Both the position numbers and the translations under genes were made by a program. The notes under the pieces are model-generated. The model was not told the origin of the DNA and did not search any database. It saw only the letters and a list, made by a program, of their open reading frames with translations. This document shows positions 1 to 64,000 of a stretch of DNA of 64,000 nt, in pieces (the first letter of the stretch is position 1; the number at the start of each line of letters is the position of its first letter). The stretch is from Bombiscardovia nodaiensis (GTDB lineage: Bacteria; Actinomycetota; Actinomycetes; Actinomycetales; Bifidobacteriaceae), in contig AP026798.1 of assembly GCA_033127725.1 (NCBI GenBank), positions 248,001 through 312,000 on the forward strand. Reading direction: 5' to 3'.

Positions 1-1721
1 TGGCCCAGAGCGCGGATGACCGCCGCGATACGCGCAATGCGCGTGACCGCCGGGCTCTGCCTGCGCCGCGCGGCTTAATTTTGGCTCCCACCCGCGAGCT
101 GGCCAACCAGATTGACGAAGTCCTGGCTCCCCTGGCTCGGGCCTATCGTATCGACACTTGCACTATTTATGGCGGTGTGCGCCAAAACCGCCAGGTCAAC
201 GACCTGCGGTCGGGTGCCCAGATTGTAGTGGCCTGCCCGGGTCGTCTGGAAGACTTACTGAGGCAAGGGCTCTTGACCCTTGATGACGTGGAAATCACTG
301 TGCTCGACGAGGCCGATGAGATGAGCGACATGGGCTTCCTGCCCGCTGTGGAGCGCATTCTCGACCAGGTGCGCGAGGACGGGCAGCGCATGCTCTTCTC
401 TGCCACGCTCGACCACGGTGTCGATGCAGTCGTTCGCCGCTACCTCCACAACGCCAAGGTGCACGAGGTTGACTCTGCAACTCAGCATGTGGATGCTATG
501 ACTCAGCATGTGTTTGAAACTACCCAGGGTGACAAGCATGAGCTGGTGCGCAAGCTGGCTTCCGGCATGGGCAAGCGCATTCTCTTTACCCGTACCAAGT
601 TCCAGGCCAAGAAGTTGGCAGACAACCTGACCAAGAACGGCATTCCGGCTGCTGAGCTCCACGGCAACCTCTCCCAGAACCAGCGCGACCGCAACTTGGG
701 TGCTTTCTCCAACGGCCAGGTGCGTGTGCTGGTAGCTACGGATGTGGCCGCCCGCGGTGTGGACGTCTCCGACGTGAAGCTCGTGGTGCAGGTCGATCCG
801 CCAGCAGATCCTAAGTCCTTCCTCCACCGCTCCGGCCGTACCGCCCGCGCTGGCAAGGCTGGCGACGTGGTGACCATCGTGCTGCCCAACCAGAGGCGCG
901 ATACCCGCCGTATGCTGCGGATTGCGCACATCGATGCCAAGCCAGTTATGAACGTTACTGCTGAGTCCAACGAAGTTGAAGAGCTCGTTGGACAGACGGC
1001 ACCGCGCGTGGATGGTTGGACCCTGGAGCCTTTGCGTCCTGTGCGCGGTTCTGGCAATGGTTCAGGCCGCCGCGGTGGTCGTGGTGGTCGCGGGCGCGAT
1101 GACCGTCGTGAAGGTGGCCGTGGGCGTGACTTCCACAAGGGTGGTTTCCGCAGGGATGACCGTGATGACCGTGATGACCGTCGCAGGGACTTCTCCGGCG
1201 ACCGCGATGACTTCCGCGGCGAGCGCAGTGACCGCCGGGGCGACCGCAAGGATTTCCACAAGGGGCCAAAGCGTTCGTACCGTTCCCATGATTCACGCGA
1301 CTTCCGCGAAGACAGGGGCCAGCGCTCTGAAGGCTACGGCCACAGCAGGAGCCGTGACTTTAACCGTCACGAAGGCTTTGGTGACGACGGACCTTTCGAC
1401 GGCCGCAGCAGCCATGGCCGCGACGGTGGCTACGGCCACCACAGCAAGGGCGGCTACCAGGGCCATTCCGATGGCTCCCGGCGTTCGGGTGACTCCTACG
1501 AGTCCCGCGATTCCTACCGTTCTCACGGCTCGCATGACTCACATGAGTCTCGCGGAGCTCATAACTTTGGTGGTGGGCACGGTAAATCTCGCAATCCTCG
1601 CTACGAGGATAGGGGCGAAGGTGGGCGCGGTGGCGACCGCAACCAGTCGCGCGGCATCCAACACCGCACCAACCGCAGCAAGCACTCCTCGAACCCCTTC
1701 CGCGGTTCTCGCAATAAGTAG
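1..1721 (+). CDS. DEAD-box ATP-dependent RNA helicase, 3' part
   Basis: The frame is open from base 3 at the window edge, so the gene begins upstream and the N-terminal Q motif and Walker A are missing. The visible order is typical of DEAD-box RNA helicases. Motif Ia (APTREL) is near 84-101. The DEAD box is at 306-317. The SAT motif is near 391-408. The C-terminal RecA lobe carries the HRSGRTARAG motif VI near 826-855. After about 1040 the protein turns into a long Arg/Gly/Asp/Ser/His-rich tail of roughly 220 residues, expected to be disordered and RNA-binding, as in CsdA/DeaD-like cold-shock and ribosome-assembly helicases. The family role is unwinding of RNA duplexes in the cytoplasm. Antisense frames over the low-complexity tail are open but are composition artefacts. 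Family call is firm; the specific paralog is not resolved. Confidence 0.93.
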   Translation, partial: AQSADDRRDTRNARDRRALPAPRGLILAPTRELANQIDEVLAPLARAYRIDTCTIYGGVRQNRQVNDLRSGAQIVVACPGRLEDLLRQGLLTLDDVEITVLDEADEMSDMGFLPAVERILDQVREDGQRMLFSATLDHGVDAVVRRYLHNAKVHEVDSATQHVDAMTQHVFETTQGDKHELVRKLASGMGKRILFTRTKFQAKKLADNLTKNGIPAAELHGNLSQNQRDRNLGAFSNGQVRVLVATDVAARGVDVSDVKLVVQVDPPADPKSFLHRSGRTARAGKAGDVVTIVLPNQRRDTRRMLRIAHIDAKPVMNVTAESNEVEELVGQTAPRVDGWTLEPLRPVRGSGNGSGRRGGRGGRGRDDRREGGRGRDFHKGGFRRDDRDDRDDRRRDFSGDRDDFRGERSDRRGDRKDFHKGPKRSYRSHDSRDFREDRGQRSEGYGHSRSRDFNRHEGFGDDGPFDGRSSHGRDGGYGHHSKGGYQGHSDGSRRSGDSYESRDSYRSHGSHDSHESRGAHNFGGGHGKSRNPRYEDRGEGGRGGDRNQSRGIQHRTNRSKHSSNPFRGSRNK

Positions 1722-1940
1722 GCCCCTGAGCTGAGTGCATGCATCACTGGGTTAGACTGAAATTGTAATATCTGCGCGCCTTCGAATACCACTATGGTAA
1801 GCGGAGGCACGCATTAGTTCGCCTGCTCTACAGATGTGGTAAAAGCTAAGGCCGCTATAGAATTCAACAGATTGTTCCAGGCTTAATCTGGGGGAAAATA
1901 TTTGGTCTCTGACAGATAATTCCGCTCCTTCCGGCTACCA

Positions 1941-2828
1941 TTAACGGGAGAAGAGGGTGCGGAAGAGGTCCAAGTTGAGGTTGAGGTCGTCGTGGGCGTC
2001 GATGCGAACTCGGCGGTACTCTATGGGCGTGGTGGAGGTCTCCTCCTTGAAGCGGCGGTTGAACTGTTCAGTGCTGCTGTAGCCGCACTCTTTGGCTACC
2101 TGCTGCATGGGCAGGTCGGTCATGCCGAGCAGGTCGCAGGCCTTGTCTAGGCGGATGCCGTCAATGTAGTCTTTCAGGGTCATACCAGTGACCTCGTGGA
2201 AGCGCCGCGACAGGTAGCTGCGGTCCAGGTGTAGTCCCCTGGCCACGTCTGAAGGGCCTATACCTTCCGCGTGGTGTTCGGCTATAAAAAGTACCGCCTT
2301 CTGCACGGTTTCGTCGCTGGTGGCAGTGGTTCGGGCAAGGGCGCTGTTGGTGGTGTGCTGGGTGAGCAGGTGGAGAAACTCGTAAGCGAGCGAATTGAGC
2401 TTGAGCCCGTCGCTAATGGAGTTGCTTGTGTAAGAAAAGCACTCGGTAATCAGACTGAGGAAAGCTCGCGTCTGATCGACGTGAAAAATGGAGCGCGAAG
2501 GGCCTAAGCCCATGCTGGAGAGGCAGTCGCCGATGGCGCTGCCGCCAAAGCCCATCCACAAGTAAATCCAAGGGTTGCTTTGGGAGGCTTGATATTGCAC
2601 GGGTGTTTCAGGACCCACGATGAAGCCGTCGTTACGATGCAGGCTGTACTCGGTGTCGCCACTGTGGACAATTCCTGCACCTCCCAGCACAATGTGCACA
2701 ATATAGGTAGAGCGTATAGCGGGACCAAACGAGTGCTCAGGCTGTGTTTCGGAGATGCCACAGACAGCAAAAGAGAGCTTGTCGACGTCTTTGGAAGGCT
2801 GGCGTAAGTACCAAATCGAATTTTCCAT
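1941..2828 (-). CDS. AraC-family regulator of the alpha-galactoside unit
   Basis: This 295-residue protein has an N-terminal cupin-like sugar-sensing half and a C-terminal double helix-turn-helix of the AraC/XylS type. The second helix-turn-helix carries the recognisable QVAKECGYSS and FNRRFKEETSTTP signature near residues 240-270. The start ATG is preceded by GAGG at a suitable distance. It resembles MsmR/RafR-type activators. It lies just downstream of, and on the same strand as, an MFS transporter and a GH36 alpha-galactosidase, so it most likely controls raffinose or melibiose use. The inducer is inferred from neighbours only. Family assignment is secure. Confidence 0.88.
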   Translation of the reverse strand: MENSIWYLRQPSKDVDKLSFAVCGISETQPEHSFGPAIRSTYIVHIVLGGAGIVHSGDTEYSLHRNDGFIVGPETPVQYQASQSNPWIYLWMGFGGSAIGDCLSSMGLGPSRSIFHVDQTRAFLSLITECFSYTSNSISDGLKLNSLAYEFLHLLTQHTTNSALARTTATSDETVQKAVLFIAEHHAEGIGPSDVARGLHLDRSYLSRRFHEVTGMTLKDYIDGIRLDKACDLLGMTDLPMQQVAKECGYSSTEQFNRRFKEETSTTPIEYRRVRIDAHDDLNLNLDLFRTLFSR

Positions 2829-2906
2829 AAGATCCTCAACTCACAGTGATGCAATCGGCTCTACAGCTACTCCTTGCTCATTGTACAAGAACTAGCTCAA
2901 ATGAAA

Positions 2907-2979
2907 GCGGTGCAAGCGCTGGCAGCAGAAAGGTGGACAACGCTTGCACCGCACGAGGACTCAGCGCTGGCTGAGTCCT
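2907..2979. promoter_or_regulatory. Two inverted repeats between the MFS and AraC genes
   Basis: Two perfect inverted repeats sit side by side. The first has 12-bp arms GCGGTGCAAGCG (2907-2918) and CGCTTGCACCGC (2941-2952) around 22 bases. The second has 10-bp arms AGGACTCAGC (2956-2965) and GCTGAGTCCT (2970-2979) around 4 bases. No T-run follows on the minus strand. They may end or attenuate transcripts leaving the transporter gene. The TGCAAGCGCTGGCA core at 2911-2924 is close to a LacI-family operator, so a regulatory role is equally possible. Confidence 0.5.
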
Positions 2980-3007
2980 AGGTTTTAGGTTCTAGACGCT
3001 CAGTAAG

Positions 3008-4243
3008 CTAGGCGCGGCGAGCCTTGGACTTTCGGCTCAGATCCCAAACAAGGACCCCCACAAGAATAGCCCCGAAAATGACTGCCAAGACGTTGAAAGG
3101 CGCAGTCAGCGAGTCAGTTCGCAGGGCAGATGCGACACCTTGCATGAAAATAGGGGAGATGAAGTTGCCCACATTGCAGCCAATCAGGATGAGCGATGTG
3201 GCGAATGTGCTGGTCTTCGGCCCGGTAATGTCGCCCAAAGTTGTGTAAATGTATGGGAAGCACCAGGAGCCGGGAATGCCGATAATCATCATGCCAACTA
3301 GACCCAAAACGAAATTGTTGCCTGAAAGGCTCATCATAATGTTGCCAACTAAGTACAGCGCTATGCCCATATAGAGGACGGCCTTGCCAATCGTGCGGTT
3401 GAGGAAGCCGAAAACGAAGCCCGCGAGAATGCCCAGGATGGGCATGAGGGAGAGGAAGAAGCTGGCATTGTAGCCATCGCCCTTAATGCCTACAGCGATA
3501 GAGGGGAAGCGCAAAGTGGAGCACAGGGAATTCAGCACCATGAATACGGCGAACAAGACCAGCAGCCAGACGAAGGGGTTGAGCTTTTCTTTGGATTCAG
3601 CTTCTGCGGCCTTTTCGGAGCTTGGAGCAGCGCCAACTTGGGCGGATTCTTGCGCTGGCTCAGTAAGTACAGCGACTGGGTTGGTTGGCTTGGGGTCGGG
3701 AACTACCAAGTAGAAAATGACGGCGATAGGGAAGGTGAGCAAGTAGATGGCGTAACTCCAGTGCCAGCCCAGCGCTAGTAAAAGACCAGCAAAGATGGTG
3801 AGCACCGACTGGCCCAGGCTCTCAGTGGAGCTGCGGAAGCCCAACATGGTGGCTCGGGTGTCGCCTGTGTAGAGCTCATTGATGATGCTGACCGCTAGGG
3901 AATTGTAAAGCCCCAGACCGCAGCCCAAGACCAGGCGGCTAGCGAAAATCAGCGGGTAGGTCGACAAAATCATGGGGGCGGCACCGCCGATACCTGCCAG
4001 AACCAGTGCCAGGCAGATGGTGCGCTTCGTGCCCAGCTTGCGTTCCACCCAGCTGGAAATGAGAATGAAAACGATGACCGCCAGGCTGGGGATGGTGGAG
4101 AGGAGCTCGTTCTGCGTGGTGCTGATGTGCAGCGATTCGCGCATGGCGGGCAGGGCGCCGTTAATGGCTGGTGCGCTGGTCAGCATTAGCGAAATACAGA
4201 GCACCGCGGCTTTTGTGGAAAGACTTTGCTTGGAAGATGGCAT
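3008..4243 (-). CDS. MFS sugar transporter
   Basis: This 411-residue polytopic membrane protein has about twelve hydrophobic segments. They are split by a charged cytoplasmic loop, rich in Glu, Lys and Ala, near residues 185-220, which is the usual 6+6 layout of the major facilitator superfamily. The basic loop after the second helix (ERKLGTKR) matches the conserved MFS loop 2-3 region. It is preceded by an AAGGA ribosome-binding site. It lies 79 bases downstream of an alpha-galactosidase on the same strand and upstream of an AraC regulator, so uptake of a galactoside is the best guess. Sequence alone does not fix the substrate, and drug efflux members of the superfamily look similar. Confidence 0.82.
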   Translation of the reverse strand: MPSSKQSLSTKAAVLCISLMLTSAPAINGALPAMRESLHISTTQNELLSTIPSLAVIVFILISSWVERKLGTKRTICLALVLAGIGGAAPMILSTYPLIFASRLVLGCGLGLYNSLAVSIINELYTGDTRATMLGFRSSTESLGQSVLTIFAGLLLALGWHWSYAIYLLTFPIAVIFYLVVPDPKPTNPVAVLTEPAQESAQVGAAPSSEKAAEAESKEKLNPFVWLLVLFAVFMVLNSLCSTLRFPSIAVGIKGDGYNASFFLSLMPILGILAGFVFGFLNRTIGKAVLYMGIALYLVGNIMMSLSGNNFVLGLVGMMIIGIPGSWCFPYIYTTLGDITGPKTSTFATSLILIGCNVGNFISPIFMQGVASALRTDSLTAPFNVLAVIFGAILVGVLVWDLSRKSKARRA

Positions 4244-4322
4244 GAGATTGTCCTTATAGTTGTGTGAAAAAGTACAGTTTTAGACTGGGAAGCCTGGGGG
4301 AAGAGGGACGGAGAACCAGCCC

Positions 4323-6602
4323 CTACTCGGCTTGGAGAATGAAGAGGCGGGAGTCGAAATCGTGCGTGGTGCCCAGCGGGTTGACGCCGCCCAGTTCGCC
4401 GCTGGCAGCATCGGAGTCGACCATGCCTACGCGCATCAGCTCGTCACCACGAAACTCCTTGCCGTCAATAGTTGAGGGGCCAGTGCAGGAAACTCGATAG
4501 CTAGCTTCGTGGTCCAACCCCTCCAACTTGAGGCGGGTGTAGGGACCGTTGGGCTCCAACAGAATCAGATAATCGCCAATAATGGCCGTTTTGCGGTCTT
4601 GAGAGACCACCATCCACGCGCATCTGCTGTTGCTGTAGGGCGCGCGCAGGCGGTAGAAGTCGCCGGTTTGAATCACGCTGCGATACTGCTTGTAGAAAGC
4701 GACCTGCTGGCGAACAGCTTCCATCTCGCGCTCTTCTAGCTTGGCGAGGTCCAACTCGTAGCCGAAATCGCCGAAGAGTGCTACATTGCCGCGGGTTTCG
4801 ATAGGCGTTACGCGCCCGGTTTGGTGGTTGGGCACTACTGAAACGTGGGCACCCATCGAGCTCAGCGGGTAGAAATAGCTGGTGCCGTACTGGGTTTTCA
4901 GGCGTTCGATGGCATCGGTGTCGTCGCTGCACCAGATTTGCGGCGTGTAATAGAGCATGCCCAAGTCGAAGCGGCCGCCGCCCGAAGCGCAGCCCTCAAT
5001 CAGCATGTCGGGGAATGCGTCGAGCAGGCGTTGCATGAGGCTGTAGACGCCCAAAATGTAGCGATGGCAGAACTCGCCTTGGGCTTCGGGGCCGCGCGTT
5101 ACGTCGAAGGCTTCCGAAACGTAGCGGTTCATGTCCCACTTGACGTAGGAGATGTTTGCGCTGCTGAGTACACGGTGCATTTGTTCGTAAATGTTGTTCA
5201 CCACGTCGGGGTTGGCGAAGTTGAGCAGGAATTCGTTGCGGCCGTGGTTCATGTGCCTGCCGGGCGTGTGGATGGTCCAGTCGGGATGGGCGCGGTAGAG
5301 GTCGGAGTCCTTGTTGATGGTTTCAGGCTCGAACCAGAGGCCAAACTGCATGCCTAGAGCGTTGATGCGATTCGCTAAGCCAGCCAAGCCGTCGGGCAGT
5401 CGCTCAGCGTTGGGAGTCCAGTCGCCTAGGCCCGCGGTGTCGTCGTTGCGTGCGCCGAACCAGCCGTCATCGAGTACGAAGAGTTCTACACCCGCCTCCT
5501 GAGCTTTGGAAGCGATGGCGACCAGCTTGTCTTCGTTGAAATCGAAGTAGGTGGCCTCCCAGTTGTTAATCAGCACTGGGCGCTCGCGGTTCTTCCAGGG
5601 GGCGCGCATGATGTGATTTCTGGTCAGTCGGTGGAAGTTGCGGCTGAGGGTGTTGAATCCGCTCTCGCTCCAAGCCAGCAGGGCTTCGGGGGCTTGGAAA
5701 CTGCGGCCCGGGTGGAGCTGCCAGGAAAAGCCTGCGTCGTTAATGCCTACCTGCAGACGGGTTACGCCGTAGGAATCAACCTCGGCATGGAGGTCGAAAT
5801 TGCCGGAATACACGAAGGCTAAGCCCAAGGTTTCGCCCTGGCTCTCGCTGCATCCGGGGCGGGAGAAGAGGGCCGCAGGGTTGGTGTAGTGACTGCTGGC
5901 GTTGCGCAGGGATTCGAGCGCTTGGATGCCGTGATGGAGGTGCTGGGTTTGCGGGTGGCGCTCGCGGGCCCAGGCTCCGGTGAATTCGGTCATATCGTAG
6001 TCGCTGTCGGGCATGTCTATGCTCAGGCTCATTATGCGTTCGATGGCCAGCTCGTCGGTGCCGGTATTGCGGGCGCTGGCAGAGCGGGCGATGACGGTGC
6101 TGTCGGCGAATATGCTGTAGCTCAAGGTTACGATGAGGCCGGTCGGTTCGTCTTTGAGTCTGATGAGTAGGGTGGCCGCTTCGCCCTCCTGCGCGTAGCT
6201 GGCGGGGAGACCTTCAAGCGCCGGCTTTCCTGCCACAATTTCGTAGCCGTCGTACTGCAGGTCAATAAGTGTGGATCCGTTGGGCTGCCGGATGCTGATG
6301 GCGGGGCGGCGGTAGTCGCCGTTGCCAAACTCGGGGTACTCCTGACGCAGGTGGTCAAGCGAATACGTCAGGTCCCCTTCGATGCGGCAGGTCGCCGTAG
6401 ATCTGTGCTGGAGCTCAACCAGATGGCCGAAGCTCTCGCGGTCAGCAACGGCTGCCCCAAAGTAGAGGTTGAGGAGTTTGCCTTCTTTGTCGACCATCAT
6501 AATGTAGCTGATGAGGCCGTTAGTCAGGTGGAATTGCCCCTGCTCTTCGTGGACGATGATGTGCGGCTGATGAGCTTGCACTTGCGGCTGTGTTGCCATC
6601 AT
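4323..6602 (-). CDS. aga: GH36 alpha-galactosidase
   Basis: This 759-residue cytoplasmic enzyme has no signal peptide. It hydrolyses terminal alpha-1,6-galactose from melibiose, raffinose and stachyose. The N-terminal beta-sandwich (about 1-320) is followed by a TIM barrel. Family GH36 markers are clear: FVLDDGWFGARNDD near residue 375, KWDMNRYVSE near 465 with the catalytic nucleophile Asp, CASGGGRFDLGMLYYTPQ near 530, and WCSDDTDA with the acid/base Asp. Length matches the family. The ATG pair at 6602/6599 follows an AAGGAGA ribosome-binding site, which favours the first. It is the first gene of an apparent minus-strand unit with the MFS transporter and AraC regulator. Confidence 0.95.
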   Translation of the reverse strand: MMATQPQVQAHQPHIIVHEEQGQFHLTNGLISYIMMVDKEGKLLNLYFGAAVADRESFGHLVELQHRSTATCRIEGDLTYSLDHLRQEYPEFGNGDYRRPAISIRQPNGSTLIDLQYDGYEIVAGKPALEGLPASYAQEGEAATLLIRLKDEPTGLIVTLSYSIFADSTVIARSASARNTGTDELAIERIMSLSIDMPDSDYDMTEFTGAWARERHPQTQHLHHGIQALESLRNASSHYTNPAALFSRPGCSESQGETLGLAFVYSGNFDLHAEVDSYGVTRLQVGINDAGFSWQLHPGRSFQAPEALLAWSESGFNTLSRNFHRLTRNHIMRAPWKNRERPVLINNWEATYFDFNEDKLVAIASKAQEAGVELFVLDDGWFGARNDDTAGLGDWTPNAERLPDGLAGLANRINALGMQFGLWFEPETINKDSDLYRAHPDWTIHTPGRHMNHGRNEFLLNFANPDVVNNIYEQMHRVLSSANISYVKWDMNRYVSEAFDVTRGPEAQGEFCHRYILGVYSLMQRLLDAFPDMLIEGCASGGGRFDLGMLYYTPQIWCSDDTDAIERLKTQYGTSYFYPLSSMGAHVSVVPNHQTGRVTPIETRGNVALFGDFGYELDLAKLEEREMEAVRQQVAFYKQYRSVIQTGDFYRLRAPYSNSRCAWMVVSQDRKTAIIGDYLILLEPNGPYTRLKLEGLDHEASYRVSCTGPSTIDGKEFRGDELMRVGMVDSDAASGELGGVNPLGTTHDFDSRLFILQAE

Positions 6603-7258
6603 AGGAGTCTCTCCTTCGAGTTATCGGTTAGCAAGTCGAGCGGATTGCGACTGTGCAGCCTCAAGGCTCCGCTCCATACATCACATAGTAAGAAGGATTG
6701 AGCGCGCGCAAGGCCCAAAATTCGAGTGAGCTGTGGTCAAATTTGGTTGCTTTGTGACCTGCCTGCTAGGTCACAAGTTGCCCACCTGCGGCTGCCTCAG
6801 AGAGCGTTATAGGATGGCTGATAAAAGGCTATTTGCGCGGTTTTCGCTGGTCTGGTTCAGCTCTTGCCCGGGCGCGTCGGGGGCAATGCAATGTCACAAA
6901 TTGTCAAATTGGCTACTACAGATTGCTTTTGCCTATAGCCGTGGTCAAGTCGGCAACCGAGCGGACTGGCTTCCAGGAACTTCAAGGCCAAGGCTGAGTT
7001 TGCGAGAATTCCGGCCGTATAGTACCGGCTCAATGCCTGCTCTGGACTGCTCTTGACTCTGTCCCGCCTGTGCCCTGTTTCTGCCCTGCCCGGAGAGCAA
7101 CAATACGAGCGAAGGGCTCAGGCGGGCATGGGAAAAGTGGGCTTTAGTCTACATTTTGTAAAAAGTCAAGTCTATCTTTCTTGGCGCGTCTGCCGTAGAT
7201 TGTCCGTATGGCCCTAGTTGGGGCTTGGTACGGCACGACAGCATCGGTGGAGATGCCT
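6603..7258. promoter_or_regulatory. Divergent intergenic region with a 9-bp palindrome
   Basis: About 650 bases separate the divergently transcribed alpha-galactosidase and iron-permease genes. I see no convincing gene here; the longest frame (6733-7056) has no ribosome-binding site and no family resemblance. The clearest structure is a perfect inverted repeat, TTGTGACCT (6752-6760) and AGGTCACAA (6768-6776), with a 7-base centre, which is a plausible operator. I found no clear Fur or IdeR box near the iron operon. Confidence 0.45.
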
Positions 7259-9070
7259 ATGAAGACTGAGAAGCAATTGCAGCAGAGCACTGTGAGCGAC
7301 AGGCCCCGGGGGCTATTTTCCCGCCTCCTGGCGCTCGCCCTGCTGGCTCTGTGCTCTGGCTCGTTGACGGTTGGGCTAGTCCTGCTGGTTCAGCCGACTG
7401 CCGGAGCTGCAGGGGCCAGCTCTACCCAGCGCCCAACGGCCAGTGCGAGCCCGGCCTACCAGGCTTATGAGAGCTGGTCGCAGGCGGCGAGTCAGGCGGC
7501 TGGGCTTCTAGCATCCGGGCAAGCGGCCTACAACTCCGGCGACACCAATGCCGCGGGCTCAGACTTTGCGGATGCCTACCACACCTCCTACCAGGCTTCC
7601 AACCTGGCTGCTGTGACCAGTAGCAAGTTGGGGGCTGACCGGCAGGGGAGCGTGGACCAGCTCTTCCAAGACCTCATTTCTACGGCCTATGAGCCCGGTA
7701 AAGCGCAGAGCGTGGGCCAGCAGGTTCAGGCCTTGACCCAGGACTTAAGCCAGCTGGGGCAGGAGCTCGACGCCCTGCCGGACTTGCCCAAGCCACGAGC
7801 CTACGGCAAGCAGGTAGACGAGCAAATACAGGCCGACCGTAAACGTCTGGACGCCGCCAAGAAGCACAAAAATTTGGGCAAGGGCGACAAAACTTGGACC
7901 CAGGTGGCTCAGGAGATGACCCCCATTCTCGACCAGGCCTACCAGGCTGCTACTTCGGGAGATGGCAATGCCGGTTCCGACTTGGTCAACAAAGCCTACT
8001 ACCAGTATTACGAGAAGCTGGGCTTTGAAAAGAATGTGATGAACGCCATTTCGGGCTCTCGCGTATCCCTGGTGGAGTACCAGTTTAAGCAGACCCGTAT
8101 GGCTATGTCGGCAGGTCAGAGCGCCAAGGAACTCAAGCCTCTGGTGGACGAGCTGAAAACCATGCTGGTGACTGACGCTGGTGTGCTCGACGGGGGCGCA
8201 GCCTCCCAAGTCAGCTGGTTTACCCGCTTCATCACGTCGGCCTTCGGTCAGGCTTTTATTGTGCTTCTGAGGGAGGGGCTCGAGGCGATTTTGGTGGTGG
8301 CGGCTATTATCGCTTACCTGGTCAAAGCGGGGCACGTCAACAAGGTGCGCTACATCTACTGGGGAATTGTCGGCGGTTTGGCGGCCTCCGGTTTGGTGGC
8401 CCTCCTCTTCTCGCTCATCTTCAACGGCAACGGCCCGCAGCAGGAGATTTTGGAGGGAGTGGTGGCCCTGGTGGCCATGGTCATGCTCCTGTACACCAGC
8501 AATTGGATGCTTTCAAAATCCTCTACCCAGTCCTGGAACCAGTACATCAGCAGCAAAACTGCTTCGGCGATCTCCCAGGGCAGTGTGCTCTCCCTGGCCA
8601 CGCTCTCCTTCCTGGCTGTTTTCCGGGAGGGAGCTGAGACGGTGATGTTCTACCAGGCCATATTTGCCATGGCTCCCAGTGGCAGGGGCGGCATATGGGC
8701 GGGCTTTGGTCTGGCGGCCGTCCTCCTGGTGGTTATATTTGTGCTCATCCGCTTTACCTCAGTCAAAATACCGATTAGACCTTTCTTCGCTATCACCTCT
8801 GCTCTGATGGCGGTCATGGTCGTGATCTTCGCTGGCGGCGGGGTCCATGCCCTTATTGAGGGCGACGTCCTTCCCGCTTCCTATCTGCCGGGAGTGCCCA
8901 CCAGTGACTGGCTGGGGCTCTACCCCTACAAGGAGAGCATCGGAGCGCAAATCTTGGCTCTGGCCCTGGTGGTCGTTCTCTTTGCTGTATCTTGGGCCCG
9001 CAGTCGGGGCTCCAACAGTGCCCAGAAGGCATCAGCAGCTCAATCACATGTAACAAAGGAAGAAGTATGA
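7259..9070 (+). CDS. FTR1-family iron permease with extracytoplasmic N-terminal domain
   Basis: The protein has about 603 residues. I chose the ATG at 7259 because GGAG lies 6 bases upstream; an in-frame ATG at 7208 has no such site. A signal-like hydrophobic segment is followed by an Ala/Gln-rich extracytoplasmic domain of about 270 residues. Then comes a multi-helix FTR1 domain with two REGxE iron-binding motifs (LREGLEAILVV and FREGAETVMFY), as in yeast Ftr1p and bacterial EfeU. These glutamates are known to conduct iron across the membrane. The stop overlaps the next gene by ATGA, and the six-gene order matches the Campylobacter P19 iron-uptake locus. Function as an iron importer is well supported; the oxidation state transported is not. 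Confidence 0.92.
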   Translation: MKTEKQLQQSTVSDRPRGLFSRLLALALLALCSGSLTVGLVLLVQPTAGAAGASSTQRPTASASPAYQAYESWSQAASQAAGLLASGQAAYNSGDTNAAGSDFADAYHTSYQASNLAAVTSSKLGADRQGSVDQLFQDLISTAYEPGKAQSVGQQVQALTQDLSQLGQELDALPDLPKPRAYGKQVDEQIQADRKRLDAAKKHKNLGKGDKTWTQVAQEMTPILDQAYQAATSGDGNAGSDLVNKAYYQYYEKLGFEKNVMNAISGSRVSLVEYQFKQTRMAMSAGQSAKELKPLVDELKTMLVTDAGVLDGGAASQVSWFTRFITSAFGQAFIVLLREGLEAILVVAAIIAYLVKAGHVNKVRYIYWGIVGGLAASGLVALLFSLIFNGNGPQQEILEGVVALVAMVMLLYTSNWMLSKSSTQSWNQYISSKTASAISQGSVLSLATLSFLAVFREGAETVMFYQAIFAMAPSGRGGIWAGFGLAAVLLVVIFVLIRFTSVKIPIRPFFAITSALMAVMVVIFAGGGVHALIEGDVLPASYLPGVPTSDWLGLYPYKESIGAQILALALVVVLFAVSWARSRGSNSAQKASAAQSHVTKEEV

Positions 9071-9786
9071 ACTACAAGAAATATTCGGCGCTCGTCACCC
9101 TGGTCCTCGCTGGGGCTCTGGCTCTCTCGGGCTGCGGCGGCTCAAAAAATGAGGGAGCGCGAGAGGCACCGGCACCGCAGTCTTCCACTCAATCCAGTAC
9201 TGATAAAAAAGACGACAAGGAAGAAGACAAGAAGCCCGGCTTCGAGGAGATTCCCATCCCGCCTGCAGACCAGCAAAAGCCGCCGCTCAATATTGGTACC
9301 GTATTCTTCCAGCCCATCGACATGGAGCCCGCAGGTTCTGGCCTGAAAGCTGCCGCATCGAGCCTGCACTTGGAGTGCGACATCCACGCCCTGGCCGACA
9401 ACAACCTGGGCTATGCCAAGGGCGAGTTTGTGCCCGACCTCACCGTCAAGTACACCATTGAGGACAAGAGCGACTCGGCCAACAAGCAATCTGGCACATT
9501 TATGCAGATGAACGCCTCAGACGGCCCCCATTACGGAGCCAACATCAAGCTCGACAAGGCTGGCTCCTACAAGCTCACCTACAGCATCGAGTCCCCTGCC
9601 CGCAAGGGATGGATGCTGCACGTAGACCCTGAGACCGGGGTCAAGGGACGCTTTTGGACTGAGCCCATCGTGGCCTCCTGGGACTGGGATTACACCCCCA
9701 CGAGTGGTGAGTTGCCCTACAAGTCAGGGGCTTATGCCCCGCTAATGAGTGAGGAGGGACGTGGCTTATGCTCGTGCAATTCGTGA
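9067..9786 (+). CDS. P19/Tp34-family iron-binding lipoprotein
   Basis: This 239-residue protein starts with a lipoprotein signal peptide ending in the lipobox LSGC, then a Lys/Glu/Asp-rich linker. The mature part has features of the P19/FetP/Tp34 family: an early FFQPIDMEP segment, LHLECDIHA, and GPHYGANI, supplying the Met and His ligands of the known metal site. The family presents iron, sometimes with copper, to a partner FTR1 permease outside the membrane. The start ATG overlaps the FTR1 stop and follows an AGGAAG site, so translational coupling is likely. It is expected to sit on the outer face of the membrane. Confidence 0.9.
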   Translation: MNYKKYSALVTLVLAGALALSGCGGSKNEGAREAPAPQSSTQSSTDKKDDKEEDKKPGFEEIPIPPADQQKPPLNIGTVFFQPIDMEPAGSGLKAAASSLHLECDIHALADNNLGYAKGEFVPDLTVKYTIEDKSDSANKQSGTFMQMNASDGPHYGANIKLDKAGSYKLTYSIESPARKGWMLHVDPETGVKGRFWTEPIVASWDWDYTPTSGELPYKSGAYAPLMSEEGRGLCSCNS

Positions 9787-11042
9787 GCGTGCTGCCGGGT
9801 TTGCTGGGACCGGCTCTGCTGGTGGCCGTCTACGCTGCCCTCCTCGCGCCCGGGGGAGGACGGCGGCCTTCCAGGAGCTCATACTTGCGGCTTCTGGGGC
9901 TAGTTCTCGGTCTTGTGGGGGCTCTGGTCTTCGCGGGGCTGAGGGCCAGCGCCGTCATCAACCGACGCACGATGGTCAACCTGCCCACGCTCTACGCCTG
10001 CGTTCTTGTGGACCTTCTGGCCCTAGGCCTGGTGCTGGTGTCCGCTCGGGTGCTCTCCCAGGGCCGTCAACGCCCGGCAATCCTGGCCTGGGCCAATGCT
10101 CTGGCTGGTCTCTCCATCGCTCTCACGGTCTTCCGCGCCCTGCCAGACGTCATCCTCCAGCTCACGAATTTTGTGGAGCCGGGCACCCCTATTTTTACCT
10201 CCGAGATGCTGATGCGCGCTCTGGGCTTCCTCCTGGGAGTTCTGGCGGCGTGCCTGGTGGCTTTCATCTTCCGCTCCCTGATCAAGACGAGCCCCCGCTG
10301 GGTTTTTGCTCTCGCGGCCTTCTTCTTGCTCCTCCTGCTGACCATCCAGCACGCCACGGCCCTCTTTGCCCTCCTGCAAAACAGCGGTGACCTGGTAGTC
10401 CACGGCGCCCCCTTCAGAATTTTGGCCTTCTTCTACAATGCCAACCGCTGGCTCACGCTGGCCCAGGTCTGCGTCTTCCTCCTGCCAGCCTTGGCTTCTG
10501 TCATAGCTGGCTACCGGCTGCCCCTCCAGGGCTTTGACCCAGCCCAAGTCCGTCAGCACAAGGCCTTCCGCAGGCGGGCCACGGCTCTGGCAATCTGGAG
10601 TCTTCTGGCGGTCATAGGCGTGGGTGCCACGCTGACGGTTGGCCTAGCTCAGGCCTACAAGCAGCCGGCGCTCTCCCCGCCTGAGCACTACTCCTTGCAG
10701 GCGCAGGAGATCACTATCGCCTTCCCGCAGGTCAACGACGGCCACCTCCATCGCTTTGAGTACAAGGCCGAGGACGGCACGGTGATGCGCTTCATTATTA
10801 TTAAAAAGAATGGCGGCGCTTACGGCATAGGCTTGGACGCTTGCGAGAACTGCGGTCCGGCTGGCTACTTCGAGCGCGACGGCAAGATTATTTGCAAGCG
10901 CTGCGACGTGGCTATCAATGTAGCCACGATTGGCTACCGGGGCGGCTGCAATCCCATTCCCTTTGACTTCACTACTTCTCGAGGACAGATCCACATTCAG
11001 ACTGCTACTCTGGACGCTTTGTCTGCCGTCTTCAACGTATAG
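9768..11042 (+). CDS. DUF2318 Fe-S-type membrane protein
   Basis: This 424-residue protein has about eight transmembrane helices in its first two thirds and a soluble C-terminal domain. That domain carries the DUF2318 cysteine pattern: CENCGPAGY, CKRCDV and GGCNPIP near residues 360-405. The cysteines suggest a metal or redox centre. It starts inside the end of the P19 gene (19-base overlap) behind GGAGG. The homolog in Campylobacter lies at the same position of the P19 operon, and a role in electron transfer or iron reduction beside the permease is inferred, not shown. Confidence 0.88.
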   Translation: MLVQFVSVLPGLLGPALLVAVYAALLAPGGGRRPSRSSYLRLLGLVLGLVGALVFAGLRASAVINRRTMVNLPTLYACVLVDLLALGLVLVSARVLSQGRQRPAILAWANALAGLSIALTVFRALPDVILQLTNFVEPGTPIFTSEMLMRALGFLLGVLAACLVAFIFRSLIKTSPRWVFALAAFFLLLLLTIQHATALFALLQNSGDLVVHGAPFRILAFFYNANRWLTLAQVCVFLLPALASVIAGYRLPLQGFDPAQVRQHKAFRRRATALAIWSLLAVIGVGATLTVGLAQAYKQPALSPPEHYSLQAQEITIAFPQVNDGHLHRFEYKAEDGTVMRFIIIKKNGGAYGIGLDACENCGPAGYFERDGKIICKRCDVAINVATIGYRGGCNPIPFDFTTSRGQIHIQTATLDALSAVFNV

Positions 11043-11050
11043 GAGGACGT

Positions 11051-12376
11051 ATGTTTTTCCTGACGATGCTCGGCCGCTCGCTCAGCCGGCAAAAGGGGCG
11101 CAAGCTCCTCATAGCGCTGACCGTGGGCCTGTCGGCCTGCGTGGCTGTGGCCATGCTGGGCGTGGTGTTCGACGTGGGCGACAAAGTTAACGCTGAGCTC
11201 AGTGCCTATGGGTCCAACATTGTGGTCCAGCCCAAGTCTCAGGCCGTAGTTGCCGACCTCTACTCCTCGGCGGCCTCCGGGCAAGGGTCAGGGCAGGCAG
11301 CCCCCGCTGGCCAGCAGGCTCAGGCCGCTCTGCCGACGGCGGTGATCAAAGAGGCCGACGTCTCCAAGATTAAAACTATTTTTTGGGCTTACAACATAGA
11401 GGACTTCGCCCCCCGGCTCGATCTCACTGCCCGCTCTGATTCGACAGCAGTGCCCCTGGTGGGCACCTGGTTCCACAAGACCATCAAGCTGGACTCGGGC
11501 GAATCCAGCCAGGCTGGAATGAAAGGCCTGAGGCCCTGGTGGAAGGTGGAGGGGCGTTGGCCCAAAGATGGCGAGCATGAGGCCATGATTGGCAAGGACC
11601 TGGCAGCTAAGTTGGGCGGCAAAACAGCCGGTGACACGCTCTCCCTGACCCTGGGTGACCGCCAGGAGCAGGTGCGGCTCGTGGGCACGTTCGACTCGGG
11701 TGATGCTGATTCAGGCTCCCTCTACTTGCCCAGCTCCCTGGCCCAGGAGCTGGCGGGAATGCCCGGGCAGGTGGATCAGGTGGAAGTCAAGGCTCTGACC
11801 ACGCCCGAGAACGATCTGGCCCGCAAGGCTGCCCGCAATCCGGCCTCCTTGAGCCAGGATGAGTGGGAAACCTGGTATTGCACGGCTTATCCTTCTTCGA
11901 TTGCCTACCAGATTGAGGAGGTCATATCCGGATCGGTGGCCAAGCAGGTGCGACAGGTGGCGGCCCTCCAGGGTGACGTGCTGAACAAGACTCAGGCGGT
12001 CATGCTGCTGATGACCCTGCTCAGTCTGCTGGCTGCGGCCGTGGCTGTGGCCAATCTGATGGCTTCCTCCATAGCCGAGCGCTCCTCTGAGTTTGCCCTC
12101 TTGAAGGCCTTGGGCGCCAAGGATGGGGCGATTTACCGGCAGACCTTGGCCCAGACCGCCCTGCTGGCCCTGGTGGGTGCCACGGTGGGGAGCTTGGCCG
12201 GTAGTGGCATGGCCCAAGTGGTGGGACGGGTGGTTTTCGGCTCCAGCATTCGCTTAAGGCCCATGGTCTTTGTGCTGGTTTTCGTTCTCCTAGCGCTCAC
12301 TATTCTCTTAGCTTCGCTCTCCTCCATCCGCTCAATCCTGCGCCTGAGCCCGGCCCAGGCCCTACACGGCAGGTGA
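11051..12376 (+). CDS. FtsX/MacB-type ABC permease (first of two)
   Basis: This 441-residue protein has one N-terminal transmembrane helix, a large extracytoplasmic domain (about residues 45-305) and three C-terminal helices, which is the FtsX/MacB permease topology. The conserved ALLKALGAKDGAIY loop before the penultimate helices is typical and contacts the ATPase. AGGAGG stands just before the ATG, 8 bases after the previous stop. Together with the next permease and the ATPase it forms a heteromeric ABC complex that accompanies FTR1 and P19. In this family the complex is more likely a mechanotransmission or export machine than a classical importer. Confidence 0.87.
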   Translation: MFFLTMLGRSLSRQKGRKLLIALTVGLSACVAVAMLGVVFDVGDKVNAELSAYGSNIVVQPKSQAVVADLYSSAASGQGSGQAAPAGQQAQAALPTAVIKEADVSKIKTIFWAYNIEDFAPRLDLTARSDSTAVPLVGTWFHKTIKLDSGESSQAGMKGLRPWWKVEGRWPKDGEHEAMIGKDLAAKLGGKTAGDTLSLTLGDRQEQVRLVGTFDSGDADSGSLYLPSSLAQELAGMPGQVDQVEVKALTTPENDLARKAARNPASLSQDEWETWYCTAYPSSIAYQIEEVISGSVAKQVRQVAALQGDVLNKTQAVMLLMTLLSLLAAAVAVANLMASSIAERSSEFALLKALGAKDGAIYRQTLAQTALLALVGATVGSLAGSGMAQVVGRVVFGSSIRLRPMVFVLVFVLLALTILLASLSSIRSILRLSPAQALHGR

Positions 12377-12420
12377 GCGATGGCAGGCAAGGCAATGCAG
12401 AGTAAAGATGGGAGCGTCCG

Positions 12421-13719
12421 ATGAAGATGGTCAAAGGGCATGAAGCCGGTGGGGTCGAGCCTCACGAGTCGGGCGAGGGGCTGCCTGCCTCCCCCGAGCC
12501 CGGTCCTGCAGCCAATCACGCCGGGCGGTCTATGGGCAACACACGCATGTTCCTCCTGATGCTCTTTGGTGCGGTTTTCCGCAGGAGGAGTCGGGCTCTG
12601 ATGGCTGTGGTGGCTTCCACGGTTGGGGCTGCCACCCTCTTCTGCCTGGCGGCGGTCTGCCTGACCGTGCCCGCGCAGATGAACCAGGAGATGCGGGCTT
12701 ACGGGGCTAACCTGGTGGTGGCTCCGATAGAGCGGGCGGACCAGGCTAAGAGCGACATTGCTCCGGCGATGGTGGACCACACTAGCGAGATGGTTGCGGT
12801 CAAGGGTCCCGCCCGCCAGGCCAGCTACCGGTATGAGAATGTGCGAGTCAACAGCGCCTCCCACCTGATGGCTGGCATCTCCCCGGCCCAGGTGCGCGCC
12901 CTGAACCAGCATTGGAATGTGGAGGGCGACTGGCCGAGCTCGGGCAAACTGATGGTGGGCCGGGACTTGGCCGAAAGCCTGGGGCTGAAGCTGGGCAGTA
13001 CGCTCCAGGTGCGCTACCTGAAGAACGACGACCAGGGCCAGCAGGTGGCCGGACGCTGGAGCAAGGACCAGGTCATTGGCCAGGCCAGCTACCAGGTCGG
13101 GGGCATTGTGGAGACCGGAGGGGCCGAGGACGACATTATTTATGCCCGGCTGGTAGACCTGGAGGCGCTGACGAAAGTGCGGCGGGGCACCGACGTGATT
13201 GAGTACTCTTCGAGTGCCGTGGGGGCCGACCTCACCGCCATTGCGCAAGCCATTAACGAGATGACTTCGATGGGGGTTCACGCCCAGACGGTGACTAAAA
13301 TTTCCTCGGCCGACACCCGGATTATCACCATGCTCCAGACCCTCTTCTGGCTCATCTCCCTGGTGGTGCTGGCGCTCACCCTAGTGGGCGTGGGCACTAC
13401 TCTGGCCTCGATTGTGGCCCAGAGGCGCAGTGAAATTGGCCTGCGGAAGGCTCTGGGGGCGTCCGCGGGCAGCCTGGCTCTTGAGTTCTACGTGGAGTCG
13501 GGCATCTACGGGCTCCTGGGCGGTCTCCTGGGGACCGGCATTGGCTACGGCTTTGCATATTGGCTGTGCAAAGCGGTCTTTGGGCGGGCTCTGGCCTTTA
13601 ACTACTGGCTGGCCCTGGGGTCCGTGCTCCTGAGCATAGCCATAGCCATCATCGGTTCTATTCAGCCAGTTTCCAGGGCCTCCCGGATTGATCCGGCCCT
13701 AGTTTTGAGTCAGGAGTAA
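12421..13719 (+). CDS. FtsX/MacB-type ABC permease (second of two)
   Basis: This 432-residue protein shares the topology of the preceding gene: one helix near residue 65, a large outer domain and three C-terminal helices. Its coupling loop reads IGLRKALGASAGSLALEF. The chosen ATG follows GGGAG at 6 bases; it gives a hydrophilic Glu/Pro-rich leader of about 40 residues that relatives usually lack, so the later in-frame ATGs at 12532 or 12547 are possible starts. It lies 44 bases after the first permease and 2 bases before the ATPase gene. Confidence 0.86.
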   Translation: MKMVKGHEAGGVEPHESGEGLPASPEPGPAANHAGRSMGNTRMFLLMLFGAVFRRRSRALMAVVASTVGAATLFCLAAVCLTVPAQMNQEMRAYGANLVVAPIERADQAKSDIAPAMVDHTSEMVAVKGPARQASYRYENVRVNSASHLMAGISPAQVRALNQHWNVEGDWPSSGKLMVGRDLAESLGLKLGSTLQVRYLKNDDQGQQVAGRWSKDQVIGQASYQVGGIVETGGAEDDIIYARLVDLEALTKVRRGTDVIEYSSSAVGADLTAIAQAINEMTSMGVHAQTVTKISSADTRIITMLQTLFWLISLVVLALTLVGVGTTLASIVAQRRSEIGLRKALGASAGSLALEFYVESGIYGLLGGLLGTGIGYGFAYWLCKAVFGRALAFNYWLALGSVLLSIAIAIIGSIQPVSRASRIDPALVLSQE

Positions 13720-13721
13720 GC

Positions 13722-14651
13722 ATGAGCATGTTCAGCAAGAGAGCAGGACAACGGCAGGCGGAAGTGTCTGAGCCCGTGGTGTCCGAGCCTGTGGTGTCCG
13801 AGTCGGGCGGGGAAAGGCAGGCGCAGGAGCCGGGCTCTCAGCTCCTGCTGGACCTGCAGGGGGTCTCGAAGATCTACGGGGACTTGCACGCGCTCGACCA
13901 CCTGAATTTGCAGGTGAGCGCTGGGCAGTGGCTGGCCGTGGTGGGTTCCTCGGGCTCTGGCAAAACCACGCTGATGAACATCTTGGGTTGCATGGACACT
14001 CCCAGCCAGGGATCCGTCCGCCTGCAGGGTCAGGCTTTGGAGGAGATGAGTTCCTCCCAGCTGACTGAGGTGCGCAAGAATGTGATCGGTCTGGTCTTTC
14101 AAAAGTTCTACCTGGTGCCTCACCTGACGGCCTTGGAAAACGTGATGCTGGCCCAGTACTATCACTCGGTAGTTGACCAGGCTCAGGCCGTGCAGGCCCT
14201 GGAGCGGGTGGGGCTGGGGGACCGAGCCCACCACCTGCCCAGCCAGCTCTCCGGCGGCGAGCAGCAGAGGGTGTGCGTGGCTAGGGCTCTGATCAACGAC
14301 CCCAAGCTGATTTTGGCCGACGAGCCGACCGGCAACCTAGACGAGGCCAACGAGCAGATGGTGCTTGACATCTTCCGGCAGCTGCACGAGCAGGGCACCA
14401 CGCTGATTGTGGTCACTCACGACGCTCTCGTGGCTTCCTGCGCTCAGCGGGAGATCATGCTCAGCCACGGGCAGTTGGCCGGGGAACGGTGGAACGACGA
14501 CCAGGCCCGTCAAGATTTTCTGGCTGCTGGCGGCCATCTTTCTGTTCTGGCAAAGGAGGGCGAGTCAGGGTCTTCTGAGTCAGATCCGGACCTGCTGACC
14601 CGCGACCTTCCGGTGGGTTTTGTGGACCCAACGAAAGCGGCCAAACGATAA
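13722..14651 (+). CDS. ABC transporter ATPase of the iron operon
   Basis: This 309-residue LolD/MacB-type nucleotide-binding subunit shows Walker [10 protein letters not shown], signature [15 protein letters not shown], Walker [13 protein letters not shown] and the switch His in VVTHD. A 45-residue N-terminal extension carries an imperfect repeat ([12 protein letters not shown]). The C-terminus extends about 40 residues past the usual end. It starts 2 bases after the second FtsX gene and closes the six-gene operon. It powers the FtsX pair on the cytoplasmic face. Confidence 0.93.
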
Positions 14652-14656
14652 TTTTT

Positions 14657-14702
14657 TGTACATCCAATGTATAAATAATTGTACATCGGATGTACAATTA
14701 TT
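14657..14702. promoter_or_regulatory. Tandem palindromic operator
   Basis: A perfect inverted repeat has 14-bp arms AATAATTGTACATC (14674-14687) and GATGTACAATTATT (14689-14702) with a single-base centre. It ends two bases before a possible ATG. A second, imperfect copy of the TTGTACATC half-site and its partner lies at 14657-14675. This looks like a double operator for a dimeric repressor at the promoter of the gene that used to follow. Confidence 0.65.
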
Positions 14703-14704
14703 GC

Positions 14705-15144
14705 ATGTCTGATAGGGCAAAGTACCTAGAGCGGTCGATATCTCGCTCAGCGTGCAAACCTTACTCAGCAAAGGCCGCGACCCCCAGCAGGATCCGTTCG
14801 CTTTTGGAGGGCTGCTCGAATCGTTCGTGGTCAACCAGATAGTGCCAGCCGCGCAGTGGTCGCGCACCCATCCAGACTGCTTCTACTGGCGAGAATCTGG
14901 CGCCAAACCCAAGGAAGTCGACCTTGTTCTTGCCCACCGAGGCCAACTAGTCTGTATCGAAGTCAAGTCTGCATCCACGGTGACGCGCGAAGATTTCAAA
15001 GGCTTGGCTGCTTTGGCCCGCGACCCCCGCTTCCATCGAGGCTACCTGGTCTACACCGGCTCCACCATCATGCGCTGGCCCGGCAACCTCTGGGCTCTCC
15101 CCGTCTCCGCCCTCTGGCACCCAGCCGCTTTCGAGCGCGAGTAA
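14705..15144 (+). pseudogene. Remnant of an AAA ATPase with DUF4143 domain
   Basis: A start codon at 14705 opens a short frame (MSDRAKYLERSISRS) that resembles the extreme N-terminus of DUF4143-type ATPases. From about 14752 a different frame encodes only the C-terminal DUF4143 part. That part has a GGLLESFVVNQI stretch, then FYWRESGAKPKEVDLVL and VCIEVKSASTV, which form the nuclease-like EVD...IEVK core, and it ends near 15144. The whole P-loop ATPase domain is missing, so this is an internally deleted and frameshifted remnant. Intact relatives are about 400 residues and are often mobile accessory genes. The palindromic operator upstream is still intact. Confidence 0.75.
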
Positions 15145-15166
15145 GCCCAGCTTTCCGCGGATTCTT

Positions 15167-15313
15167 CTAACTTTCCCACGGCCTGCCTTCTGCCGGCCTG
15201 ATGTCCGCGCTATCGGGGTAGCCGTTCTCGGCCTCGTCCGCCCAACGGTCAACCATCTCGTCGGTAATCGCTGTGCCGTCTTGCGAGAGATAGGTTTTCT
15301 TCTGCTCTTTCAT
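15167..15313 (-). CDS. Short antitoxin-like protein, probably truncated
   Basis: This 48-residue frame has an AGGAAAGGA site before its ATG. The sequence around TYLSQDGTAITDEMVDRWAD and EGRPWES resembles the N-terminal half of actinobacterial type II antitoxins, which usually continue into a ribbon-helix-helix domain of about 30 more residues. Here a stop ends the protein after the linker. The ATG overlaps the stop of the upstream gene (ATGA). It is therefore likely a leftover of a toxin-antitoxin pair. Confidence 0.55.
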   Translation of the reverse strand: MKEQKKTYLSQDGTAITDEMVDRWADEAENGYPDSADIRPAEGRPWES

Positions 15314-15456
15314 GCGTGCCGTCCTTTCCTGAGCTCAGCCCGAAATCCTTTGGTCGCCTTATTCGCGTGGATAATGAGCGGCCTGCCGTCGTCCTGGATT
15401 ACAACAGTGAGTTGTTTGCAGCGATCTTCCTTGCTCTTACTCCGATAATAGTTCAT
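15310..15456 (-). CDS. Short toxin-like fragment
   Basis: This 48-residue frame overlaps the antitoxin-like gene by four bases. Its second half, with TVVIQDDGRPLIIHANKAT, resembles the last beta strands of RelE/DUF4258-type toxins, where an IHAM-like motif precedes the C-terminus. The N-terminal half of such a toxin is absent, and a stop lies four codons upstream in frame. I read it as a truncated toxin; whether it is expressed is unknown. Confidence 0.45.
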   Translation of the reverse strand: MNYYRSKSKEDRCKQLTVVIQDDGRPLIIHANKATKGFRAELRKGRHA

Positions 15457-15643
15457 TGCACTCTGCTTTCATGAAAGAAGAGGGAAGGTGCGTTGCGATA
15501 CTTTCTAGTTTTACAAACACAGTGGTTTTGCCTGATGGCCGAGGAGTCAGCTGTTTATTAGAATGTTTGATAAATACCCAAGCTCCCGGTACTACAGGGA
15601 GCGGGATTAGGACTCGTACCGATACGGACGGCGAACCCCGGAG

Positions 15644-15675
15644 ACCGCCAAGGCTCTACCTGCTTGGCGGTTTTT
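15644..15675 (+). terminator. Rho-independent terminator, plus strand
   Basis: ACCGCCAAG (15644-15652) pairs perfectly with CTTGGCGGT (15663-15671) around 10 bases, followed by TTTT. The orientation is plus, although no convincing plus-strand gene lies directly before it. A second small hairpin (GCTCCC/GGGAGC, about 15582-15602) lies upstream. The stretch 15457-15643 otherwise shows nothing I can name. Confidence 0.6.
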
Positions 15676-15695
15676 CCGTTTGCAATCTGTGCTCA

Positions 15696-18662
15696 CTACT
15701 TGCTCGCTGTTGCGTTCTGTGCGTGGCGGCCGGGGCGGTGTTTGCGCTTTGATAGTTTGACTCTGCCGTAGGTGGCTGTGGCCAGTGCGCTGGCTACTAG
15801 GAGCCCGCCGCCGCTCCATTGTTGGAGGGGGATGGCTCCAGCTTGAGGGAGGGTCATGATGGGGGCCCAGCGGGCGTAGAGGGTCATGTCAGCTGTGACA
15901 TCTTGGCTGAAATTCCACCGGGTGGGGCTGGTTGGCGAGGTGTACCAACCGGCGAATATTTTTCCTTCGTAGGTGGGCGGTGGCGCTGGCTCGGAGATTG
16001 GGCCAGCTGCTGAGATGGCTACGGTGGCGCTAGTGTGTAGGGTACCGCCTTGGGGGTCGAAGGTGACTACGAAACCTGGCACGCGCTGTGAGATGGTGCC
16101 GTTGAAGGGGCTGGGTTTGGTAGCGTTGGGTAAGTTGATGGTGCCTTTGAAGGCGTAGGTGTGGTCGCCGGGGTTGGAATGTGCCCAGGTGTAGGTGCCG
16201 TCGCTAGCGGTGTAAGAGCCGCCGGCTGGTTTGGACTCAATCTGAGTTCCATTTATGCTTTCAACCCAAGGCGTGGCAAATGTATCTGGGCTGTGGCTGA
16301 TGGTAGCCGGTCCGAGGGTGAGAGGCGATGGTGAGTAACCAGGAAGATCCGGTAAGCGTACTCGCTGATCCCTGATACACACTGCACTTTCTGAAATTGA
16401 ACACCCGCCATTCGCAAAAATGCCAGAGTTGGTGATACGGATGAAGAGATTCCAATTAACCGAACTCACATCTGTAATTTGATTATCTCGTAGATTTAGT
16501 GTTGTGAGCGTTGGGGCGATAGTTGTCCAGTTTACTGTGTCCAACCGTGTTATCTGGTTACTGTCTAACCGTAGTTCTTGAAGGTTAGTGAACGTGGCCC
16601 AACTGATACTAGATAGACTACTGCTAGTGAGTTTATTGTTCTGTAAGTATATCAACACGATGCTAGGGTCATTGAGCTGGCCGGGATTGGTGATGAGATT
16701 ATTTTCGGCTCTTATTGTATTGAGAGTATGTAATTGGTCGAGTGGGCTTAAATCCGAAATCTGATTATTGTCTAAATAGAGAGCTTGTAGTCTCGTGAGG
16801 GCGCTCCAGTTGACGCTGGCTATACTGGTAAGTTTATTACCGCGGTGCCTAGAGGAGGGAACGGGTGGGCCAAATATACTACCTCCATCGCCTAGGTACA
16901 GGCCACCGAGTTTGGGGTTGTTAAGCTGGCCTAGGGTTGAAATCAAATTACTGGTTGCATCTAGTTGGTAGAGAGTGGGAAGTCCTGTGACCGGGCTTAA
17001 ATCTGTTATATCATTATTATTAATCCAGAGTTTTTGCAATCCAGTGAGGGCGCTCCAGTTAACACTGGCTATGCTTGTGAGTTTATTGCCAACTATCCCA
17101 TTTTTTTGTGGGTAGTGCCAATTATCGTGGAATATTGTTCCAGCATTTGTTCCTAAGTCTAAGGCATTTAGGAGGGGGTTGTTGAGTTGGCCTGCGTTCG
17201 TTATCAGGTTATTGGAGGCATCTAGGTTATAAAGGCTATGAATAGGGTCAAGTGGACTTAAATCTGTGATTCGGTTATTGCATAGATCAAGTCTGGAGAT
17301 TCGTGTGGATGCACTCCAGTTAATACTAGCTATACTGGGTAACTCATTGTTGGCTAAAAATAATTCGTCAAGGTTGGGGTTGTTGAGTTGGCCTGCGTTT
17401 GTTATTAAGTTATTGGAGGCGTGAAGTCTAGATAATGTGTGAATGGGTTCGAGCGAGCTAAGGTCTGTGATTTGGTTATCATCCAAGTATAGGATCTGAA
17501 TTTTAGTATTTGTGCTCCAAGACACATTGGATGTGCTAGTCAGCTTATTGAATCTCAGATATAGCTCTATAAGATTCGGATCATCGAGTGTACCGAGATT
17601 GGTAATAGGATTGCAACATGCATCCAAAGATGTGAGACTGTGTATAGGGTTGAGCGGGCTTAAATCTGTAATCTGGTTGAACCTACCTGGACTTCCAAAA
17701 TCAGTTACTGTTTGATTATCGCCGAATTTGATAGTTGAAAGTTTGGTTAATCGGCTCCAGTTGACGTTAGATATACTCGTTATTTTGTTGTCGTGCAAGT
17801 CCAAATTGATAAGATTGGGATCATTCAGCTGACCAAGATTTGAAATTTGATTGCCGCTGGCACTTAACCCTGTAAGACTGTGCACAGGGTCGAGTGGGCT
17901 TAAATCTGTAATCTGATTGCTGCCCAGGTTGAGTTGTTGGAGTTTAGTAAGGTTGCTCCAAGCTATGCTAGACACGTTCATAAGGGTGCAGTCTTGCAGA
18001 GCCAGTTCTGTGAGGTTGGGGTTGCTGAGTGTGCCAAGTGAAACAATTGGATTACCGGATGCATACAGTATGCTGAGTTCGGGCATATTCGTGAGTGGGC
18101 TGAGATCTGTGATTTGGTTGCCATCTAGGGAGAGGTTTTTGAGTTTGGTGAAGTATTGCAGTCCCTCTACGCTGACAATATTTTTGCTTTTGAGGGCCTC
18201 ATCGTAATATCCGAATTTGGTGGTGGAGTTGATGATTGCGGTGGTGAGGGTATCAGACGGGGCTTTGCCGATGCTGGTGGCTACTGCGGAGGCGAGGTTG
18301 GAGTCGGGTAGACATTGGGCAATCGTGCTCACATCGATGGTGCAGCTGCCGCCGCGCGGGGTGAGCTTGGGCTGCGAGAGAGGCTGTGTTTTAGACTGAA
18401 CGCTGTTTTGCGCCTTGGGTTGAGGTGCTGGCGAGGCTTCGTGCTCAACCGGAGGAGTTGAAACCGAATTGTTGGGTTGTGTGCTGGGATCTTGCGGGAT
18501 TGGCTTGGGGGAGTTTGTACGGCTGTTTGCTGCGGTTTGTGCGCTGCTGGAGGTGGGATCTGCTTGAGCTGACCGGGCGGCAGCTAAGTTAGCGTGCCCC
18601 CCCCCCAGGACGGTCAAGGATAGTGCCAGCATGGCAGTACCGATAGTGTGCAACGTGCTCAT
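15696..18662 (-). CDS. LRR surface protein with poly-G signal-peptide tract (in frame)
   Basis: The protein has 988 residues. I chose the ATG at 18662 because GGAGGGG lies just upstream. The layout is: a signal peptide interrupted by three Gly codons made by a run of ten G; a Pro/Ser/Gln-rich linker; an internalin-like cap (CTIDVSTIAQCLPDSNLASA); and about seven long super-repeats of 65-70 residues. Each super-repeat is built from several leucine-rich repeats of the form ITDLSPLDPIHSL, ITNAGQLNNPNL and LTSIASVNWSAL. One Listeria-Bacteroides repeat follows (VTFDPQGG to LYARW). The C-terminus is LPQAG, a hydrophobic helix and a basic tail. It is predicted to be exported and fixed to the cell wall and to bind a ligand or host surface. 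Some LRRs are broken by Gly/Pro-rich insertions. Codon use in the repeats is more AT-rich than in neighbours. Confidence 0.9.
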   Translation of the reverse strand: MSTLHTIGTAMLALSLTVLGGGHANLAAARSAQADPTSSSAQTAANSRTNSPKPIPQDPSTQPNNSVSTPPVEHEASPAPQPKAQNSVQSKTQPLSQPKLTPRGGSCTIDVSTIAQCLPDSNLASAVATSIGKAPSDTLTTAIINSTTKFGYYDEALKSKNIVSVEGLQYFTKLKNLSLDGNQITDLSPLTNMPELSILYASGNPIVSLGTLSNPNLTELALQDCTLMNVSSIAWSNLTKLQQLNLGSNQITDLSPLDPVHSLTGLSASGNQISNLGQLNDPNLINLDLHDNKITSISNVNWSRLTKLSTIKFGDNQTVTDFGSPGRFNQITDLSPLNPIHSLTSLDACCNPITNLGTLDDPNLIELYLRFNKLTSTSNVSWSTNTKIQILYLDDNQITDLSSLEPIHTLSRLHASNNLITNAGQLNNPNLDELFLANNELPSIASINWSASTRISRLDLCNNRITDLSPLDPIHSLYNLDASNNLITNAGQLNNPLLNALDLGTNAGTIFHDNWHYPQKNGIVGNKLTSIASVNWSALTGLQKLWINNNDITDLSPVTGLPTLYQLDATSNLISTLGQLNNPKLGGLYLGDGGSIFGPPVPSSRHRGNKLTSIASVNWSALTRLQALYLDNNQISDLSPLDQLHTLNTIRAENNLITNPGQLNDPSIVLIYLQNNKLTSSSLSSISWATFTNLQELRLDSNQITRLDTVNWTTIAPTLTTLNLRDNQITDVSSVNWNLFIRITNSGIFANGGCSISESAVCIRDQRVRLPDLPGYSPSPLTLGPATISHSPDTFATPWVESINGTQIESKPAGGSYTASDGTYTWAHSNPGDHTYAFKGTINLPNATKPSPFNGTISQRVPGFVVTFDPQGGTLHTSATVAISAAGPISEPAPPPTYEGKIFAGWYTSPTSPTRWNFSQDVTADMTLYARWAPIMTLPQAGAIPLQQWSGGGLLVASALATATYGRVKLSKRKHRPGRHAQNATASK
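18597..18606 (-). repeat. G10 homopolymer tract in signal peptide (ON register)
   Basis: Ten consecutive C on the plus strand are ten G on the coding strand. They follow codons for Leu-Thr-Val-Leu and encode Gly-Gly-Gly. The reading frame continues intact into the LRR protein, so this copy is in the expressed register. Confidence 0.9.
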
Positions 18663-19016
18663 ATAACCCCTCCGCAAGGCCGATACGCGCTCGCTAGTGC
18701 TGGCCTATTCAAAGTTGATGTCCCGATGCTGCTGCCCGCGTACAAGCGAATGCCTGCTCAGGTTCCCCAACCCGCGCCAGCCCACAGCACATGTCTCAAT
18801 ACTCAACACTCTACCATCGTTTGTCGAATCAAGCGCTTTCCAATCTCCCACCTATGTATTTCACCTGCAAGCGTTGCCAAGCAACCTGAGTGAACGATCT
18901 ATCGGTCCTACGAAAAGTAGTACGAACTACACGCGATAAAAGCAAAAGATAACCCGATGAAGCTAAGTTGAGCAAACAGTAATTCATATTGTGATTATTC
19001 AACCAGCAACCGGTGG
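18663..19016 (-). promoter_or_regulatory. Upstream region of the LRR gene with GTTGGGGAA element
   Basis: About 350 bases hold no convincing gene. The element GTTGGGGAA (coding strand; TTCCCCAAC at 18763-18771) lies about 100 bases before the start. The same element occurs 74-90 bases before the two other poly-G genes at 35849-35857 and 49202-49210, so it is a candidate shared promoter or activator site. The leader ends in GGAGGGG, the same ribosome-binding site as at 35759. Confidence 0.5.
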
Positions 19017-19283
19017 TCAAGCCTGTAGGGCTCGGCTCAGGGTATCTCGTAGGAACTGTGAGCGGTTTTCTTTCTTTAATCTGGCCTTGTTATCTATGGT
19101 CTGCAGAAGGGATTGCGGAAGGCGCACTGAGATGGTCGTCAGGTCTTCGTCTGAAATGTGGGGGCGGCCGGCTCTGATTGGTCCTACAGTGCCTTTCCAA
19201 GTACCGGTCTCATACTCGGCTGCCATGCTGTCCAGCATCTGGTCGTCTACTGCGAAATAGCTGTTGATTTCCGTCTCTTTCAT
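19017..19283 (-). CDS. Ribbon-helix-helix (CopG-like) regulator or orphan antitoxin
   Basis: This 88-residue protein starts at the ATG at 19283, behind AAGGA with 7 bases spacing. The C-terminal half is a ribbon-helix-helix motif: TTISVRLPQSLLQTIDNKAR supplies the beta strand and first helix, and RSQFLRDTLSRAL the second. The acidic N-terminal half resembles actinobacterial orphan CopG-type proteins. No toxin gene is visible on either side, so it may act as a stand-alone DNA-binding regulator. It lies 147 bases downstream of the dehydrogenase gene on the same strand. Confidence 0.75.
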   Translation of the reverse strand: MKETEINSYFAVDDQMLDSMAAEYETGTWKGTVGPIRAGRPHISDEDLTTISVRLPQSLLQTIDNKARLKKENRSQFLRDTLSRALQA

Positions 19284-19430
19284 GGTCATTTCCTTGCGAT
19301 CCTGCTTTCGGCGTGGTGGCAGGGGCGTGGAGGCGCGGGCTCTGTGGTTGAAGGAGAAGTGGGCGGATGCGGGGCAGTGTTGGCTGTCGAGCATTCGCCC
19401 ACTTGGGAACTTACCTGGTAGGTGAGGCCC

Positions 19431-20501
19431 TTACATCTCGGGGGAGATCATGATTTTTACTTGGGTTTTGTCGGTGGAGAGGGTTTTGATGCCTTGCTCT
19501 ACGGCGTCGTCCAGGCTGACTTTTTTGGTGACGAGCGGGCTGAATTGCTCGGGGTGGCTGGCCATGATGGCGAGCACGGTGGGGAAGGAGTTGTTGTAGC
19601 ACAGGGTGGTGATCAGGTCGATGCCCTGCATAATGAGGTCGTCGGTCAGGTTCACGGTGACGGGCTTGCCGAAGAGCGCCACCACCTGCAAGATGCCGGT
19701 GCGCTTGGTAATCGAGAGTGCCGTGTCGAAGGTGGCCTGCACGCCCGCCGCCTCGAACACTACGTCCAAGCCGTTGGGATAGTCAGCGCGCACCGCCTCG
19801 GTCACGTTCTCCTGAGTGGGATTGAGCACGTCCTCAAAGCCCAGCTCGCGGGCCTTAGCCAGTCGCTCCTCGGACACGTCGGAAATGTAGACCCGGCTAG
19901 CGCCGCCGATTCGGGCCAGAATAGCGCACAAGAGGCCGATTGGCCCGGCACCCATCACGCCCACGCTCATGCCCTCGCGCAGGCCCGACTTCTTAATGGC
20001 TTCGTAGCACACGGCGGTCGGCTCGCACAGGGCGCCCAGCTCGTAGGACATGCCCTCGGGCAGCTTGTGGGCAAAGACTTCGTCCACATTGCACAGCTGA
20101 GCCATGCCGCCGTCCTCGGAGAAGCCCAGGAAGTTGCCAGCGCCGTCGGCAGCGACCACACGGTTGCAGAAATTATAGTTGCCAGCGCGGCAATTTTCGC
20201 ACTTTCCGCAGGCGATGAGCGGCTCAACGGCCACCGGGTCGCCCACTTTCAGGCTCGTCACTTCGCTGCCCACCTTCACCACTTCGCCGGAGAACTCGTG
20301 CCCGAGCGTAATCGGCACAGTCTTACCGGTCAGCGGGTGCGGCTGCGTGGGCAGGCCCCAGCCCTCCAAGTAAGCGTGCAAATCCGAGCCGCAAATGCCG
20401 CAATATTTTACGGCAATCTGCACCTGATCGGGCCTGGGGTCTGCAATTGCAACGTCTTCTACGCGAATGTCGCCTTCGCCATACACTCGTACTGCCTTCA
20501 T
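19431..20501 (-). CDS. Zinc-dependent 2,3-butanediol-type dehydrogenase
   Basis: This 356-residue medium-chain dehydrogenase starts at the ATG at 20501, behind AAGGAAGGGAG. Catalytic zinc ligands are in YCGICGSDLH and GHEFSGEV. The structural zinc cysteines are in CGKCENCRAGNYNFC. The nucleotide fold is GVMGAGPIGLLCA. The overall pattern (MKAVRVYGEGDIRVEDV at the start) fits (R,R)-butanediol dehydrogenases, which interconvert acetoin and 2,3-butanediol with NAD(H). Sorbitol or threonine dehydrogenase activity cannot be excluded. It is divergent from the pyruvate oxidase gene, and both could serve pyruvate and redox overflow. Confidence 0.88.
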   Translation of the reverse strand: MKAVRVYGEGDIRVEDVAIADPRPDQVQIAVKYCGICGSDLHAYLEGWGLPTQPHPLTGKTVPITLGHEFSGEVVKVGSEVTSLKVGDPVAVEPLIACGKCENCRAGNYNFCNRVVAADGAGNFLGFSEDGGMAQLCNVDEVFAHKLPEGMSYELGALCEPTAVCYEAIKKSGLREGMSVGVMGAGPIGLLCAILARIGGASRVYISDVSEERLAKARELGFEDVLNPTQENVTEAVRADYPNGLDVVFEAAGVQATFDTALSITKRTGILQVVALFGKPVTVNLTDDLIMQGIDLITTLCYNNSFPTVLAIMASHPEQFSPLVTKKVSLDDAVEQGIKTLSTDKTQVKIMISPEM

Positions 20502-20676
20502 ATCGGCTCCCTTCCTTGGGGGTTCTGGTTGCTCGTGGGCAATGAGCGTCGGTGTGGGCGCTCTTGCTCGCGGCTTAGTTCTCAGTATAAGGCACTGCGG
20601 GCGGCGAACCGCGGGCGGGATTGCTCCGACGGATTGGAAAAGTGTGAGGAAAATAACTGTGAAAAATATCATATGA

Positions 20677-20705
20677 TTGACAGCTGGAAAACGGCGGAAT
20701 TGTAG
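20677..20705 (+). promoter_or_regulatory. Candidate promoter of the pyruvate oxidase gene
   Basis: A perfect -35 hexamer TTGACA (20677-20682) is followed after 17 bases by a weak -10, TTGTAG (20700-20705), about 75 bases before the start codon. Confidence 0.4.
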
Positions 20706-20778
20706 GACTTTTGAGGGATTTCGGTGCTATGGTAAAACGCGTTTGAAAGAAATTTATACCAATGAGGTTGATAGTACT

Positions 20779-22506
20779 ATGGCAAAAATCAATGCTGCCG
20801 ACAAGATGGTTCAGGTCATGCAGGCCTGGGGCATCGACAACGTGTACGGCCTGCCGGGCGACTCGGTTGACACCACCGTGGAAGCGCTCTACCGGGTGCG
20901 CGACAAGGTCAAGTTCACCCAGGTGCGGCACGAGGAAGTGGCGGCTCTGGCGGCGGCTGCGCAAGCGAAGCTGACCGGCAAGGTGGGCGTCTGCCTCTCC
21001 ATCGGCGGCCCCGGCGCCATCCACATGCTCAACGGCTTGTACGACGCGAAGATGGACCATGTGCCGGTCGTGGCGATTTTGGGCCAGATCCAGTCCCACC
21101 TGCTCAACACAGGCTACTTCCAAGAGGTGGACCTGCCCAAGCTGTGCGACGACGTGGCAGTTTACAACAAGCTGGTCACCAGCCCCGAGACCGTGCCCGC
21201 CGTGATGGACGAGGCTATTCGCATGGCCTACTTGCACCAGGGCGTGGCCGTGCTGACCATCCCCGACGACGTGCCCAACCACAAGATTGAGGACACCTTC
21301 CAGCCCACCGCAGACCTCTTCCACCAGTCTCACCCGGCTATCAATCCGGCCGACATTGACAAGGCCCTGCAGATGATTCACGCTGCCAAGAAGCCCGTTG
21401 CCTTCTTCGGCGTGGGTGCCAAGGGTGCGCAGGCTGAGGCCAAGGAGTTCGTGGAGCGCTACTCCCTGCCCTTCATTCAGACCATGCCTGCCAAGGGCAC
21501 GATTGACGACGACCACCCCAACGCCCTGGGCCAGGTGGGCAAGCTGGGCACCAAGCCCGCTTACGAGGCCATGTTCGACGCTGATCTGCTGATTTTGGTG
21601 GGCACCGACTACCCGTATGCGCCGTATTTGAACGGCAAGATTCCGGCCATCCAGATTGAGATTGAGCCGACCCGCATCGGCAAGCGCCACGCGGTCGAGG
21701 TTGGTATGGTGGCCGACGCGAAGGATGCACTGACCCTCCTCAACGCCCGTGGCGAGCAGATTGCGGAAACTGGCTGGCTCAAGGCTTGCCAGAAGAATAT
21801 GCAGACCTGGCGCAAGTGGATGAAGGACGTGACGGATAAGTCCCACAAGGGCGTGCTGCCCTCGCGCTCCTTCGCTAAGATGAGCGAAATTGCGCCCTCG
21901 AACGCGGTTTGGTCGGTAGATGTGGGCACGTCCACCTCCTTCGGTGCCCGCTTCCTGACAGCAAAAGCCACGCAAAAGTACATTATTTCTGCTTGGCTGG
22001 GAACCATGGGCTGCGCTCTGCCCGGTGCCATCGCGTCCAAGCGCGACATGCCCGATCGCCCGGTCTACGCGGTCTGCGGCGACGGCGCTTTCGCCATGGT
22101 CATGCAAGATTTTGTGACCGCAGTCAAGTATCAATTGCCGATGGTTGTTGTCATTTTGAACAACCACCTGCTCGCCTTCATCGAGTACGAGCAGCAGTCG
22201 GTGGGCCAGCAGAACTACGGCATTGACCTGGCCGACATTGACTTCGCCAAGTTCGCCGAGGCCTGCGGTGGCATTGGCGTGAACGTGACCACCGACGAGG
22301 AGTTCGACGCGGCTATCGAAAAGTACCAGAACCCCGACCGCCCGGTGATTATCAACTGCGCTTCCGCCGACGAAGCCCCCCTGCCCGGCAAAATCGTCTG
22401 GGACGAGGCTGAGGGCTACATGAAGTTCGGCGTGGGCTATATGAAGGAGCAGTTCCGCATCCCCGAGCTGCCGCCCCTGCGCGAGCTCATGCGCCAGTTC
22501 CTGTGA
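20779..22506 (+). CDS. spxB: Pyruvate oxidase (ThDP/FAD enzyme)
   Basis: This 575-residue enzyme converts pyruvate, phosphate and oxygen to acetyl phosphate, CO2 and H2O2. The N-terminal Pyr domain holds the cofactor-activating Glu in RHEEVAALAAAAQAKLTG. The middle domain binds FAD. The C-terminal PP domain has the ThDP-binding GDGAFAM to ILNN motif near residues 440-470. Alignment from memory with lactobacillus and streptococcal SpxB is strong over the full length, better than with acetolactate synthase. The ATG at 20779 follows GAGG at 11 bases. Most bifidobacteria make acetyl phosphate by phosphoketolase, so an oxygen-using route is notable. Confidence 0.9.
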   Translation: MAKINAADKMVQVMQAWGIDNVYGLPGDSVDTTVEALYRVRDKVKFTQVRHEEVAALAAAAQAKLTGKVGVCLSIGGPGAIHMLNGLYDAKMDHVPVVAILGQIQSHLLNTGYFQEVDLPKLCDDVAVYNKLVTSPETVPAVMDEAIRMAYLHQGVAVLTIPDDVPNHKIEDTFQPTADLFHQSHPAINPADIDKALQMIHAAKKPVAFFGVGAKGAQAEAKEFVERYSLPFIQTMPAKGTIDDDHPNALGQVGKLGTKPAYEAMFDADLLILVGTDYPYAPYLNGKIPAIQIEIEPTRIGKRHAVEVGMVADAKDALTLLNARGEQIAETGWLKACQKNMQTWRKWMKDVTDKSHKGVLPSRSFAKMSEIAPSNAVWSVDVGTSTSFGARFLTAKATQKYIISAWLGTMGCALPGAIASKRDMPDRPVYAVCGDGAFAMVMQDFVTAVKYQLPMVVVILNNHLLAFIEYEQQSVGQQNYGIDLADIDFAKFAEACGGIGVNVTTDEEFDAAIEKYQNPDRPVIINCASADEAPLPGKIVWDEAEGYMKFGVGYMKEQFRIPELPPLRELMRQFL

Positions 22507-22515
22507 CCTGACGCT

Positions 22516-22631
22516 GCGATTCGCAATCTGTTGCGGCGATAGGGCAAGTGGACGGATTCTGGGTTCCTCCAACCGGCCCTGGCCACGGCATCACCGTAGA
22601 CCGCGACTACCTCGAAGAGCATAAGTTCTGA
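22516..22631 (+). pseudogene. C-terminal scrap of an enolase-superfamily dehydratase
   Basis: One frame here reads as a C-terminus with GQVDGFWVPPTGPGHGITVD followed by RDYLEEHKF and a stop. The Gly-Pro-Gly-x-Gly-Ile-x-Val-Asp pattern is the usual tail of mandelate racemase/sugar-acid dehydratase proteins. An upstream stop and the lack of a start show that only about 38 codons survive. It lies directly behind the pyruvate oxidase gene. Confidence 0.45.
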
Positions 22632-22689
22632 GCTAGTTAGGCCGCTCCCGGCCCAGTCCAGACGGTGCTGAGTGGGAGAACGATGTGAG

Positions 22690-22724
22690 GGGTGCCTATC
22701 GATCTTCGGTAGGCACCCTCTTTT
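22690..22724 (+). terminator. Rho-independent terminator after pyruvate oxidase
   Basis: GGGTGCCTA (22690-22698) pairs with TAGGCACCC (22710-22718), with further pairs inside a short loop, followed by TCTTTTG. The orientation fits the end of the pyruvate oxidase transcript. Confidence 0.75.
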
Positions 22725-22906
22725 GTTGCTTGATGCATGGTGGGCTCAAAGTACAATCCAATGTTCCACTTTTATGAAGCTTCGGGGCAGCGTAGAGGTA
22801 GGTCGGAGTTCCTGGTGGTAGTATTTCGATTAGGTTTTGGGGAGAGAGTAAGGGATTTGGGGATTTCTGCTCTCGATTTTGCGTGTTGTTGGGAGAGGTT
22901 AGACCA

Positions 22907-25900
22907 GTGCGGTCGTTGTTGGGGAAAGCCAGTCGTTGGTTGCCTCGTATGCTCGTAGGCGCTGTGGCAATACTAGTGTTTGTCACGTTCGCTGCTGCTG
23001 CGGCGCATGCCATAGTTGGCTCAGACACCACCAGCGGTGAAAGTGCTAAGACGGCTGTAAAGTCGGTAAACGGTGACGCGGCAAATGCAGCGCCCGGCAG
23101 TCCTCAGTCCTCAGCTTCAGCTCCGGCCGCGCAACCGAATGCCTCCCAGCCGAAAGTCGCTGATCCCAAGGCCTCCCAGCCCCAAGCTCCTCAATCCAAG
23201 ACCCCAGATTCCAAGGCTGCTCAGCCTGCCGACAAGGGCAAGCTCCAGCCCCGTAGTATGCCGGTCTGCCAGTGGACAGACAACTTTTACACTTGCTTCC
23301 CCGACACGAACATGGCCGAGGCCGTAGCGCGCGCCGTCGGCGCTTCAAGCGCGAATGACGTGTTCACTTCCTCCATGCGAGACACCACTTATCTAGTGAT
23401 AAATGGTGATAATATCGACGATATTTCTGGAATTCAGAATTTTCCGATGGCCTCTACTATCATCTTCAACGGCGATAACACGTTCACCAACCATTGGAAC
23501 GGCCTCCAACCCCTAGATAATATGCTCATGGTTACCCATTTTGGGCTGAATCATGGTACACACTATAGCGCTAGCATGATTCCCGATATTAAACGCTATA
23601 TCGCAAATCTTAACCAGCTGGACCTTACCTACGACGGTTATGGACAGTCGTCTGACGGCCCTGTCGGTGCGGCAAATATGCTGCAACAAATCAAATACAA
23701 CTTTTATAATCAAGATATTAGCCTGGATGTGAGCGGCAACCATCTGCCTTGGCTGGTAGATCTCGATGGGATGGCAGGGCTTCATCGGCTCGATGCTAGA
23801 GACCAGACGCTCGATTGGGGTGAATTCGACAGCTGGTCCCAAAAACCTAACAGTCCGTTTTCGCTAGGCGGAGCTCTCAATATAGACGGAACTCCAGTTC
23901 GCCAAGGCTCGGGTGGTTCTCCGTCGGGAGGCAGCTTCAACCCAGCAAGTGGTGCTTGGGTCTGGCCCACCACAGAAAAGGGTATGCACTCCTTCGATTT
24001 CTACGACTCTGGCACTTATAATGGAGCTTCCTATACTTTCTCTGGTACGTATAAGGAGAACATATCGCGCCCAGGCATTACGCTCTACGGCAATGGTGGT
24101 ACTCCAGCAGTTAATTCATACTGGGTATTGCCTGGATTCAGCCTCAGTATGCCGAGCGCCACTTGGGCTCACCATCGGCTGACTGGCTGGTATACTGCCG
24201 CCACCGGTGGCACTAAAGCGAACTTCCCTATAATTGTGCAAGACGCGAACATCACGCTCTGGGCTCACTGGGAGGAAGTTCCCAAAGTTACGGTCACCTT
24301 CGACTCGCAAGGCGGCTCAGCTGTTCCGCCTGCCGATGTCTACCCGGGCGACCCGGTGGGCCAGCCCACCAACCCCACCAAAGGCATGTCGATTTTCCAA
24401 GGCTGGTACACGCAGGCCGGCAGCAAGTGGACCTTCACTTCGCCTGTCCCCGGAGCCATGACCCTCTACGCCCACTGGACAGACCCGGTCACGGTCACCT
24501 TTGACCCCAACGGTGGCATAAACGGCCCTCCCGGCCAGCAAGTGATGCCAGGGCAGAAGGCCAATGCGCCCGGCATCACTCCCACCAAAGGCGATTCCCG
24601 CTTTGACGGCTGGTTTACCGCGCCCAGCGGCGGCCGGCAGTGGGTCTTCACCTCCGACACAGTCTCCTCCAACACCACCCTCTACGCGCATTGGACCGAC
24701 CGGGTGGTGGTGACGTTCGACACCCAGGGCGGCAGCGCGGTTCCTTCGCAGCGGTTGCTCCCGGGCAGCGCAGTGACCCAGCCTGGCACAAATCCCACCA
24801 AGGGCGATTCTCGCTTCGATGGCTGGTTCACGGCTGCGATCGGCGGCCGCCAGTGGGCTTTTGCCTCCGACACCGTGAGCTCAAACACCACCATTTACGC
24901 GCATTGGACCGATCGCTACAACGTCACGTTTGACGCCAACGGCGGCACTGGCGCGCCAGGTGTGCAGCGCTTGCTCTCGGGCAGCCACGCCACCGACCCA
25001 GGCGTGACCCCCACCAAGGGCGATTCCCGCTTCGATGGCTGGTTTACGGCTGCGTCTGGCGGCAGGAAATGGGATTTCCCTAACGACACGGTCAACGCGG
25101 ATATGACCCTGTACGCCCAATGGACTGAGCGTGTTGATGTTCGTTTTGACGCGAATGGCGGTTCTCCTGCCCCTGTGGCCCAGCGCGTGCTCATCGGCGA
25201 CCACGCCAACCAGCCCGGTTTCTCGCCCAGCAAGGACCATGCGCGTTTTGATGGCTGGTTTACAGCTGCTTCTGGCGGCAGAAAATGGGATTTCCCCAAC
25301 GACACGGTCAGCACCAGTATGACCCTGTACGCCCAATGGACTTCCTACACCGTCACCTTCGACCCCCGCAACGGGCAGGCGACCAGCAGCGTCCCAGCAG
25401 CCCCAGGCGAGCGAATCACCGCGCCCACAGACCCGGCCAAGGGCGATTCCCGTTTTGACGGCTGGTTCACCGGCAGCGATAGCAAGTGGAACTTCGTCTC
25501 CGACACGGTCAGCGGCGATATGACCCTGCACGCTAAGTGGACCGACCGCGTAACCGTGTCGTTCGACACCAACGGCGGAGCTGAGACCTACCCCGACCAG
25601 CGTGTGCTCATAGGAGACACAGCCACCCGGCCCACCAATCCCACCTGGGCAGACCACTCCTACGCCGGCTGGTTCACCAGCAATGACGAACCCTGGGACT
25701 TCCTGCGCCCGGTCAGTGCGAGCATGACCCTTAAAGCTAAGTGGGACACCTTCAAGTTCACCATCGACCCGGCTAAAGGCCCGAAAGCTGGCGGCACGTC
25801 AGTCACCATCAGCCCGGTGCAGCAGTCGAGTGTGAAGTTTACGCAGGTATCGGGCGGTGCGGCCTTCAGCGTGGCCCTTGGCTCGGAAGGCTTCTTGTAC

Positions 25901-28858
25901 GCCTGGGGCGATAACGGCTACGGTCAGCTCGGCAACACGAGTAGGTACTCTAGCACTGTACCGGTGCGTGTCAGCACTGCGCCGGGCATCACCATCGTAA
26001 CTATGGCTGCTGGTCCGAACCATGTAATTGCCATTGGCTCAGACGGTAACGCATACGCCTGGGGCATGAACTGGGGCCAGCTCGGCGACGGTACTTCTTC
26101 TGACAAGACGAGACCTGTCATCTTCCAGCTGCCTACAGGCGTGCGCGCGCTGAAGGTGTCTGCCGGAGCCCGGCATTCGCTGGTTGTGGGCGATGATGGC
26201 AAGGTGTACGTGGCTGGGTTCAACAACCGCCACCAAATTAACAGCGACACTAACCTGGGCATCCACAGCACACCCCTTGCCGTGAGTGCGCCCGGCGGCC
26301 GTCGATTCGTCGATGTTGCTGCAGGCGACTACTATTCTCTGGCCCTGGCTGACGACGGTACAGCCTGGGCTTGGGGTTCCAACGATGACAACCAGCTCGG
26401 CTTCACCGGCAGCAACAACGGCACGCCTCAAGCCGTGACCATGCCAGGCGGCATACAATTCAAGAAAATTGCCGCTGGCAGCAACTTCTCAGCCGCCATT
26501 GACAGTGTTGGTGACGTTTACACCTGGGGCGCAGGTAGTTCAGGCCAGCTGGGCAATGGGATGAACTCCACTGTGAGCGTGCCCACACACATGAGCCTGC
26601 CCACCACCAGCGAAGCCGTGCAAATCGTGGCTTCCGGCAGCCACATACTCGCCCTGACCGCCAGCGCCCAGGCCTATGCTTGGGGCAGCAACACGAACGG
26701 TGAGCTGGGCAACAATACCACGGCCGCCTCCAACGTTCCTGTCGTCGTTGGTCTACCCGGAAACGCTCTGCCCGCTGGCATGGGTGCCGGTGGTACGCAC
26801 AGCCTAGCCGTGAGCCGCAAGGGCGATATGTACGCCTGGGGCGCCAATGCGAAGGGCCAGTTGGGCGACGGCAGCACCGCAGAGCAGCACGTACCCCAGG
26901 CTGGTAAGCTGATTACCATCGATCCAGAAATTGTCAACTTTGACAACGCAGTCACCCCAGGAACCACGAATATCGCTACTGGCGTTTGGACGGGCAACAC
27001 GCTCACCCACCCGGCCGGAGAGATAACCGTTTCTGTCACCTGGAAGCTCGCTGGTGTCTGGCAAAATGACGCCCATTTGCGCTATCGCTACTTGGATGAG
27101 TATGTGATCCACTTTGACTTGGGCGGAGCTCCCGGCACAGCGCCCGCAGATCAAAATTACGACGAGGAAACAAACCAGCACGCCACCTGGCCGACGGTGC
27201 CCATCCGGGCTGGCTACGAGTTTGCCGGCTGGTTCACCCCCCAAGGCCAACCCTTCAACTTCGACCAACCCGTGCATGCCAGCGCGAACCTGACCGCCCA
27301 TTGGGATAGGTCCACGTTCGCGCTCACCCCAGATGCGGGCATTATTTCGGGCGGCACGCACCTGACCTTGAGTGGCCCGGGAGACCCAGGCTTCCGCTTC
27401 ACGCAGGTCACCGGTGGCAATCAATTCAGTGTGGGCCTCGGCTCGAATGGGCTGATTTATGCCTGGGGCGACAACAGTGTCGGCCAGCTCGGAGACGAAA
27501 CCAATACGTCGAGCCGCAAGCCGGTGCGGGTTCACACTCCCGCCGGCGTGACCTTTACCAGTATCTCCTCGTACAGCTACTACACTATGGCGGTCGGCTC
27601 CGACGGAAAAGCGTATGTCTGGGGCTCCAACGTTGGAATGGGTATCGGCTTTAGCACGTCCAGCAATAAGCCTGTGCCCTACCAAACTCCCGCTGGTGTG
27701 CGCATCGTGCAAGTTTCTGCCGGGTATATGCACAGTTACGCCCTGAGCGACGATGGAAGAATATTCGCAGCAGGTGCCAACTACTACGGAGAAGTGGCGA
27801 ACGATACCAATGTCAGGACGTACTACACGCCAATAGCTGTGCAGTTGCCCGCCGGCAAGACCTTTATTCGTGTTTCCACAGGTAAATATTACGGACTCGC
27901 CCTCGCCAGCGATGGCACCATCTACTCCTGGGGCTATGGCGTAAACGGTCAGCTGGGCAATGGTACTACTGCCTCCAGTGCGACTCTGCTGCCAGTTACC
28001 ATGCCTGCAGGAGTGAGTTTTGCCGTCATTAAAGCGGGCGCAACGTACGCTGCCGCTATCTCCACCACCGGCGACGTGTACACCTGGGGCCTGAATACGG
28101 ACGGCCAGTTGGGCAACGGCACTACTGCCCAGGTGCTCACACCGACTCAGATCAGCTTGCCCGGTGGAGCGAAGGCGATCGAAATAGGCACCGGCGTAAC
28201 GTATTCGTACTCCAGAGCCTTTACGAGTGCTTTGACCACCACTGGCGACATCTATGCATGGGGCGACAACAGCTTTGGGGAGCTGGGCAATGGCACGCTG
28301 AGCAACAGTCTGAGCCCCGCCTTAGTGAGTGCGCCCGTCGGTGTGAGCTTTGCCAGCGTGAGTGAAGGCGGGGGCTACACGCTTGCTGCTAGTGCTGCTG
28401 GTGATGTCTACGCTTGGGGCAGCAACTCAGACGGTCAGCTCGGCAACGGAAACACCTTGCAGAGCAACCTGCCAGTGGCTGTGACCAAGCTCACCAACAC
28501 CGTGACCAAGCTCGACCTCGGCGACGCTACCACTACCGGTCTCACCCCAGCGGGCACCGGGGTCTGGCATGCGGACAGTGCTCCCCATAGCGACGGGCGA
28601 GTGGACGTCATCATCCACTGGAACCACGCTGGCAGCGAAGAGACCTACACCATCACCAGAGGCTACGATTACTACACCTTTGCCAACCTGGTGAAAGCCG
28701 GTACCACGCCAATCGACCGCTACACGGGCGGGCTGCTCTTGGCCGGGAGCACGGTTTTGGGACTCGCCTTCGTTGGCTACGAGGTGGTTAAGAACCGGCG
28801 CGGACAGGAAGAGCGCCCGCTGCTGACGCTGGCAGGCCGCGGCAGGCACCGCGCCTAA
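22907..28858 (+). CDS. Giant surface protein: nine Listeria-Bacteroides repeats and two RCC1 propellers
   Basis: The protein has about 1983 residues. I favour the GTG at 22907 (AGAGG 8 bases upstream); a GTG at 22883 is also in frame. A signal peptide ends near AAAAAHAIVG. Next come an Ala/Pro/Gln/Lys-rich linker, a cap with CFPDTNMAEAVARAVGAS, and a degenerate LRR-like region. Eight Listeria-Bacteroides repeats of about 70 residues follow (VTFDxxGG to GWFTA to LYAHWTD). The rest is a seven-blade RCC1 propeller (AWGDNGYGQLG), a ninth Listeria-Bacteroides repeat and a second seven-blade RCC1 propeller. The C-terminus is LVKAGTTPIDRYTGG, a hydrophobic helix and a basic tail. It is predicted to be exported and sorted to the wall. 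It has no poly-G tract. The ligand is unknown. Confidence 0.9.
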   Translation: MRSLLGKASRWLPRMLVGAVAILVFVTFAAAAAHAIVGSDTTSGESAKTAVKSVNGDAANAAPGSPQSSASAPAAQPNASQPKVADPKASQPQAPQSKTPDSKAAQPADKGKLQPRSMPVCQWTDNFYTCFPDTNMAEAVARAVGASSANDVFTSSMRDTTYLVINGDNIDDISGIQNFPMASTIIFNGDNTFTNHWNGLQPLDNMLMVTHFGLNHGTHYSASMIPDIKRYIANLNQLDLTYDGYGQSSDGPVGAANMLQQIKYNFYNQDISLDVSGNHLPWLVDLDGMAGLHRLDARDQTLDWGEFDSWSQKPNSPFSLGGALNIDGTPVRQGSGGSPSGGSFNPASGAWVWPTTEKGMHSFDFYDSGTYNGASYTFSGTYKENISRPGITLYGNGGTPAVNSYWVLPGFSLSMPSATWAHHRLTGWYTAATGGTKANFPIIVQDANITLWAHWEEVPKVTVTFDSQGGSAVPPADVYPGDPVGQPTNPTKGMSIFQGWYTQAGSKWTFTSPVPGAMTLYAHWTDPVTVTFDPNGGINGPPGQQVMPGQKANAPGITPTKGDSRFDGWFTAPSGGRQWVFTSDTVSSNTTLYAHWTDRVVVTFDTQGGSAVPSQRLLPGSAVTQPGTNPTKGDSRFDGWFTAAIGGRQWAFASDTVSSNTTIYAHWTDRYNVTFDANGGTGAPGVQRLLSGSHATDPGVTPTKGDSRFDGWFTAASGGRKWDFPNDTVNADMTLYAQWTERVDVRFDANGGSPAPVAQRVLIGDHANQPGFSPSKDHARFDGWFTAASGGRKWDFPNDTVSTSMTLYAQWTSYTVTFDPRNGQATSSVPAAPGERITAPTDPAKGDSRFDGWFTGSDSKWNFVSDTVSGDMTLHAKWTDRVTVSFDTNGGAETYPDQRVLIGDTATRPTNPTWADHSYAGWFTSNDEPWDFLRPVSASMTLKAKWDTFKFTIDPAKGPKAGGTSVTISPVQQSSVKFTQVSGGAAFSVALGSEGFLYAWGDNGYGQLGNTSRYSSTVPVRVSTAPGITIVTMAAGPNHVIAIGSDGNAYAWGMNWGQLGDGTSSDKTRPVIFQLPTGVRALKVSAGARHSLVVGDDGKVYVAGFNNRHQINSDTNLGIHSTPLAVSAPGGRRFVDVAAGDYYSLALADDGTAWAWGSNDDNQLGFTGSNNGTPQAVTMPGGIQFKKIAAGSNFSAAIDSVGDVYTWGAGSSGQLGNGMNSTVSVPTHMSLPTTSEAVQIVASGSHILALTASAQAYAWGSNTNGELGNNTTAASNVPVVVGLPGNALPAGMGAGGTHSLAVSRKGDMYAWGANAKGQLGDGSTAEQHVPQAGKLITIDPEIVNFDNAVTPGTTNIATGVWTGNTLTHPAGEITVSVTWKLAGVWQNDAHLRYRYLDEYVIHFDLGGAPGTAPADQNYDEETNQHATWPTVPIRAGYEFAGWFTPQGQPFNFDQPVHASANLTAHWDRSTFALTPDAGIISGGTHLTLSGPGDPGFRFTQVTGGNQFSVGLGSNGLIYAWGDNSVGQLGDETNTSSRKPVRVHTPAGVTFTSISSYSYYTMAVGSDGKAYVWGSNVGMGIGFSTSSNKPVPYQTPAGVRIVQVSAGYMHSYALSDDGRIFAAGANYYGEVANDTNVRTYYTPIAVQLPAGKTFIRVSTGKYYGLALASDGTIYSWGYGVNGQLGNGTTASSATLLPVTMPAGVSFAVIKAGATYAAAISTTGDVYTWGLNTDGQLGNGTTAQVLTPTQISLPGGAKAIEIGTGVTYSYSRAFTSALTTTGDIYAWGDNSFGELGNGTLSNSLSPALVSAPVGVSFASVSEGGGYTLAASAAGDVYAWGSNSDGQLGNGNTLQSNLPVAVTKLTNTVTKLDLGDATTTGLTPAGTGVWHADSAPHSDGRVDVIIHWNHAGSEETYTITRGYDYYTFANLVKAGTTPIDRYTGGLLLAGSTVLGLAFVGYEVVKNRRGQEERPLLTLAGRGRHRA

Positions 28859-29058
28859 GCTTGTGGGTTATTCAATCTATCCCGGATTGCTCAACTTCGA
28901 CCTGATTGCTGCCTTATGCCTTGAGGTGCTGCCGTTGGTGGGCCAGCTAGCTGGAGGTAGCCTCTGGGGTCGTGGGCATGGCGGCGCTCTAGGCGGTAGC
29001 CTTTTGCTGCTGGCAACAAGTTTCCTAAACTGTTTCTTCACTCAGACACGGGCTTTCA

Positions 29059-29086
29059 GACAACATTCAGATTAGCCTCCTATACT
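29059..29086 (+). promoter_or_regulatory. Candidate promoter of the second plus-strand surface gene
   Basis: TATACT (29081-29086) is a good -10. GACAAC (29059-29064) lies 16 bases upstream as a weak -35. The start codon is about 85 bases downstream. The rest of 28859-29058 shows nothing I can name. Confidence 0.4.
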
Positions 29087-29169
29087 AGTACCGGAAGAGG
29101 CTGATCTAGGGAAGATAGCGCAGCGCTCGCATGGGGATGCGGGCGGGTGGAGCAGTTTGGGGGTTCTGT

Positions 29170-31821
29170 ATGGTGCATGCAAACAGAACAAAGTACTTAC
29201 GGTGGGTACCTCGCATACTCACCATTGTAGTGGTCTCAGTAGTACTCGTCGTCTTTGCCGCGGCAGGAGTGCAGGCGTTAGCAGGGCCCGGCACCGCTAA
29301 CAGTGATACGGCAAAGGCTGCTGCCAAGTCGGTAGCTGGTAAGTCTGCGGAATCGGCCCAGAACGGATCTCAGCCTTCCGAGCAAACCCCACCTGCCCCG
29401 CACCTGCCCATCAAGCGTGATGGATCTTTTTACGGCACTTTCACCGATCCTAAAATGGCGGAGGCTGTGGCTCGCGGCTTTGGAGCCAGTCCTTATGACG
29501 CTTTCACCGCTTCGATGTATCAGTCCACGTATGTCACCATTAGAGGCGATGGCATTACCAACATCTCGGGAATTGAGTGGTTTTCTTACGCTTCCACCAT
29601 CATCTTCGAGGGTGACAATAACTTCCGCGGATACGACCTGCATATTTTGCAAGGCATGTACTCCCTCAACGAATTCGGTTTGAACGGCGGCACGCACTAC
29701 ACGAGCGACATGATCCCGTATATCAAACAGTACATTCCGAATTTGAAAAAGCTAGACCTGGAACGGGATGGTTACGGTCCTGACGGGTCAGGGCTTTTGA
29801 CCACGTTATACAGCACATTTTTGGGTGTAAGCATCGATTTAGACCTCAGTGGTAATCATCTCACATCTCTCTCTGGCTTACGAGGGATGCCGGGCTTGAG
29901 GAACCTTGATGCTAGCGGTCAAGTTATGAATTGGCCTGATTTGGAGCAGGGCGGCAGCGTCAAACCAACCTCGCCCTACACTTTGGGCGGAGCCACCAGC
30001 TATAACCCGAATGGCCGCATGACCAGCTACAGTGCGTCTCCTTCCGGTGGCACCTTTGAACCCATCCAATGTGCTTGGACTTGGCCTACCACAGAAAAAG
30101 GCGTACATTCATTCTCCTTCTCTGAATCTGGCACCTATAACGGTACTTCATACACATACTCGGGTACCTTCAGTCAGGACATCAAGCAACCAGGCGTCAC
30201 CTTCTACGGCAACGGTGGCACGCCGACTGTTATCACCGGCTGGGAGCCTCCAGGCACGACCATCTACCCGCCTACCGTTAGTTGGGACCACCATCGATTT
30301 ACTGGTTGGTACACGGCCGCTGTAGGAGGCTCGCAGCTATACTTCCCCACGGTTATCAACGACAAGAACATAACAGCTTGGGCACACTGGGAGGAGACGC
30401 CAAAAGTCACCGTCACCTTCGATTCCCAGGGCGGTTCTGCGGTTCCAGCAGCGCAAGTCTACCCAGGCGACCGCGTGGCTCAGCCAGCGGATCCTACCAA
30501 GGGAGTCTCCATTTTCCGGGGCTGGTATACAGCACCTTCCGGTGGTAGTAAATGGGTATTTACTACAGCAGTGAATGCCAACATGACCCTGTATGCACAG
30601 TGGACGGATCCAGTGGTGGTCACCTTCAATCCCAATGGCGGCACAGGAACTCCATCTCCCCAGAGCATCATGCCTGGAGGCAGGGTCGGCACTCCCGACG
30701 CTACTCCCAGCAAGGGCGATTCGCGCTTCGACGGTTGGTTTACCGCTGCCACTGGTGGCCGCCAGTGGGTATTTGCAAGCGACACAGTCACGACCAACAT
30801 GACCTTGTACGCCCACTGGACAGACCGCTTAGAGGTGACATTTGATACGCGGGGTGGCAGTCTTGTGGCTTCGCAGCGCGTGCTGCCCGGTGAGCTGGCG
30901 ATCCGACCTGGTACGGATCCCACCAAGGGTGATTCGCGCTTTGACGGCTGGTTCACGACCGCTAGCGGCAATACCCCCTGGGCCTTTGCGACCACACCAG
31001 TGAACAGTAATGTCACTATTTACGCCCACTGGACTGACCAGTATACCGTTAAGTTTGACCTCAACGGAGGGCAGGGAACTATACCAGATCAGCGGTTATA
31101 CTCCGGCAGTAAGGTCACCAGACCTGTTAATCCGACCAGCGGCCAAATGTACGTCTACTTCGATGGTTGGTATACGGCCTCAAGTGGAGGCCGGCTCTGG
31201 GACTTCGGCACTGATACCGTCACTAGTGACGTCACTATATATGCTCATTGGTACCAGACTTATTGGGTCGGTTTCCATGTGGGACAGTATGTTTCGGACG
31301 GTGACTCCACTGAATGGGTTCGCGAGGGAAGAACAGTGCCCAGGCCCGCTGACCCGACACGTCCCGATGCCGCTTTTGTAGGCTGGTACACTGCGTACAC
31401 CGGGGGAGATGAGTGGAATTTCAATACGCCCATTAACCAGAATTGGAACTTGTACGCCCACTGGAAGTCATACAATGTGACATTTAACCCACAAAATGGT
31501 GAAACTCCTACTGTGAAACCCGTGAAACCAGATGTTGCCATGGCTGAGCCAACGCCCCGGCCCACAAATCCCGGCAAAGTGTTTGCCGGTTGGTACCTGG
31601 CTGCTTCCGGAGGCAATAAATGGGACTTCACGAACCCGGTCTCCGGCGATATGACCCTATACGCGCACTGGGAGGATTTCCGGCCCTTGCCCGCAGCAGG
31701 GGCAAAGCCGGTGGTGCGAGCAACGGGCCTGGTACTGGGCGCACTCACACCGGTAAGCGCTCTTCTTGGGGTAGCGTTTATCTACCATCAGAGGCGCGCT
31801 AGCAGGAGCGATAAGAATTAA
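29170..31821 (+). CDS. Surface protein with seven Listeria-Bacteroides repeats
   Basis: The protein has about 883 residues from the ATG at 29170 (GGGGG 6 bases before); the in-frame ATG at 29131 is an alternative start. It is a shorter paralog of the preceding gene: signal peptide ending near AAAGVQALA, linker, and a cap with FTDPKMAEAVARGFGAS. Seven Listeria-Bacteroides repeats follow (for example VTFDSQGG to GWYTAPSGG to LYAQWTD). The C-terminus is LPAAGAKPVVRATG, a hydrophobic helix and a basic tail. There are no RCC1 repeats. These InlB B-type repeats form small beta-grasp modules that hold a binding head away from the wall. The close pairing with the upstream gene suggests duplication followed by loss or gain of the propellers. 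Confidence 0.9.
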   Translation: MVHANRTKYLRWVPRILTIVVVSVVLVVFAAAGVQALAGPGTANSDTAKAAAKSVAGKSAESAQNGSQPSEQTPPAPHLPIKRDGSFYGTFTDPKMAEAVARGFGASPYDAFTASMYQSTYVTIRGDGITNISGIEWFSYASTIIFEGDNNFRGYDLHILQGMYSLNEFGLNGGTHYTSDMIPYIKQYIPNLKKLDLERDGYGPDGSGLLTTLYSTFLGVSIDLDLSGNHLTSLSGLRGMPGLRNLDASGQVMNWPDLEQGGSVKPTSPYTLGGATSYNPNGRMTSYSASPSGGTFEPIQCAWTWPTTEKGVHSFSFSESGTYNGTSYTYSGTFSQDIKQPGVTFYGNGGTPTVITGWEPPGTTIYPPTVSWDHHRFTGWYTAAVGGSQLYFPTVINDKNITAWAHWEETPKVTVTFDSQGGSAVPAAQVYPGDRVAQPADPTKGVSIFRGWYTAPSGGSKWVFTTAVNANMTLYAQWTDPVVVTFNPNGGTGTPSPQSIMPGGRVGTPDATPSKGDSRFDGWFTAATGGRQWVFASDTVTTNMTLYAHWTDRLEVTFDTRGGSLVASQRVLPGELAIRPGTDPTKGDSRFDGWFTTASGNTPWAFATTPVNSNVTIYAHWTDQYTVKFDLNGGQGTIPDQRLYSGSKVTRPVNPTSGQMYVYFDGWYTASSGGRLWDFGTDTVTSDVTIYAHWYQTYWVGFHVGQYVSDGDSTEWVREGRTVPRPADPTRPDAAFVGWYTAYTGGDEWNFNTPINQNWNLYAHWKSYNVTFNPQNGETPTVKPVKPDVAMAEPTPRPTNPGKVFAGWYLAASGGNKWDFTNPVSGDMTLYAHWEDFRPLPAAGAKPVVRATGLVLGALTPVSALLGVAFIYHQRRASRSDKN

Positions 31822-31988
31822 GCTCCACTGCTGGAGTGGTTTTAGAAGCATACGCCCGCTGGTGGGTCGCGGCTGAGTTCGGTGCTGCGCTCGTGCTTGC
31901 TGAGGTAAGTTGGCCTTTGCTGCTTGGGCCTTGCTTGGGCTTTGAGCTTTGCTGCTTTGATTACGCTCTGATTGGTGCGTTTTGCTCT

Positions 31989-32105
31989 GGGGGCGCTGTT
32001 GGTGCGTTGATTGTTGCGTTGGGTGCTGGGGGCGCTGTTGGTGCGTTGATTGTTGCGTTGGGTGCTGGGGGCGCTGTTGGTGGGGTTGGCTGTTCAGCAA
32101 GGAAA
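31989..32105. repeat. Three 39-bp tandem repeats
   Basis: A unit beginning GGGGGCGCTGTTGGTGCGTT occurs at 31989, 32028 and, diverging after the first half, at 32067. It lies between two convergent surface genes in a 420-base stretch (31822-32244) with no convincing gene. All frames here read as low-complexity Gln/Pro/His or Gly/Ala protein and are not supported as coding. Confidence 0.8.
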
Positions 32106-32140
32106 CTTCTTATTGCTTCACAGCCAACCCCACCAACAGC
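32073..32140. repeat. 21-bp perfect inverted repeat between convergent genes
   Basis: The left arm (32073-32093, GCTGTTGGTGG...) and right arm (32120-32140) are perfect reverse complements over 21 bases around 26 bases. The centre adds a further AGCAA/TTGCT pairing. It overlaps the last tandem repeat. Without a T-run it is not a classic terminator, but it could stop transcription from both sides or stall polymerase. Confidence 0.75.
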
Positions 32141-32244
32141 TCGCTAGCGCATCGCGGGTTGGGGACTGCGCTGCGCTGGTCCGCTCCCTTGCTTTGGGGT
32201 CTGCGCTCCGGCCTTGACGGTGGGCTTGGGCGCGAGCTGAATAG

Positions 32245-35200
32245 TTAATTTTGGGCTTGTACGTGATTAGGGCGGAGGGAGTGCTTGCCCTGGTTGCGTT
32301 TGCGGGCCCTCGATAGTTGGTGGCCTGTTAAAGATACTGCCGTGATGGCGGTCAGGGCTATAAACGTAGCGCCGCTGTAGCGTTGGAGGGGTATGGTTCC
32401 GGCGGCGGGGAGGTTCCATTGGTAGTCGTAGGGGAGGGGGTAGTCGGGTTGGGCTACTCCGTCTAGGGTCCAGTGGATGTTGGTGGTGATTCGGCCGGGG
32501 TTGTGGGCTGGGGCGGTGACTTTCCACTTTTTGAGGGTGGGGTCCCAGACGGGTGCTGGTGTGGCTTCGGTTTGGTCGAACTTGATGCCGGTGACGAGGA
32601 TTTCTTGTAAGCCCACTAGGACGGGTTCATTTTTGTCGAGGATAGTGCCGTCGCCGAGGAGTCCGCTGTCGTTCCAGCCCCAGGAGTAGGTGTGGTGGTC
32701 GGTGCCGAAAGCGAGGTTGTGCCAAGGGCCTGCGCATATGGTGGTGAAGCGTCCGGTGGCTTGGAGGGCTCCGCTGTGGGTGAGGACAGGTTCTTTTCTG
32801 TCTACGCCGGTGCCGTCGCCGAGTTGATCGTACAGGTTCCAGCCCCAGGAATAGGTTCTGCCGTCGGATCCGATAGCGATATTGTGTGCGGCGCCTGCGC
32901 TGATGGTGACAAAGTGTTCGCTGACGGGGAGGGCACCATGGTGAACTTGCACTGGTTCAGGCCTATTGAAGTTGGTGCCGTCGCCGAGTTGACCCATGTT
33001 GCTTGTTCCCCAGCTGTATGTTTGGCCGTCTGAGCCGAGGGCTAGGGAGTGGTAGCTGCCTGCGCTGATGGTGGTGAAGTGTTCGCTGGCGGGCAGAGCT
33101 CCATTGTGGACGAGTACGGGCTCGCTCTGGTCGGCAGTGGAGCCGGTGGGGAAGTTGTTGATTGCGTCACCACCACCTTGAATGCCATTGCCGAGCTGGC
33201 CGCTACCGTTGTATCCCCAGGAGTAGATTTTGTGGTCGCTGCCTAGGGCGAGGGAGTGCCAGCGGCCAGCGCTGATGGAGGTGAAGTGTTCGCTGGCTGG
33301 TAGGGCTCCGTTGTGGACGAGGACAGGTTCGATTTTGTCGGCGGTGGCGTGGATGGGGGTACCGTCCGCCTGATGGGCTCCACTACTGGTGGTGCCGTCG
33401 CCGAGTTGGCCCATGTTGTTTAAGCCCCAGGAGTACATCTTGTTGTCTGAGCCGAGGGCGAGGGAGTGGTAGAAGCCTGCGCTAATCGCGGTGAAGCGTT
33501 GGCCCGCTGGGAGGGCTCCATGGTGGGTGGCGACGGGTTCTTTCTTGTTGGTGGTTGTGCCGTCTCCCAGTTGCCCGTATTGGTTGTAGCCCCAGGCGTA
33601 GATGTTGCCGTCGTCGCCGAGGGCTAGAGCATGGTAGCAGCCTGCGCTGATCGCGGTGAAATGTACGCCGGTCGGGGTGTGTACTCGTACCGGCAGTTTG
33701 CGGCTTGTGGTGGTGTTGTCGCCGAGTTGCCCATACTGGTTGTTGCCCCAGGCGTAGGTGTTACCATCTGAGCCGATGGCGAGACTGAGGTAGCCTCCGG
33801 CGCTGACCTGCTGGTAGACGATGCCTTGAGGCGGTTTGGGTGGGGTGATGTTGACGGTGTTACCACCGGTGGTGGGGCCGACGGCTGGGTCGATAGTGAA
33901 GGACCATGCTTCCCATTTGGCAGTTAGGGTCATGCTGCTGGTGACGGGTTTGGTGAAGTCCCAGTAGTCAGTACCGTTAGTAGTCCAACCCGTGAACCAG
34001 TGATGCTCCCAAACGGGGGTTGGGTTGGGGAATTTAATGGGCTGCGGGTCATCAGAGTACACGATTTGAGAGGCCGGTGTGGGGCTACTCGTGTTACCGA
34101 TGGCATCGCCGAGACTAAAGTCGACTTTGTAGAAGGCTTTGTAGGTGTAGTGGAGTGTGACGGTGTCGCTTCCGTAGTTGGGTAGGAGGATGTTGCCGTT
34201 GTCGTCGAGAGCGTCGAGGTGATAGCCGACGGTGACTGTCACCGCTCCTGCGGGGTGTTGTGGGACGTGCATGTCCCAAGTGCCGGTGCTGGTGTTCACG
34301 GTTTTCTGGGTAACGGCCGTGGTGTCGAATTTCACCGTGTCGATCACGTACCGGGGTACGGCAACTGGACCGGGACTGTCACGCTCAATATAGTTAGTAT
34401 TTCCAAGGTTGGAGACACCATTGAGTCCCCAGCTATAGGCATACCCGTTGCTGCCGATGGCGAGACTGAAGCCTTCTCCTGCGCTGATGCTGGTGTAACG
34501 GTTAGTGTTGCCTAACGCTGTTTGATCGGTGCGTACAGGGGCCAACCGTAAGTTCCCATTGGTGCCATCGCCGACTGAGCCGTAGCTATTGTCTCCCCAG
34601 GCGTAGATATGACCGTCACTGCCTATGGCGAGACTGTGGTTTGTGCCTGCGGCGACGCTGGTGTAGGTGGCTCCTGGTGTGCTGTTCAACATGGTCTGAT
34701 CCACACGAACGGGTGTATGCTGGTCAGCGAATGTACCGTCCCCCAGTCTGCCGTTACCGCTTTGTCCCCAGGCGTAGGCGTGGCCGTCACTGCCGGTAGC
34801 GAGACTGAATCCGTTTCCTGCGCTGATACTGGTGTACCGTGCCCCAGGCGTGGTGTTCAGCAGGGTTTGATCCACTCGTACTGGCGTGTTCTGGTTGCCA
34901 GATACGCTGCCGTCACCGAGTTGCCCCCACGAATTGTCTCCCCAGGCGTAGGCGTGGCCGTCGCTACCGAGGGCAAGACTATGAATTCGGCCTGCGCTGA
35001 TACTGATGTACCGTGCCCCAGGTGTGCTGTCCAGTAGGGTTTGATTCACTCGCGCCGGAGTTAACTTTATCCCGTAATCGCCTAGGCCGATACCGAGTTC
35101 TCCCCACGTATTGTCTCCCCAGGCGTAGGCGTGGCCGTCACTGCCTATGGCGAGACTGGAATTGTTTGCTGCGCTGATACTGGTGTAGCGTGCTCCAGGT

Positions 35201-35759
35201 GTGCTGTCCAGTAGGGTTTGATTCACTCGCACTGGCACAGACTGGTTGGTTTGGCTACCGTAGCCGAGGTAAGGGCCTGCTCCCCACGCGTAAGCGTGCC
35301 CATCATCGCCGATAGCGAGACTATGATATAGTCCTGCGCTGACTTGGGTGAAATGCACTCCAGTAGGAGTATGAACACGAGTTGGTGCGCTTGCACCGTT
35401 AACGGCACCAATGCCAAGATCACCATACCAGTCTTTACCCCATGAATAGGTGTTACCATCTGAACCTATAGCGAGACTATGCATAATACCTGCGCTGACC
35501 TGTGTGAAGTGTACGCCAGCTGGTGGGGCTGGGGGCGTGAGAGTTGCGGTCGCGTCCTGATTAGCGGGGCCTTTGGTGGGGGAGAGAGTGAAACCGTCTA
35601 CGGTTTCCGAGCTGTTGTTGCCGTCGCGTAGGAGAGGGTTTGTGTTGTCTTGTGGGGCTGGGTTAGCGTGGGTGGGGCTGGCTAGAGCGATTCCCCCCCC
35701 CCTAGGACTGTGAGCGCTAACGCGAGCACAACCGCGCTTGCAGAGCGAAAACGACGCAT
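32245..35759 (-). CDS. Phase-variable RCC1 surface protein, OFF register here
   Basis: The ATG at 35759 follows GGAGGGG and starts a signal peptide (MRRFRSASAVVLALALTVLG). The coding strand then has ten G, and the frame stops after 25 codons. With eight or eleven G the frame runs unbroken to 32245, giving about 1171 residues. The layout is then: short linker; seven-blade RCC1 propeller; one Listeria-Bacteroides-like repeat (YKVDFSLG to LTAKWEA); second seven-blade RCC1 propeller; and LPAAGTIPLQRYSG, a hydrophobic helix and a basic tail. The first propeller blade begins upstream of the internal Met at 35484, so that Met is not a real start. I read this as an intact contingency gene caught in the OFF state; a sequencing miscount of the tract is the main alternative. 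Confidence 0.85.
35693..35702 (-). repeat. G10 homopolymer tract in signal peptide (OFF register)
   Basis: Ten G on the coding strand after Thr-Val-Leu. In the present register the next codons are Glu-Ser-Leu-stop. Adding one G or removing two joins the signal peptide to the full RCC1 protein. An upstream inverted repeat (GCGGGTT/AACCCGC, about 35773-35808) lies in the leader, and TTCCCCAAC is at 35849-35857. Confidence 0.88.
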
Positions 35760-35993
35760 AACCCCTCCAAGCGGGTTCTGGTGGCGCTAAAAACGCTCAA
35801 CCCGCGAAAAAATCGAAAACATAGCTACAGAGCGAGCCTGGCGCGCAATTCCCCAACCGCGCACACAATGGCAATGCCTACTATTTCCTTATGATACCAG
35901 CCCGCCCCGGGTCCGTCATCCCAGTAAGCACAACCCTGTAGTCCGCTCCTGTATGATTCAAGACCGACTTCAAGGCTCACAAAACCCGGAGTT

Positions 35994-37796
35994 CTACTCT
36001 TGCTTGTTTATGCGCCAGATGTGGAAAGAGGGGGCTTGGGTGGGCATGGTTTGGCCAGCTGTCAAATCGGGGCCGCCTAGCAGGTTCGCAGCGTTGACGG
36101 TGGAGATGACGGGGCTATGCTCGCCTCTGTTGACTTGCACCAGAAGGGTTTCGTGGGCATCGGCCCGTTCGAAAGTTACGAATTCCTGCCCGCAGTTCAA
36201 CCAACGCAGACCGCCCTGGCTCAGGCAGGGGTGCTCGTGGCGCAGGGCAATGAGCGAGCGATAGAGCTGGTAGAGCGGCCGGTCCCAGGAGTTTTCGTTC
36301 CAGGGGAAGGGCTGGCGGCCCTCTTCCAAGCCGCTGCCCCCAATGCCTACTTCGTCGCCGGAGAACACTGAGGGAATGCCAGGAAGCGTCATAAGCAGGG
36401 CAACACCCAAGCTCTGGTAGGGGCCGGCAACAGAGCGGAAGCGTGCCGTATCGTGGGAGTCCAAGAGCGTCATGCTGGCGGCAAAAGACTGCCAAGGGAC
36501 CAGCGAAGCGTACTCCTGCATGATGTCTGCCATGTCATTGCCGCCGAAGCGTTCGGCTGGGCCGGGCGCGCCCCAAGCGTTCTCGCGCAGGCAAGCCCCA
36601 AGCCAGGCCCAGACCGGTTTGGTGAAGGCGGCGTAGGCCATGGCTCCCTGCCAGCCGGGGCCTTGGAGGGTGGGGGAGGCATCGAACTGGTGTTCTGCCA
36701 GTAGAAGGAGGTTGCTGCGGGTGGCGGACATGGTGGCGTGGGTGCGCTCGGCCACGAGGTCACTCAGGTCCACACCCCGGTATTTTCCGGCGGATTGGGC
36801 CACGTCTATGCGCCAACCATCTAAGCCGAAATCTCGAATATAGCGGGCAACCACCGACTGCGGCCCGTCATACAGGCGGCGCCGGAGCTCAGCGGAGCGG
36901 TGGTCGAACTTGGGCAGGCTCTCCACACCGTCAAAAGTGGCATAGGTGCCTGCCTGGCGGTCGAAATAGTAGAAGCCAGCTTCTGGGCTATCGGGGTCGG
37001 CCTGGCCTTTGGCGAACCACTCGTGGGTGACTCCTGAGTGGTTGAGTGTTAAATCTCCTAAAACGTGCATACTCCGCAGGTGGGCTGCGTTCGTGAGAGA
37101 CCTGAGAGCCTGGTCGCCGCCCAGCAGGGGATCCACATGTGCAAAAGTTGAAGCGTCGTACCGGTGGTTGGATCGGGCCGGGAAGAAGGGGGTGAGATAG
37201 ATGGTGTTGGCACCCAGCTGCTGAATGTAGTCCAGGTGCTCTTCAATGCCATACAGGGAACCGCCATAGATCTGCCGTACGCCCTCGGGGGTGTTTGCGG
37301 CGACCGGATCGCTCCACTGCGCCGGCAGAGCCCAGTCTGGGTAGGTTTCATTGCGTTGGCGGGGCGAGCGGGCAAAGCGGTCGGGAAATATTTGGTAAAT
37401 GACGGCAGAGTTGGTCCAAGTGGGTAGCTGATAGGTGGTCAGGCGGAAGTCTTGGGCATCGGGGATGTCGTGGCGGTGCAGGCCTCCGGCGTTGAGCCAT
37501 AGGGAGCCGGCGGCGGTGTCTAAGCGGAAGCGGTAACTGGTGATGTGATTGACTATCTCTACGGTTGCTGTCCACCACTGTTCCTGCGGGTCTTGGCTGC
37601 GCAGCCGAGCTTGAGTGTAGTGCGGCTCGCCGTCTACCACTACGCGCAGGTAAACCTCGTCAACATGGAGGTTGCGGCAGGCTCGTAGGGAGAGCTCGAC
37701 TGATTCGCCCAGATTTGGTTGGGGATTGCTGACGTATAAAGCTGAACCATCATGGTGAGCGAGGGGCCCCCGAAGCTGACTACCTTGTTCGCGCAC
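35994..37796 (-). CDS. GH13 cyclomaltodextrinase/neopullulanase-type enzyme
   Basis: This 600-residue cytoplasmic enzyme has an N-terminal CBM34-like beta domain (about 1-125) and a GH13 barrel. The four conserved regions are DLTLNHSG (I), DGWRIDVAQ with the nucleophile Asp (II), LLLLAEHQFD with the acid/base Glu (III) and LLDSHDTARF (IV). The CBM34 plus barrel layout is that of cyclomaltodextrinase, neopullulanase and maltogenic amylase, which open cyclodextrins and cut maltodextrins inside the cell. The start is GTG at 37796 behind AAGGAGGA. It is divergent from a LacI regulator and a MalEFG importer, which fits use of imported cyclodextrins or maltodextrins. Confidence 0.9.
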   Translation of the reverse strand: MREQGSQLRGPLAHHDGSALYVSNPQPNLGESVELSLRACRNLHVDEVYLRVVVDGEPHYTQARLRSQDPQEQWWTATVEIVNHITSYRFRLDTAAGSLWLNAGGLHRHDIPDAQDFRLTTYQLPTWTNSAVIYQIFPDRFARSPRQRNETYPDWALPAQWSDPVAANTPEGVRQIYGGSLYGIEEHLDYIQQLGANTIYLTPFFPARSNHRYDASTFAHVDPLLGGDQALRSLTNAAHLRSMHVLGDLTLNHSGVTHEWFAKGQADPDSPEAGFYYFDRQAGTYATFDGVESLPKFDHRSAELRRRLYDGPQSVVARYIRDFGLDGWRIDVAQSAGKYRGVDLSDLVAERTHATMSATRSNLLLLAEHQFDASPTLQGPGWQGAMAYAAFTKPVWAWLGACLRENAWGAPGPAERFGGNDMADIMQEYASLVPWQSFAASMTLLDSHDTARFRSVAGPYQSLGVALLMTLPGIPSVFSGDEVGIGGSGLEEGRQPFPWNENSWDRPLYQLYRSLIALRHEHPCLSQGGLRWLNCGQEFVTFERADAHETLLVQVNRGEHSPVISTVNAANLLGGPDLTAGQTMPTQAPSFHIWRINKQE

Positions 37797-37892
37797 TGCG
37801 TCCTCCTTGCCATTGTGACCTGTTCAAACCATACGTTCTCGGGCGGTAATCTGCCATAGATTTTCTTACACTAGCGATATTGTTGCAGCACA

Positions 37893-37921
37893 TTGCAATT
37901 TTGTTTCAAGTGTTGCATACT
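37893..37921 (+). promoter_or_regulatory. Promoter giving a probably leaderless lacI-type mRNA
   Basis: TTGCAA (37893-37898) and CATACT (37916-37921) are 17 bases apart. The ATG at 37928 is only 6 bases after the -10, so transcription would start at or near the start codon. No ribosome-binding site precedes the ATG, which agrees with leaderless translation, a frequent mode in actinobacteria. Confidence 0.55.
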
Positions 37922-37927
37922 GATGGC

Positions 37928-38935
37928 ATGACATCGAAACTAGAGCGGATTGCACAGCAGGCGGCCGTGAGCAAGGCGACCGTTTCGCGTGTGCTCAACG
38001 AGCGACCTGGAGTCAGCCCGCAGATGCGGCAGGCCGTGCTCACCGCTATAGATGTGCTGGGACTTGAGCGTCCAAGTGGCTTGCGGCCGCGCAGTTCTGG
38101 TCTGGTCGGACTCATTCTGCCGAGCTTGGAGGACCCCATTTATCCGGTCTTTGCGCAGGTAGTGCAGACGAATTTGGCTCGCTTGGGCTACACGCCCGTT
38201 TTGTGTATTCAAAACCGCGAGGGGGCGGGCGAGGACGAATATGTGGGAATGCTACTGGACCGGGGTGTCTCCGGCATCATTTTTGTGGCAGGCCAGCACT
38301 CTTTTACCGATGCCGACAAGACTCGCTACGAAAGCTTACTTGCCCAACGGCTCCCGGTCGTATTCGTCAACGGCTACATGGAGGGAATCAATGCGCCTTT
38401 CATCTCCTGTGACGACATGGCTGCTGGCGACTTAGCTGTTAGGCATCTTGCTGCCCTGGGGCACAGGCGCATTGGGCTCCTGCTCTCATCGGCTACCAAT
38501 ATTGCCGATTTGCGCCAGGCTGAAGGTTTTTGCAGGGCCATGCGTCGGGAGTTTGGACTGGTAGACGACAACCTGATCGACGTGAGTTTCAAGGGCGAGG
38601 AAGGTGGGTATGCCGGTGCTATTCGCCTGCTCAGCAAGGGGGTCACTGCAGTGGTGTGTGCCTCAGATTTGCTGGCTCTGGGTGCCATTCATGCCCTGAG
38701 TCAACGCGGGCACCGCATCCCCAAGGACATCTCAGTGGTAGGCTACGGCGATTCGAATTTCATGGCCTATACGGCTCCTCCGCTCACCACCGTGCGTCAG
38801 CCAATTTTGGCTATGGGAGCCTTCACCGCTCAGACGCTCGTTAAGTGCATAGATGGGGAGTCGTTCTCCGCTGGTGAGTCGCTCTTCCCGCCTGAATTGG
38901 TTATTCGCGGGTCATCGGGTGTGAGAAGCGATTAG
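37928..38935 (+). CDS. LacI-family regulator of the maltodextrin locus
   Basis: This 335-residue regulator has an N-terminal helix-turn-helix (LERIAQQAAVSKATVSRVLNE) and a hinge helix. The periplasmic-binding-protein-like sensor domain includes VGLILPSLEDPIYPVFAQVV, ending with ISVVGYGDSNFMAYTAPPLTTVRQP. It lies between a divergent cyclomaltodextrinase-like gene and the malE-malF-malG genes, so it most likely represses both in the absence of maltodextrins. The inducer is inferred from context. Confidence 0.9.
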   Translation: MTSKLERIAQQAAVSKATVSRVLNERPGVSPQMRQAVLTAIDVLGLERPSGLRPRSSGLVGLILPSLEDPIYPVFAQVVQTNLARLGYTPVLCIQNREGAGEDEYVGMLLDRGVSGIIFVAGQHSFTDADKTRYESLLAQRLPVVFVNGYMEGINAPFISCDDMAAGDLAVRHLAALGHRRIGLLLSSATNIADLRQAEGFCRAMRREFGLVDDNLIDVSFKGEEGGYAGAIRLLSKGVTAVVCASDLLALGAIHALSQRGHRIPKDISVVGYGDSNFMAYTAPPLTTVRQPILAMGAFTAQTLVKCIDGESFSAGESLFPPELVIRGSSGVRSD

Positions 38936-39096
38936 GAGAATTGACGAGAAAGATACTGAAATACTGAAACAGGCTGTTGCAAATTTGAAGCAGGTATGAG
39001 AAACCATCTTGCTTTCCCCTCTCCGTCTATTACCTTCGGCAGTAGGTACTCGGTCACAGCATCGTGCCGGGTAAGGCGATCAAAAGAGGTGGAACA

Positions 39097-40359
39097 ATGA
39101 AAGTGTTTTCGCAGCACAATGTCGCAGCTGCTGTAGCTGTAGCCAGTGCCACAGTGATGATGCTGTCGGGTTGCTCAGGCAGCTCAAGTTCGCAGCAGAG
39201 CAGCTCTTCCGCTCCAAAGTCAGAAAAATCCGGTTCGAGCAGTATCACCGTGTGGGCAGACGCTGACCACACTGCAGCTATCAAAGATGCCGCTGCCGCC
39301 TTTACCGAAAAGACCGGCGTGAAAGTCGAACTCGTGCAAAAAAGTCTGGGCTCTGTCCAGCAAGATTTAATTACCCAAGTTCCTACGGGCAAAGGGCCAG
39401 ATATTGCCATAGGCCCCAACGACTGGACGGGCCTGCTGGCCACCGACGGCGTGATTCAGCCTATAGAGCTGGGCAACACCAAGTCTAAGTTCCAGAAGGT
39501 GGGCATTGATGCCTTCAACTTCAATGGTAAGGTGTACGGGCTGCCTTTCTCCCTGGAAAACGTGGCACTCGTGCGCAACACCAAGTTGGCAGCACAGGCG
39601 CCAACATCCTGGGATGACATGGTGGCCGCAGCCAAAGCCGCCGGGCTACAGTATCCCCTTCTGATTCAAGTGGGCGACCAGGGCGACTCCTACACCATGT
39701 ACCCGATTGAAACTTCCTTTGGATCCTTCGCATTTGGCCGCAACAGCGACGGCAGCTACAATCCCAAGGAACTCACCATCGGCGACGAGCATGGTGTAAC
39801 TTTTGCTAAATGGCTGCAAGAGCAGGCCAAGGCGGGCGTGCTCTCTACTTCGATGACTGCGGATATTGCCCTCTCGAAGTTTGAGCAAGGCGCCTCGCCC
39901 TACTTGATTACCGGTCCTTGGAACATCAAGGCCATCCAGAAAGCGGGCATGTCCGTTTCAGTAGACCCCATTCCCAGCGTGGGTGGGCAGCAAGTTCACC
40001 CCTTCGTGGGGTCCAACGGCTTCTTCCTGAGTGCCAAAACGAAGAACAAGCTGGCCGCGACCAACTTCCTGACCAACTATATTGCCACCGACTCTGTGCA
40101 GGAGATGCTCTACAAGGCTGGAGGCGTGCCACCGGCATTGACCAAGGCTTACGAGGAGGCGGGCAAAGATGCGGTAGTGCAAGGCTTTGAAAAGGCTGGC
40201 AAGGACGGCGTTCCTATGCCGAACATTACCGAAATGTCTGCCGTCTGGCAGTCCTGGAATTCCACTGAAGTGTCGATCATCAACCAGCGCGGCGATCCCA
40301 CCACGCTCTGGCAGCAGATGAGCGAACAAATTAAGTCGACGATGGAGAAAAAATCCTGA
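39097..40359 (+). CDS. malE: Maltodextrin-binding lipoprotein of an ABC importer
   Basis: This 420-residue protein has a lipoprotein signal peptide with lipobox LSGC, then a Ser-rich linker. The mature part follows the MalE fold: ITVWADADHTAAIKDAAAAF, KGPDIAIGPNDWTGLLATDG, and YLITGPWNIKAIQKAG. The ATG follows AGAGGTGG. It is the first gene of a tandem set with two permeases and binds maltose, maltodextrins or cyclodextrins at the outer face of the membrane. Which of these it prefers cannot be read from sequence; the nearby CGTase-like enzyme makes cyclodextrins possible. Confidence 0.9.
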   Translation: MKVFSQHNVAAAVAVASATVMMLSGCSGSSSSQQSSSSAPKSEKSGSSSITVWADADHTAAIKDAAAAFTEKTGVKVELVQKSLGSVQQDLITQVPTGKGPDIAIGPNDWTGLLATDGVIQPIELGNTKSKFQKVGIDAFNFNGKVYGLPFSLENVALVRNTKLAAQAPTSWDDMVAAAKAAGLQYPLLIQVGDQGDSYTMYPIETSFGSFAFGRNSDGSYNPKELTIGDEHGVTFAKWLQEQAKAGVLSTSMTADIALSKFEQGASPYLITGPWNIKAIQKAGMSVSVDPIPSVGGQQVHPFVGSNGFFLSAKTKNKLAATNFLTNYIATDSVQEMLYKAGGVPPALTKAYEEAGKDAVVQGFEKAGKDGVPMPNITEMSAVWQSWNSTEVSIINQRGDPTTLWQQMSEQIKSTMEKKS

Positions 40360-40406
40360 CTCGATAGCGAGTGAGCATAGGGAGCCGAGTAAGGTGAGGA
40401 GCATTC

Positions 40407-42017
40407 ATGAGCAGTCATGATTCTCAGGTAGACCAAGGCAAGTCGAGGAAGCGTAGGCAGGCTGAGCGCATAGCCGAGCGGGCGAGTGTGCGCCTAGGGC
40501 CTACTCTGGTAAAGATTGTGCTGCTTGGGTTGTTGGATGCTTTCAGCGTATACTCGGCTTTCATGCTCGCCGCCCGCCGCAGCTGGTACTTCATGGCGGC
40601 CGTGATTGTGGTGGCACTCGTCATCAATTGGATCTACTGGCAGCAAGGTCACTTGGCTGCTAAATATTTGACGCCAGGGCTGATATTTCTGCTGATTTTC
40701 CAGCTCTTTGCCATAACCTATTCGGCCTATATTTCGTTTACCAACTACGGCACAGGGCATAATGGCGACAAGGAGCAAGCGATTACCTCCCTGCTCCAAG
40801 CTGCCTCGACTAAAGTGCCTAACTCGCCCTCCTACACGGTGACTGTGGTGCAGTGTGGCAAGGATTTAGGTTTTGCTATCGCCAATGATGATGGGGAAAT
40901 TCAAGTGGGCAATGCTCATACACCCCTCCATCAGGTCCAAGCCGCGAGCTCAGATGAGTCTGGACACGTCAGCAAGTTACCGGGCTGTCAGGTGCTTGAT
41001 TTCAACGATTTGCTCTCTCGGCAAGATGAAGTTACCACACTGGCGGTCCCCTTAAGTAGTGATGCTAAGCAGGGGCAGCTGAAAACTTCGGACGGGCAGA
41101 CGGCCTTTGTTTACAAGCCCTCGCTGGAGTACAACCGGGCCAAAGACACGATGACCGACACAACAACAGGTTTGGTCTATACGGACAGGGGCACGGGCGC
41201 GTTTGTAGCCGAAGGTGACAAGGAGCTCAAGCCAGGTTGGAAAATCAACGTTGGTCTCTCCAACTTCACCAGCGTGTTCGCTTCCAAGCAGCTGCGAGGA
41301 CCTTTTGGGCAAGTGATGGTGTGGACCATCGAGTTCTCTGTTATTTCGGTGGCATCCACTTTCATTCTCGGGCTGTTTTTGGCGCTCGTGTTCAATGAGC
41401 CGCGCATGAAAGGCCGCAAAATTTACCGGTCTATTCTGATTCTGCCATACGCTTTCCCTGCATTTCTCTCGGCCCTGGTCTGGTCCGGCTTGCTCAACGA
41501 AAAGTTCGGTTTTGTCAACCAAGTGCTCCTAGGCGGTGCCGACATCCCCTGGCTCCACTCGGCAGGGCTGGCAAAAATCGCCATTCTGGTGGTCAACCTT
41601 TGGCTGGGTTTCCCCTACATGTTCCTGGTGTGTATGGGCGCCCTCCAATCCATCCCAGAGGACCTGTCAGAAGCTGCGAAGATTGACGGCGCCTCAGCCT
41701 GGCAAATTTTCAGACTCATTAAGTTCCCGCTATTGCTGGTTTCGGTAGCGCCGCTGCTGATTTCATCCTTCGCCATGAACTTCAATAACTTTAACCTCAT
41801 CTACATGCTCACCCAGGGGGGTCCTGCACAGACTGGCACCGGTCTCAACGTGGGCAGCACAGACATTCTCATATCTATGGTTTACAAGATTGCCTTCGTG
41901 GGAGCCGATAAGAACTATGGCCTGGCTTCGGCGTTCGCTATCGTCATCTTCGCCGTTGTGGCGCTCGTCTCGGCCATTGGTTTTAGGGCCAGCAAGTCCT
42001 TAGAGGAGTTGAACTGA
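40407..42017 (+). CDS. malF: Maltodextrin ABC permease MalF
   Basis: This 536-residue permease has about eight transmembrane helices and a large extracytoplasmic loop near residues 120-290, which is the special MalF feature. The cytoplasmic EAA loop that docks the ATPase is EDLSEAAKIDGASAWQIF. It starts 47 bases after malE and ends one base before malG. No ATPase gene is encoded with it. Confidence 0.92.
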   Translation: MSSHDSQVDQGKSRKRRQAERIAERASVRLGPTLVKIVLLGLLDAFSVYSAFMLAARRSWYFMAAVIVVALVINWIYWQQGHLAAKYLTPGLIFLLIFQLFAITYSAYISFTNYGTGHNGDKEQAITSLLQAASTKVPNSPSYTVTVVQCGKDLGFAIANDDGEIQVGNAHTPLHQVQAASSDESGHVSKLPGCQVLDFNDLLSRQDEVTTLAVPLSSDAKQGQLKTSDGQTAFVYKPSLEYNRAKDTMTDTTTGLVYTDRGTGAFVAEGDKELKPGWKINVGLSNFTSVFASKQLRGPFGQVMVWTIEFSVISVASTFILGLFLALVFNEPRMKGRKIYRSILILPYAFPAFLSALVWSGLLNEKFGFVNQVLLGGADIPWLHSAGLAKIAILVVNLWLGFPYMFLVCMGALQSIPEDLSEAAKIDGASAWQIFRLIKFPLLLVSVAPLLISSFAMNFNNFNLIYMLTQGGPAQTGTGLNVGSTDILISMVYKIAFVGADKNYGLASAFAIVIFAVVALVSAIGFRASKSLEELN

Positions 42018-42018
42018 A

Positions 42019-42948
42019 ATGGTTAACCAAACTCAAACTCAAGCCCTTCGCACAGCGCCCTCGCCGGGTCGATCGATAGGACCTTCCCGCTGGACCCGCG
42101 CAGGCCTGTGGTTCCGCCGCACTGGTTGGCGCCACCTGGTGGGCATTGTGGCCTGTATATTTGCGGGCTTTCCGATTCTCTACGTGCTCTCGGCCTCGCT
42201 GAACGAGCAGGGCACGCTCATATCGTCCAACAGCATGTTCTCTAGCGTGTCTTGGGGCAACTATTTCCAGCTTTTCCACATGCCTCAGCAGCCTTACGGG
42301 AACTGGTATATTAACACTATTGTTATCGGTCTTCTGACAGCGGCGATGTCAGTCTTCTTGGGTGCTCTAGCTGCGTATGCGTTCTCCCGACTGAGATTCA
42401 CGGGTCGAAGGGTGGGTTTGCTCGCGCTGATTCTAGTACAGATGTTTCCACAAGTGCTTTCCATAGTAGCGATTTACCTCTTGCTTGACACACTCGGCGA
42501 AATTTCGCCGACGCTGGGCATCAACAGCCGGCTCGCACTCATTCTGGTCTACTTGGGTGGTGCGCTAGGAACCAACACCTATCTGATGTATGGTTTCTTC
42601 AATACGGTCCCCAAGGAGATTGACGAGGCGGCCGAGATTGATGGAGCTGGTCATGTCCGTATTTTCTTCACTATTATCCTGCCCTTGGCTGCTCCAATTT
42701 TAGCCGTTATTGCCCTGCTTTCCTTCATTGGAACAGTTAGCGAATACGCAGTTGCTAGCACTGTGCTGGTCTCGCCCGAAAAGCAGACGCTGGCTGTGGG
42801 TTTGTATGATTTCGTTTCGCAAAAGTTCTCGCAAAACTGGGGTCTCTTCTCTGCAGGTGCTGTTCTGGCCGCCATCCCAGTGGTAGTGGTGTTCTTCTTC
42901 CTCCAACGCTACATCGTCTCCGGACTAACCCTAGGCTCGGTCAAGTGA
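42019..42948 (+). CDS. malG: Maltodextrin ABC permease MalG
   Basis: This 309-residue permease has six transmembrane helices. Its EAA loop reads KEIDEAAEIDGAGHVRIF, and its C-terminus ends in the typical YIVSGLTLGSVK. It pairs with MalF to form the membrane channel. A MsmK/MalK-type shared ATPase encoded elsewhere is expected to drive it. Confidence 0.93.
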   Translation: MVNQTQTQALRTAPSPGRSIGPSRWTRAGLWFRRTGWRHLVGIVACIFAGFPILYVLSASLNEQGTLISSNSMFSSVSWGNYFQLFHMPQQPYGNWYINTIVIGLLTAAMSVFLGALAAYAFSRLRFTGRRVGLLALILVQMFPQVLSIVAIYLLLDTLGEISPTLGINSRLALILVYLGGALGTNTYLMYGFFNTVPKEIDEAAEIDGAGHVRIFFTIILPLAAPILAVIALLSFIGTVSEYAVASTVLVSPEKQTLAVGLYDFVSQKFSQNWGLFSAGAVLAAIPVVVVFFFLQRYIVSGLTLGSVK

Positions 42949-42983
42949 AAACGGTGCAGCAGAGAGGAGCTCGATAATTCAAT

Positions 42984-43012
42984 TTGTTAGTTTTTAGAAA
43001 AGCGATGATATT
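42984..43012 (+). promoter_or_regulatory. Candidate promoter of the CGTase-like gene
   Basis: TTGTTA (42984-42989) and GATATT (43007-43012) are spaced 17 bases apart, 34 bases before the start codon, in an AT-rich stretch. The amylase gene may therefore be transcribed on its own as well as from the malEFG promoter. Confidence 0.4.
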
Positions 43013-43045
43013 GCTGAAATTCACAATGTTGTGGAGATGAAAATA

Positions 43046-45283
43046 ATGTCAAAATTTAGTATGAAAGGTAACATAACGATAGCTGCTGTTCTTGCCGCAG
43101 CTACATTGGGGGCACCCCTTGCCCTTGCTCCTTCAGCTTCGTGGGCTGCGCCGAGTTCTTCGTCTGTTATCGATAGCCGTACTTTGCCGGTGGGCAATTC
43201 CGTGGCAAGCACTGCTGATATGACGGGTGATCTGATTTATCAGCTGATAACTGATCGGTTTTATGATGGCGACCCTAGCAATAATGATCCGGTATCGGCC
43301 CAGCACGAATACAGTCCAGACCATACCAATTGGCAGCTGTATTGGGGAGGTGATTTTGCGGGTGTAGCAAAGAAAATCTCATATTTGAAAGATATGGGAG
43401 TAGGCGCTATATGGATATCGCCACCGGTGCAGAATATAAGCACTCCTGCTATTGATAGCTTGGGCCAAGTATCGGCAGGTTACCACGGCTATTGGGGTAT
43501 GGATTTCTTTGTACCTGATCCGCACTTTGGTTCTTGGCGAGATTTTGATGCTATGGTGTCGGCTGCTCATGCGCAAGGTATCAAAGTAATTATGGACTGG
43601 GCCATCAATGATACTTCACCAGAAGATGTAAATAATTCTCATTATGCAGTTAACGGGGCCTTAGTAAAGGCGGGCCAAACAATAGCTACATACAACGACG
43701 ATCCCTCTGGGTATTTCCATCACAACGGGGGTGTTACTGACTACAACGATCGTTATCAAGTGCAGTATAAGAACTTATTTAATCTTGCTGATCTTGCTCA
43801 AGAAAATCCGGCAACTTCCCAATATCTGCATGAAGCTGTGGGCACATGGACAGCTCACGGTGTTGATGGTATACGAATGGATGCGGTTAAGCACATGCCA
43901 GGAGGATTTTTAAAGAGCTACACTGACCACATTTATAATACTCGAAATATGTTTATCTTTGGTGAATGGGCTGATACTGCCTCTTCTAGCTTGTGGCAGG
44001 ATGAGGTGAAGTTTGCTAACACCAGTGGCATGTCAGTTGAGAATTTCGATCTCAATTCAAACCTGCGTAGTGTGTTCGCTTATGGAGCTCCCATGAGCCA
44101 ATTAGACGAGGCGGTTGCCCGACAACAATCGTCTTATCACTGGTCTAACCAGTTGGTGAATTTCGTTGATGGGCATGATGTGTCGAGATTTCTGTCGTTG
44201 AATAACAATACTAATTTGTTCGACGAAGCCACTGTGACGAACATGACTGTTCCGGGAATTCCGAGTGTGTACTATGGTGACGAGCAATATAGTCACGATG
44301 ATTCGACTAATCCCTCTCTGCAAGTAGGAGGGGATCCATATAACAGGCAGATGATGCCTTGTTTTGATGAGAATACCCGCAATTTTAAGATCGTAAAGTC
44401 TCTGGCTGACTTGCGCAGAGCTAATCCTGCACTCAGGTACGGTTCATCGACAACGCGATGGATTAACGATGATGTGTACGTTTATGAGCGCAGTTTTTAC
44501 GGCAATACGGTTCTTGTTGCGGTGAATAAGGGCACGGCTGCATACTCTTTGGATGGTCTTTTAACAAAATTGCCGCAGGGAAGCTATGCAGACACACTCC
44601 AGGGTTTGCTTGGTGGCGGTACTCTAACAGTAACGAAGGGTACTAAGGAGCTAAATCCCACAAATCACTATTTACTGAAGGGAGGGCAGAGTGCTGTCTG
44701 GTCTTATGTTGCTCCAAGTGAAGGCACTCCTCAAGTTGGTAATGTAGGGCCTACTAGGGGCCACTCTGGTGACATTGTGAGTGTGACCGGTAAGAATTTT
44801 GGTACCCGTCCTGGTGCTGTAACTGTAGGTGGCGTTAAAGCCGGTCTAGGGCAGTGGTCCACAGACAAAGTCGATTTTGTTATTCCAGACCGAGCTAAGG
44901 CGGGTCTTCAAGATGTCATCTTGACGGGGAGTAATGGGATAGCTTCAAATCCTATTGCTTATTCAGTATCAGCGGCCTCACAGGTCGCAACTACTTTTAC
45001 GGTTGATGGCACATCTACTTCCTACGGCGATGAGATTTATCTAACGGGGAGTGTGCCCGAGCTTGGCAATTGGAGTACTGATACCGCGGTTGCTGTCGGC
45101 CCCATGGTCTGTCCGAACTATCCTACCTGGTTTGTTGTGGCTAGTGTGCCGGCAGGACAGCGCATTGAATATAAATTCTTCGTTAGGAAAGCCGATGGCT
45201 CAATTCAGTGGGAAGGAGGTAACAATCACGTATATGTAACTCCAACTCAGGGGCTTGGTTCTGCGCGTGTTAAATGGCAGTGA
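43046..45283 (+). CDS. Secreted CGTase-like GH13 enzyme with starch-binding domain
   Basis: This 745-residue exported enzyme starts at the ATG at 43046, 9 bases after GGAG. The signal peptide ends near APSASWAAP. The domain order A-B-C-D-E is that of cyclodextrin glucanotransferases: GH13 barrel, C domain (WINDDVYVYERSFYGN), IPT/TIG domain (VGPTRGHSGDIVSVTGKNFG) and C-terminal CBM20 (VYLTP after YKFFVRKADGSIQWEGGNNH). The active site has DGIRMDAVKHMPGGF (nucleophile), FIFGEWAD (acid/base) and FVDGHDVSRF. The CGTase-specific central Tyr seems kept in QYKNLFNLADL. Region I reads MDWAINDTSP, with Asp where nearly all relatives have His. The gene is clearly more AT-rich than its neighbours. A plain alpha-amylase or maltogenic amylase is the alternative. 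Confidence 0.85.
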   Translation: MSKFSMKGNITIAAVLAAATLGAPLALAPSASWAAPSSSSVIDSRTLPVGNSVASTADMTGDLIYQLITDRFYDGDPSNNDPVSAQHEYSPDHTNWQLYWGGDFAGVAKKISYLKDMGVGAIWISPPVQNISTPAIDSLGQVSAGYHGYWGMDFFVPDPHFGSWRDFDAMVSAAHAQGIKVIMDWAINDTSPEDVNNSHYAVNGALVKAGQTIATYNDDPSGYFHHNGGVTDYNDRYQVQYKNLFNLADLAQENPATSQYLHEAVGTWTAHGVDGIRMDAVKHMPGGFLKSYTDHIYNTRNMFIFGEWADTASSSLWQDEVKFANTSGMSVENFDLNSNLRSVFAYGAPMSQLDEAVARQQSSYHWSNQLVNFVDGHDVSRFLSLNNNTNLFDEATVTNMTVPGIPSVYYGDEQYSHDDSTNPSLQVGGDPYNRQMMPCFDENTRNFKIVKSLADLRRANPALRYGSSTTRWINDDVYVYERSFYGNTVLVAVNKGTAAYSLDGLLTKLPQGSYADTLQGLLGGGTLTVTKGTKELNPTNHYLLKGGQSAVWSYVAPSEGTPQVGNVGPTRGHSGDIVSVTGKNFGTRPGAVTVGGVKAGLGQWSTDKVDFVIPDRAKAGLQDVILTGSNGIASNPIAYSVSAASQVATTFTVDGTSTSYGDEIYLTGSVPELGNWSTDTAVAVGPMVCPNYPTWFVVASVPAGQRIEYKFFVRKADGSIQWEGGNNHVYVTPTQGLGSARVKWQ

Positions 45284-45329
45284 GCTGACCTGCTACGGTT
45301 TTGATTTCATACTCTACTAATTCAACAAA

Positions 45330-45364
45330 GAGGGTATCCATTTGAGTGATCAATGGATACCCTC
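45330..45364. terminator. 13-bp hairpin behind the CGTase-like gene
   Basis: GAGGGTATCCATT (45330-45342) and AATGGATACCCTC (45352-45364) are perfect reverse complements around 9 bases. No T-run follows on the plus strand, while the minus strand continues with TTTGTTGAATT. It is probably a weak terminator, possibly for both directions. Confidence 0.5.
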
Positions 45365-45408
45365 GGCTCGTGGTAAGAGCAGCTGTTTCAGTAAGACAAA
45401 GGAGGTGC

Positions 45409-45546
45409 ATGATGGTTACAGCTACTGTTGAATTTCTGCAAGATAAGAACTCTACGAGGTTTGATTTTAGGCGTGGAGCCGGCATGTCGATCGTGAAGCT
45501 GAGCGCTTGGAGCGGGATCTACGCGCATATCTTCGGCAGGGGATAA
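45409..45546 (+). CDS. Small open frame of 45 residues behind a strong ribosome-binding site
   Basis: AAAGGAGGTG (45398-45407) stands directly before ATGATG. The frame encodes a 45-residue peptide with TATVEFLQDKNSTRFDFRRG and a basic, aromatic C-terminus. I do not recognise it. From about 45493 another frame reads as ERLERDLRAYLRQGIKENMR up to a stop near 45600, which looks coding-like, so the region may be a decayed larger gene with a frameshift. Confidence 0.3.
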   Translation: MMVTATVEFLQDKNSTRFDFRRGAGMSIVKLSAWSGIYAHIFGRG

Positions 45547-45684
45547 AAGAAAATATGCGGGAATCGTTGCCGCGTTTTCTGCGGTTCTTGGCCTTCTAAC
45601 CAGGACAGGTGACTTCCGGGCTGCGGATTGTGCTTGCAGTGGCAAGTTGGAGTTTGATGGCTGGCTTGGGCGCGCGCGGAGGGT

Positions 45685-45870
45685 TTAGCTTTGGGGTTGG
45701 GTTTGATTTGGGCGGAGTGAGTGCTTGCCTTGCTTGCGTTTGCGGGCCTGCGATAGTTGGTGGCCTGCGAGAGTTACTGCCGTGATGGCGGTGAGGGCGA
45801 TGAAGGTTGCTCCGCTGTAGCGTTGGAGGGGTATGGTTCCGGCGGCGGGGAGGTTCCATTGGTAGTCGTA
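45685..45870 (-). pseudogene. Detached C-terminal cassette of an RCC1 surface protein
   Basis: The minus strand encodes 61 residues starting YDYQWNLPAAGTIPLQRYSG and continuing with the membrane helix and basic tail to a stop. It is nearly identical in DNA and protein to the end of the surface gene at 32245-32430. It has no start or upstream domain and lies 14 bases beyond the stop of the next RCC1 gene. It is either a leftover of a lost paralog or a donor for recombination. Confidence 0.85.
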
Positions 45871-45883
45871 TGTGGCTCAATTC

Positions 45884-48800
45884 TTAATTACTATGCTCAC
45901 TAAGGATTTGAGCTGAGTGGCAGCCTTTGCCCTGCTTGCGCTTTTGGTTATACCCGTGACCGGCATAGACTACGGCTGCTAATCCGATAAGAAGTAAAAG
46001 TGTGCTTCCGGTGAGACGGTGGAGAGGGATAGTTCCAGCTTTCGGAATGTTGAGCAGCGTGTAATACAAGAAGCCGTTATGAATAGTGTAGTCAGGCTGT
46101 TGAGAGTCATTCATTTTCCAGGAAATTACAACATCAACTTGTTGATCCGGTGAGTGTACAGGCGTTTGGACATTCCATGTTCCTGTTGCATTATCAAAAA
46201 CTGGTGAACTTGCAGAGCTTCCAGCAAAGGTTACTTGGGTTATAACAATCGAAGGTGGCACGCCAATCTTTACTGGAGTGCGCTCTTCATCACCAGCGTT
46301 TCCGCCTTTGCCGTTTCCGAGCTGATTGAGATTATTACTTCCCCATGCCCAGAGTTGCCCAACAGTATCTATTGCTAAGGTATGTTTTTCTCCGGCAGAG
46401 AATGAAGTGAACGTTGTGCCTGGTACAGGATCGACAAGTGTTGGGCTCCATAGGTATCGATCATTGCTATCGCTCAGCTGATGATTTGTGTTATTGCCCC
46501 AGGCATATACGCGATGGTCGCTACTGATAGCGATTGCATCGTAAGGACCTAGGAACACTTGGTCAAAAGTAATAGAGCTGTTGAGATTAACTGCTATTGG
46601 GAAATTCTTATCAACGTTACTGTTGCTACCCAGCTCGCCATCTCCACTTCGCCCCCAGGTATAAAGATGCCCGTCGTTCGAGAGCCCCATCGAGCGGCTA
46701 CCTTTTGCGCCGATTTGTTTGAAAGCGGCTACTGGCATCTGCACAGGTACGGGAGTGGCGCTCATAGAAGAATATGAAGTTGGAACACTGGTATTTCCGA
46801 GTTGCCCGTAACGGTTTAACCCCCAGGAGTACGCTTTGCCGAAGCGGTCAAGACCAACGCAGTAGTCATTTCCTGCACTGACTTGGGTGTATGCACTCAC
46901 GCCAGAAGGAAGTTGAACTTGTGTAGGTGTTAAACGTTCAGTAGTATCTCCAGTTCCGAGTTGTCCGTGCTCGTTGTTGCCCCAAGCATAGGTTTTCCCG
47001 TCGTCTGCAATGGCAACTGTATGTGTATCACCGGGCGACACTTGTATGTACTTAGTGGCTCCGGCTGGGGGAGTAATAAGTGTAGGTGTGAGTCGATTTG
47101 TTTTGTCGCCTAAGCCTAATTGTCCACTATTGTTTGTTCCCCATCCGTAAAGACTACCATCGCTGGCAAAAGCGAATGAGTTATTGGTTCCGGCTATTAC
47201 CTTAACGAAAGTGACGCCAGGAGCTGTTTTTATTAGAACTGGGCTATTTCTGTTAATTACAGAGTTGTCTCCAAGTTTGCCAAAGATATTATTTCCCCAA
47301 GCATATGCTTTATTGTCAGAACCGATAGCCAATGAGTGGTTGGATCCAGCACTTACTTGAGCAAGATGAATCCCCGTTAGGGCTGGATCTGCAGAAATGT
47401 CAACCTTTGTGTTGCCTTGAACCGGACCCGAGTTGGGCTTTATGGTAAAGCGTATTTCATCCCATTTTGCGGTAAGTTGTACAGTTTCATTTACAGCCGT
47501 GTCAAAATTCCACGGACTACCTTGGTTGGTAAACCATCCGTCGAAAACATGTCCGGGCCACTGGGGTTCGGGCTGTGGACGTTGGGCTTTTCTGCCTATT
47601 AAAATTCGTTGACTTGGAGGTGTAACACCCGGTGCGCCGTTTAAATCAAAACTGACAACAAAGGAAGCCCAGAATGTGTATTTGAAAGTAATTGGGCTCA
47701 TTGTTTTTCCGTTTAATGTCCACAATACTTTGGCATCGACAGTTCCTCCTGGGTGGGCCGGCGTGCTTACATGCCATTGAGTGGCACTATCGCGTGTTAA
47801 ATTCTTACCGTTATAATCAAAAGTTACGCCAGTGACGTTGATGACGCCCATTTCAACTTTGCCCGGTAGATTTGCTGGTGATAATGTGGTTCCGCGCCCG
47901 AGGGCATCTCCTCCTGATCCCCAAGAGTATGCCGTTCCATCTGAGAGAAGAGCTAATGAGTTACCAGCTGCCTGGCTATAACCGGCTGCGCTGATACTGG
48001 TAAACACCTTGTCGGTTTGGACAAGGGCGGGCACCACATTTTTAGATGACGAAGTTCCAAAAGCGTATCCCCAAGCGTACGTTTTTCCATTTTCGCCTAT
48101 TGCCATAGAGCTATATAAACCAGCGCTAATAGCTGTGAATTTTACTGAAGATATTACCGTGCTTGGACTACTGACCATATTTTGATGGCCGACACCTGAT
48201 TCGCCGAAATTATTTGCGCCCCATGAAAAAGCGCGCCCATCTTCGGTTAAAGCGAGAGTATGCATAGCTGAAGCACTGAGATCTATTATTTTTCTGGCAC
48301 TTCTCAATACCACTGCTGGTCTGTGGGCGCCAAAATCGCCCCAAACATCTGACCCATTCCCTAATTGGTCTTGACCGTTGTAGCCCCAAGTGATGATGCT
48401 CCCATCTGCTGTTGCAGCGACTCCGTGAGATTGCCCTGCAGCCACAAGCACTGCGTTACTGGTGATGCTCCGGGGGTTGTACTGGTATCCTCCACGTATG
48501 CCATCTCCTAGTTGCCCGCTAGAATCGCTACCCCAGCCGTATACGACTCCACTGTCGCTAATGGCTAGCGAGAAAGCGTAGCCTGCACTTATTTTGGTAA
48601 ACTTTACACTTGTTGATACTGGGGTTAAGGTGGGATTTGCTGTGGTGGTGCCAGCGTTGGTACTGTAACCGAGCTGCCCAGTTTGGTTGGATCCCCATGA
48701 GTAGACTTTTCCGTCTTCGCCAATTGCAAGTGCATGGTTAGTTCCAGCGCTAATTTGTGTGAATTTAACGGGGGCAACGATTTTCATAGGTGCAGGAAAG

Positions 48801-49128
48801 CTGGAGACAAGAGTATTGCCGAGTATGCCATATTTATTTGTTCCCCATGCATAAATGTTGCCATCTGTGGCGAGACCAAGGGCGAATTGATCTCCTGCGC
48901 TAATCTGCTTGAATTTCAAATCTTCTGGTGTTGCCGGAACGGTTACAGTGACAGTGTCATTGCCTTCCTGGGGCCCTTCGTTGGGGGTGAACGTGAATCC
49001 GAGAGTGTTTGGATCTGTAATTTGGTCAGCGTGCGAGAGAGTGGGCCTGATTACAGTGCAGGCCCCCCCCCCAGGACCAAAAATGCGAAAACGAGCGCTA
49101 GCACGTTAACATTACGGAAACGACGCAT
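45884..49128 (-). CDS. Second phase-variable RCC1 surface protein, OFF register here
   Basis: The ATG at 49128 follows AGGGG and begins a signal peptide (MRRFRNVNVLALVFAFLVLG). Ten G then lead to Pro-Ala-Leu-stop, 25 codons in all. With eight or eleven G the frame runs to 45884, giving about 1081 residues. The layout is a linker, a seven-blade RCC1 propeller, a Listeria-Bacteroides-like repeat (FVVSFDLNGAPG to LTAKWDE) and a second seven-blade RCC1 propeller. The C-terminus is IPKAGTIPLHRLTG, a hydrophobic helix and a basic tail. The gene is noticeably AT-rich compared with the similar gene at 32245-35759 and shares little DNA identity with it apart from the two ends. It lies downstream of the tRNA-Ala gene on the same strand. 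Confidence 0.85.
49063..49072 (-). repeat. G10 homopolymer tract in signal peptide (OFF register)
   Basis: Ten G on the coding strand complete the Leu codon and give three Gly codons, then the frame stops. The same +1 or -2 change as in the gene at 35759 restores the full protein. TTCCCCAAC lies upstream at 49202-49210. Confidence 0.88.
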
Positions 49129-49336
49129 CTAAATATCCCCTGTTGGCGGTTGAGTGCTGATAGTGGAAGGCTGAACGGAGCTTGATTCCACTGTGACGCA
49201 GTTCCCCAACATGCGTACAAACTAACAGCTACCTCACAAAATGAGCTACTACGTTATATACTATAGGTTCTTTACTTTCACCAGAGCAACTCTGCAAATT
49301 ACTTGTACTGCATTTTAGTGTATAACCCAATATCTG

Positions 49337-49409
49337 TGGAGCTGAGGGTAGTCGAAACCCCGACCTCTTCGATGCGAACGAAGCGCTCTACCAACTGAGC
49401 TACAGCCCC
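49337..49409 (-). tRNA. tRNA-Ala (anticodon CGC)
   Basis: A complete cloverleaf can be drawn. The acceptor is GGGGCTG with CAGCTCC and discriminator A. The D arm contains AGTTGGTAG. The anticodon stem is CTTCG/CGAAG around TTCGCAT, giving anticodon CGC. The T arm is GGGGT/ACCCT around TTCGACT. CCA is not encoded. Confidence 0.95.
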
Positions 49410-49531
49410 GAATTGTTGCCCGACCGTAGCCGAGCAACTTAGCTACTTTAGCGCGGGGGCAGGTCAAACGCAAGCTCTGCGTCGGGTGTTGAACCTTGGT
49501 TAGACCTACGCCCTATGCGGATCCGGTTGGC

Positions 49532-50266
49532 CTACCTGTAATTCTCGTCGGCGGCTTGGGCATTAGGCTCAACAGTGGCTTGAGTGTTGGCTGACTCAGC
49601 TCCCGCCCCCGTAACCGGCTTCTTCTTGCCGAACTTAGCCTTGAGCAGGCCGATGACAGTTGGCAGCACCGAGATGACTAGGATCAGGACGATGATGAGC
49701 TCGAAGTGCTCTTGAACGGCTGGGATGCCGCCGAAGAAGTAGCCCAGGAGCGTGAAGAGGGAGGACCAGACCAGGCCGCCGAGCACCGAGAAGGGCGTGA
49801 AGCGCGTCCAGCGCATGCCGGAAATGCCTGAGATGAAGGGCATGAACGTTCTGATGAAGGGGAAGAAACGGCCCAGGAACACGGCCAGCGGGCCCCACTT
49901 GTCAATCATGCCTTCGGTTTTGGCGATGCGCTCGGGGGTCATGGCCTTCACCTTGCCGGAGCGCAGGATGGCCTGGCCGAAGAAGTGGCCGATAAAATAG
50001 TTGCTCTGGTCACCCAAGATGGGGGCCAGCCAGACGACGGGTAGTAGGATGTCGAGCCCCATGCCGGACTTGGGGTCGTGCGCGAACACGCCGGCTGCGA
50101 AGAGGAGCGAGTCGCCGGGTAGGAAGGGCATGAACACCACGCCGGTCTCGATGAAGATAATCAGAAAAATGAAGGCATAGGTGGGCACCAGGCCCATGGC
50201 AATCCAGGAGGCGATGGCCGAGCGAGGGTCCTTGAGCAGTCCAATAATCCAATTAATAAAGCCCAT
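49532..50266 (-). CDS. DedA-family membrane protein
   Basis: This 244-residue protein has about five to six hydrophobic segments and the DedA core: FIETGVVFMPFLPGDSLLF near residue 40, and GRFFPFIRTFMPFISGISGM near 130. The DedA/DUF family includes undecaprenyl-phosphate and phospholipid scramblase-type flippases. I prefer the ATG at 50266 over a TTG nine bases upstream. The C-terminal 30 residues are hydrophilic, Ala/Glu/Asn-rich. Its specific substrate is unknown. Confidence 0.9.
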   Translation of the reverse strand: MGFINWIIGLLKDPRSAIASWIAMGLVPTYAFIFLIIFIETGVVFMPFLPGDSLLFAAGVFAHDPKSGMGLDILLPVVWLAPILGDQSNYFIGHFFGQAILRSGKVKAMTPERIAKTEGMIDKWGPLAVFLGRFFPFIRTFMPFISGISGMRWTRFTPFSVLGGLVWSSLFTLLGYFFGGIPAVQEHFELIIVLILVISVLPTVIGLLKAKFGKKKPVTGAGAESANTQATVEPNAQAADENYR

Positions 50267-50514
50267 AGGTGGCAAATCCCATCATTGTGCAAGCGTCCGT
50301 ACGGTTCAAACCCTACCCAGCCTAGCAAGAGGGGCAGGTAGTGAGCTGCTCGAGCCACTTTCTGCGCAAGGAATGTACAAGCCAGGCCTGTTCGGCGATC
50401 CTATTGTCCGCCACGAAAGTCTGCTGGAGTGCATCGTGTAGGCCGTTACGAGGGGTGCGTAAGTGTGCACGGATAAACCTCTAGTTCATCAAACTCAATG
50501 AGCTATTGGGCGGT

Positions 50515-50543
50515 TTGCAGAGGTGAAGTCGATACACTATAAA
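50515..50543 (+). promoter_or_regulatory. Promoter of the GH1 gene
   Basis: TTGCAG (50515-50520) and TATAAA (50538-50543) are spaced by exactly 17 bases, 43 bases before the start codon. The rest of the 320-base divergent region (50267-50586) shows no gene. Confidence 0.65.
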
Positions 50544-50586
50544 TATACCTACTTACGGATTTGCAATTCATGTGCAGAGGAGCAAT

Positions 50587-51987
50587 ATGAGCGCACAAAC
50601 ATTTACCTTCCCCGAAGGGTTTACTTGGGGGACGGCTACGGCTTCCTTCCAGGTGGAGGGCGCTGCCCACGAGGATGGGCGGACCGATTCGATTTGGGAC
50701 ACCTTCTGCGCTGTGCCCGGCAATATTTCTGACGGGTCCAACGGCGACGTGGCCTGCGACGAGTACCACCGTTACAGCGAAGACATCGACCTGATGAAAG
50801 AGCTGGGAGTAGGCGCCTACCGCATGTCCATTGCCTGGCCGCGCATCGTGCCGCAGCTGGGAGGGCCGGTCAACCAGGCTGGTATTGATCATTACTTGCG
50901 CGTGCTTGACGACCTGCGCGAGGCGGGCATCAAGCCTGTGGTGACGCTCTATCACTGGGATCTGCCGCAGTACTTGCAAGACGCGGGCGGCTGGGCCAAC
51001 CGTGACACCGCCAAGCGTTTCGCTGATTACGCCGGAGCCCTGGCCAAGGCTTTTGACGACCGTGTAGACACCTGGACCACCCTGAACGAGCCCTGGTGCG
51101 CGGCCTATCTGGGCTACGGCTCTGGCGGTCATGCGCCGGGAATCAAGGACCACGCTCAGGCGCTCGCGGCTGTTCACCACCTGAACCTGGCTCACGGGCT
51201 GGGCGTGCAGGCGGTCCGCGCCGAGCTGGGGCAGGAGGCGAAGATGTCCGTCACGCTCAACCTGCAAATGACGCGCGCGGCCTCCGACTCTGCCGAGGAT
51301 CAGGCGGCCAAGGCCCGGGCCGATCTCTTTGCCAACGAAGTCTTCTTGGGGCCCATGGTTGAGGGCCGGTACGATCCGGCGATTTTCGAGGCTTCCCAGG
51401 GTGTTACCGACTGGAGCTTTAACCGGCCTGGCGATGAAGCGATCATTGGCCAGCCCCTGGATGTGCTCGGTATCAACTACTACGCGCCCACGTATGTGCG
51501 CGCGAACCCGGCTGTCTCCGGCGCTGACAACGCCATGCCCGCCCAAGACGGCGTGGAGGGTTTGCCTCCCAAGGGCGAGCTGACCGACATGGACTGGGCC
51601 CAGGAACCAGAAGGCCTGAGGGACCTGCTGACCGAGCTCTCTGCCCGCTTCCCCAGCCTGCCGCTGATGGTGACCGAGAACGGGTCGGCCTGGCAGGACG
51701 AGGTGAGCGCCGACCCCGAAGCCCCCAGTTTCACTGGCGGCAAGATAGTGCACGACCCCAAGCGCGTGGCCTACTTGGACGCGCACGTCCGGGCTGTGGC
51801 CGATGCCATCGAAGCAGGTGCGCAAGTGACTGGCTACTTTGCCTGGTCCCTGCTCGACAACTTCGAATGGGCCCTGGGCTACTCCAAGCGCTTCGGCATT
51901 ATCCGGGTGGATTACCAGACCCAGGAGCGCATTTGGAAGGATTCGGGCCTGCGTTTCCGGCAGATAGCGCGCGCGAACGCCATCTGA
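50587..51987 (+). CDS. GH1 beta-glucosidase
   Basis: This 466-residue intracellular enzyme hydrolyses beta-glucosides. The ATG at 50587 follows AGAGGAG. It shows the GH1 N-terminal signature FPEGFTWGTATASFQVEGA, the acid/base Glu in TTLNEPWCAAYLGY, the nucleophile Glu in VTENGSAW near residue 365, and the aglycone-site segment WSLLDNFEWALGYSKRFG. The lack of phosphate-binding Ser/Lys signals after the last motif argues for a beta-glucosidase and against a 6-phospho-beta-glucosidase. It stands alone behind its own promoter. Confidence 0.93.
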   Translation: MSAQTFTFPEGFTWGTATASFQVEGAAHEDGRTDSIWDTFCAVPGNISDGSNGDVACDEYHRYSEDIDLMKELGVGAYRMSIAWPRIVPQLGGPVNQAGIDHYLRVLDDLREAGIKPVVTLYHWDLPQYLQDAGGWANRDTAKRFADYAGALAKAFDDRVDTWTTLNEPWCAAYLGYGSGGHAPGIKDHAQALAAVHHLNLAHGLGVQAVRAELGQEAKMSVTLNLQMTRAASDSAEDQAAKARADLFANEVFLGPMVEGRYDPAIFEASQGVTDWSFNRPGDEAIIGQPLDVLGINYYAPTYVRANPAVSGADNAMPAQDGVEGLPPKGELTDMDWAQEPEGLRDLLTELSARFPSLPLMVTENGSAWQDEVSADPEAPSFTGGKIVHDPKRVAYLDAHVRAVADAIEAGAQVTGYFAWSLLDNFEWALGYSKRFGIIRVDYQTQERIWKDSGLRFRQIARANAI

Positions 51988-52010
51988 GCGCGGCTAGGTA
52001 AGCAGCGAAT

Positions 52011-52052
52011 GAGGCGGGGAGCGTGGGTTCTTTGGGGCCAGCTCCCCGCCTC
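52011..52052. terminator. Hairpin between convergent GH1 and Pmt genes
   Basis: GAGGCGGGGAGC (52011-52022) and GCTCCCCGCCTC (52041-52052) are perfect 12-bp arms around 18 bases, placed exactly between two convergent genes. It is a likely bidirectional terminator, although T-runs are poor on both sides. Confidence 0.6.
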
Positions 52053-52059
52053 GCTATTG

Positions 52060-53763
52060 CTAGATCCAGCTCGGCAGCCACATGTGAATCTCCCAGAATT
52101 CATAGGGCACAGGAATGGCGGTCCAAATTGGGTAGAAGAAGAGCGAAACCAGGCCCAGAACGACCAGCGTACCCGTGCAGAGACGGTGGTAGGAGCGCCG
52201 GGTGAGCGCCTGCCGTAGCCAATTGGTCACGTAGCAGATGGCGAGAATCATCCAGGGCAGGATGGCGATGGAATAAAAAGTAAAGGTAGTGCGGTGCAGG
52301 TACTGGGCCCAGGGCAGCCAGCCGGCGAGGAGGCCGGAAAACACTGCCAGGAAGCGCCAGTCGCCGCGCAGGAAGCCGATGGATATGAGCAAGCCCAGAA
52401 TCAGGCAGAGGGAGGCCAACCACCAGAGCAGGGGGTTGCCCAGGGAGGTGACCGCCGACACGCAGGTTGAGCCGGGAGCCAGCCGACACAGGCCTGGGCG
52501 GTCAGGCAGTTTTTCCCAATAAAACGAGGTGGGCCGCACTTGCAGGGGCCAGGTCAGGGGGTTGGCCATGTAGGGGTGGGGCGTGTCTAGGCCGTTGTGG
52601 AAGTGCCACATTTCTTGGTGGTACTGCACGAATGAGCGCCAAGTTTCGGGCAGCCAGGTCACGCCTTCGCCCGGGTGCTGAGCGGCCCAGTCGTGCATGT
52701 AGGCATCTGGGTGCAGGAACCAGCCTGTCCAAGAGGCCAGGTAGGTCAAGGCCCAGGCCGGAAGCATGTAGGCGGCGGCGAGGAGGCCGTCTTTGCAGAT
52801 GCCGGCGGTCAGCCAAGACCTGTAGCCCGCCTCCTGGCGCTGGTAGGCGTCCCAGAGCACGGAAATGAGCGCGAAAACGGCAAAAAAGTAGGCTCCAGAC
52901 CATTTGACGCCGGTGGTGAGCCCCAGGAGCACAGCGGCTGCTAGTCGCCAGTAGGACCAGGCGATGCAAGGGCCGGACGAGTCCAAGACCAGTCGTGAGC
53001 GGCCGCGTCTGCGACCGAAGCGATAGGTGATGAGGGCGAAGTTGCTGGAGCGGCTGTGGACGTCGCGCTGGTAGGCTTCGCTCAGGCGGCGGGCGGCCCA
53101 ATCACGGTGGGCCAGGAGGCAGGCGAAGGCGGCGAGGGCGAAAATCATAATGAAATTGTCGAGCAGGCCAGTGCGGCTCATGGTGATGCCCAGGCCGTCG
53201 ATGGAGAGCAGGAAGCCTGCCATGAGCGCTATGGGCAGGTTGTGGAAGAGGCGCAGGGCCACGCGGCACAGGAGTAGGACGGCTAGGGTGCCCACGAAGG
53301 CTGTGGCCGCGCGCCAGGCGAAGGGGTTGCCCGCGCCACCAAAGAGTTTGAGCCCCAGGGCTATGCACCACTTACCGATGGGCGGGTGCACCACGTATTC
53401 GGCGGAGGGCAGCCACAGGTGGGTCTGGCCCTGGGCAAAGAGCTGGTCGATGGGTGTGCTGGCGGCGCCGACTTTTTCGGGCCAGTCTCTCGCCTCGCCA
53501 GTCATGAGCATGGTCCAGGCATCTTTGACGTAGTAGGTCTCATCAAAAATAATTGCCCGGGGGGAGCCCAGCCGAATAAACCGCAATATCCCCGCAAACA
53601 CCGCCATCAGCAGAGGCCCCAGCCAGCCTTTGAGCTGGTATGACAGGCTCTGATCCAGGCGTTTCCAAGCGCGCGTCAGGCTCGCTCGAGCGCTGCGGAG
53701 GTGGCTCGCGGCTGGGTTGCCGGGGCGGTCCGCAGAAGAATGCAAGGCTAAGGTGCTCATCAT
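52060..53763 (-). CDS. pmt: Protein O-mannosyltransferase (GT39)
   Basis: This protein of about 567 residues has ten or more transmembrane helices. The first outer loop holds the catalytic Asp-Glu pair in IIFDETYYVKDAW, and the next segment has VVHPPIGKWCIALG. Both mark actinobacterial Pmt, which moves mannose from polyprenyl-phosphate mannose to Ser/Thr of exported proteins during Sec secretion. The start lies at the ATG pair 53763/53760, only 25 bases from the divergent rsmI start. The pmt-rsmI neighbourhood is conserved in actinobacteria. Ser/Thr-rich surface proteins in this window are possible targets, which is inference. Confidence 0.9.
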   Translation of the reverse strand: MMSTLALHSSADRPGNPAASHLRSARASLTRAWKRLDQSLSYQLKGWLGPLLMAVFAGILRFIRLGSPRAIIFDETYYVKDAWTMLMTGEARDWPEKVGAASTPIDQLFAQGQTHLWLPSAEYVVHPPIGKWCIALGLKLFGGAGNPFAWRAATAFVGTLAVLLLCRVALRLFHNLPIALMAGFLLSIDGLGITMSRTGLLDNFIMIFALAAFACLLAHRDWAARRLSEAYQRDVHSRSSNFALITYRFGRRRGRSRLVLDSSGPCIAWSYWRLAAAVLLGLTTGVKWSGAYFFAVFALISVLWDAYQRQEAGYRSWLTAGICKDGLLAAAYMLPAWALTYLASWTGWFLHPDAYMHDWAAQHPGEGVTWLPETWRSFVQYHQEMWHFHNGLDTPHPYMANPLTWPLQVRPTSFYWEKLPDRPGLCRLAPGSTCVSAVTSLGNPLLWWLASLCLILGLLISIGFLRGDWRFLAVFSGLLAGWLPWAQYLHRTTFTFYSIAILPWMILAICYVTNWLRQALTRRSYHRLCTGTLVVLGLVSLFFYPIWTAIPVPYEFWEIHMWLPSWI

Positions 53764-53788
53764 CTCTAGGTTAAGCGATACTAGAAGC

Positions 53789-54766
53789 ATGAGCCAGGAG
53801 CAGCAGGAATCAACACAAGACATGTCAACAATGGACGGCGAAAACGGCGGCGGACCCGTGAGTGCAGGTTCGACTGTGCCGACGGGGAGTGTGGTGCTGG
53901 CGGCTACTCCTATTGGGAATACGGCGGATGCTTCTCAGCGGCTCAGGGAGCTGCTGGGGCAGGCTTCGATTGTGGCGGCGGAAGACACGCGGCGGTTGTA
54001 CGACCTGGCGAATCGGCTGGGCGTGCGGGTGAGCGGGCGCGTGGTGGCTTACCATGACCACAATGAGCGCAAGCAGGCCGACCCCTTGCTTGACGAGGTG
54101 GCGGCTGGCGCGAGCGTGCTGGTGGTCTCCGACGCGGGCATGCCCACCATTAATGACCCAGGCCTGGCTATCGTCCGGCGGGCTATTGAGCGAGGGCTGC
54201 CGGTCACCTGCGCACCGGGGCCAAGTGCCGTGCTCGATGCGCTCGCGCTCTCCGGACTGCCCACCGACCGCTTCTGCTATGAGGGTTTCCTGCCGCGCAA
54301 GTCCTCGGAGCGCCGCCAGTACTTGCGGACCCTCAAAGCCGAGCAGCGCACTATCGTTTGGTACGAGTCGCCCCGGCGCTTGGCCGAATCTATGGGAGAC
54401 CTCCTGCAAGTGTTCGGGCCCGGGCGGCGGATGGCCTTGTGCCGGGAGCTGACGAAAACGTACGAGCAGGTGGAGCGCGGCAGCCTGCAAGAAATATATG
54501 ACTTTGTGCAGCAAAATCCTCCGCGGGGCGAGATTGTGTTGGTGGTCGCTGGGGCTTCGGACCAGGAGGCCGCCGAGGCCAGCCCTGAGGCGCTGACGAC
54601 CCAGGAGCTGGCTGAGCTCGCTCTGGCGCGGGCCCAAGAGCAGGGGCTGAGGGTCAAGGATGCCATCGGGCAAATTGTGGGCGAGCACCCCCTGCCCGAC
54701 GGGTCGCTGCCCAAGCGCAAGGCGGTGTATACGGCAGTTTTGGAGCTTCAGGGCAAGCAAGAGTAA
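53789..54766 (+). CDS. rsmI: 16S rRNA (cytidine-1402 2'-O) methyltransferase
   Basis: The protein has about 325 residues from the ATG at 53789; later in-frame ATGs at 53822 and 53831 would remove a hydrophilic leader and may be used instead. The tetrapyrrole-methylase fold is marked by VLAATPIGNTADASQRL, EDTRRLYDL, VSDAGMPTINDPG and EGFLPRKSSERRQYL. It methylates ribosomal RNA at the decoding site. There is no clear ribosome-binding site before 53789. It is divergent from pmt. Confidence 0.92.
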   Translation: MSQEQQESTQDMSTMDGENGGGPVSAGSTVPTGSVVLAATPIGNTADASQRLRELLGQASIVAAEDTRRLYDLANRLGVRVSGRVVAYHDHNERKQADPLLDEVAAGASVLVVSDAGMPTINDPGLAIVRRAIERGLPVTCAPGPSAVLDALALSGLPTDRFCYEGFLPRKSSERRQYLRTLKAEQRTIVWYESPRRLAESMGDLLQVFGPGRRMALCRELTKTYEQVERGSLQEIYDFVQQNPPRGEIVLVVAGASDQEAAEASPEALTTQELAELALARAQEQGLRVKDAIGQIVGEHPLPDGSLPKRKAVYTAVLELQGKQE

Positions 54767-54832
54767 GACTGCGGTCTTTGGGCTTACCCGGAGCGGCAGC
54801 TGCCAATCGGGGTGAGTGAACCTCCTTAACTC

Positions 54833-55210
54833 TTACTGCTGAGCCGATTCTAGCGACTCTAGGAGTACGGTGAGTGCCCGTTTAACGCCCGGCCCACCCA
54901 GCTGGGAGATGGTCTCCAACATCTCAGGGGTAGCGCGCGGGTTGGCAGCCAGCCAGCGGCGCAGTTCGGGCACATGCTGGGCAATATGCCAGAGCACCTC
55001 CGGGTCCGTTTCGGGGTCACAAGCTAGGGCAGGAGTCAGCAGGAGTGGCGGCGCAGGAGGCGGTATGCGCGCTTGGCCAAGCTGGCGGTCGGCGGGTGTG
55101 GCGGTCGAACTCCGGGCTGATTCCTGCGCCTGTAAATGCTTGAGTTTGTCAACTACTTGCCGCTGGTGACGCTGCCAGGGCAGGCGGATTGAGCGGTGTG
55201 TGTGGCCCAT
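54833..55210 (-). CDS. Variant leucine-rich-repeat (LRV-like) small protein
   Basis: The protein has 125 residues. Its C-terminal half (DPETDPEVLWHIAQHVPEL, then LRRWLAANPRATPEMLETI) matches the helical LRV-type repeats often seen at the ends of actinobacterial hypothetical proteins. The N-terminal part is basic and Pro/Gln-rich, without a known domain. The start overlaps the stop of the upstream gene (TGATG), so the two are probably cotranslated. No function can be assigned. Confidence 0.6.
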   Translation of the reverse strand: MGHTHRSIRLPWQRHQRQVVDKLKHLQAQESARSSTATPADRQLGQARIPPPAPPLLLTPALACDPETDPEVLWHIAQHVPELRRWLAANPRATPEMLETISQLGGPGVKRALTVLLESLESAQQ

Positions 55211-56046
55211 CACAGTATCTGCTTCAAGATGTTGAAGGTTTCAATGCCGGTGGAGTGGCCCGGCCAGCGCGGGTTAGCTTCGAGCAAATCCAAGCAGGAT
55301 CGGCAGGAGACTTGGTAGCTCTCCATGAGCGTGTGGATGCTGGCGAGCTTACCCGAGCTGTCTTCGCTCGTTTCTTCGCAGGCCAGGTCACAGGCGGTGC
55401 GCATGGGGGAGGTGGTCCACAGCTGGCCCAGTTTCATCAGGTGCTCGGAGGGCAGGCGGCGGTTGTGGACGCGCAGGGAGTGGCTGTAGACCAGGCTGCG
55501 GTAGTGGGAGTTGGAAACGATATCGAGGCTTTCGGGGAAGGAGCCGCCCGTCCACACCCAGTCGGCCAGATTGTTGCAGGCCGCCGCTCCGTAAGGCAGC
55601 AGGGGGGCGACGACAGAGGCTCGGCCGAAGATGCCGGTGGCTCGCTCGGTCAAATACGAGCAGGTGGCGTCCAAGGGCTGGACGAGCCGGTGCTCAATCA
55701 ATAGGCGCATACTGCCGGGGCCGGGCAGCATGGAGAGCTGGATGAGGTCGGGGAGGGGGTCGTACGCGGGCGCCGAATCTCTGCGGTGGGCGGGGCTTTC
55801 GGGGCGGTGGGAGCTGACCGTGGCGGCACTTGCGGGAGGCGGGTAGTCTAGCAGGGCCGATTGGTTGAAGTGGGCCAAGCTGGGCGGGCCGGTCTGCTGA
55901 CTCGGGGCCCGGTCGCGGCCAGCGGGTCGGCTGCTCACTGGCGAAGACCGGCGGACTCTGGGGCGTTCCAAGACGGCGGTTGTAAGGCCGGCTTGCTGCT
56001 CCAAAGTTGGTTGTTCGTACAGGCTGCTCTGCTTGCTCTCGGTCAT
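55210..56046 (-). CDS. AbiEi-like protein of unknown function
   Basis: The protein has about 278 residues. The first 95 residues are Ser/Pro/Arg-rich and probably disordered. The rest resembles the actinobacterial AbiEi-antitoxin-like/DUF559-related proteins: VAPLLPYGAAACNNLADWVW, then SHSLRVHNRRLPSEHL, then TTSPMRTACDLACE, which mirrors the usual TSPxRTxxDLA motif. No nuclease domain follows. No ribosome-binding site is evident before the ATG at 56046. It forms a two-gene unit with the overlapping LRV-like gene. Confidence 0.5.
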   Translation of the reverse strand: MTESKQSSLYEQPTLEQQAGLTTAVLERPRVRRSSPVSSRPAGRDRAPSQQTGPPSLAHFNQSALLDYPPPASAATVSSHRPESPAHRRDSAPAYDPLPDLIQLSMLPGPGSMRLLIEHRLVQPLDATCSYLTERATGIFGRASVVAPLLPYGAAACNNLADWVWTGGSFPESLDIVSNSHYRSLVYSHSLRVHNRRLPSEHLMKLGQLWTTSPMRTACDLACEETSEDSSGKLASIHTLMESYQVSCRSCLDLLEANPRWPGHSTGIETFNILKQIL

Positions 56047-56100
56047 GTCTTGAGCGTAGATGAGTCCTGACGCGCTACCAAACACTACTTACCTGCCAGG

Positions 56101-56284
56101 TGGGTAAGTGGATGCGGCCGGTAGCTTTTAGTCTCACGGTGGGTAAGTGTGTGCAGGCAGATGTGCTGTGTCCCCTGCTTCCCGGTCGAGAGGTGGATGA
56201 GTGAGCGCGGTCTGGCTCTGAATGTGGATAAGTGCTATGTGGATAAGTGCATACAGGGGCAGTGTGGTCTGGAAGTGTGCATAA
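56101..56284 (-). promoter_or_regulatory. Cluster of DnaA-box-like sites
   Basis: The intergenic region before metG has two perfect TTATCCACA boxes on the minus strand (56223-56231 and 56238-56246), 6 bases apart. A TTATGCACA box, which fits TTATNCACA, lies at 56276-56284. Degenerate TTACCCAC-type copies lie at 56101-56107 and 56140-56146. All point the same way. No other function for the repeats is obvious. Confidence 0.6.
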
Positions 56285-56348
56285 GCCTGGGTAAATGCAA
56301 GTTTCACGCCAATTGCCCTTGTACCCTAGGGCCGATAATCTAAAGAGC

Positions 56349-58229
56349 ATGAGCAAAATTCTTGTATCCGTCGCCTGGCCCTACGCAAATGGGCCCCGTC
56401 ATATCGGCCATGTAGCAGGCTTTGGCGTCCCCTCCGATGTGTACGCGCGCTACCAGCGTATGAAGGGCAACGACGTGCTCATGGTTTCCGGCACTGACGA
56501 GCACGGCACCCCCATTTTGGTGGAGGCCGAGGCAGAGGGCATAGGCCCGCAAGAGATTGCCGACCGCTACAACCGCGTTATCGTAAACGACCTGTGCAAG
56601 CTAGGCTTGTCATACGACCTCTTTACGCGCACCACCACTGGCAACCACGAGCAGGTGGTTCAGGAGCTCTTCAAGCAGTGCTTGGAGAATGGCTACATTT
56701 ATAAGGGCACGCAAAAGGTGGCGATTTCGCCCTCCACCGGCCGCACCCTGCCCGACCGCTACATTGAGGGCACCTGCCCGATTTGCGGCTACGACGGTGC
56801 CCGCGGTGACCAGTGCGACAACTGCGGCAACGAGTTGGACCCCGACGAGCTGCTCAACCCGCGCTCCAAGATTAACGGCGAAACCCCGCGCTTTGAGGAG
56901 ACCGAGCACTTCTTCTTGGACTTGCCGGCGCTAGCCGAGGTCAACGAAGCCTGGCTCAAAACCCGCCAGGGCTGGCGGACCAACGTGCTGAACTTTTCTC
57001 TAGGCCTCTTTAGGGAAGTCAAGCCCCGCGCCATTACGCGCGATATTGATTGGGGCATTCCTGTGCCGGTCGAGGGCTGGATTGACAACCCCAATAAGAA
57101 GCTCTACGTGTGGTTTGATGCCGTGATTGGCTACTTGTCGGCTTCCATTGAGTGGGCCCGCAGGCAGGGCAATCCCGAGGCCTGGCGCGAGTGGTGGAAC
57201 CAGCCGGATTCGCTGGGCTACTACTTTATGGGCAAGGACAACATCACCTTCCACTCCCAGATTTGGCCTTCCGAGCTCTTGGCCTACAACGGCGAAGGTT
57301 CCAAGGGAGGCGAGCCGGGTTCCTTCGGCAAGCTGAACCTGCCCGAGCAGGTGGTGGCTAGCGAGTTCATGACCATGGAGGGCAAGAAATTCTCCTCCTC
57401 GCGCGGCATTGTCATCTATGTGAAGGACATTCTGGCGCGCTACCAGGTGGATGCGGTGCGCTACTACATTTCCGTGGCGGGCCCCGAGTCTTCCGACGCC
57501 GACTTCACCTGGGCGGAGTTTGTGCGCCACAACAACGAAGAGCTGGCCTCGGCTTGGGGGAACTTGGTCAACCGTGTGGCCAACCTGCTCTACAAGAACT
57601 TCGGCCAGATTCCGCCGGTCAACGAAGCCAAGCTCGACGAGCGAGACAGGGCCCTGCTTGAGGAGTCCCGCGCGGCCTTCGAAAAGGTAGGCTCGCTCAT
57701 TGACCGCCAGCGGCAGAAGGCGGCCCTCGGTGAGGCGATGACCTTAGTGGGCGACATCAACAAGTACATCTCAGCCGTTGAGCCTTGGAAGATTAAGGAC
57801 GACCCTGAGCGCCTGGCCGCAGTGCTGGTGACGGCCGCCCAGGCGGTTTCGGACGCCAATCACCTGCTGGCCCCCTTCCTGCCTCACTCGGCTCAGCAGG
57901 TCTGGGAGGCTCTCGGTGGCAAGGGCACGTTCTCCCCCCTGCCGCGCATTGAGGAAGTGCACGACCTAGACAAACCGGACTTTGCTTATCCGATTATTAC
58001 CGGCGACTACAAGCTGGGCGAGACGGTCCACCCCTGGCGGAGCGAACCCTTGGAAACTGGGGCCACGATTGCCAAGCCGGAGCCTATTTTTGCCAAGATT
58101 CCCAAGGAAGCTGTGCAGGAGGAGCTGGACCGCTTCCAGGCCCAGCTGGACGAGCGCAAGGCCAAGGCTCAGGCCCGGTTTGAGGCTGAGCAGGCTAAGT
58201 TGCAGGCCAAGGCTGAGGCCGAGCAGTAA
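56349..58229 (+). CDS. metG: Methionyl-tRNA synthetase
   Basis: This 626-residue class I synthetase attaches Met to its tRNA. The HIGH motif appears as PRHIGH near residue 18. The zinc knuckle is [17 protein letters not shown] near 145-161. The KMSKS loop is KFSSSR near 347. The catalytic domain carries [15 protein letters not shown]. The C-terminus ends in an Ala/Glu/Lys-rich, probably helical tail without a tRNA-binding EMAP domain. The ATG at 56349 is chosen because the homology starts there. It is monocistronic, with a terminator about 200 bases downstream. Confidence 0.96.
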
Positions 58230-58427
58230 GCCTGCGGATCTGGTCAGGCTCTGGCCAGCCGCAAGTTGTCTTCCTTCACAAGGCTGATACACAATTGTGA
58301 GGAAACGTTGAGCTTGTTCCATCATCTTGCCCAGAAAGGCCTGCTTATATAGTAGTTACCGGCCGATGGTACATGACTGGCGAGGTTGATAAAACCTCAT
58401 AACTGAACCTTCTTCTCTCTTCTCTCG

Positions 58428-58461
58428 AGCCCGGCGGATCCCCCCGCTGGGCTTTCTTCTT
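58428..58461 (+). terminator. Rho-independent terminator downstream of metG
   Basis: AGCCCGGCGG (58428-58437) pairs with CCGCTGGGCT (58444-58453), with one G-T pair, followed by TTCTTCTTG. The 520-base gap between metG and the next gene (58230-58750) also holds a small GAGGTT/AACCTC hairpin (58382-58398) and no gene I can support. Confidence 0.65.
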
Positions 58462-58632
58462 GCTCTGACCCCGTGAATAGCGCTCTGGCCGCGCTAGGTG
58501 CCCGCCGAGTTGGCCCTGTGCAGGGCCTCCAAGTTCGAAGTAAGTTCTGCCTTGGAGCTGTAGTGCGAAGCGAACAGTCAGCTCCTTTCTGGCTTGAGAG
58601 TAGGGGCTTGAATCTCAATGAAGAGAATATAG

Positions 58633-58668
58633 TAAGCGCTTGCGTAAATCTCATTATCGGCTATACTA
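58633..58668 (+). promoter_or_regulatory. Promoter with LacI-type operator for the alpha-glucoside importer
   Basis: TTGCGT (58641-58646) and TATACT (58663-58668) are 16 bases apart. The near-palindrome GTAAGCGCTTGC (58633-58644), with the AAGCGCTT core of LacI-family operators, covers the -35. Repression by a LacI-type regulator is likely. Confidence 0.65.
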
Positions 58669-58750
58669 GGAAGTACGCAGCGGCGCGTGAATATTACAAA
58701 TTACAGGGATGAACAACTTCCTCGACAGAGCACAATGAAGTGGGGTATTT

Positions 58751-60124
58751 ATGAAGTACATATCGGTAATGAAAGGCTGTGCCGCGCTGATTAGTGTGGC
58801 AACGCTGGTTGGGCTAGCTGGATGTGGCAGCAGCTCAAACAATGAAAGTAAGAGCACGGGCGCTGAATGCGCTCCCTACAAGGTATACGGAGATTTAAAG
58901 GGGAAGAAAATCACCGTGTACACCCCGTGGATTGATCAAGAGGGTGATGCGACTGTCAAAGCATTCAGCCAGTTTGAATCATGCACAGGTGCGAAAGTTG
59001 AGCATGAAGGTTCCAGAGATATGGCTGCTCAGCTACCAGTCCGAGTCAAGTCGGGTTCCGCTCCCGACGTGGCAGCATTGTCGCAGCCTGGTTTCGTGAA
59101 AGACATGGTAAAAACTGGTAAAGTCAAGGCTTTGCCCAAAGAGGCCTTGGCCAATGTGACGAAATACTATTCCCAGGATTGGCAAGATTATGCCAGTGTG
59201 GATGGCAAAATCGTCTCCATTCCCATGGATGCCAATGCAAAATCCTTCATCTGGTACTCGCCCAAGAAATTCAAGGAAAAAGGATACGAAGTTCCTAAAA
59301 CTTGGGATGAGATGCTGGCTTTGACCAAGAAAATTGCGCAAGACAACAAATCCAACAGTGATGTAAAGCCTTGGTCGGTGGGCTTGGAAGGGGGAGCATC
59401 TTCTGGCTGGCCCGGCACGGATTGGCTTGAAGACGCGGTACTGCGCTTCACAGACGAAGATACCTACAACCAGTGGGTGAACCACGAGATCCCCTTCAAC
59501 GATCCTAAAATTGAGAAGGCTTTTGAAAAAGTCGGCGAAATTCTCAAGAACCCTGACTATGTCAACGGCGGCTTTGGCGATGTTAAGTCAATCGCTTCGA
59601 CCGCTTGGCAGGATGCGGGCAATCCTCTGGTGGAGGGGAAGAGCTACCTGATGCACATGGCGCTCTTCTACCAGAGCAACTTTGAGAGCAACAATCCCGA
59701 TATTAAGGTCGCTCCTGACGGCGATGCCTGGGCTTTTGCCATGCCAGGTCAGTCGGCGGATAAGAAGGAGATGCTCGGTGGTGGCGACTTTGCTATCGCT
59801 TTTGCCGATCGCCCAGAGGTGCAACAATTCATGGCCTACATCTCTTCGCCAACGTTTGCCAACGCGCGCGCAAAGGCCATGTCCGGCTGGATTACAGCCA
59901 ATACTGGGCTCGATAAAAAGAACCTCAAGCCCATCGATCAACTGGCGTACACGTCTCTGACCGACAAGAGCACCACCTTCCGCTTCGATGGATCTGACCT
60001 CATGGTAGCCGAGGTTGGCACTGGCTCCTTCTTCAAGCAGATGATTGCTTACTTTGCGCAAAACAAGTCCGAAAAAGAAGTACTCGATGCTATTGAGCAG
60101 TCTTGGCCGACTGACAAGAAGTAG
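58751..60124 (+). CDS. Alpha-glucoside-binding lipoprotein of an ABC importer
   Basis: This 457-residue lipoprotein has the lipobox LAGC. The mature domain has the sugar-binding-protein signature KKITVYTPWIDQEGDATVKAF, followed by PDVAALSQPGFVKDM. The length and pattern resemble AglE-type alpha-glucoside binding proteins. The ribosome-binding site is weak. It starts a unit with two permeases and a GH65 phosphorylase, which suggests maltose, trehalose, kojibiose or nigerose as ligand. Confidence 0.87.
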   Translation: MKYISVMKGCAALISVATLVGLAGCGSSSNNESKSTGAECAPYKVYGDLKGKKITVYTPWIDQEGDATVKAFSQFESCTGAKVEHEGSRDMAAQLPVRVKSGSAPDVAALSQPGFVKDMVKTGKVKALPKEALANVTKYYSQDWQDYASVDGKIVSIPMDANAKSFIWYSPKKFKEKGYEVPKTWDEMLALTKKIAQDNKSNSDVKPWSVGLEGGASSGWPGTDWLEDAVLRFTDEDTYNQWVNHEIPFNDPKIEKAFEKVGEILKNPDYVNGGFGDVKSIASTAWQDAGNPLVEGKSYLMHMALFYQSNFESNNPDIKVAPDGDAWAFAMPGQSADKKEMLGGGDFAIAFADRPEVQQFMAYISSPTFANARAKAMSGWITANTGLDKKNLKPIDQLAYTSLTDKSTTFRFDGSDLMVAEVGTGSFFKQMIAYFAQNKSEKEVLDAIEQSWPTDKK

Positions 60125-60207
60125 CCCGCAGCAGGGTGAGCCCCCTCGCCGCTTGCACTAGCGGCAGCAAGTCAGGGCTCATTTCGCCCGCGAACAGTTG
60201 CTTCGAC

Positions 60208-60235
60208 GGGAGCCACCTGCAGGTGGGTGGCTCCC
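60208..60235 (+). promoter_or_regulatory. Intercistronic hairpin after the binding-protein gene
   Basis: GGGAGCCACC (60208-60217) and GGTGGCTCCC (60226-60235) form a perfect 10-bp stem with an 8-base loop and no T-run. Such hairpins between the binding-protein and permease genes usually protect the upstream mRNA and lower permease output. Confidence 0.6.
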
Positions 60236-60278
60236 AGATACACGCTGAACTGCCTTTTGCGGTAAGAAAGGTCTCCTC

Positions 60279-61271
60279 ATGAGCTTTGATACTTTCCTGC
60301 ACCCAGATACCAATGTAGACAAGCTGCTGGCAATGGCTCTCGCCGTCCTGCTCTTCGTTGGCATTATGGCGCTGGTGCTTTTTCTCACGAACCTGCCCAA
60401 GCACATGCCTTCGTGGGGCGTGGCGCTGATGTTTCTGCTGCCAGCAGTGGCGCTCATGTGTTTTGGGTTGGTCTATCCTCTCATCGTAACCGTGCGCGAT
60501 TCCTTCTACGGCCGTGACGGCTCGCAAGGGGTTGGCCTGGCCAACTACGCAAAAATTTTCTCTGACCCCCAGTTCCTTGCTGTGCTGCTCAACACCATAT
60601 TGTGGACGCTCTTCGTTCCCCTCTTTGCTACCGGCATTGGTCTGCTCTATGCCGTTTTAGTTGACCGAACGCGATTTGAAAAACTGGCAAAATCGCTGGT
60701 TTTTCTGCCTATGGCCATCTCCATGGTGGGTGCTTCGATTATTTGGAAGTTTGTGTACGACCAAAAAGTTGGCTTACTTTCCGCTATATACTTGGGTTTT
60801 GCCCACCTCTTTGGCAACAGCAAAGCCGTCGCACCTCAGTGGCTGATGGGCGCGCCAGCCAACACTTTTCTGCTCATCTTGGTGATGATTTGGATTGAGG
60901 CCGGTTATGCCATGACCGTGCTGTCAGCCGCCATTAAGGCTGTGCCGGAAGATTTAGTGGAGGCAGGGCGCTTGGACGGCGTCAATGCCCGCCAGCAATT
61001 CGTGTACCTGACTATCCCCATGATCCGGCCCACCATCGTTGTGGTCTTCACCACGGTGGCTATGGCAGGGCTCAAATCCTTCGATATCGTTCGCACGATG
61101 ACCGCCGGTAATTACGGTACTTCTGTGATCGCCAACGAGTTCTACACGCAGTCTTTCCAATATCAGAACACGGGCTTGGGCGCTTCTCTCGCAGTCATTA
61201 TGTTCATTGTGGTCGTTCCGCTCATTGTGTTTAACGTCTACCAAATGAAAAAGTCTCAGGAGGTTCGATGA
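60279..61271 (+). CDS. Alpha-glucoside ABC permease (MalF-like)
   Basis: This 330-residue permease has about eight transmembrane helices, including two extra N-terminal ones before the usual six. The EAA loop is EDLVEAGRLDGVNARQQF. An AAAGG site precedes the ATG. It ends with ATGA overlapping the second permease, so the two are translationally coupled. Confidence 0.92.
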   Translation: MSFDTFLHPDTNVDKLLAMALAVLLFVGIMALVLFLTNLPKHMPSWGVALMFLLPAVALMCFGLVYPLIVTVRDSFYGRDGSQGVGLANYAKIFSDPQFLAVLLNTILWTLFVPLFATGIGLLYAVLVDRTRFEKLAKSLVFLPMAISMVGASIIWKFVYDQKVGLLSAIYLGFAHLFGNSKAVAPQWLMGAPANTFLLILVMIWIEAGYAMTVLSAAIKAVPEDLVEAGRLDGVNARQQFVYLTIPMIRPTIVVVFTTVAMAGLKSFDIVRTMTAGNYGTSVIANEFYTQSFQYQNTGLGASLAVIMFIVVVPLIVFNVYQMKKSQEVR

Positions 61272-62161
61272 GTAGGAAATTAACGCGGCATGAAAAAGCG
61301 CTCATCCGCACCAAAAATAAGCTCTCTTCGCCCTGGACTTCGCTCATAGCTATTGTCATCGCGCTCCTGTGGACTGTGCCCACGGTTGGGCTCTTGGTGA
61401 CCAGCTTCCGCCAGAATCGTATGGCTATCTCTTCGAGCGGCTGGTGGACCAGTTTTGCGCCCTCTAACTGGAAGGATTTTGGCCTGGGCAACTACAAGAC
61501 GGTCTTGGGCGGCGGCTACAACCTAGGCTCCTACTTTGTCAACTCGTTCGTTATCACCATTCCTGGCGTGCTCATTCCCATCACACTGGCTCTGCTGGCT
61601 GCGTATGCCTTCGCTTGGTGCAAGTTCCCGGGGCGAAACATCCTCTTCGTGGCGGTGTTTGCCCTGCAGGTCGTGCCCATTCAGGTGACGATGATTCCCC
61701 TGCTCTCCCAGTACGTCAAGTGGGGGCTGAACAACACATTCTGGGTGCTGTGGCTATCTCACACGATGTTTGGCCTGCCCCTGGCCATCTTTCTCCTGCA
61801 CAATTTTATGGTGGACATACCCGAGGAATTGATTGAGGCGGCCAAGGTTGACGGTGCCGGGCATGTGCAGATTTTCCTCAAAATAGTGTTGCCGCTCATG
61901 GTGCCTGCTATCGCGTCGTTCGCCATATTCCAGTTCTTGTGGGTGTGGAACGACCTCCTGGTGGCCCTGGCTTTTGCGGGCAATACTCCGGCAACGGCCC
62001 CGCTGACTTCGCGCCTGTCCGACATGGTCGGTTCACGGGGATCGGCCTGGTACTTACTGGCCCCAGGAGCGTTTATTGCCATGGTTGTTCCCGTTGCTGT
62101 CTTCCTGCTGCTCCAGCGCTACTTTGTGCGCGGGATGCTAGCTGGATCCGTGAAAGGTTAA
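61268..62161 (+). CDS. Alpha-glucoside ABC permease (MalG-like)
   Basis: This 297-residue permease has six transmembrane helices. The EAA loop is EELIEAAKVDGAGHVQIF, and the C-terminus is YFVRGMLAGSVKG. It overlaps the preceding permease by four bases behind AGGAGG. No ATPase gene follows; the gene 10 bases downstream is the phosphorylase fusion. Confidence 0.93.
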   Translation: MSRKLTRHEKALIRTKNKLSSPWTSLIAIVIALLWTVPTVGLLVTSFRQNRMAISSSGWWTSFAPSNWKDFGLGNYKTVLGGGYNLGSYFVNSFVITIPGVLIPITLALLAAYAFAWCKFPGRNILFVAVFALQVVPIQVTMIPLLSQYVKWGLNNTFWVLWLSHTMFGLPLAIFLLHNFMVDIPEELIEAAKVDGAGHVQIFLKIVLPLMVPAIASFAIFQFLWVWNDLLVALAFAGNTPATAPLTSRLSDMVGSRGSAWYLLAPGAFIAMVVPVAVFLLLQRYFVRGMLAGSVKG

Positions 62162-62170
62162 GTGCTACTC

Positions 62171-64000
62171 ATGACTATTACACTCGCGCAGGCTAGCGCT
62201 GTGCTCTTCGACCTGGATGGCGTGCTGGTGCCCACCGTCGAGCTCCATAAGCGAGCTTGGAAGCAGCTTTTCGACGAAGTGCTGCCCCCGCAAGTGCCGC
62301 CGTATACGGAGCAGGACTACTACACTTACGTAGACGGCAAGCCGAGGTATGAGGGCGTGGATTCTCTGCTAAAGAGCCGGGGAATGCACCTGCCTCGGGG
62401 TAGTTCGTCTGATGCCAGCTATGTGCGCAGTGTGTGTGGCTTGGGCAATCGTAAGAACGAATACTTCGAGCAGCAGCTTGAGCAGCAGGGCATCGAGCCC
62501 TATCCCGACACCGTGGATGCCTTGCGCCACTTACTGGCGCAAGGGCTGCAACTGGCTGTGGTCTCCAGTTCGCGCAATGCGGAAGCTGTGTTGAGTGCAG
62601 CTGGTATCCGCGAGTATTTCCGCACAGTGGTCGACGGCGGTGTCGGTGCGCAGGAGCACTTGCAGGGCAAGCCAGCACCGGATACTTACGCTTATGCGGC
62701 TCATGCCTTGGGCTGCGAAAGTGCGCAGTGCGTGGTTGTGGAAGATGCCCTATCGGGTGTGGCGGCTGGTAGAGCGGGTGACTTTGGCCTGGTAGTAGGG
62801 GTGGACCGGGGTGCGGGCAGGCGAGCGCTGCTCAAGGCCGGTGCTGATCTGGTTATAGAAGACTTGGTTGAGCTGATTGAGGATTCGGTTCGGCGGGCCC
62901 GATTCCACCAAATGCCCAGGCTCGATACGAGCATGTACCCCCTCGACCCCTGGAGTTTTGCGCAAAAAGGTGAACCCACGCCTGAGTCGGCCACGCTTTT
63001 TTCGGTCTCTAACGGCAATATTGGGATTCGCGCTGCCGGCGATCCTGACCGCAGTTTAGGTTCTGGCACGTTTGTGAGCGGCTACCACGACACGTTCACA
63101 ATTACTCATCCTGAAGGCGCATATGGGTACGCTCGCGTAGGGCAGCTGATTCAGGGCGTGCCTGACGCTTGCGGTTTTACGGTTCGTGCCGATAATCTGC
63201 CGCTGCCGCAGCCCGAGGAAACGACGCAAAAACTCGATTTTCGCACTGGCGTTACCACGGTGTATAGCCGTTACCGCCTGCGCGATGGTGCGATGCTGAA
63301 TATGGAAATTGGGCGCATGGCCTGCCTGTTTGACCAAGATTTGGCCCTGTGTACCCTCCGTCTGGACTGCCGGGAGCGGGAGGTTCAGGTAGAGGTCAAT
63401 GGGCGTCTCAACGACCAGATTCCTAGCAAGCCAGTCTCCAGCGACCCCCGTAAGTCGGCTCATGTTGACGGCTGTGGAATCCATGAGGAGCAGCTGGGCA
63501 AGGCTGGGCATTTTAAGCAAGGGCAAATGCGTCTCTACCGCTGCAATAACTCTCGTTTGCCGCTGCTGGTGGCCGTGAGTCAGCGCCTCGAGCAGGCTGG
63601 GCAGGCGCGAGAGCTGGGCGGGGAGCCTTGGCAATTCAGCGTGAAACCAGGGGCAGCAGTCACGATTGAACGCTACGTGGCTTACGAGACTTTCCCTATA
63701 GAGCCGCAGGGGCTGGCGCGAGGGCTCGAGGTGAGCACGGTGGGCAACGACGTGCAGGAGCTCGTTCGCAGCGGTGCCGCAGCATTGGAGAGGGCCCAGC
63801 AAGCGGGTGCAGAAAGTTTACTTATTCAACAATCCAGCTGGTTGGATGATTTTTGGCAGCGAGCCGACATCCGTGTCGAGCCTGGTGACGACGGGCGCAT
63901 TCAGCAGATTATTCGCTGGGAGCTCTTCCAGCTGGCACAGGTTACCGCGCAGATTCCCAACGGAGTGGGTGCCAAGGGGCTCAGCGGTTTAGGCTACGAC
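62171..64000 (+). CDS. Beta-phosphoglucomutase-GH65 phosphorylase fusion, 5' part
   Basis: One uninterrupted frame of 610 codons runs to the window edge without a stop. Residues 1-235 are a HAD-type beta-phosphoglucomutase: VLFDLDGVLVPTVELH with the two catalytic Asp, VVSSSRNAEAV, GKPAPDTYAYA and VVEDALSGVAAG. From about residue 255 the N-terminal beta-sandwich of a GH65 phosphorylase begins (PESATLFSVSNGNIGIRAAG). The start of the helical barrel (QIPNGVGAKGLSGLGYD) is the last thing visible. GH65 enzymes split maltose, trehalose, kojibiose or nigerose with phosphate to glucose and beta-glucose 1-phosphate, which the fused mutase would turn into glucose 6-phosphate. It lies 10 bases after the importer permeases. 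Substrate specificity is not readable from this part. Confidence 0.9.
   Translation, partial: MTITLAQASAVLFDLDGVLVPTVELHKRAWKQLFDEVLPPQVPPYTEQDYYTYVDGKPRYEGVDSLLKSRGMHLPRGSSSDASYVRSVCGLGNRKNEYFEQQLEQQGIEPYPDTVDALRHLLAQGLQLAVVSSSRNAEAVLSAAGIREYFRTVVDGGVGAQEHLQGKPAPDTYAYAAHALGCESAQCVVVEDALSGVAAGRAGDFGLVVGVDRGAGRRALLKAGADLVIEDLVELIEDSVRRARFHQMPRLDTSMYPLDPWSFAQKGEPTPESATLFSVSNGNIGIRAAGDPDRSLGSGTFVSGYHDTFTITHPEGAYGYARVGQLIQGVPDACGFTVRADNLPLPQPEETTQKLDFRTGVTTVYSRYRLRDGAMLNMEIGRMACLFDQDLALCTLRLDCREREVQVEVNGRLNDQIPSKPVSSDPRKSAHVDGCGIHEEQLGKAGHFKQGQMRLYRCNNSRLPLLVAVSQRLEQAGQARELGGEPWQFSVKPGAAVTIERYVAYETFPIEPQGLARGLEVSTVGNDVQELVRSGAAALERAQQAGAESLLIQQSSWLDDFWQRADIRVEPGDDGRIQQIIRWELFQLAQVTAQIPNGVGAKGLSGLGYD

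Follow-up and report, generated by a model that had tools for sequence, protein, structure and literature searches.

The closest described counterpart of the genes reported here is found in Bifidobacterium breve UCC2003, in which replication slippage at intragenic G-tracts turns sortase-pilus genes ON and OFF, and the same work lists tracts of 8-13 for the pilus genes of further species (Penno et al. 2022, PMC9187656). The likeness is close, since in both cases about 8-13 G near the 5' end split the frame of the Sec signal from that of the body and sorting signal and an in-frame length joins the two, but the pilus switch as described in that source concerns one or two pilus operons, which have a sortase gene of their own, whereas the present genome has 27 dispersed RCC1 or leucine-rich-repeat (LRR) genes (PMC9187656). 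The proteins themselves are reminiscent of the RCC1-repeat surface proteins known from Bifidobacterium asteroides and bee bifidobacteria, which likewise form a large set of exported RCC1 paralogues ending in a cell-wall sorting tail; Listeria-Bacteroides repeats are usual there and are matched in 21 of the 27 members here, although the tails here are LPxAG and not LPxTG and 5 of the 27 genes carry LRRs instead (PMC3447821, PMC4449606). The accessible text of these two accounts makes no mention of homopolymers, poly-G, frameshifts or phase variation (PMC3447821, PMC4449606), and the literature that combines bifidobacteria, RCC1 or the bee gut with phase variation or G-tracts, as covered by sources in which subscription journals are thinly represented, yielded no report of switching in an RCC1/LRR family. 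In its logic the frame-switch family works like known contingency loci, sharing with those of Campylobacter and Neisseria, as outlined in the available sources, the intragenic G/C runs, the frame-based ON/OFF states and the many loci per genome; it differs in that the genes are not homologous and that mainly one paralogous family is involved, whose runs occupy a single conserved position within the signal peptide.

Gardnerella belongs to the same bacterial family. Many G/C tracts of at least 8 have been described there, some of them in surface-protein genes and one shown to vary in length, but according to this source most of them lie upstream of the reading frame, and the proteins are other than those considered here (PMC11287997). 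The statement in the original prediction that no such system is described in bifidobacteria is accordingly wrong as worded, in view of the pilus G-tracts of B. breve UCC2003 (PMC9187656) and the Gardnerella tracts (PMC11287997). The switching principle is known; what appears undescribed is a family of such size and kind under putative poly-G control. Beyond the protein family itself and how large it is, the new elements are a second site, with G11, in other congeners, mirror genes with a poly-C run, and a hairpin-like leader common to the genes.

The genes of the window

The window, that is, the whole stretch of 64,000 nucleotides analysed here (bases 248001-312000 of contig 1 in a genome of 2.29 Mb, G000), holds three minus-strand genes with ten G in the signal-peptide codons of each, and their positions were recovered exactly as first predicted. 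Gene 1 (15696..18662, ATG at 18662, run at 18597..18606) is in frame as assembled and encodes an LRR surface protein of 988 aa with a Listeria-Bacteroides repeat and a C-terminal tail consisting of LPQAG, a hydrophobic stretch and a basic tail. Gene 2 (32245..35759, ATG at 35759, run at 35693..35702) and gene 3 (45884..49128, ATG at 49128, run at 49063..49072) encode RCC1-repeat surface proteins and are both out of frame as assembled, shifted by the same amount, so that the first-frame product is just 25 aa in each and is followed by 1148 open codons in gene 2 and 1058 in gene 3. In both out-of-frame genes the signal peptide precedes the run and a sorting-type C-terminal tail (LPAAG in gene 2, IPKAG in gene 3) follows it in a different frame, which is the arrangement of two frames joined at a G-tract known from the bifidobacterial pilus switch. 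The Listeria-Bacteroides repeat is matched in gene 3, and gene 2 is without a match at E 0.001. A scan of genome contigs with the portion of gene 2 past the run gave one relative, in a Desulfobacterales MAG. The earlier description of the three proteins had to be corrected, since gene 1 consists of leucine-rich repeats and genes 2 and 3 of RCC1 propeller repeats; the RCC1 character of the bee bifidobacterial proteins is found in genes 2 and 3 and in 21 of the 27 genes genome-wide, and gene 1 is an LRR protein.

A neighbouring RCC1-type surface protein on the plus strand (22883..28858, 1991 codons, start codon uncertain) has no G run and is an unswitched relative. None of the three genes heads a pilus cluster that includes a sortase gene, as none of the 9 sortase matches in the genome lies in or near the window, the nearest being found before 117 kb and after 1.72 Mb. 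Taken by itself the window provides weak statistics, because its six G9 words, compared with a mean of 1.28 in 100 dinucleotide shuffles, were reached in 2 of the 100.

Runs and reading frames across the genome

The genome as a whole contains 44 runs of at least G10 against about 1.4 expected by extrapolation from a 200-kb sample in which there was a single G run longer than six. Every run of at least G8 was inspected (n=53), the exact lengths being G8 in 2, G9 in 7, G10 in 38, G11 in 2, G12 in 3 and G13 in 1. A common layout emerges in 27 genes dispersed round the chromosome, in which a start codon is followed by a basic start (e.g. MRRFR), a hydrophobic stretch, the run and a long open frame of 586-1148 codons, and in which the run invariably lies 53-64 nt after the ATG and writes Leu-Gly-Gly-Gly; these 27 genes thus have a homopolymer of at least 8 in the 5' coding region beyond what chance would give, as do slipped-strand phase-variable genes. 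Tract 21441 passed the automatic filter and was dropped, as it is without the layout of signal peptide and run. The remaining 17 of the 44 runs include the four poly-C mirror loci treated below.

Run length decides between a full-length and a truncated product in this set. Twenty of the genes are in frame, all with G10, and seven are out of frame, six with G10 and one with G11, and the wrong frames end after a median of 3 codons and at most 31 (n=54, from the 27 genes). One might regard the out-of-frame genes as ordinary decay, i.e. as pseudogenes of a redundant family, and extra damage is indeed seen in some members, for instance at 1625702, which is split again after 586 codons, and in several members of the congener G007, in which the frame past the run is short (138 or 218 codons, for example). 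This explanation is nevertheless made extremely improbable by the facts that 864-1148 open codons are kept past the run in six of the seven such genes in G000 and that the frame break sits at the run itself.

Phase variation is furthermore in agreement with comparisons of closely related copies, which differ in run length as slipped-strand genes do. The gene at 68483 (in frame) and its counterpart at 461214 of G007 (out of frame) are one G apart with 89 of 90 flanking bases identical, and within G007 the genes at 797104 (in frame) and 807785 (out of frame) are likewise one G apart with 83 of 90 flanking bases identical. The length that restores the frame is conserved as well, being congruent to 1 mod 3 in 54 of 66 genes, or in 55 of 67 with one extra G007 gene, although the printed binomial probability for 54/66 overstates independence, since the genes are paralogues. 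The same conservation bears on the notion that the run acts on RNA or ribosomes, in which case polymerase or ribosomal slippage on G10 would give some full-length protein from every allele and hence graded expression with no inherited switch. Long G runs can in principle provoke transcriptional slippage. Slippage at the RNA level would however not need a conserved in-frame length in the DNA, and the mechanism demonstrated in B. breve, according to the published account, acts on DNA (PMC9187656), which leaves this explanation very unlikely.

The run-less paralogue L097 codes its LGGG as GGA GGT GGA, L101 has LGGE and L098 LGAG, and GGG accounts for 309 of 3192 Gly codons in the protein bodies; the codons and residues of the run-less paralogues therefore indicate that the protein has no need of a G run, but the argument from mixed codons is partly circular, because the 27 genes were found by their runs.

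It should also be mentioned that all 27 run genes are carried on the lagging strand, against a baseline of 46 of 137 ORFs, the strands being assigned from a dnaA-like gene at base 1 (by eye) and a sign change of the GC skew between 1.14 and 1.20 Mb (opposite sign in 3 of the 20 windows sampled). We give this bias no weight in the case for switching, since of 16 RCC1 genes that have no run in this arrangement about 13 are, by our reading, on the lagging strand as well.

Slipped-strand phase variation of wall-anchored surface proteins is, judged from the sequence, very probably the best explanation of these observations. Each of the 27 genes would encode an exported and probably sortase-anchored surface protein with RCC1 propeller or LRR repeats, whose signal peptide holds a run of about ten G read as Leu-Gly-Gly-Gly. 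Replication slippage would add or remove one G; an in-frame length would join signal peptide and body and render the protein exportable, and at other lengths translation would stop shortly past the run, leaving no surface protein. As every gene has its own run, each could switch alone and a clone would come to carry differing surface coats. Directly observed are the runs with their frames and stops, the domains and tails, and the one-G differences between near-identical genes; from them we infer that slippage takes place in living cells and is reversible, that the proteins are displayed at the surface and that switching is of benefit in the host gut. The predicted on/off switching at the signal peptide is accordingly supported in part, by the size of the family, the one-G differences, the conserved in-frame length, the stops in the wrong frames, the tails and the lack of a MutS match, whereas the switching itself is an extrapolation from these. 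MutS gave no match in this genome, compared with a match in 11 of 14 control genomes. The genome does have a NucS gene, which was counted against phase variation; NucS deals poorly with small insertions and deletions.

Frame switching on such a scale is best known from mucosal pathogens, and here it would occur in presumed commensals, in which 27-40 genes in one family make its purpose testable, be it attachment, phage avoidance or relations with the host. The near-identical runs within one genome are in addition a natural set for studying slippage as a function of length and strand, and they carry the warning that annotation will record genes of this kind as defective or without a signal peptide.

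Run lengths in related genomes

The congener G007, in which all 79 runs of exactly G9, G10 or G11 were inspected, has 40 such genes, 9 of them in frame (8 with G10, 1 with G11) and 31 out of frame (all with G11); an automatic hit at 346908 was dropped, being without the layout of signal peptide and run. In G023 and G006 runs of G11-G13 occur at the homologous place and are in frame in 2 of 6 and 2 of 5 genes, respectively. A fixed length of ten as a rule is thereby excluded by the G10 and G11 of G007 and the G11-G13 of G023 and G006, and the comparison of run lengths across related genomes that the original prediction had proposed as a check does reveal that they differ.

Within each assembly the lengths are however nearly uniform (26 of 27 genes with G10 here, 32 of 40 with G11 in G007), which speaks against free switching, since independent loci that slip freely and fast should show more varied lengths. 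It also raises the concern that the true lengths differ from the consensus by sequencing or assembly error, in which case part of the out-of-frame set, or the whole of it, would in reality be in frame and the runs might not vary. Lengths that are nearly uniform per assembly and yet one apart between G000 and G007 are what a systematic one-base bias would produce, and annotated G-tract lengths can depart from measured ones, as reported for the pilus tracts (Penno et al., PMC9187656). We nevertheless consider an error of this kind unlikely, since several lengths were called in both assemblies (G8-G13 in G000, G9-G11 in G007), since G007 has both G10 and G11 in near-identical genes, and since the runs, their place and the wrong-frame stops are independent of the exact length.

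As to how far the family carrying these putative switches extends, RCC1 matches are found in 22 of 27 genomes of the genus. TCCT followed by at least 9 G, a form of the motif whose search in other genomes had also been proposed, occurs in 10 of 149 genomes, this one included, with 24 hits in G007, 23 in G000, 6 in G023, 5 in G006, 3 in G021 and 1 in each of five others. Inspection of the hit loci in genomes other than G000 and G007 bore out the expected layout in G023 and G006, but not in G021 and the single-hit genomes. A second site was seen in RCC1-type genes of G024, G003, G014 and G013, where the run lies just past the signal-peptide region (e.g. ILT-G11-RQTPRVA), and in variant form in G022 and G026. 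The runs at this site are G11 at 15 loci and G13 at one (in G013), the loci having been picked for runs near RCC1 matches and hence representing no survey, and G11 reads in frame there at the few loci followed by eye.

Probable anchoring, leader element and poly-C genes

Pfam matches of the 27 bodies comprise RCC1 in 21, LRR families in 5 and the Listeria-Bacteroides repeat in 21. By hand count 24 of the 27 proteins have, within the last 55 residues, the motif [LIM]PxAG followed by a hydrophobic stretch and basic terminal residues, so that the tail is present but its motif is not LPxTG to the letter. Together with the sortase matches elsewhere in the genome, the tails make wall anchoring of the 27 proteins likely.

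Ahead of the genes a leader element is found, which appears from its sequence to be a candidate regulatory element and looks like a hairpin. In the window TTGGGGAA, with hairpin-like arms, occurs on the minus strand at 18743..18790, 35829..35876 and 49182..49229, that is, 108, 97 and 81 nt before the starts of genes 1, 2 and 3, respectively. Genome-wide it precedes 24 of the 27 genes, against a baseline of 7 in 200 kb on both strands, TTGGGG being present 68-124 nt ahead of the start in all 27, and it is also found ahead of several run-less paralogues. It was not found in the examined loci of G024, G003, G014, G022 and G026. A hairpin model with the loop GGGG has 81.5% of its cells paired and a covariation score of 0.355; shuffles give 0.214 (sd 0.031), and sliding the model gives no more than 0.146. 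Four of five measures are better than in shuffles. The fifth, pairs changed on both sides, gave no excess over shuffles (166 of 500 reach the count), RNAalifold predicted no consensus structure for the element, and an Rfam scan of five sources matched nothing but a tRNA.

A wider notion is that the clade possesses a combinatorial surface coat, made of dozens of RCC1/LRR proteins, each with its own homopolymer switch that is part of the export signal or adjoins it and would have arisen by more than one route (poly-G in the signal peptide, poly-C at the signal peptide of genes on the other replication strand, and G11 after the signal-peptide region). All would share a leader-RNA hairpin, and a single clone may thereby present very many coats in its host; for this we see about even chances. 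The poly-C route refers to four further runs of C10, which are found on the opposite coding strand, either within a stretch resembling a signal peptide (VTPPP or MTPPP) or directly behind it, and of which the one at 1541839 is in frame and those at 1728654, 1932317 and 2078892 are out of frame. Two of these loci have a sortase match about 7 kb away (at 1721330 and 1924978) and in this respect recall the published bifidobacterial pilus loci.

Leader element of the switch genes

The leader element TTGGGGAA precedes each of the three switch genes of the window on the minus strand, occurring at 18743-18790 before gene 1 (15696..18662), at 35829-35876 before gene 2 (32245..35759) and at 49182-49229 before gene 3 (45884..49128), and it is likewise found ahead of the other 24 family genes of this genome. 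Across the family it lies 68-124 nt upstream of the start codon and its arms covary, and the leader is a candidate regulatory hairpin. It is furthermore common to switched genes and several unswitched paralogues. An RCC1-type surface protein gene of 1991 codons without a G run (22883-28858, plus strand) sits among the switched genes, on the strand opposite to theirs.

Orientation relative to replication

Over whole chromosomes, a single replication strand encodes all switch genes of B. nodaiensis (27/27) and of the same-genus genome G007 (40/40), the terminus of the latter being placed at half the chromosome length by assumption. Should replication begin from base 1, where a dnaA-like gene lies, this would be the lagging strand, with the genes running head-on to replication.

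Further homopolymer runs

Four genes of B. nodaiensis, separate from the 27-gene family and on the opposite strand, carry a C10 run at a signal-peptide-like stretch (contig 1, 1541839, 1728654, 1932317 and 2078892; L026, L032, L038 and L040), one being in frame and three out. Regions without long frames hold G12, G13 and G10 runs (contig 1, 1241191, 1243751 and 1245936; L021) and, in G007, a G11 run (L133), and the runs of both loci adjoin repeated sequence resembling GTGCGAAAGTGCCCAAAAT. RCC1-type genes of the congeners G024, G022, G026, G003, G014 and G013 (L107-L115, L117, L118) contain G11 runs (in one case G13), and these are found directly past the signal-peptide region, whereas the run of the window's genes is located elsewhere.
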